Below are positions 1 to 20,470 of a DNA stretch of 20,470 nucleotides, piece by piece. The notes under the pieces are model-generated. The model was not told the origin of the DNA. It saw only the letters and a program-made list of their open reading frames with translations, and searched no databases. The position numbers were made by a program, and so were the translations under genes. How positions within the stretch are numbered: position 1 is the stretch's first letter; each line of letters opens with the position of its first letter. Source of the stretch: a virus; the IMG/VR virus record IMGVR_UViG_3300020169_000150, positions 1-20,470 of that record, one strand, 5' to 3'.

Positions 1-248
1 AGTATTTGAAAGCGTATATGCCCGAACAAAAACCGCGTACTTCGTTACCATTTATACTACACCAGGCTGACTTGATGGCTGCACGTATTGAATTCGAGAG
101 AGAATGGTTACCTAAGTTAAACGGTAGTTTGGAGAAGCAAAAAGAAAATTTTACCTTGAATGACAAGCCGAAAGGTGCTACCAAGCAACAAAAAGCGCTC
201 GGTTCAATTAAAAGTGAAGGTTTAAAAAATTTATTAGATAACTTATGA
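1..248 (+). CDS. C-terminal fragment of a possible HD-domain hydrolase (5' truncated)
   Basis: The reading frame is open to the left edge (TAT TTG AAA from base 3), so this is the 3' end of a longer gene and the TTG or ATG codons near its beginning need not be starts. About 81 residues are visible. The segment PRTSLPFILHQADLMAARIE resembles the last helix of HD-superfamily phosphohydrolases, where an H-x-A-D element followed by a hydrophobic/Arg pattern closes the metal-binding domain. The tail is Lys/Gln-rich and looks disordered. The catalytic H...HD motif would lie outside the window, so enzyme activity cannot be judged. The stop codon overlaps the next start by 4 nt (ATGA at 245-248), which suggests translational coupling. 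The family call rests on one motif and is tentative. Confidence 0.5.
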   Translation, partial: YLKAYMPEQKPRTSLPFILHQADLMAARIEFEREWLPKLNGSLEKQKENFTLNDKPKGATKQQKALGSIKSEGLKNLLDNL

Positions 249-520
249 TTATTGCTATTATTATATTATCAGTTTTAGTACTTGCTTTAGGGTATACTAC
301 TTTAAACCTCCTTCGTAAATTTGAAAAACAAGAAGATATCCTTGCGGGTTACTTAGATTATTTAGATAAGTTATCGCGAGTAATAGAGGTTGCAGACGAA
401 AAACTCAAATCTATCGATGCACGAGGTACATTCGAATCTGATGATGAGGTAGGTTTTTTCTTTCAACAAATAAAAGGGTTACAAGATATCTTAAACGACT
501 TCCAGCTTAAGAAGCTCTAA
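245..520 (+). CDS. Small membrane-anchored protein of unknown function
   Basis: A 91-aa protein with a strongly hydrophobic N-terminal helix (about residues 2-22, rich in I, L, V and A) followed by a Lys/Arg pair, which fits a single-pass signal-anchor with the rest on the far side or in the cytoplasm. Residues about 27-88 are charged and heptad-like and probably form a helical coiled coil; they include the acidic stretch FESDDEVG. There is no lipobox cysteine and no enzymatic motif. The start overlaps the previous stop (ATGA), and 7 nt separate it from the late sigma factor gene. From memory, small proteins with a TM helix plus this acidic motif recur beside late genes in marine T4-like phages, without an assigned role. 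A spanin-like or inner-membrane accessory role is possible but unsupported. Confidence 0.75.
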   Translation: MIIAIIILSVLVLALGYTTLNLLRKFEKQEDILAGYLDYLDKLSRVIEVADEKLKSIDARGTFESDDEVGFFFQQIKGLQDILNDFQLKKL

Positions 521-527
521 TAACCCT

Positions 528-1241
528 ATGGCTATAAAGAAAACCCGAAGACCTAAGAGTAAAAACTACTTTACTCAAGACACAGAAGATGCTATTGTAT
601 TATACAATGGTACTTCTGATACGGACGTAAAAAGTAAGATATATCAAGATCACATTCATTATCCGTTTTTTAAACTAACGGAAAATATTATTCATACCTT
701 TAAGTTTTATTATACTGAGGTAAATGAGATTGAACATCTACAACATGAAGTAATCTGTTTTTTACTTTCTAAAATTCATTTATTTGACCCTACAAGAGGA
801 GCAAAAGCATATTCCTATTTTGGGACTATCGCTAAACGTTACTTAATTCTCCAAAACCAAAAAAATTATAAAAAGAGAGTAGAAAAAGCACCTGTAGATG
901 AGTTATTTAAAGATGATACTCATACTTATAGCATTAGTGACCCAGATTCTGATAAAGATCCACTATCTAAATATATAGATGAATTTGTAAAATATTGTAC
1001 TGAAAATATATTTGAATTATTTCCAAAGAAAAAAGATGCTGAGGTAGCAGATGCAATTTTAGAATTATTTCGTAAAAGAGAAGGTATAGATGTTTTTAAT
1101 AAAAAAGCACTTTATATCTATATTAGAGAAATGGTAGATGTTAAAACTCCTAAAATTACTAAAATAGCAACTCGTCTTCATGTTATATTTAAAAGTAATT
1201 ATATTTTCTATCTCGAAAACGGGTATGTAGAATTCGAATAA
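528..1241 (+). CDS. gp55: T4 gp55-like sigma factor for late transcription
   Basis: The 237-aa product looks like the phage-encoded sigma factor that redirects host RNA polymerase to late promoters. After a basic N-terminus (about residues 4-12, KKTRRPKSK), residues about 40-110 resemble sigma-70 region 2. The clearest part is FDPTRGAKAYSYFGTIAK at 86-103, followed by RYLI; this fits the F-D-P-x-x-G-x-x-A-x-x-Y-F pattern of region 2 core-binding and -10-binding helices in gp55 proteins. There is no obvious region 4, as expected for gp55, which works with a co-activator and sliding clamp instead of a -35 contact. The C-terminal half is helical and charged. T4 gp55 is about 185 aa, so this one is somewhat longer. 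It lies directly upstream of the first TATATTTATA motif (1245-1254), its possible target. Confidence 0.82.
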   Translation: MAIKKTRRPKSKNYFTQDTEDAIVLYNGTSDTDVKSKIYQDHIHYPFFKLTENIIHTFKFYYTEVNEIEHLQHEVICFLLSKIHLFDPTRGAKAYSYFGTIAKRYLILQNQKNYKKRVEKAPVDELFKDDTHTYSISDPDSDKDPLSKYIDEFVKYCTENIFELFPKKKDAEVADAILELFRKREGIDVFNKKALYIYIREMVDVKTPKITKIATRLHVIFKSNYIFYLENGYVEFE

Positions 1242-1244
1242 GGT

Positions 1245-1254
1245 TATATTTATA
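1245..1254 (+). promoter_or_regulatory. Candidate late promoter TATATTTATA, copy 1
   Basis: The 10-mer TATATTTATA lies in the 33-nt gap after the sigma factor gene, with 20 nt between its end and the ATG at 1275. The same 10-mer sits 19 and 20 nt before the ATGs at 14039 and 16715. It resembles both the T4 late element (TATAAATA, here on the opposite strand) and the Bacteroidota -7 element (TAnnTTTG with the G changed). No -33/-35 element is evident, which suits gp55-type recognition. The role is inferred from position only. Confidence 0.5.
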
Positions 1255-1276
1255 CATGAATAAACACTATAAATAT
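1246..1276. repeat. Perfect 9-bp inverted repeat overlapping the start codon at 1275
   Basis: ATATTTATA (1246-1254) and TATAAATAT (1268-1276) are perfect reverse complements separated by 13 nt. The right arm contains the T4 late consensus TATAAATA on the + strand and covers the first two bases of the ATG; the left arm carries the same octamer on the - strand. It could be a weak RNA hairpin over the start, a dyad operator, or divergent promoter elements. An all-A/T stem is thermodynamically weak. Confidence 0.45.
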
Positions 1277-1610
1277 GAGTCAACAATTCGAAAAAACAGT
1301 ATTTGGTAATAAGAAATTCTCGGATTTACTTGAGGAAATCTATAATAACCAAAAGCGCCGCGAAGCACAAGTAACCGCGCTTATATCCGAATTAAAACCG
1401 ATGGTTTCCGACATTGGTGATGCTACACTTATTGTACCCCTCATTAAAGAATACATGGAAATTGGTGTTAAAAATGATGATGCACTAATTAAGATGGCTA
1501 CGTTAGTACAACGTGCTTTAAATTCATCTAGTGAAGATGGTGGTTTAGGTATTAGTGATGAGGAAAAAGCCCAATTACTTGAGGAAATGGAAAAACTTCA
1601 AACTAAGTAA
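1275..1610 (+). CDS. Small helical protein of unknown function in the baseplate cluster
   Basis: A 111-aa, mostly helical protein. The N-terminal half (about residues 10-45) is charged and heptad-like, the middle carries DIGDATLIVPLIKEYMEIG, and the C-terminus is acidic with ISDEEKAQLLEEMEKL, a likely coiled coil. There is no signal peptide, membrane helix or enzymatic motif. The ATG at 1275 is chosen because the conserved-looking sequence begins at once and because a promoter-like motif lies 20 nt upstream. It ends 2 nt before the gp5-like gene, so both are probably translated from one late transcript. It could be a virion accessory protein or a chaperone for tail assembly; I do not recognise a named family. 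Confidence 0.75.
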   Translation: MSQQFEKTVFGNKKFSDLLEEIYNNQKRREAQVTALISELKPMVSDIGDATLIVPLIKEYMEIGVKNDDALIKMATLVQRALNSSSEDGGLGISDEEKAQLLEEMEKLQTK

Positions 1611-1612
1611 TA

Positions 1613-2845
1613 ATGCCCGGACCTCTAAAATCAGGACAAACCCTATATAAAAGTTTAGGGAGTATAGTAAACAATTCTACTAGAGATAGTCTAAAAAATC
1701 TTACAGGTAAATTTTTATCTGGGAGAATTTTAGATATAGATCAAAGTGGAACTTCTACTAATGGCACTGCTCAAGTACAAATTTTAGATGAAATACAATT
1801 AGGGGGGGCTAATATTTTGGTTAATGTTTTACCTTTATTTCCTAATTTAAAAAATTACCCTTTAACTAATGAAACAGTATTAGTTATAGCTTTAGCAAAT
1901 AAAGAATTTAAAAATAATTTTAATAATTTAACTTTTTATTATTTATCACCTTTAAATTTATGGAATAGTAATCAAGTAAATCCTATCCCTTACCCTACAG
2001 AAACTGTAACTCCTGAAAGTCAAAATAAAGGGGTTTTAGAGGTTGAAGCCGTAGGTAACCCTAATAAACCAACTTCATCTTCAAACACTACCTTAACCCC
2101 AGGTTTATATTTTAATGAAGATAATATCCCAAACCCTACTTTTCCTTATGAAGGTGATTATATTATAGATGGTAGATTTGGTAATTCATTAAGATTTGGT
2201 AATACAGTCCCTAATGAAATTGTACCAGTACAAAATAATTGGTCTACTACAGGTAGTATAGGTGATCCTATTACCATTTTAACCAATAAAAAACATACAG
2301 AACAACCTACATTTAATTCAATTACTGAAGATATTAATTTAGATGGTTCGTCTGCTTATTTTACTTCTACACAAAAGATTCCAATTGAGGTATCCTCACA
2401 AAATAGTTATCTTTCTTATAATACTCCTCCTGTAATTCCTAACCAATATATAGGAAAACAAGTTATTTTAAATTCTGGTAGACTATTATTTAACTCTACT
2501 CAGGACCATATCCTACTATCCTCAGCAAAGAGCATTAACTTAAATACTGTAGAATCTGTTAATATAGATGCTGCCACACAAACCGTTATACAGACACCGG
2601 AATTATATCTTGGTGGTATAGAGACGGCCCAACCTGTAGTTTTAGGTAATGATTTAGTAGATTTATTAACTAAAATATTAAACGATTTAAGTTTTTTAAC
2701 TGGGGCTCTTCAAAATCAATTAGGTGTGCCTGTTGGTTCTCCTATAGGTCCCACAAACTTAGTAGCCCAAGCTATAAATGATAAAATAGGAGGTTATAAA
2801 GCAGAATTATCTAATATATTATCTCAAACTACTAAGACTGTATAA
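1613..2845 (+). CDS. gp5-like baseplate spike protein (OB-fold, no lysozyme domain)
   Basis: A 410-aa protein probably forming the central puncturing spike under the tail tube. Residues about 35-115 look like an OB-fold: GRILDIDQ, then beta-strands ending in NYPLTNETVLVIAL and FYYLSPLNLW. Residues about 180-260 carry GDYIIDGRFGNSLRFG, GDPITIL and EDINLDGSSAYFTSTQKIP, a pattern I associate with gp5-like proteins of marine T4-like phages. Residues about 297-335 (ILLSSAKSINLN, SVNIDA, ELYLGG) have the short-strand rhythm of a spike beta-structure, followed by a helical C-terminus. T4 gp5 has a lysozyme domain between the OB-fold and the beta-helix; no lysozyme segment is visible here. The stop overlaps the next start by 1 nt (TAATG at 2843-2847). 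Confidence 0.68.
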   Translation: MPGPLKSGQTLYKSLGSIVNNSTRDSLKNLTGKFLSGRILDIDQSGTSTNGTAQVQILDEIQLGGANILVNVLPLFPNLKNYPLTNETVLVIALANKEFKNNFNNLTFYYLSPLNLWNSNQVNPIPYPTETVTPESQNKGVLEVEAVGNPNKPTSSSNTTLTPGLYFNEDNIPNPTFPYEGDYIIDGRFGNSLRFGNTVPNEIVPVQNNWSTTGSIGDPITILTNKKHTEQPTFNSITEDINLDGSSAYFTSTQKIPIEVSSQNSYLSYNTPPVIPNQYIGKQVILNSGRLLFNSTQDHILLSSAKSINLNTVESVNIDAATQTVIQTPELYLGGIETAQPVVLGNDLVDLLTKILNDLSFLTGALQNQLGVPVGSPIGPTNLVAQAINDKIGGYKAELSNILSQTTKTV

Positions 2846-3837
2846 TGTTAGATCCTAAGAAAGTAATAGAACAAAGAAAGCAAAAAGAACAACTCAAACA
2901 GGATAGAGTTGAACAAGCTGAACTAACTTCTACGGATATTGAAGGTATTAATAATGCCGTAACTGAGGATCAAAAACCTAAAGGTTTACAAAAATTGGGA
3001 TCTTTAGTTTTAAAACAATCCCAAAAATTATCTAAGTTTGTAATCCCATTAGCTTTTAATCTTATTAAAGAATATGGTATAGATAAATTAGAAACTGCAT
3101 TAGAGGAAGAAAGTGATAATATAGATGAATTAAAAGAACAACTTAAAGAAGAATTTTGTAACGTTCAATTACCTCGTATTATAGAACAAAGGAATAACGC
3201 TGTAGACTATTTAAACAACACAGGTAAAATTTTAGACGCATTAACTTTAAGTGTAGATTTCGGAGCCTCGTTTGCTAAAATATTAGAGGATTTAATTAAA
3301 ATATTAAGAGGGGCAAGTTTTACAATAAATCAAGCATCCAAAACTATCCCCCTAATCCCAGGTGCAGTAGTATCAGCAGTTAACGATTTAAATACTATAG
3401 CTGATACTGTAACATTTAAATCAGATGGTACTCCTAATATACCACCATTAAAAATTACAGCTGCCCAAGTATCCCCAGCATTTGCTACAGTACAAAATAC
3501 AATTGTACGATGTGTAGATTTACTTGATAGATTAGATATTTTAATTACATTATGTAATCCTAATGCTAATCTAACTGGAATATCAGATTCAATTAACAAT
3601 ATATATGAAAATGAATTAGTAGCTAAAGCTTCTGAAAATGATGGTACTTATAAAGGTTTTATTTTAGAAATAGAATCTAGACCATTTACTGATACCGTAA
3701 ATCAAAACAGAGCAGTAGGAAAAAACAGATCTGGGATTATAATGATATCAACAGAATATTCATTTGCATCAAATCCTCAAGTATTAATTGACGAACTTAA
3801 ATTTATTATTGACAGAGACGATTTAAAAGCGTATTAA
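2845..3837 (+). CDS. Virion or baseplate-hub protein of unknown function
   Basis: The 330-aa product starts with a highly charged Lys/Gln/Glu helix (residues about 3-27), then a hydrophobic and amphipathic helical core (about 45-170) with LIKILRGASFTINQASKTIP, and ends in a compact alpha/beta segment (about 265-330) with GFILEIE, a Val-Gly-Lys-Asn-Arg turn and SNPQVLIDELKFIIDRDDLK. It begins at the TAATG junction with the spike gene, so it is probably made in a fixed ratio with it. Its position between spike and wedge genes suggests a hub, tail-length or assembly role, but nothing in the sequence settles this. Length alone argues against a tape-measure protein. Confidence 0.7.
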   Translation: MLDPKKVIEQRKQKEQLKQDRVEQAELTSTDIEGINNAVTEDQKPKGLQKLGSLVLKQSQKLSKFVIPLAFNLIKEYGIDKLETALEEESDNIDELKEQLKEEFCNVQLPRIIEQRNNAVDYLNNTGKILDALTLSVDFGASFAKILEDLIKILRGASFTINQASKTIPLIPGAVVSAVNDLNTIADTVTFKSDGTPNIPPLKITAAQVSPAFATVQNTIVRCVDLLDRLDILITLCNPNANLTGISDSINNIYENELVAKASENDGTYKGFILEIESRPFTDTVNQNRAVGKNRSGIIMISTEYSFASNPQVLIDELKFIIDRDDLKAY

Positions 3838-3840
3838 ACC

Positions 3841-3850
3841 AATATTTATA
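3841..3850 (+). promoter_or_regulatory. Near-match to the candidate late promoter (AATATTTATA)
   Basis: AATATTTATA differs from the shared TATATTTATA by one base. It lies in a 16-nt gap but only 3 nt before the ATG at 3854, too close for a -10 element of that gene. If functional it would start transcripts inside the 3854 gene and serve gp25 and later genes. Weak candidate. Confidence 0.22.
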
Positions 3851-3853
3851 ACC

Positions 3854-4222
3854 ATGAAATTAAACGAATTAAGAAAAGTAATTAGAGAAGAAGTAAAAGC
3901 TGCTATCCAAGAGGAGTTAAAAGATATCCTCTTAGAAGCTGTTCGTTCACCAAAAACTGTAGTAACTGGAACTACACCACAACAAAATACTACACAAGCT
4001 CTCCCTGAAGATGATAAAGCTAAATTAAGAGAAAATATGATGGGTGTTTTAGACGGCATGAAACCAGGACAAGATACACTAAGTTTTAATTCAACTGATG
4101 CTCGTAATATGGGAGGTAACTTACAAGTTGCCCCGGGCATGAATACATCAGGTGAAGGCAGCCAATTACCAGCAGGAAATGTAGGTTTAGACCAAATTAT
4201 GGGTCTAATGAAAGGTAAATAA
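3854..4222 (+). CDS. Small protein with charged N-terminal helix, unknown function
   Basis: A 122-aa protein. Residues 1-30 form a strongly charged amphipathic helix (MKLNELRKVIREEVKAAIQE onward), the middle is Thr/Gln/Pro-rich and probably disordered, and the C-terminal half is Gly/Met/Asn-rich, ending in LDQIMGLMKGK. The start is well supported because the helix begins at the ATG and there is no alternative ATG nearby. It has no signal peptide or enzymatic motif. Located between the hub-side genes and gp25, 5 nt before gp25, it could be a virion accessory or assembly factor. I have seen this type of N-terminal helix in marine phage proteins without a defined function. Confidence 0.7.
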   Translation: MKLNELRKVIREEVKAAIQEELKDILLEAVRSPKTVVTGTTPQQNTTQALPEDDKAKLRENMMGVLDGMKPGQDTLSFNSTDARNMGGNLQVAPGMNTSGEGSQLPAGNVGLDQIMGLMKGK

Positions 4223-4227
4223 TTTAA

Positions 4228-4635
4228 ATGGCTTTTAACCCTCGCATAATACCAGCTACTGACTTCCAACCAAACGTTGGAGTAGGGGTTAATTTACCTT
4301 TTTCAACACCACAGTGTTTTCAAAGTAATTATACAAGTAAAGATGCTATTAAAGCTAATTTAATTAATTATTTTTTAACAGAACCTGGAGAAAGACCAGA
4401 TAACCCTTTATTTGGTGGTGGTTTACGAAGTTTTATTTTTGAACAAATTTCAACTGGTACTTTAGGTGGGATTGAAGATGATATTAGTGAAAAAATTGGT
4501 ACTCAATTTCCATCTATTAAGTTAAATGGTATCGAAGTTGGGGCTATAGAAGATCAAAATACAATTAAAGTAGTAATAAAATATTCAATACCACAACAAG
4601 GGGTATCAGATGAAATTGAAATTAACTTTGGATAA
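4228..4635 (+). CDS. gp25: gp25-like baseplate wedge protein (GPW/gp25 family)
   Basis: The 135-aa length matches T4 gp25 (132 aa). The family hallmark is the helix and loop NLINYFLTEPGERPDNPLFG (residues about 44-63), including the E-P-G-E-R motif, followed by GGLRSFIFE. The C-terminus is a beta-strand region (IKVVIKYSIP, DEIEINFG). In contractile injection systems gp25 binds the gp6 core bundle in the wedge and helps connect the sheath to the baseplate. That neighbour is the next gene, and the two overlap by 1 nt (TAATG at 4633-4637), matching their tight physical partnership. This is one of the most secure calls in the window. Confidence 0.92.
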   Translation: MAFNPRIIPATDFQPNVGVGVNLPFSTPQCFQSNYTSKDAIKANLINYFLTEPGERPDNPLFGGGLRSFIFEQISTGTLGGIEDDISEKIGTQFPSIKLNGIEVGAIEDQNTIKVVIKYSIPQQGVSDEIEINFG

Positions 4636-6494
4636 TGGCACAAGCAAGAGACATAAAATATCTGAATAAAGATTTTGCTGAATTTAGATCAGCATTAATT
4701 GATTATTCTAAAACATATTTCCCTACAACCTATACAGATTTTACTGAGGCTTCTCCTGGTATGATGTTTATGGAAATGGCATCTTATATTGGTGATGTTT
4801 TATCATTTTACCAAGATAATCAAATCCAAGAAACTTTCACTCAGTACGCCCGTAGATTTGAAAATTTATTTGACTTAGCATATGTAATGGGGTATAAACC
4901 TCAAGTTACAGGTGTAGCTACTACGAATTTAGATTTTTACCAAACAGTTCCAGCATTATCATCTGGTCCAAATATTTTTCAACCCGATTATAACTATGCT
5001 TTATTAGTAGATGAAAATGCTCAAATAGGCTCTTCTGCTGATGCTAAAATTAATTTTATAACAGAAGATACTATAGATTTTACAGTTTCAAGTTCAATAG
5101 ATCCAACTGAAGTTACAGTTTATACTGTAGATGGTGGTAATAATCCAACTACATATCTTTTGAAAAAAACAGCAAAAGCAATTTCATCTACTATTAATAC
5201 AACAACCATTTCAGCAGGTTCAACACCCCAAGAATTTTTTACAACAACTATAAATGCTCCTAATATTGTAGGTATTTTAGATATAGTAGATTCTGATGGT
5301 AATGTGTGGTACGAAGTACCTTATTTAGCTGAAGAAATGGTATATGATTCAATTCGTAACACTAACCCTAATGATCCAAATAATTATTTAAATGAAGGTG
5401 ATGCGCCTTATTTGTTACAATTAAAACAAACACAACGTAGATTTGCTACTCGTGTTATTAATAGTGGTTCATTAGAAATTCAATTTGGAGCGGGCACATC
5501 ACAAGATGTAGAAGAAGAAATTACTCCTAATGCTGATAATGTGGGATTAGGTTTACCCTTTGAAAAGAATAAACTTACAACTGCTTACTCACCAACTAAC
5601 TTTATATTTACTCCTACTTACGGTATAGCACCTACTGGCGACTTAACTATAAGATATTTAACTGGGGGTGGTGTTGGTGCTAATGTTAATGCTAATACAT
5701 TAACTAATATAAAACAAATTAATAAAACATTTACTAATTTTAGTAATACAGATCCAGGAGGTTTATACCAACAATCTTTTGATTCATTAGTAACAAATAA
5801 TCCAAACGCAGCTTCAGGAGGTAGAGGAGGAGATAGTATCGAAGAATTAAGACAAAATATTATTTCTAATTTTAGTACTCAATATAGAACAGTTACCCCT
5901 GATGATTATACAGTAAGGGCTTTATCTATGATTCCCAAATATGGAAAAATAGCAAAAGTTTATACTGAAAAATCTAAAGCATCTGCTAATACAGGTACTA
6001 ATGTAGACTTATATGTTTTAGCTTCTAATAGTAATGGAAATTTGACTACAGCAAGTTCAACATTAAAACAAAATTTATCAACTTATTTATCTCAATTTAG
6101 AACAATTGGTGATTCTGTAGCTATTAAAGATGCTTTTATTATTAATATTGGGGTAGATTTTGAAATTATAACTTTACCTAATTTTAATAACAATGAGGTT
6201 TTAAGAAAATGTATTATAGCCCTTCAAAATTACTTTAATATTAGAAATTGGCAAGTAAATGAACCTATTATTTATAGAGATGTTTTTAATCTTTTAGATA
6301 AAATTGAAGGAGTTCAAACTGTAAAAAATGTTTTCTTTACTAACAAAACTACAACAGATGGAGATTATTCTCAATATGCTTATGATGTAGAAGGTGCTAC
6401 TATAAATCAAGTATTATATCCTTCAATAGATCCTATGGTATTTGAAGTTAAATTCCTTAATAGTGATATTAAAGGTAAAATTGTAAACTTATAA
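4635..6494 (+). CDS. gp6: gp6-like baseplate wedge protein (baseplate J family)
   Basis: A 619-aa protein, close in size to T4 gp6 (660 aa). The N-terminus (residues about 5-95) has the wedge pattern with DFTEASPGMMFMEMASYIGD and a helix reaching FENLFDLAYVMGY, followed by beta-rich domains. Residues about 388-442 hold the baseplate-J core: NPNAASGGRGGDSIEELRQN and then RTVTPDDYTVRALSMIP. The C-terminus ends in beta strands after a helical segment. gp6 dimers form the iris-like ring of the inner baseplate and hold gp25 and gp7-type proteins. The start overlaps the gp25 stop by 1 nt, and the next gene begins 2 nt after its stop. Confidence 0.88.
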   Translation: MAQARDIKYLNKDFAEFRSALIDYSKTYFPTTYTDFTEASPGMMFMEMASYIGDVLSFYQDNQIQETFTQYARRFENLFDLAYVMGYKPQVTGVATTNLDFYQTVPALSSGPNIFQPDYNYALLVDENAQIGSSADAKINFITEDTIDFTVSSSIDPTEVTVYTVDGGNNPTTYLLKKTAKAISSTINTTTISAGSTPQEFFTTTINAPNIVGILDIVDSDGNVWYEVPYLAEEMVYDSIRNTNPNDPNNYLNEGDAPYLLQLKQTQRRFATRVINSGSLEIQFGAGTSQDVEEEITPNADNVGLGLPFEKNKLTTAYSPTNFIFTPTYGIAPTGDLTIRYLTGGGVGANVNANTLTNIKQINKTFTNFSNTDPGGLYQQSFDSLVTNNPNAASGGRGGDSIEELRQNIISNFSTQYRTVTPDDYTVRALSMIPKYGKIAKVYTEKSKASANTGTNVDLYVLASNSNGNLTTASSTLKQNLSTYLSQFRTIGDSVAIKDAFIINIGVDFEIITLPNFNNNEVLRKCIIALQNYFNIRNWQVNEPIIYRDVFNLLDKIEGVQTVKNVFFTNKTTTDGDYSQYAYDVEGATINQVLYPSIDPMVFEVKFLNSDIKGKIVNL

Positions 6495-6496
6495 TT

Positions 6497-6793
6497 ATGG
6501 GATTAAAAAATAGATATGATAAATCTGTAGCATCTGGAGTAGGATTGGCATCCGAAAACCCAGAAATAGCTCCACCAAAACAAGGAAATCCTGAAGCTCA
6601 ATTTAAAGGTTCTAATTTAGACTTAGAATTTAAAGCACCTTTAGGGGGTCCTATTAATGTTGCTTATAATACCCAAATAGGTAGTGAATATAAAAGTTTT
6701 ACAACAACACAACCATATACACCTAAGAACACTTATATAGATAGTTTACAGAGTGATGAATTAATAAGAAGGGCTAGCGACCCAATAAGATAA
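6497..6793 (+). CDS. Small proline-rich protein of unknown function
   Basis: A 98-aa protein rich in Pro, Gly, Asn and Lys (for example PEIAPPKQGNPEAQF at about 24-38), probably extended or disordered, with a short C-terminal helix containing DELIRRASDPIR. There is no signal peptide, membrane segment or catalytic motif. It sits 2 nt after gp6 and 5 nt before the DNRLRE-like gene, so it is certainly in the late operon. Extended small proteins in such positions can act as clamps or connectors in the baseplate, but that is inference from position alone. Confidence 0.65.
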   Translation: MGLKNRYDKSVASGVGLASENPEIAPPKQGNPEAQFKGSNLDLEFKAPLGGPINVAYNTQIGSEYKSFTTTQPYTPKNTYIDSLQSDELIRRASDPIR

Positions 6794-6798
6794 ATATT

Positions 6799-7932
6799 AT
6801 GGCAGTATATAAACTTTTCCCATATAAAGATACATCCTTATACTCTATGTATTCAGCCATGAATACAGGTATTGATCCAATAAATCAAGTATCTAACTTA
6901 AATTTTGCTATAGATAGTAATCCTTCTGTAGCTCGATCTTTACTTGCTTTTGATAATCAAGAAATTCAAAATGTAATAAATAATAAAGTAATAGGAAATT
7001 GGGATGCTTATTTAAAATCTTACATAGCAACAGCTCAAGGTGTAGTGGAAGATTCTATCTTAGAAGTTTTTCCTATCTATGATAGCTGGAACATGGGTAC
7101 AGGTACTTATTTAGATGAACCTATAACAAAAGATGGAGCATGTTGGGATTCACCTCAATTTGGAGGTGGGGGTGCTTGGAATATTGGCGGTCCTTCTTTA
7201 GGATATACTAGTTCATATAATCCAACCTATGCACCCCAAGGTGGGGGTTCGTGGTATGCTAGTTCTTCAGATGGTACTATTACTTATCCATTAACACAAT
7301 CATTTGATCCTAGAAGTGATAAAGATTTAAATATTAAAGTTTCTTCAATGGTTGAAGATTGGTATAGTAGTTCTTTAAATAATAATGGATTTATTTTAAA
7401 ATGGGAAAATTCTGCCGAATTTAATACTAGTAAATTAGTACAACCCGTACTCCAATATTATACAGTAGATACTAATACTATATATCCACCTGAATTAGAA
7501 ATTAGATGGGATGATTCAACATGGAATACAGGTTCCTCAACAACAACCCAATTGTTCCAACCTAATGCTTTTATTGAATTAGCAGAAAACCCAGGAATAT
7601 TCTATTCAGAAAGTATTAATAGGTTTAGATTAAATGTAAGACCTAAATACCCTGCCCGTGTATGGGCAACTTCTTCTTTGTATACTAAACAATATTATTT
7701 ACCATCTGGTTCATCTTATTATGCTATTAAAGATTTAGATACTAATGAGTATGTAGTAGATTTTGATAGTAATTATACTAGAATTAGTGCAGATGTTTCT
7801 TCTAGTTATTTTGATATATACATGAACGGTTTAGAACCCGAAAGATATTACAAAATATTAATCCAAGTTACTTCGGAAGGGAGTACAACAATTTATGATG
7901 ATAATTACTACTTTAAAGTAGTTAATGGATAA
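6799..7932 (+). CDS. DNRLRE/CBM96-like beta-sandwich baseplate or fibre protein
   Basis: The 377-aa product opens with KLFPYKDTSLYSMY and the pattern SVARSLLAFD (about residues 44-53), the typical entry to DNRLRE-type domains (small-x-x-R-S-L-L-x-F-D). It continues with EVFPIYDSWNMGTGT, DGACWDSPQF and a Gly/Trp-rich loop, then strands including SSMVEDWYSSS and NGFILKWE, where these domains normally have V-x-x-W and N-G-F-x-L. Such beta-sandwiches act as carbohydrate-binding or structural modules. A second beta-rich part (about 260-377) ends with an Ig/FnIII-like strand pattern (GLEPERYYKILIQV). The next start overlaps its stop by 1 nt. I infer a wedge-attached or fibre-attachment protein; the domain call is by pattern only. 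Confidence 0.6.
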   Translation: MAVYKLFPYKDTSLYSMYSAMNTGIDPINQVSNLNFAIDSNPSVARSLLAFDNQEIQNVINNKVIGNWDAYLKSYIATAQGVVEDSILEVFPIYDSWNMGTGTYLDEPITKDGACWDSPQFGGGGAWNIGGPSLGYTSSYNPTYAPQGGGSWYASSSDGTITYPLTQSFDPRSDKDLNIKVSSMVEDWYSSSLNNNGFILKWENSAEFNTSKLVQPVLQYYTVDTNTIYPPELEIRWDDSTWNTGSSTTTQLFQPNAFIELAENPGIFYSESINRFRLNVRPKYPARVWATSSLYTKQYYLPSGSSYYAIKDLDTNEYVVDFDSNYTRISADVSSSYFDIYMNGLEPERYYKILIQVTSEGSTTIYDDNYYFKVVNG

Positions 7933-8465
7933 TGAAAGAACAAGTAAATTTAACAAGAAATTCATTTAGTAAAACACAATACCCAAAGGTAATTGATACT
8001 GAATTTTCTCAATTAACACCTCAAGTTAATGAGCCTGTAGCAGTACAAGATGTATCTGTTGATGAATTTTTTGTTTTATATGATAAATTATTTTTTGATA
8101 TCCCTCAAAGAGGTAGTAATTCACATGAAACTTTAATTACGACGAGTACTGAATATATTGGTTATAATCCTTTAACAACCGAAATAGAAGCTTTACAACA
8201 AGAAATTACTGAATTAAGAAGACAATTATTGGATGAAAGAGGAAGCGCTTTAAATACCATTGCTGATGTATTAGATACAGCAGGTTTAGATCTTCCAGAA
8301 CTCCCAACCCTCCCTAATTTAGATGTACCATCAGAATTTAGTGTTGATGTAAATATGAATGTTGATCAGGGGGAAGAAAAGTCGCGTAAAGAAAAACGTA
8401 AAGAACGTAGAGAAAAACGCAAAGAAGAAAGACAAGAACGTAGAGAAGAAAGAAGAAATAATTAA
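7932..8465 (+). CDS. Coiled-coil protein ending in an E/K/R-rich charged helix
   Basis: A 177-aa protein of unknown function. Residues about 84-105 form a heptad-like coiled coil (TEIEALQQEITELRRQLLDE). A Leu/Pro-rich linker (about 117-135, LDLPELPTLPNL) follows, and then an extreme C-terminus (about 148-177) made almost only of Glu, Lys and Arg. That composition resembles ER/K single alpha helices. The DNA of the tail is purine-rich on the + strand (about 8370-8460) and mixes CGT and CGC Arg codons with AGA, the triplet that dominates elsewhere. It starts at a TAATG junction and lies 2 nt before the large tail gene, so it may partner one of those proteins. A nucleic-acid-binding role for the basic tail is possible but unsupported. 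Confidence 0.7.
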   Translation: MKEQVNLTRNSFSKTQYPKVIDTEFSQLTPQVNEPVAVQDVSVDEFFVLYDKLFFDIPQRGSNSHETLITTSTEYIGYNPLTTEIEALQQEITELRRQLLDERGSALNTIADVLDTAGLDLPELPTLPNLDVPSEFSVDVNMNVDQGEEKSRKEKRKERREKRKEERQERREERRNN

Positions 8466-8467
8466 TT

Positions 8468-11400
8468 ATGGCTGAAGCTAAAATTACACAAGTAAATCCT
8501 ACTACATTTGAACTAGAAGAATATTCAGTTACAGATGAAAATCTTATTTCTTCCCAAGAAGTAGAAACTTTATTTGTACCCCAAACTGATTATATAGAAT
8601 ATTTTATTTATAATCCTAACAATGGAGGTCAAGTATTTCCTGCGTTTGATTCACCATCTAATTATAATGGGTATACTTTAGAAGATAATATATTAACAAT
8701 TAATCCTGAAAATGATTTAATAGTTAATGGGTTTGAAGAAGGAACTTATAATACATTTTATAGTTTTTTATCATTAAGATTATCATCTAATCCCTTTCAA
8801 AGATATTATATCACAGAAATTTCATCCGATAGAACGGAAATTAGATTAATTTCTAATGATATATCTACAGAAGAAATTATAGCATCTACTACTGAATTTA
8901 TTCAAGAAAGAAATAATTCTGAGTTTTTTCAAGATTTTTATTTAAATTTTGGTAACAATCAATTAGTAATAGCTAATAATATTGTATTAGATACAGACTC
9001 AGTTTTAATAAAATTATATGACCCACTACCTCTACAATATCAATTAAAATCAACATTATGGGTTGTAGAACAGGTAGCGGACCCAATAGCTTATTTAATT
9101 GAGTTACCCTTTCAAGAAATAGTTGTTGATAATACAATTAAATTAAAAGGTCCTAATATTAATTTACCTGTAAAGGGTCAAGTTAATAACTCTACAGAAC
9201 CTGTAGACTTTGCTAGTTTAACTTCAACTACTGTTACATCATCATTACAGCAAATTAATAGTTTTTATGCTGATCCTAGTATAAAAATTAATGTAGATTA
9301 TAATGAATACAGTAATTTTATTAATTTCTCATCTGTTGAAAAACGTATAAGTAATTTTTTCTATAAAATACAACAAATAGAAAATTGGACTTCTTTAGCA
9401 GCAGAAGGATCAAATGTAAATACTACTTCTACCTCAGGTTCTACGGCTTTTTACCAAAATAAAATCAATGAAACTATTGATGAATTTGATAATTACGAAT
9501 ATTTTTTATACTTCACCTCAGGTTCAAATGCTTACCCTAAAACAAATACAACAGAACCTTATAATCAAGCTTCTTCTACAAGTACATTATCTCAAAATTG
9601 GATTACAGCTAGTTTATCAAGTGCCGAATCCCATGATGTAAATAATAAAAATTGGATTTACTATTCTATCCCAGCTTATTTAAGAGAAGACTCAGCAAAC
9701 CAACCATATATAGACTTTTCTAATATGGTAGGTCATTTCTATGACGAAAATATATGGGTTTACATTAAAGATATCACTAATAAATGGGATAATGATAATC
9801 GTATTGATTCAGGAATTTCACGCGATTTAATCGCGCAACAATTACGTGATTTAGGATTTAATTTATATGAAAATCAATTTAGCTCATTTGATATATTTAC
9901 AGCTACATTAGGTTTAACTCCATCAGGTAGTTATTTTCCATTCCCTAATATGACAGGTTCTTTACCCACACCAAGTGGGTTCGAATATGTTAATGCTTCT
10001 ATAACAGGATCAAATGAAATATTACCTCAAGATGATATAAAAAAGCGTATATATAAACGCATTTATAATAATTTACCTTACTTATACAAGAAAAAAGGTA
10101 CGGTTGATGGTATTAGAACATTAGCTACAATTTATGGTATTCCAAATACATTACTTAGAATTGATGAGTTTGGTGGTAAAGATAAAGATAATACTAATGA
10201 TTGGGATTATTGGTTTGAACAATTTAATTATGCTTATTCTACAGGAGATGATGGAATTATTAGTTCAGACTGGAGTATAAATACCGATTGGGGTACACCT
10301 GATGATGCACCTGAATCTTTACAATTTAGATTTAAATTACCACCTTCATCTTCTCTCCCTTCATCTCAATCTTTATGGACTTTAGATAATGGTAGAGAAG
10401 TAAGATTAGTATTAGAATACGATACTACACTTTTAGATTCTGGATCATTTAGTGGTTCAATACCTAACCCAAACAATCAATACGCAGATTTAAAGTTTTA
10501 CCCTAACTTTACTAGAGATGCTACTGAGTTTGCTAGTGTATCTTTACCATTTGCAAATAATGGTTGGTGGTCTGTTATGGTTAATCGCAAATCACAAAAT
10601 TTTGAATTAATAGCAGCTAATAAAATATATTCTGGAAGTAATGGTTCTTCTTTAGGATTTATAGCTTCATCTTCAATTTCAGCAACAGACGATGGTTTTT
10701 GGTTTAGTGGAACAAATTCTTATTTTCCTACTATAGGTGGTATTACAGGATATACTGATTTTAGTGGTTCATACCAAGAAATTAGATATTATACAACTCA
10801 AATATCCCATAGTGTATTTAAGGATTATGTAATGAATCCTCAATCTATTGAAGGTAATACTATTAATAGTGCTCCTGATGAATTGATATTTAGAGCAGCA
10901 TTAGGAGGTGAATTATATACAGGTTCAGTTTCAATACACCCTAAAGTAACAGGTTCTTGGGATACAATAAATTCATTCCCAGCTGACTCAGATTTTACAA
11001 TTACTGAAGGTAATTTTGCTGTAAATAGAGAGTATGTGTTTATGGATCAACCCGCGGTTGGTATTAAAAATCGTATTACAGATAAAATTAGACAAGTAGA
11101 TCTAAATTTACCTGAAGGTTCTCAACAATTATCTAATATTAGATCAATACAACAAGATACTGAAACAGATGATGCCTATACTGATACAGTAAATCAAGTA
11201 GAGGTAGTATTATCTCCAACTAACCAAATTAATGATGATATTATTAATTCAATTGGTTATTTAAATATTGGAGAATATATAGGCGACCCTAGACAAATTG
11301 CTTCGGGTTCAATTAACTACCCAGATTTAGATGCTTTAAGAGATGAGTATTTCCTTAAATACACAAGCAATTACGATTGGAATGATTTTATTAGATTAAT

Positions 11401-12115
11401 TAAATTCTTTGATAATTCATTATGGAAAACAATCAAAGATTTTATCCCATCTAAAGTATCATCAGCTACAGGTATTTCTATAAAACAACATTTATTAGAA
11501 AGACAAAAATACCCAGAACCATCAGCTTCATATTCTGAACCATACTATACAGGTAGTATAGGTCAAATTGCTGGATTAAAAGATGGTCAAAGAATTTACA
11601 CAGCTTCAGGAGATTATGATTCATTCCCTATTGTAACTACTACAGGTTCCCAAGGTGGAACGTTACCTGTATTTGTAGAAGATACTAACTATACAGAACT
11701 TACATACCCAGGTGCAGTTAACGTAACTCAAAGTTGGAATGGTTCAAATATAACACCATTTGGATTTGAAGATTTCACCCAAGATGACGCTCGCGAATTT
11801 ATAGATGGTGAATTTAGTGGTTCTACATTGATAGCAACTACTCAAAGTTTAAATCCAAACAATACACTATTAAAAGAAAATACAGTAGTTATAAATTACA
11901 AAACATCAGGTTCTAATGCTCAAAACCCAGCAGTTGGTGAATTAATTTGGGAATTTGATTTTAATACTATAGGTAATATTAATAGTTATTATGTTAATGA
12001 AATATATATTAATGAAGAAGATTTAAATGGAACCAACTCTGATTCAGCTATCCGTAACTTAAAACCAGGAGATAAAATTACTTTTGATCTTAATTACATA
12101 ATATCACCACCATAA
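8468..12115 (+). CDS. Large baseplate/tail protein with gpI-like and LamG-like regions
   Basis: A 1215-aa protein, the largest in the window. Residues about 1-500 are beta-rich with many Ser/Thr/Asn loops. Residues about 522-570 start DDIKKRIYKRIYNNLPYLY and contain KGTVDGIRTLATIYGIP, then LRIDEFGG. This resembles tail protein I (P2 gpI), where a helix, a K-G-T turn and a final E-x-G-G recur. Residues about 618-797 look LamG/concanavalin-like: WWSVMVNRKSQNFELIA and FSGSYQEIRYYT. The C-terminal part (about 970-1050) has DFIRLIKFFDNSLWKTIKDF, a hydrophobic helix. By order after gp25 and gp6 it may correspond to a gp7-type wedge protein, with the LamG-like insert a surface or sugar-contact module. 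The start follows the previous stop by 2 nt. Confidence 0.7.
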   Translation: MAEAKITQVNPTTFELEEYSVTDENLISSQEVETLFVPQTDYIEYFIYNPNNGGQVFPAFDSPSNYNGYTLEDNILTINPENDLIVNGFEEGTYNTFYSFLSLRLSSNPFQRYYITEISSDRTEIRLISNDISTEEIIASTTEFIQERNNSEFFQDFYLNFGNNQLVIANNIVLDTDSVLIKLYDPLPLQYQLKSTLWVVEQVADPIAYLIELPFQEIVVDNTIKLKGPNINLPVKGQVNNSTEPVDFASLTSTTVTSSLQQINSFYADPSIKINVDYNEYSNFINFSSVEKRISNFFYKIQQIENWTSLAAEGSNVNTTSTSGSTAFYQNKINETIDEFDNYEYFLYFTSGSNAYPKTNTTEPYNQASSTSTLSQNWITASLSSAESHDVNNKNWIYYSIPAYLREDSANQPYIDFSNMVGHFYDENIWVYIKDITNKWDNDNRIDSGISRDLIAQQLRDLGFNLYENQFSSFDIFTATLGLTPSGSYFPFPNMTGSLPTPSGFEYVNASITGSNEILPQDDIKKRIYKRIYNNLPYLYKKKGTVDGIRTLATIYGIPNTLLRIDEFGGKDKDNTNDWDYWFEQFNYAYSTGDDGIISSDWSINTDWGTPDDAPESLQFRFKLPPSSSLPSSQSLWTLDNGREVRLVLEYDTTLLDSGSFSGSIPNPNNQYADLKFYPNFTRDATEFASVSLPFANNGWWSVMVNRKSQNFELIAANKIYSGSNGSSLGFIASSSISATDDGFWFSGTNSYFPTIGGITGYTDFSGSYQEIRYYTTQISHSVFKDYVMNPQSIEGNTINSAPDELIFRAALGGELYTGSVSIHPKVTGSWDTINSFPADSDFTITEGNFAVNREYVFMDQPAVGIKNRITDKIRQVDLNLPEGSQQLSNIRSIQQDTETDDAYTDTVNQVEVVLSPTNQINDDIINSIGYLNIGEYIGDPRQIASGSINYPDLDALRDEYFLKYTSNYDWNDFIRLIKFFDNSLWKTIKDFIPSKVSSATGISIKQHLLERQKYPEPSASYSEPYYTGSIGQIAGLKDGQRIYTASGDYDSFPIVTTTGSQGGTLPVFVEDTNYTELTYPGAVNVTQSWNGSNITPFGFEDFTQDDAREFIDGEFSGSTLIATTQSLNPNNTLLKENTVVINYKTSGSNAQNPAVGELIWEFDFNTIGNINSYYVNEIYINEEDLNGTNSDSAIRNLKPGDKITFDLNYIISPP

Positions 12116-12127
12116 AGATAATCTACT

Positions 12128-13978
12128 ATGCCTACTATAACAAATACAGGGACTATTAAAAGCATTACTGCTTTAGGAAATGGGCAATTTAAAATTGACC
12201 TAGTAGATGGTTCTTACCCAATTGTTGATAATAATCCTGCTACAGGAAATTTTAATTCTGGTACAGTTAATTCATCTTTAATTGTATTAGATCCCTATGC
12301 TAATATTCCTAATTTAGCATATTCTGACTTTAATGCTGTTATTAATAATGCTTTGATCCCAAGACAAAGTAATATTTTCTGGGATTTAGATTATTCTACC
12401 AATGCTATACAAGCAGTAAATCAAGAAGCAGTAATATCTGCATCTCAACAAGATGGTGATTTACCTAAAGCTTTTATTCAAGATTATAACTATTATTCAA
12501 CTCCTATTTTAAGACGTAATTATTTAGGAGCTAAATCAACATCCCCAGATTTTAATGAATTAGCTGTAGAAGGTGGTTTTGGTCAATTACCTGTAGTACA
12601 AAGTGAAGGATATTACTTTGCTTATTTTAATTGGGTAGGAGGTACATCTCCTGAATGGGGTAATGGACTAGAAGATAGAAGTGCGGTAAATATTAGATAT
12701 TATATAGGTGAAGACGGAAATGTAATTGAACCTATTAATGATTCTGATGGTATTAATCTTAGTATTGTACAACAAGGTTTTGAACAAGACTCAAATGCAA
12801 TTTTAAGTTTTAATGATAAAGAAGGTGCTACTTCTAATTTTTCAAATTTAGAGGGTAAACATAAAATATTTAAAAGTGGTCAAATCCCAAAACCTATTAC
12901 TTATTCACAAACACAAAGCATCTCGGATACTACCCCAGGTGGTTTTACAGGTTCTTTAAATTTTATTCAAGGTGACCAACAAGAAGGAGCAATAGGGGAT
13001 TACAGATTAACAGCAAATGCTACTTCAGCTATTATACAAAACCCAGGTACAGTAGCATTTACAAACCCACCCCAATTTAAAGGTACACTTGCCGATTTTA
13101 ATGGTACTTTATATGAACCTAAAACAAACGACCCTTCAGGTACAAACCCAGTTACATCTTTAACATTTACAGCTCTTGTATCTCATAGTATTCAAGGTGG
13201 TCCTGTAAATGGAGCAAATGCTACTTTTTTCATACAAAAAAATTCAAATGGAGCAGGTTGGGTTGATGTAAGTTCAAATATAGGAAATGTAATAGAACCT
13301 GGTGTAGTAGATAATATTCAATTAGTATTTACAGACCCAAATGCTACCACAGATGATGATTATAGACTTCAAATAACATCAGCCAATGATGGTGGTCAGG
13401 GTCAATTTGTAACTATTGATTCAACAACTTCTTTTAAAGTATCTCAGACCCCACCACCACAAATTGGACCTAAAGGTCCAGGTGCTCCTGGAGGTGCAAA
13501 TTATTGGGAAATAGTTTCAGGTGCTTCTGTTCCTAAAATTAAACCAAAGGCATTAATGGATGTTTATGGTCAAAAACAACAAAATATAGAAGATGACGTT
13601 AATGGAAATCCTGTAGGTTTTAGCCCTATTACATTTGATTTTACTGTTGAAATAGGTGATGAACTTAGATTCCAAGGTACAGAAACACAAACTTACACAG
13701 TAGTAGATATAGATAATTCTCCTGCTAATGGTGATCCTTTACATCTAATTTTAGATAGAGAAATTTCTTTAGGTAATTCAAATTTAAATTCAAATACTTT
13801 AATGAATTGGTTCTTACATAGAAGATATGTAAGTGACCCTTCATATATAATATTAGAAGTAGATAAACCTGCAGGAGGTACAGCTCCAGGTGTATTAACA
13901 CCTGAGTATTTTTATGGGGCAACAGAAGAAAAAGTAGATAGTATACTTAAAGACCTTACAAAAGATAGATTAATTTAA
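12128..13978 (+). CDS. Large beta-rich tail or fibre-associated protein
   Basis: A 616-aa virion protein of unrecognised family. The N-terminus (about 1-45) has short beta strands, and residues about 130-190 include NYYSTPILRRNYLGAKSTSP and a Trp/Gly-rich loop. The middle (about 290-440) is Ser/Thr/Asn-rich beta structure, possibly Ig-like or jelly-roll. Residues 447-456 form a short collagen-like stretch (GPKGPGAPGG), a probable hinge, before a C-terminal beta domain and a final charged helix (EEKVDSILKDLTKDRL). It is the last gene before the 60-nt gap, so it probably ends a transcription segment or is read through. It may be a wedge or fibre-base protein, but there is no catalytic motif to confirm this. 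Confidence 0.68.
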   Translation: MPTITNTGTIKSITALGNGQFKIDLVDGSYPIVDNNPATGNFNSGTVNSSLIVLDPYANIPNLAYSDFNAVINNALIPRQSNIFWDLDYSTNAIQAVNQEAVISASQQDGDLPKAFIQDYNYYSTPILRRNYLGAKSTSPDFNELAVEGGFGQLPVVQSEGYYFAYFNWVGGTSPEWGNGLEDRSAVNIRYYIGEDGNVIEPINDSDGINLSIVQQGFEQDSNAILSFNDKEGATSNFSNLEGKHKIFKSGQIPKPITYSQTQSISDTTPGGFTGSLNFIQGDQQEGAIGDYRLTANATSAIIQNPGTVAFTNPPQFKGTLADFNGTLYEPKTNDPSGTNPVTSLTFTALVSHSIQGGPVNGANATFFIQKNSNGAGWVDVSSNIGNVIEPGVVDNIQLVFTDPNATTDDDYRLQITSANDGGQGQFVTIDSTTSFKVSQTPPPQIGPKGPGAPGGANYWEIVSGASVPKIKPKALMDVYGQKQQNIEDDVNGNPVGFSPITFDFTVEIGDELRFQGTETQTYTVVDIDNSPANGDPLHLILDREISLGNSNLNSNTLMNWFLHRRYVSDPSYIILEVDKPAGGTAPGVLTPEYFYGATEEKVDSILKDLTKDRLI

Positions 13979-14009
13979 AAGTTAATTTGGCATAAACTTA
14001 AAAAAAACA

Positions 14010-14019
14010 TATATTTATA
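14010..14019 (+). promoter_or_regulatory. Candidate late promoter TATATTTATA, copy 2
   Basis: An exact copy of the 10-mer lies in the largest intergenic gap (13979-14038), with 19 nt between it and the ATG at 14039. A TTTG lies at 13986-13989, with 20 nt between it and the motif, which fits a Bacteroidota -33 element; the other exact copies show no such partner. A palindrome, AATACGTATT (14024-14033), lies between the motif and the start. No convincing hairpin plus T-run terminator is seen in the gap. Confidence 0.55.
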
Positions 14020-14023
14020 ATTA

Positions 14024-14033
14024 AATACGTATT
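14024..14033. repeat. 10-bp palindrome AATACGTATT upstream of the 14039 gene
   Basis: The perfect palindrome AATACGTATT ends 5 nt before the ATG. It could be a small operator or leader element downstream of the candidate promoter. The overlapping decamer CGTATTAAAC also occurs at 3830-3839, just before the 3854 gene. Short palindromes of this size are common by chance in AT-rich DNA. Confidence 0.3.
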
Positions 14034-14038
14034 AAACA

Positions 14039-14698
14039 ATGGGATATTTAAATAATTCGGTAGTAACTGTAGATGCTATCCTTACAACTAAGGGTAGAGA
14101 GTTACTTGCTAAAAATGATGGTTCATTCAGAATTACACAGTTTGCATTAGCGGATGATGAGATTGATTATACACTTTATAATCCAACCCATCCATCAGGT
14201 TCAGCTTATTATGGTCAGGCAATTGAAAATATGCCTTTACTAGAAGCATTCCCTGATGAAACTCAAATTATGAAGTACAAACTTACTACTTTACCTCGTG
14301 GTACTGCTAAGATGCCAATCTTAGATGTAGGTTATACTAATATTGTAATTAAACAAGGAGCTTCATTAGCAATTACCCCACAAACACTAAATTATTTAGG
14401 TGGTAACCAAAACGAAGCTAGTGGTTACACAGCTACTATTTCAGATGTTAGATTATTATCTACTTTTGAAGGTGTTGGTATCGATTCACCTCAAACAAAT
14501 GCTTTAAATGTTAATTCAACAACTACACTAGGTACTAACGTATCTGCAACAGTAGTAGGTACAACAATTAACCTTAGAGCAACCACAGTTAATACATTAT
14601 TTGGTGCTAACACTGCATTATACGCTACAATGACAATTGTAGGTAGAGATAGTGGAGCAAGATTACAAGTCCCAATCACTATAACTAAAGTATCCTAA
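14039..14698 (+). CDS. Virion structural protein of unknown fold
   Basis: A 219-aa protein. The N-terminus, with VVTVDAILTTKGRELLAK (residues 8-25) then ITQFALADDEIDYTL, resembles a group of short virion proteins common in marine T4-like phages; this is recalled pattern, not a database result. The C-terminal half (about 100-219) is Thr/Val/Asn-rich beta structure and could be an Ig-like or decoration domain. There is no signal peptide or membrane segment. It begins the segment after the largest gap and has its own candidate promoter, so it may be made in large amounts. The next gene follows after 2 nt. A capsid-decoration or tail-exterior role is possible; I cannot choose between them. Confidence 0.7.
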   Translation: MGYLNNSVVTVDAILTTKGRELLAKNDGSFRITQFALADDEIDYTLYNPTHPSGSAYYGQAIENMPLLEAFPDETQIMKYKLTTLPRGTAKMPILDVGYTNIVIKQGASLAITPQTLNYLGGNQNEASGYTATISDVRLLSTFEGVGIDSPQTNALNVNSTTTLGTNVSATVVGTTINLRATTVNTLFGANTALYATMTIVGRDSGARLQVPITITKVS

Positions 14699-14700
14699 TT

Positions 14701-15729
14701 ATGTCATTTAATAGATTAGAAGCAGACGACTTTGTAGTATCAGCTGATAGTATTACAGCTGGTATATTTACTGATAGTCAAATCCCAACTATCACAACAT
14801 TTTTTACTTCTTCCACTCAAAGAACAAGTAACTCAGGTGATTATTACTTAAACGTATTTTCAAATGCAGCAACTTCCTCTTTAGAATTCGCAGTTACTTA
14901 TGGTAACGAATTAGGAAGTGGTAGTCAGGCATACAATTTAGATGTAGATGGTAAATCACCATCTTCAACAGTTTACGGTCAATACCGTACTTTAGTATTA
15001 GGTGATGAAAATGCTGATTTTACTTTTGGTAGTATTACATCATCGGATTTTTGGGCTGTATCAATGGAAAGAAGTAGATATAAAGAATCTATATTCCCAG
15101 GTTCAACAACTTTATTATTAAGAGGTCCAGATGGTGTTATCTCATTAACTGATAATAGCCAAGTTGCCTCTTCGGTTGTATTTAATGATGCAGGTAGAGT
15201 ATTCCAATTAGTATCAGGTTCAGCAGGTACAGTATTTACAACACTAGAATCAAATGGATATAGTATTGATTCAGGTTCATATGGTTTATTCTTACCAGAT
15301 ATTGCTACTTATATTTTAAACCCAAGAGCATTATCTAATGATGAAGCTGATGGAGGTATTGGTTTAGATGCTACTTTAACCTCAGCACTTACAGCAACAG
15401 ATAGTCCAAACTTAAATACAATATTTACAGCAATTACCCATTCAAACGCTTCATCATTTACAGCAAACTCAGAAGAAACAATTACTTCAGATTTTGTATT
15501 TGTAAGACCTAGAAGTTCTCAGTTTAATTACTCAGAAAACCCATCATTTATTTCGGGTTCAACAGGTGAAGTATTATACTCTTCATTTATTAATGCACCT
15601 ACAACATATATTACAACTGTAGGTTTATACAATGATACTAATGAGTTATTAGCTGTAGCTAAACTTTCAAAACCACTAGAGAAAGATTTTACAAAAGAAG
15701 CTCTTGTTAGAGTTAAGCTAGACTTTTAA
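14701..15729 (+). CDS. Virion structural protein with a C-terminal domain shared with the next gene
   Basis: A 342-aa protein. The N-terminal region (about 1-110) starts MSFNRLEADDFVVSADSITA and is beta-rich with Ser/Thr loops; residues about 110-260 carry further beta segments. The last 69 residues (274-342) include NPSFISGSTGEVLY and TTVGLYNDTNELLAVAKLS, and align by eye with the last 72 residues of the next product (253-324), so both proteins probably attach to the same partner or form the same oligomer interface. No enzymatic motif is seen. The gene is 2 nt after its upstream neighbour and 5 nt before the downstream one. A baseplate, fibre or tail-sheath-associated role is inferred from position. 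Confidence 0.75.
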   Translation: MSFNRLEADDFVVSADSITAGIFTDSQIPTITTFFTSSTQRTSNSGDYYLNVFSNAATSSLEFAVTYGNELGSGSQAYNLDVDGKSPSSTVYGQYRTLVLGDENADFTFGSITSSDFWAVSMERSRYKESIFPGSTTLLLRGPDGVISLTDNSQVASSVVFNDAGRVFQLVSGSAGTVFTTLESNGYSIDSGSYGLFLPDIATYILNPRALSNDEADGGIGLDATLTSALTATDSPNLNTIFTAITHSNASSFTANSEETITSDFVFVRPRSSQFNYSENPSFISGSTGEVLYSSFINAPTTYITTVGLYNDTNELLAVAKLSKPLEKDFTKEALVRVKLDF

Positions 15730-15734
15730 AATGA

Positions 15735-16709
15735 ATGAGTACATTCAAACAATTTTTATCACAAGACGTAATTGTAGAACCCTTTAAAGTAAATAAGGGG
15801 TTCTCATTTCCGTCTCCTGAATTTACAGATAATGATGTCCAAATTGACAGATTAATAGGCCTTAATGGAGATTTTGAATTTACTCAATCTTTAACAGGTA
15901 ATAATAATGATCAATATGGAGTTTTAGTTTATGATTCTGCTAAAGAATTATATTACTCTAACTTTTTAACATCATCTGCTGGTTCTCCGTTACAAACACA
16001 AAGTTCATTTCCTGGAGAAAATGAAACAGGAGATGTATTTGTAGGTAACCCTGATTCCGCAGGTAGATATGAAAATTATCTTCAATCTACAGATGATGTA
16101 GTTAGATTTTTCCCAACAGGATCTAGTAATCAAATTTTCGTACTTTCAATTCCTTCCCGTTTATGGGGTGATTATATCCAACCTAATTCTTTCGAGTATA
16201 AAGTTATAGATGCTGATAATATTACTCATATTATTACTGATGATGGTAATGGAAATCTTTATATAGGAGGAGTTTATGTAGGTAATATTATATATCCTCA
16301 TGGAATAGCAGTATTTACTAAATTACAAGATAATGCTCCCCCTGCTCCTGAAGGATATGGTATATCTGAATATGGAGAAAATGTATATGGTGGGGGAATT
16401 TCTCTAGCAGATTTAACTGGGGTTAATGTAACTTGTTCATTCTCTAGTTCATTTGACATATATGAAACACAATATAAAGCTACTATAAATGAATTTGAAT
16501 ATAATTTTAGTTTAAACCCCTCAATTATATCAGGTTCTACAGATGGTACAGTCTATGATTTTGTAACTAGTTCTTATTTTTCACCTTACGTTAGTACAGT
16601 AGGACTATATGATAATGACCAAAATTTACTTGCAGTTGGGAAATTATCCCAACCACTCCCAGTATCAAGAACAACAGATACTACTATATTTATAAACATA
16701 GATAGATAA
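15735..16709 (+). CDS. Paralogous-tail virion structural protein
   Basis: A 324-aa protein beginning MSTFKQFLSQDVIVEPFKVN. An ATG four bases earlier (15731) is in another frame, so 15735 is the start. The body (about 25-215) is beta-rich, with FFPTGSSNQIFVLSIPSRLW, EYKVIDADNITHIITDDGNG and GNIIYPHGIAVFTK. The C-terminal domain (253-324) matches the one in the previous gene product (NPSIISGSTDGTVYDF, STVGLYDNDQNLLAVGKLSQ). The conserved surface of the C-terminus and the different N-terminal bodies suggest two proteins built on a common attachment domain. The fibre gene starts 5 nt after its stop, and the promoter-like motif for that fibre lies within its last codons (16685-16694). Confidence 0.75.
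   Translation: MSTFKQFLSQDVIVEPFKVNKGFSFPSPEFTDNDVQIDRLIGLNGDFEFTQSLTGNNNDQYGVLVYDSAKELYYSNFLTSSAGSPLQTQSSFPGENETGDVFVGNPDSAGRYENYLQSTDDVVRFFPTGSSNQIFVLSIPSRLWGDYIQPNSFEYKVIDADNITHIITDDGNGNLYIGGVYVGNIIYPHGIAVFTKLQDNAPPAPEGYGISEYGENVYGGGISLADLTGVNVTCSFSSSFDIYETQYKATINEFEYNFSLNPSIISGSTDGTVYDFVTSSYFSPYVSTVGLYDNDQNLLAVGKLSQPLPVSRTTDTTIFINIDR
16685..16694 (+). promoter_or_regulatory. Candidate late promoter TATATTTATA, copy 3
   Basis: The exact 10-mer lies inside the last codons of the 15735 gene, with 20 nt between it and the ATG at 16715. The same distance as the copy before 1275 and the position upstream of a very large fibre gene support function, though the motif must also encode residues here (Thr-Ile-Phe-Ile). 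No -33/-35 element is seen. Confidence 0.45.
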
Positions 16710-16714
16710 TTACA

Positions 16715-19700
16715 ATGGGAAAAGGAACCAATAGACTAGAAAAAATATTTGACCCTACAGTTGATGAAATCAACCAGGGATTTACTATAAATGCTTGGCA
16801 CGTATCACAATCAGTTAATGCTTTTACAGGTACTGGAAGTTATGATATTGATATTGAAGGAAGTTTAACTATTAGTGGTTCAATTTATCATGAACTAGCT
16901 CAAGATGCTTCCGGTGTTTTAAACAATGTAGTAGTTAGAGATACAACTACTGGAGAATATTTTATTACAGGTTCCTATGGTGATGCAGCCGGTACTTCAG
17001 GCTCATCAGGCTCATCAGGTACATCAGGTAGTTCGGGCTCTTCTGGCACTTCAGGTTCTTCGGGCTCTTCGGGTACCTCAGGTGCTGATGGTTCAAGCGG
17101 TAGCTCTGGTACATCAGGCGCTGATGGTTCAAGTGGTTCATCAGGTACATCAGGAAATTCAGGTTCATCAGGTTCATCAGGTACTTCAGGTTCATCAGGC
17201 TCATCAGGCACTTCAGGTGCTGATGGCTCATCTGGTACTTCAGGTGCTGACGGTTCAAGCGGAAGTTCAGGCACTTCAGGAGCAGATGGTTCTTCAGGCT
17301 CATCTGGTACTTCAGGAGCAGATGGTTCTTCAGGCTCATCTGGTACTTCAGGAGCAGATGGTTCTTCAGGTAGTTCAGGCACTTCAGGTGCTGACGGTTC
17401 AAGCGGAAGTTCAGGCACTTCAGGAGCAGATGGTTCATCAGGTTCATCAGGTACTTCTGGTGCTGGTGGTAGTTCAGGTAGCTCAGGTACCTCAGGTGCT
17501 GATGGTTCAAGCGGTAGCTCTGGTACATCAGGTGCTGATGGTTCAAGTGGCTCATCAGGTACATCAGGAAATTCAGGTTCATCAGGCTCATCTGGTACTT
17601 CAGGAGCAGATGGTTCTTCAGGTAGTTCAGGTACTTCAGGTTCATCAGGAACCTCAGGCTCATCAGGTTCATCAGGAACTTCGGGTTCATCTGGTAGTTC
17701 TGGTACATCAGGTTCTTCGGGTGATGGTAGAGCTTTAATATCTTTAGATGAAGGTAGTCAATTAACATCTGATACTCTTTCTCTTAATTTTACAGGTGCT
17801 GGTGTAACAGCAACTCAAATAAACGATAATGTAACAGTCACTATCCCAGGTGGTGGTGGTGGTTCTGGTTCATCAGGATCTTCAGGTACTTCTGGTTCTT
17901 CAGGCTCATCTGGCACTTCAGGTCAAGCTGGTTCAAGTGGTTCATCAGGTACCTCAGGAGTAGCGGGTTCATCAGGTTCATCTGGAACTTCAGGTTTAGC
18001 AGGCTCAAGCGGTAGCTCAGGTACTTCAGGTCAAGCTGGTTCAAGTGGTTCTTCAGGTACATCAGGTCAAGCTGGTTCAAGTGGTTCATCAGGAACTTCA
18101 GGGGATTCAGGCTCATCAGGCTCATCAGGTACCTCAGGAGCAGATGGTTCATCAGGTAGCTCAGGTACCTCAGGAGCAGATGGTTCTTCAGGTAGCTCAG
18201 GTACCTCAGGTGCTGATGGTTCAAGCGGAAGTTCAGGAACTTCAGGGGATTCAGGCTCATCAGGCTCATCAGGTACTTCCGGGGTAGATGGTTCAAGTGG
18301 CTCTTCAGGTACATCTGGAACAGGTAATGCTATTACAGTTATAGATGAATCTACAACATTAACTACAGACGTATCTCAATTTACTTTTACAGGTGCGGGT
18401 GTAACAGCTACTAATAGTGGTACTGATGTAACAGTCACTATCCCAGGTGGTGGTGGTGGTTCTGGCTCATCAGGCTCATCTGGTACTTCAGGCTCTTCAG
18501 GCTCTTCAGGTACTTCAGGTCAAGCTGGTTCATCAGGGTCTTCAGGTACCTCAGGCGAAGCAGGTAGCTCGGGTTCATCAGGTACTTCAGGAGATTCAGG
18601 TTCATCAGGTTCTTCAGGTACATCGGGTCAAGCTGGTAGTTCAGGTTCATCTGGTACTTCAGGAGATTCAGGTTCAAGCGGTAGCTCAGGTACTTCAGGA
18701 GTAGGTGGTTCATCAGGCTCATCAGGTACTTCAGGGGATTCAGGCTCATCAGGCTCATCAGGTACTTCAGGAGCAGATGGTTCTTCAGGTAGTTCAGGTA
18801 CTTCAGGTCAAGCAGGTTCAAGTGGTTCCTCAGGTACCTCAGGCGAAGCAGGTAGCTCAGGTAGCTCAGGTACTTCAGGGGATTCAGGCTCATCAGGCTC
18901 ATCAGGTACTTCAGGCGAAGCAGGTAGCTCAGGTAGCTCAGGTACTTCAGGCTCATCAGGCTCATCAGGTACTTCAGGCGAAGCAGGTAGCTCAGGTAGC
19001 TCAGGTACTTCAGGTCAAGCTGGTAGTTCAGGTTCATCAGGTACCTCAGGTCAAGCTGGTAGTTCAGGTTCATCTGGTACTTCAGGTGAAGCAGGTAGCT
19101 CGGGTTCATCAGGTACCTCAGGTCAAGCTGGTTCAAGTGGTTCTTCAGGTACCTCAGGCGAAGCAGGTAGCTCAGGTAGTTCAGGTACTTCAGGTCAAGC
19201 TGGTAGTTCAGGTTCATCTGGTACTTCAGGTGAAGCAGGTAGCTCGGGTTCATCAGGTACCTCAGGTCAAGCTGGTTCAAGTGGTTCTTCAGGTACCTCA
19301 GGTACTGGTCAAGCAATAGAAATTTTAGATAATGGTTCTTCAATTACAACAGATGTAGAATCTATTAATTTTGTAGGGGCTACTATTACTGAACCTACAG
19401 CTGATAATGTGACAGTAACTATCACCGGTGGTGGTGGGGGTTCACAAAATTTATTCAATACAGCTTCAGTTGCTAATAATGGAGTAACACAGGCTGCTTC
19501 TACATTTATATTAGCAGATGCTGTTGATGACCAACTTACTTTTGATTTTAGAAATTTAGTTTCAGGTTCATCAGATCCAACAAATGATAAAATCATTATT
19601 TCCTCCGCACCAAATCCTCAATTTTTAACTAGAAAAAATGATGAATCAGGAGAGGGTGGTCTTCAGTCAGTATTAACTACATCAAATCAAATATGTACTT

Positions 19701-20164
19701 GGACATCTAATGGTCCTGGTTGGCAAAGTAATAGTGAATTCTTTTATCTTAATGGAACAAGTAATTTTTCCTACGATACTACAGATTATGAATTTATTCA
19801 AATCATAAACCAACCAGGATTATATCATTTTGATCTTCAATTAACAGCTACAGGAACTAATTCTACTAATGGTGCTCAAGTTTCTATTCAAAGAGTAGAC
19901 CAAAGTGGTACTGTTGTAGAAACAATAGCTAGAGGAACTTATGATGTTAAAAATGGTCAACCTGCAAATACTCAAATTCGACTTTCCCAAACTTGGTATA
20001 TTTCTCAAAGTAATATAGATACTGACCAATCTTATTTTAATATACTTTTAACTGCTTCAGGTACTGGAGGTGGTATATCTTTTGGAGGTAATGCCTCAAC
20101 AGGTACTAATGCTAGTTATTGGACAATATCTTATATTCCAGATTCAGGTAAAGGTGATTCTTAA
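16715..20164 (+). CDS. Collagen-like tail fibre protein with GSSGTSG repeats and three spaced modules
   Basis: The 1149-aa product has an N-terminal attachment domain (1-92, ending ITGSYGDAA), then Gly-X-Y triplet blocks at 93-335 (81 triplets), 385-534 (50) and 584-862 (93). Each block is followed by a homologous 48-49-aa module (336-384, 535-583, 863-910) ending in VTVTI, Gly-rich GGGGGS. The unit is 12 residues: a variable G-x-y triplet, then GSS GSS GTS. The C-terminal 239 residues (911-1149) are beta-rich, with GLYHFDLQLTATG and a final WTISYIP, resembling a TNF/C1q-type jelly roll, a likely trimerisation or receptor-binding head. Repeats contain no Pro, Lys or Arg, unlike classical collagen. 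It is probably a long trimeric host-recognition fibre or surface brush; this is inferred from architecture. Confidence 0.85.
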   Translation: MGKGTNRLEKIFDPTVDEINQGFTINAWHVSQSVNAFTGTGSYDIDIEGSLTISGSIYHELAQDASGVLNNVVVRDTTTGEYFITGSYGDAAGTSGSSGSSGTSGSSGSSGTSGSSGSSGTSGADGSSGSSGTSGADGSSGSSGTSGNSGSSGSSGTSGSSGSSGTSGADGSSGTSGADGSSGSSGTSGADGSSGSSGTSGADGSSGSSGTSGADGSSGSSGTSGADGSSGSSGTSGADGSSGSSGTSGAGGSSGSSGTSGADGSSGSSGTSGADGSSGSSGTSGNSGSSGSSGTSGADGSSGSSGTSGSSGTSGSSGSSGTSGSSGSSGTSGSSGDGRALISLDEGSQLTSDTLSLNFTGAGVTATQINDNVTVTIPGGGGGSGSSGSSGTSGSSGSSGTSGQAGSSGSSGTSGVAGSSGSSGTSGLAGSSGSSGTSGQAGSSGSSGTSGQAGSSGSSGTSGDSGSSGSSGTSGADGSSGSSGTSGADGSSGSSGTSGADGSSGSSGTSGDSGSSGSSGTSGVDGSSGSSGTSGTGNAITVIDESTTLTTDVSQFTFTGAGVTATNSGTDVTVTIPGGGGGSGSSGSSGTSGSSGSSGTSGQAGSSGSSGTSGEAGSSGSSGTSGDSGSSGSSGTSGQAGSSGSSGTSGDSGSSGSSGTSGVGGSSGSSGTSGDSGSSGSSGTSGADGSSGSSGTSGQAGSSGSSGTSGEAGSSGSSGTSGDSGSSGSSGTSGEAGSSGSSGTSGSSGSSGTSGEAGSSGSSGTSGQAGSSGSSGTSGQAGSSGSSGTSGEAGSSGSSGTSGQAGSSGSSGTSGEAGSSGSSGTSGQAGSSGSSGTSGEAGSSGSSGTSGQAGSSGSSGTSGTGQAIEILDNGSSITTDVESINFVGATITEPTADNVTVTITGGGGGSQNLFNTASVANNGVTQAASTFILADAVDDQLTFDFRNLVSGSSDPTNDKIIISSAPNPQFLTRKNDESGEGGLQSVLTTSNQICTWTSNGPGWQSNSEFFYLNGTSNFSYDTTDYEFIQIINQPGLYHFDLQLTATGTNSTNGAQVSIQRVDQSGTVVETIARGTYDVKNGQPANTQIRLSQTWYISQSNIDTDQSYFNILLTASGTGGGISFGGNASTGTNASYWTISYIPDSGKGDS
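16991..17719 (+). repeat. Collagen-like repeat block 1 (AD/NS type)
   Basis: 81 consecutive Gly-X-Y triplets based on a 36-nt (12-aa) unit. The variable triplet is almost always GAD, with GNS twice and GAG once; some units lack it. Exact 36-nt tandem copies occur at 17281-17316 and 17317-17352. A 56-nt exact repeat (17237-17292 and 17381-17436) is offset by 144 nt. A longer near-identical copy of the region from 17072 recurs from 17486. Confidence 0.9.
17720..17866 (+). other. Insert module 1 between collagen-like blocks
   Basis: A 49-aa module (GDGRALISLDEGSQLTSD and onward, through LNFTGAGVTATQ and DNVTVTIP) ending in a five-glycine linker. It aligns by eye, without gaps, with module 2 at 18317-18463 (GTGNAITVIDE, FTGAGVTAT, DVTVTIP). 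Probably a small beta domain; its function (stagger, hinge or trimer nucleation) is inference. Confidence 0.75.
17867..18316 (+). repeat. Collagen-like repeat block 2 (mixed type)
   Basis: 50 Gly-X-Y triplets with the same GSS GSS GTS unit. The variable triplet changes along the block in the order GQA, GVA, GLA, GQA, GQA, GDS, GAD three times, GDS, GVD. It follows insert module 1 and its Gly-rich linker. Confidence 0.9.
18317..18463 (+). other. Insert module 2 between collagen-like blocks
   Basis: A 49-aa module with the same length and pattern as module 1: AITVIDESTTLTTD, FTFTGAGVTAT, DVTVTIP and a five-glycine linker. The 3' half is also close at DNA level to module 1, notably the 30 or so bases encoding VTVTIPGGGGGS, which points to duplication. 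Confidence 0.75.
18464..19300 (+). repeat. Collagen-like repeat block 3 (QA/EA/DS type)
   Basis: 93 Gly-X-Y triplets. The variable triplet runs through GQA, GEA, GDS, GVG and GAD, and then alternates GQA and GEA regularly at the 3' end. A 113-nt exact repeat (19046-19158 and 19190-19302) has a 144-nt offset, equal to four 36-nt units or two QA/EA pairs. Confidence 0.9.
19301..19444 (+). other. Insert module 3 before the C-terminal head
   Basis: A 48-aa module (AIEILDNGSSITTD, INFVGATITE, DNVTVTI and a five-glycine linker). It is the most divergent of the three and leads directly into the C-terminal beta-rich head, so it may act as the neck between the fibre shaft and the head. Confidence 0.72.
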
Positions 20165-20175
20165 AAAAATAAATT

Positions 20176-20470
20176 ATGAATTGGTTATATAAAGGGGAAA
20201 AAATGACTTCTTTGGAGTCATTTCCCCCTTCAACATTCGGTTTCGTATATAGAATTACTCACATTCCTAGTGGTAAAGCTTATATAGGAAAAAAATTCGT
20301 TAAATTTACTCGTAAAGCTAAATTAACTAAAAAAGATTTAGCATTGTATGAAGGTACTAAAGGTAGAAAACCATCATATAAACAAGTAGTTAAAGAAAGC
20401 GATTGGCAAACATATTGGGGTTCAAATAAAATCTTAACTAATTTATTAGAGAACGAACCAATAGAGAATT
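20176..20470 (+). CDS. GIY-YIG family endonuclease, 3' truncated by the window edge
   Basis: 98 codons are visible; the frame is open at the window end. The first motif is GFVYRIT (residues 22-28, in place of G-I-Y) and the second AYIGKK (35-40), a spacing of about 11 residues typical of GIY-YIG nucleases. The catalytic Arg helix and Glu would lie further on and cannot be confirmed fully; the segment SDWQTYWGSN (75-84) matches a group of phage-encoded members that I recall as free-standing endonucleases. It starts 11 nt after the fibre stop. In T4-like phages such genes are often mobile, homing-type elements next to structural genes. The ATG at 20176 is preferred for its N-terminal residues, though an in-frame ATG at 20203 exists inside a hairpin stem. 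Confidence 0.75.
   Translation, partial: MNWLYKGEKMTSLESFPPSTFGFVYRITHIPSGKAYIGKKFVKFTRKAKLTKKDLALYEGTKGRKPSYKQVVKESDWQTYWGSNKILTNLLENEPIEN
20192..20230 (+). other. Hairpin in the first codons of the endonuclease gene
   Basis: ATGACT (20203-20208) pairs with AGTCAT (20216-20221) around a 7-nt loop, and the outer arms AAGGGG and CCCCTT extend the stem across a small A-bulge. The in-frame ATG at 20203 lies inside the stem. It is not followed by a T-run, so an intrinsic terminator is doubtful; it may regulate translation or cover the second start. Confidence 0.5.

Follow-up and report, generated by a model that had tools for sequence, protein, structure and literature searches.

A non-random, late-promoter-like motif at the starts of predicted late transcription units in phages with a distant sigma-70 relative of gp55-like layout

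The sigma-like gene and the motif copies of the window

The window, i.e. the whole stretch of 20 470 nt that was analysed, comes from a relative of a marine Flavobacterium virus, within a clade of Immutovirus-like, T4-like myoviruses whose hosts are most likely Bacteroidota. It carries a gene for a sigma-70-like protein followed by four predicted late units, with a copy of a short A/T motif before each of them (Table 1).

Table 1. Coordinates of the features discussed; late elements and late units are predictions made from sequence.
Feature	Position	Strand	Remarks
Sigma-70-like protein, 237 aa	528..1241	+	gp55-like N-terminal segment, sigma region-2-like domain, extra helical C-terminal domain
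Candidate late promoter element ATATTTATA, site 1	1246..1254	+	20 nt before ATG 1275; kept in 95/96 distinct relatives
Predicted late unit 1	1275..3837	+	three genes (111, 410 and 330 aa), none with a family match
Candidate late promoter element ATATTTATA(A), site 2	3842..3850	+	3 nt before ATG 3854; kept in 86/88 distinct relatives
Predicted late unit 2	3854..13978	+	122-aa protein, gp25-like wedge (4228), baseplate J/gp6-like (4635), further tail/baseplate-region genes
Candidate late promoter element ATATTTATA(A), site 3	14011..14019	+	19 nt before ATG 14039; kept in 62/62 distinct relatives
Predicted late unit 3	14039..16709	+	three genes
Candidate late promoter element ATATTTATA(A), site 4	16686..16694	+	20 nt before ATG 16715; kept in 7/8 distinct relatives
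Predicted late unit 4	16715..20164	+	1149-aa GSSGTSG-repeat protein

The region-2-like domain of the sigma-like protein covered about residues 44–117 and the C-terminal domain about residues 140–237. A Sigma70_r2 match was obtained with hmmscan (4e-4 to 1e-2), the NCBIfam matches were all to sigma factors and all weak, and the region-2 motif was visible in the alignment, placing a sigma-70-like region 2 in the protein on the basis of weak matches. Of 55 relatives, 14 matched the phrog_234 late sigma profile (best 8e-4), and in G001, G002 and immuto the sigma-like gene was the sole six-frame match of this profile. Profile alignment to T4/cyanophage gp55 using hhalign gave E 0.0016 at a probability of 16%; plain BLASTP against T4 gp55 and a search of PDB sequences with the A1 profile gave no match. 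The top of the Foldseek PDB list consisted mostly of sigma factors, each match being weak (E>0.05) and taken into account only as a pattern. Two tyrosines, Y14 and Y26, were invariant in 20 as well as in 55 sequences and were paired by hhalign with Y10 and W23 of T4, where gp55 has conserved N-terminal aromatics at positions 10 and 23 (PMC2988020). The model of the C-terminal domain was good (pLDDT 91), yet its assignment as sigma-4 was rejected, with no supporting PDB match. A preliminary description had placed a 'gp55-type' factor just upstream of the first motif copy; the gene is real, with a stop codon ending 3 bases before that copy, and what held of its type was a sigma-70 relative of gp55-like layout, homology to gp55 itself being weakly supported by sequence (E about 1e-3) and the C-terminal domain of ≈98 aa being extra.

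The exact 10-mer TATATTTATA was found three times in the window, solely on the + strand (1245–1254, 14010–14019 and 16685–16694), with 0.32 copies expected on that strand from dinucleotide shuffles of the window (P(≥3) = 0.015). With one mismatch allowed there was no excess of the 10-mer in the window (13 vs 14.3), and the window alone was therefore moderately significant, so that proof had to come from relatives. The conserved unit proved to be ATATTTATAA, the leading T that had been counted as part of the motif being T in 26 of 110 sites and thus not conserved. While the three copies first listed are real, their count was incomplete, as the fourth copy (site 2) had been overlooked because of its gap of only 3 nt to the ATG. 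Their spacing of 19–20 nt, correct for those three, likewise did not stand as a constant rule, with distances ranging from 3 to about 30 nt overall. In pattern form, the late element was [AC]TATTTATA and the element of a separate early class, described below, TATATTTAGG; the window copies of the late element were spelled TATATTTA, as in that early class. Site 3 recurred in immuto and, in the form ATATTTAT, in Mel-JY01. Site 4 sits within the 3′ end of the gene before it and was shifted to directly before the ATG in one relative (L120).

Conservation and placement of the motif in relatives

Exactly 4 of the 18 gene starts of the window kept the motif in up to 96 relatives; it was essentially absent at the other 14, including the internal starts of late unit 1 (1613, 2845) and late unit 3 (14701, 15735) as well as those of late unit 2, except for 7 of 73 at 6799. 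The 8-base core was invariant, compared with major-base frequencies of only 0.51–0.63 in the 30-nt flanks (flank-non-redundant sets of 39–41 relatives), the orthologous sites behind such counts being phylogenetically non-independent. Unbiased ranking of the 8-mers upstream of 617 genes placed ATATTTAT first (109 vs 7.0) and TATTTATA second (87 vs 7.7), and the same ranking, as a positive control, recovered TATAAATA in T4 and P-SSM4. The strand bias of the motif in six related genomes was 133:12 (coding:other), with nearly all genes of these genomes running rightward. The motif, which in immuto occupies short gaps and follows T-runs, was present in 65% of gaps of 20–40 nt vs 1.4% of gaps <5 nt, and T-runs were enriched upstream of it (odds ratio 4.1, p = 7e-6). 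Random positions genome-wide, which the preliminary description had named as an outcome speaking against a promoter set, were hence not what we found; the motif was instead tied to unit starts and to the coding strand.

Other genes were preceded by the early class, composed of TTTGG or GTTG, about 19 nt and then TATATTTA, with a clear upstream TTG element unlike the late sites. The two classes were partitioned in immuto, where the late motif stood before 16 of 67 structural-module genes vs 8 of 166 others (p = 5e-5; 8 of the 24 copies thus before non-structural genes) and the early element before 0 of 67 vs 18 of 166 (p = 0.002). In G002, G003, G005 and immuto (there as gp118), the sigma gene was located downstream of the final early promoters, with a late element following immediately. 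Across 110 late sites no upstream column exceeded 0.25 bit, i.e. there was no −33 element, leaving a −10-type element without a −35 element, as in the T4 system, within flanks that were A/T-rich on both sides. In Mel-JY01, having a sigma with 36% identity and genes that use Shine–Dalgarno sites, ATATTTAT was enriched (18 vs 3.3). In LR756508, taken as a third divergent test case, ATATTTAT was not enriched in the 260 kb examined, despite a sigma relative at 40%, an observation that speaks against the scheme proposed below.

The spacing between motif and start codon was bimodal, at either 3–5 or at least 8 nt, and among the site 2 orthologues it was 3–5 nt in 78, 6–10 nt in none and 11–19 nt in 28. 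This bimodality suggests that part of the late mRNAs are leaderless; gp048 of immuto, at 142474, is one of the genes with a spacing of 3–5 nt. For the gene at site 2 a leaderless or near-leaderless mRNA is predicted, as a 3-nt spacing fits poorly with any other arrangement except translation from a read-through transcript. Many Mel-JY01 sites had a spacing of about 33–37 nt, with Shine–Dalgarno-like sequences in the leaders.

A putative late promoter and its rival explanations

The motif very likely functions as a promoter of late, particle-building genes and we infer that it is recognised by the sigma-like protein which the phage itself encodes. The early promoters would be used by host RNA polymerase carrying the host sigma, and the sigma-like protein, as one early-region product, would take the place of the host sigma and guide the polymerase to ATATTTATAA as a −10-type late element, no −33 element being needed. 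Transcription would start a few nucleotides downstream of ATATTTATAA, yielding short-leader or, with a spacing of 3–5 nt, leaderless late mRNAs for the tail, baseplate, head and terminase units. We consider this scheme, taken as a whole, to be probable.

It seems rather unlikely that the motif is instead a promoter recognised by the sigma-A holoenzyme of the host, as a variant of TAnnTTTG, or by another phage factor, with the sigma-like protein serving elsewhere. Such a reading agrees with the spelling shared by the window copies and the early class and with LR756508 having the sigma without the motif. However, the late sites had the T of TAnnTTTG in just the 26 of 110 cases, with no G and no TTG-type element near −33, a distinct early class with an upstream TTG exists in the same genomes, and Mel-JY01, with its Shine–Dalgarno-type leaders, has the motif together with the sigma family.

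We find it improbable that the motif acts in translation or at the mRNA level, as a site of ribosome binding or processing. It is always close to start codons, and Flavobacteria have no Shine–Dalgarno sites, relying on other initiation signals (PMC6847099), yet the motif was limited to transcription-unit starts and almost never seen at tightly spaced internal genes, its distance to the start codon varied from 3 to 30 nt and was about 33–37 nt at many Mel-JY01 sites with Shine–Dalgarno-like sequences in their leaders, T-runs preceded it, and one copy falls within the gene upstream.

Because the core TATTTATA matches the reverse complement of T4 TATAAATA exactly and both flanks are A/T-rich, a T4-type late promoter firing leftward from the opposite strand could be imagined, yet it would give only antisense RNA in genomes with nearly all genes rightward, the placement before start codons and behind T-runs is directional and P-SSM4 has the opposite strand bias, making this exceedingly improbable. 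TATAAATA itself showed no enrichment in either immuto (6 vs 4.2) or G001 (2 vs 2.8), and an occurrence overlapping ATG 1275 was for that reason rejected as a T4-type promoter. The earlier view of the motif as a blend of TATAAATA and TAnnTTTG was not supported, given this lack of enrichment, the non-conserved TA and the reverse-complement core.

Significance and comparison with known promoters

The textbook example of a phage sigma working with a replication-coupled clamp activator is T4 late transcription. If the late promoter scheme is true, a related lineage retains the sigma and a layout lacking the −35 element, with another promoter element and no detectable clamp, which would reveal the components that can be dispensed with and the way sigma specificity changes in evolution. 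As a promoter signal, the motif would also help to annotate late operons in hundreds of contigs from uncultured phages, with phage immuto 2-6A on Flavobacterium sp. LMO8 as a culturable test system. No earlier report of the motif was found in the open literature searched, which did not extend to the original immuto description. Tentatively, and with some reservation, we raise the possibility of a late-promoter class apart from that of T4, having ATATTTATAA, a clamp-independent two-domain gp55-like sigma, bimodal spacing and partly leaderless mRNAs in an abundant, unstudied aquatic clade. The gp45-type clamp profiles PF09116 and PF02916, which might miss a very divergent clamp, stayed below cut-off in immuto, G001–G003 and Mel-JY01; of the controls, T4 gave a match to both profiles and P-SSM4 one to PF09116.

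Sigma-A promoters of Bacteroidota have a −7 element TAnnTTTG at −12 to −5 (PMC9723704) and TTTG near −33 (PMC7366714). The early promoters studied here resemble a TTG-plus-TATATTT variant thereof, whereas the late element shares TATTT but lacks the −33 element, the G and a conserved first T. S-PM2 and other T4-like cyanophages have the late promoters NATAAATA (PMC2984593) and share with the present phages the T4-like nature and the late elements upstream of structural genes, but they keep the TATAAATA polarity, gp33 and gp45, where we found the reverse-complement sequence and no clamp.

T4 late promoters work with gp55, gp33 and gp45 (PMC2988020). The present phages apparently follow a T4-style scheme with another signal, ATATTTATAA instead of TATAAATA, and no sign of the sliding-clamp activator, and their sigma has the C-terminal domain without a PDB match where T4 gp55 has a short clamp-binding tail. 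Both systems have a phage sigma-like factor that contains a region-2 domain and, N-terminally, a segment with conserved aromatics; the T4 promoters and the candidate promoters here alike have an A/T element of 8 bp near −10, lack a −35 element, are A/T-rich downstream and serve virion genes (PMC2988020).

Distribution and conservation of the probable late element

The 10-mer that the preliminary description had taken as a late-promoter motif occurred at all three positions assigned to it, on the + strand only (see table). Shuffling gave a chance expectation of 0.32 in the window (P=0.015) and one-mismatch matches to the 10-mer showed no excess there; window statistics alone are suggestive only. 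The leading T of the 10-mer was not conserved and a G was absent, so that the proposed blend with TAnnTTTG is unsupported. The conserved unit, ATATTTATA, has a fourth copy at site 2.

Features of the window (gaps at sites 1, 3 and 4 counted from the end of the 10-mer)
Feature	Position	ATG	Gap to ATG (nt)	Motif in distinct relative upstreams	Detail
Sigma-like gene	528-1241				237 aa
C-terminal domain of sigma-like protein	945-1238				last 98 residues
Site 1, 10-mer	1245	1275	20	95/96	ATATTTATA at 1246-1254
TATAAATAT	1268-1276	1275			overlaps ATG
Inverted pair, ATATTTATA and TATAAATAT	1246-1276				perfect, 9 bp, 13 nt apart
Site 2, ATATTTATA	3842-3850	3854	3	86/88	fourth copy
Site 3, 10-mer	14010	14039	19	62/62	
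Site 4, 10-mer	16685	16715	20	7/8	
Repeat protein	16715-20164				1149 aa
Last gene	20176-20470				truncated by record end

All window genes point rightward, the 20,470 bases being the entire IMG/VR record, and include T4-like myovirus genes (gp25-like and baseplate-J/gp6-like). Close relatives were found on hundreds of IMG/VR contigs. The closest named phages are Flavobacterium phage immuto (complete, 160 kb, Immutovirus), in which the genes for the sigma-like and 111-aa proteins, gp25 and gp6 follow one another as in the window, Microcystis phage Mel-JY01 and the uncultured jumbo phage LR756508. Mel-JY01 (PP395634.1), despite its name, has baseplate and sigma genes nearest those of immuto. 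The repeat protein consists mostly of GSSGTSG repeats, with G+C of about 0.5 vs 0.3 in the surroundings. The last gene matches the PHROG "NAD synthetase" at 1e-17 and homing endonucleases more weakly; its immuto orthologue carries the same annotation, a label that looks doubtful.

When ATATTTAT or TATTTATA was sought within 45 nt upstream of the 18 window gene starts and their orthologues in IMG/VR relatives, the four starts in the table stood out from the remaining 14, of which 13 had the motif in 0-3% of relatives and 6799 in 10%, with orthologous sites not mutually independent and contig genes called by a simple ORF procedure. Among relatives with <80% flank identity, which numbered 39-41 per site for three sites, the 8-base core was invariant and the 30-nt flanks had a mean major-base frequency of 0.51-0.63; this invariance is partly by construction, the sites being anchored on ATATTTAT, and the per-start fractions are the unbiased measure. 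In one relative (L120), the copy in the coding end before 16715 was gone and a new one lay immediately before the ATG. It is the element itself that is under selection, rather than its flanks.

That the motif accompanies gene starts was borne out genome-wide, in immuto and five large genomes or contigs (150, 130, 114, 79 and 70 kb), where it was enriched upstream of genes and ATATTTATA had 133 copies on the coding strand vs 12 on the other. When the 8-mers preceding 617 genes were all ranked, with no prior choice, ATATTTAT came first (109 observed vs 7.0 expected) and TATTTATA second (87 vs 7.7). With this ranking applied to positive controls, TATAAATA headed the list for part of T4, and in P-SSM4 it was surpassed only by the overlapping ATAAATAA. 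Reverse-complementing the late core gives exactly TATAAATA; a leftward reading of the core, as TATAAATA on the opposite strand, was judged very unlikely. The window's sole minus-strand ATATTTATA arises because TATAAATA lies at ATG 1275, as in 28/96 relatives; the inverted pair there may be a leftward promoter, an operator or chance.

Anatomy and spacing of the probable promoter elements

Counted by site, the late consensus is A (A/C in immuto) followed by TATTTATAA and A-rich sequence, and none of the columns preceding the core rose above 0.25 bit across 110 sites. The element was present in 65% of 20-40 nt gaps vs 1.4% of gaps <5 nt, and T-runs lay ahead of it more frequently than ahead of other starts (odds ratio 4.1), as expected of a promoter behind a terminator. 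In immuto it preceded 16/67 structural-module genes vs 8/166 elsewhere (p=5e-5), including terminase, gp20, sheath, tube and tape-measure. The genomes with the late element also carry an early class, in which GTTG or TTTGG is followed after about 19 nt by TTC(G)TATATTTA(GG) and which precedes small early-type genes (in immuto 18 genes, 0 in structural modules). At L164-L166 (immuto) and L251-L289, it consists of GTTG or TTTGG with TTCGTATATTTA(GG) about 19 nt further on, before small genes.

With each site counted once, the end of TATTTATA lay 3-5 nt from the start codon at 14 sites, 6-8 nt at 1 and 9 nt or more at the majority, peaking at 13-16; among gene 3854 orthologues the spacing was 3-5 in 78, 6-10 in 0 and 11-19 in 28. 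These spacings suggest that transcription starts some 3-6 nt past the late element, and that the start codon either is the mRNA 5' end (leaderless) or lies behind a leader of some minimum length, those of 1-4 nt being avoided. Alternatively, gene 3854 at site 2 may be translated from read-through RNA. Leaderless late mRNAs would be plausible for the host, since in flavobacteria the -7 box occupies -12 to -5 and, in F. psychrophilum, 5.5% of mRNAs have no leader (PMC9723704).

The sigma-like protein and comparison with T4

The sigma-like protein has a region-2-like segment and weak Pfam and NCBIfam matches, the best being sigma factors. The gp55 profile phrog_234 was matched by more of the 55 relatives than any other family (14, best 8e-4), and in six-frame searches of immuto and two relatives (G001 and G002) the sigma gene was its only match. 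In a profile-profile comparison with T4 and cyanophage gp55, the alignment covered region 2 as well as the N-terminal segment (E 0.0016, probability just 16%) and placed Y14 and Y26 opposite T4 Y10 and W23, aromatics termed absolutely conserved among gp55 proteins (PMC2988020). The PDB matches of an AF2 model (pLDDT 80) pointed to sigma factors collectively, with no individual match at E <0.05. The protein's C-terminal domain, conserved clade-wide, was confidently modelled as helical (pLDDT 91) and had no PDB match; in T4 gp55 its place is taken by a short clamp-binding tail.

We infer that this protein and the late element are paired, from the -35-less, T4-like layout, the position of the sigma gene, which in immuto and three relatives (G002, G003 and G005) follows early-type promoters and immediately precedes a late element, and the distribution in Mel-JY01. 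There the sigma is 36% identical to the window's and ATATTTAT is enriched (18 vs 3.3); many of its copies sit some 33-37 nt ahead of the ATG, and the orthologue of site 3 has one. Leaders in Mel-JY01 are Shine-Dalgarno-like (28% of starts vs 4-8% in the window's clade), in which the immuto clade differs. The link is weakened by LR756508, which has a sigma relative (40%) yet no motif enrichment in the 260 kb examined.

In T4 late promoters an 8-bp element sits one turn ahead of the start, the sequence downstream is A/T-rich and there is no -35 (PMC2988020). The gp45-type clamp families, found in T4 and P-SSM4, were not detected in immuto, G001-G003 or Mel-JY01; since the consensus tested here also differs, we do not class this as a T4 system. 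By analogy, however, it appears to work like T4 late transcription, its late element matching in being 8 bp long, A/T-rich downstream and -35-less.
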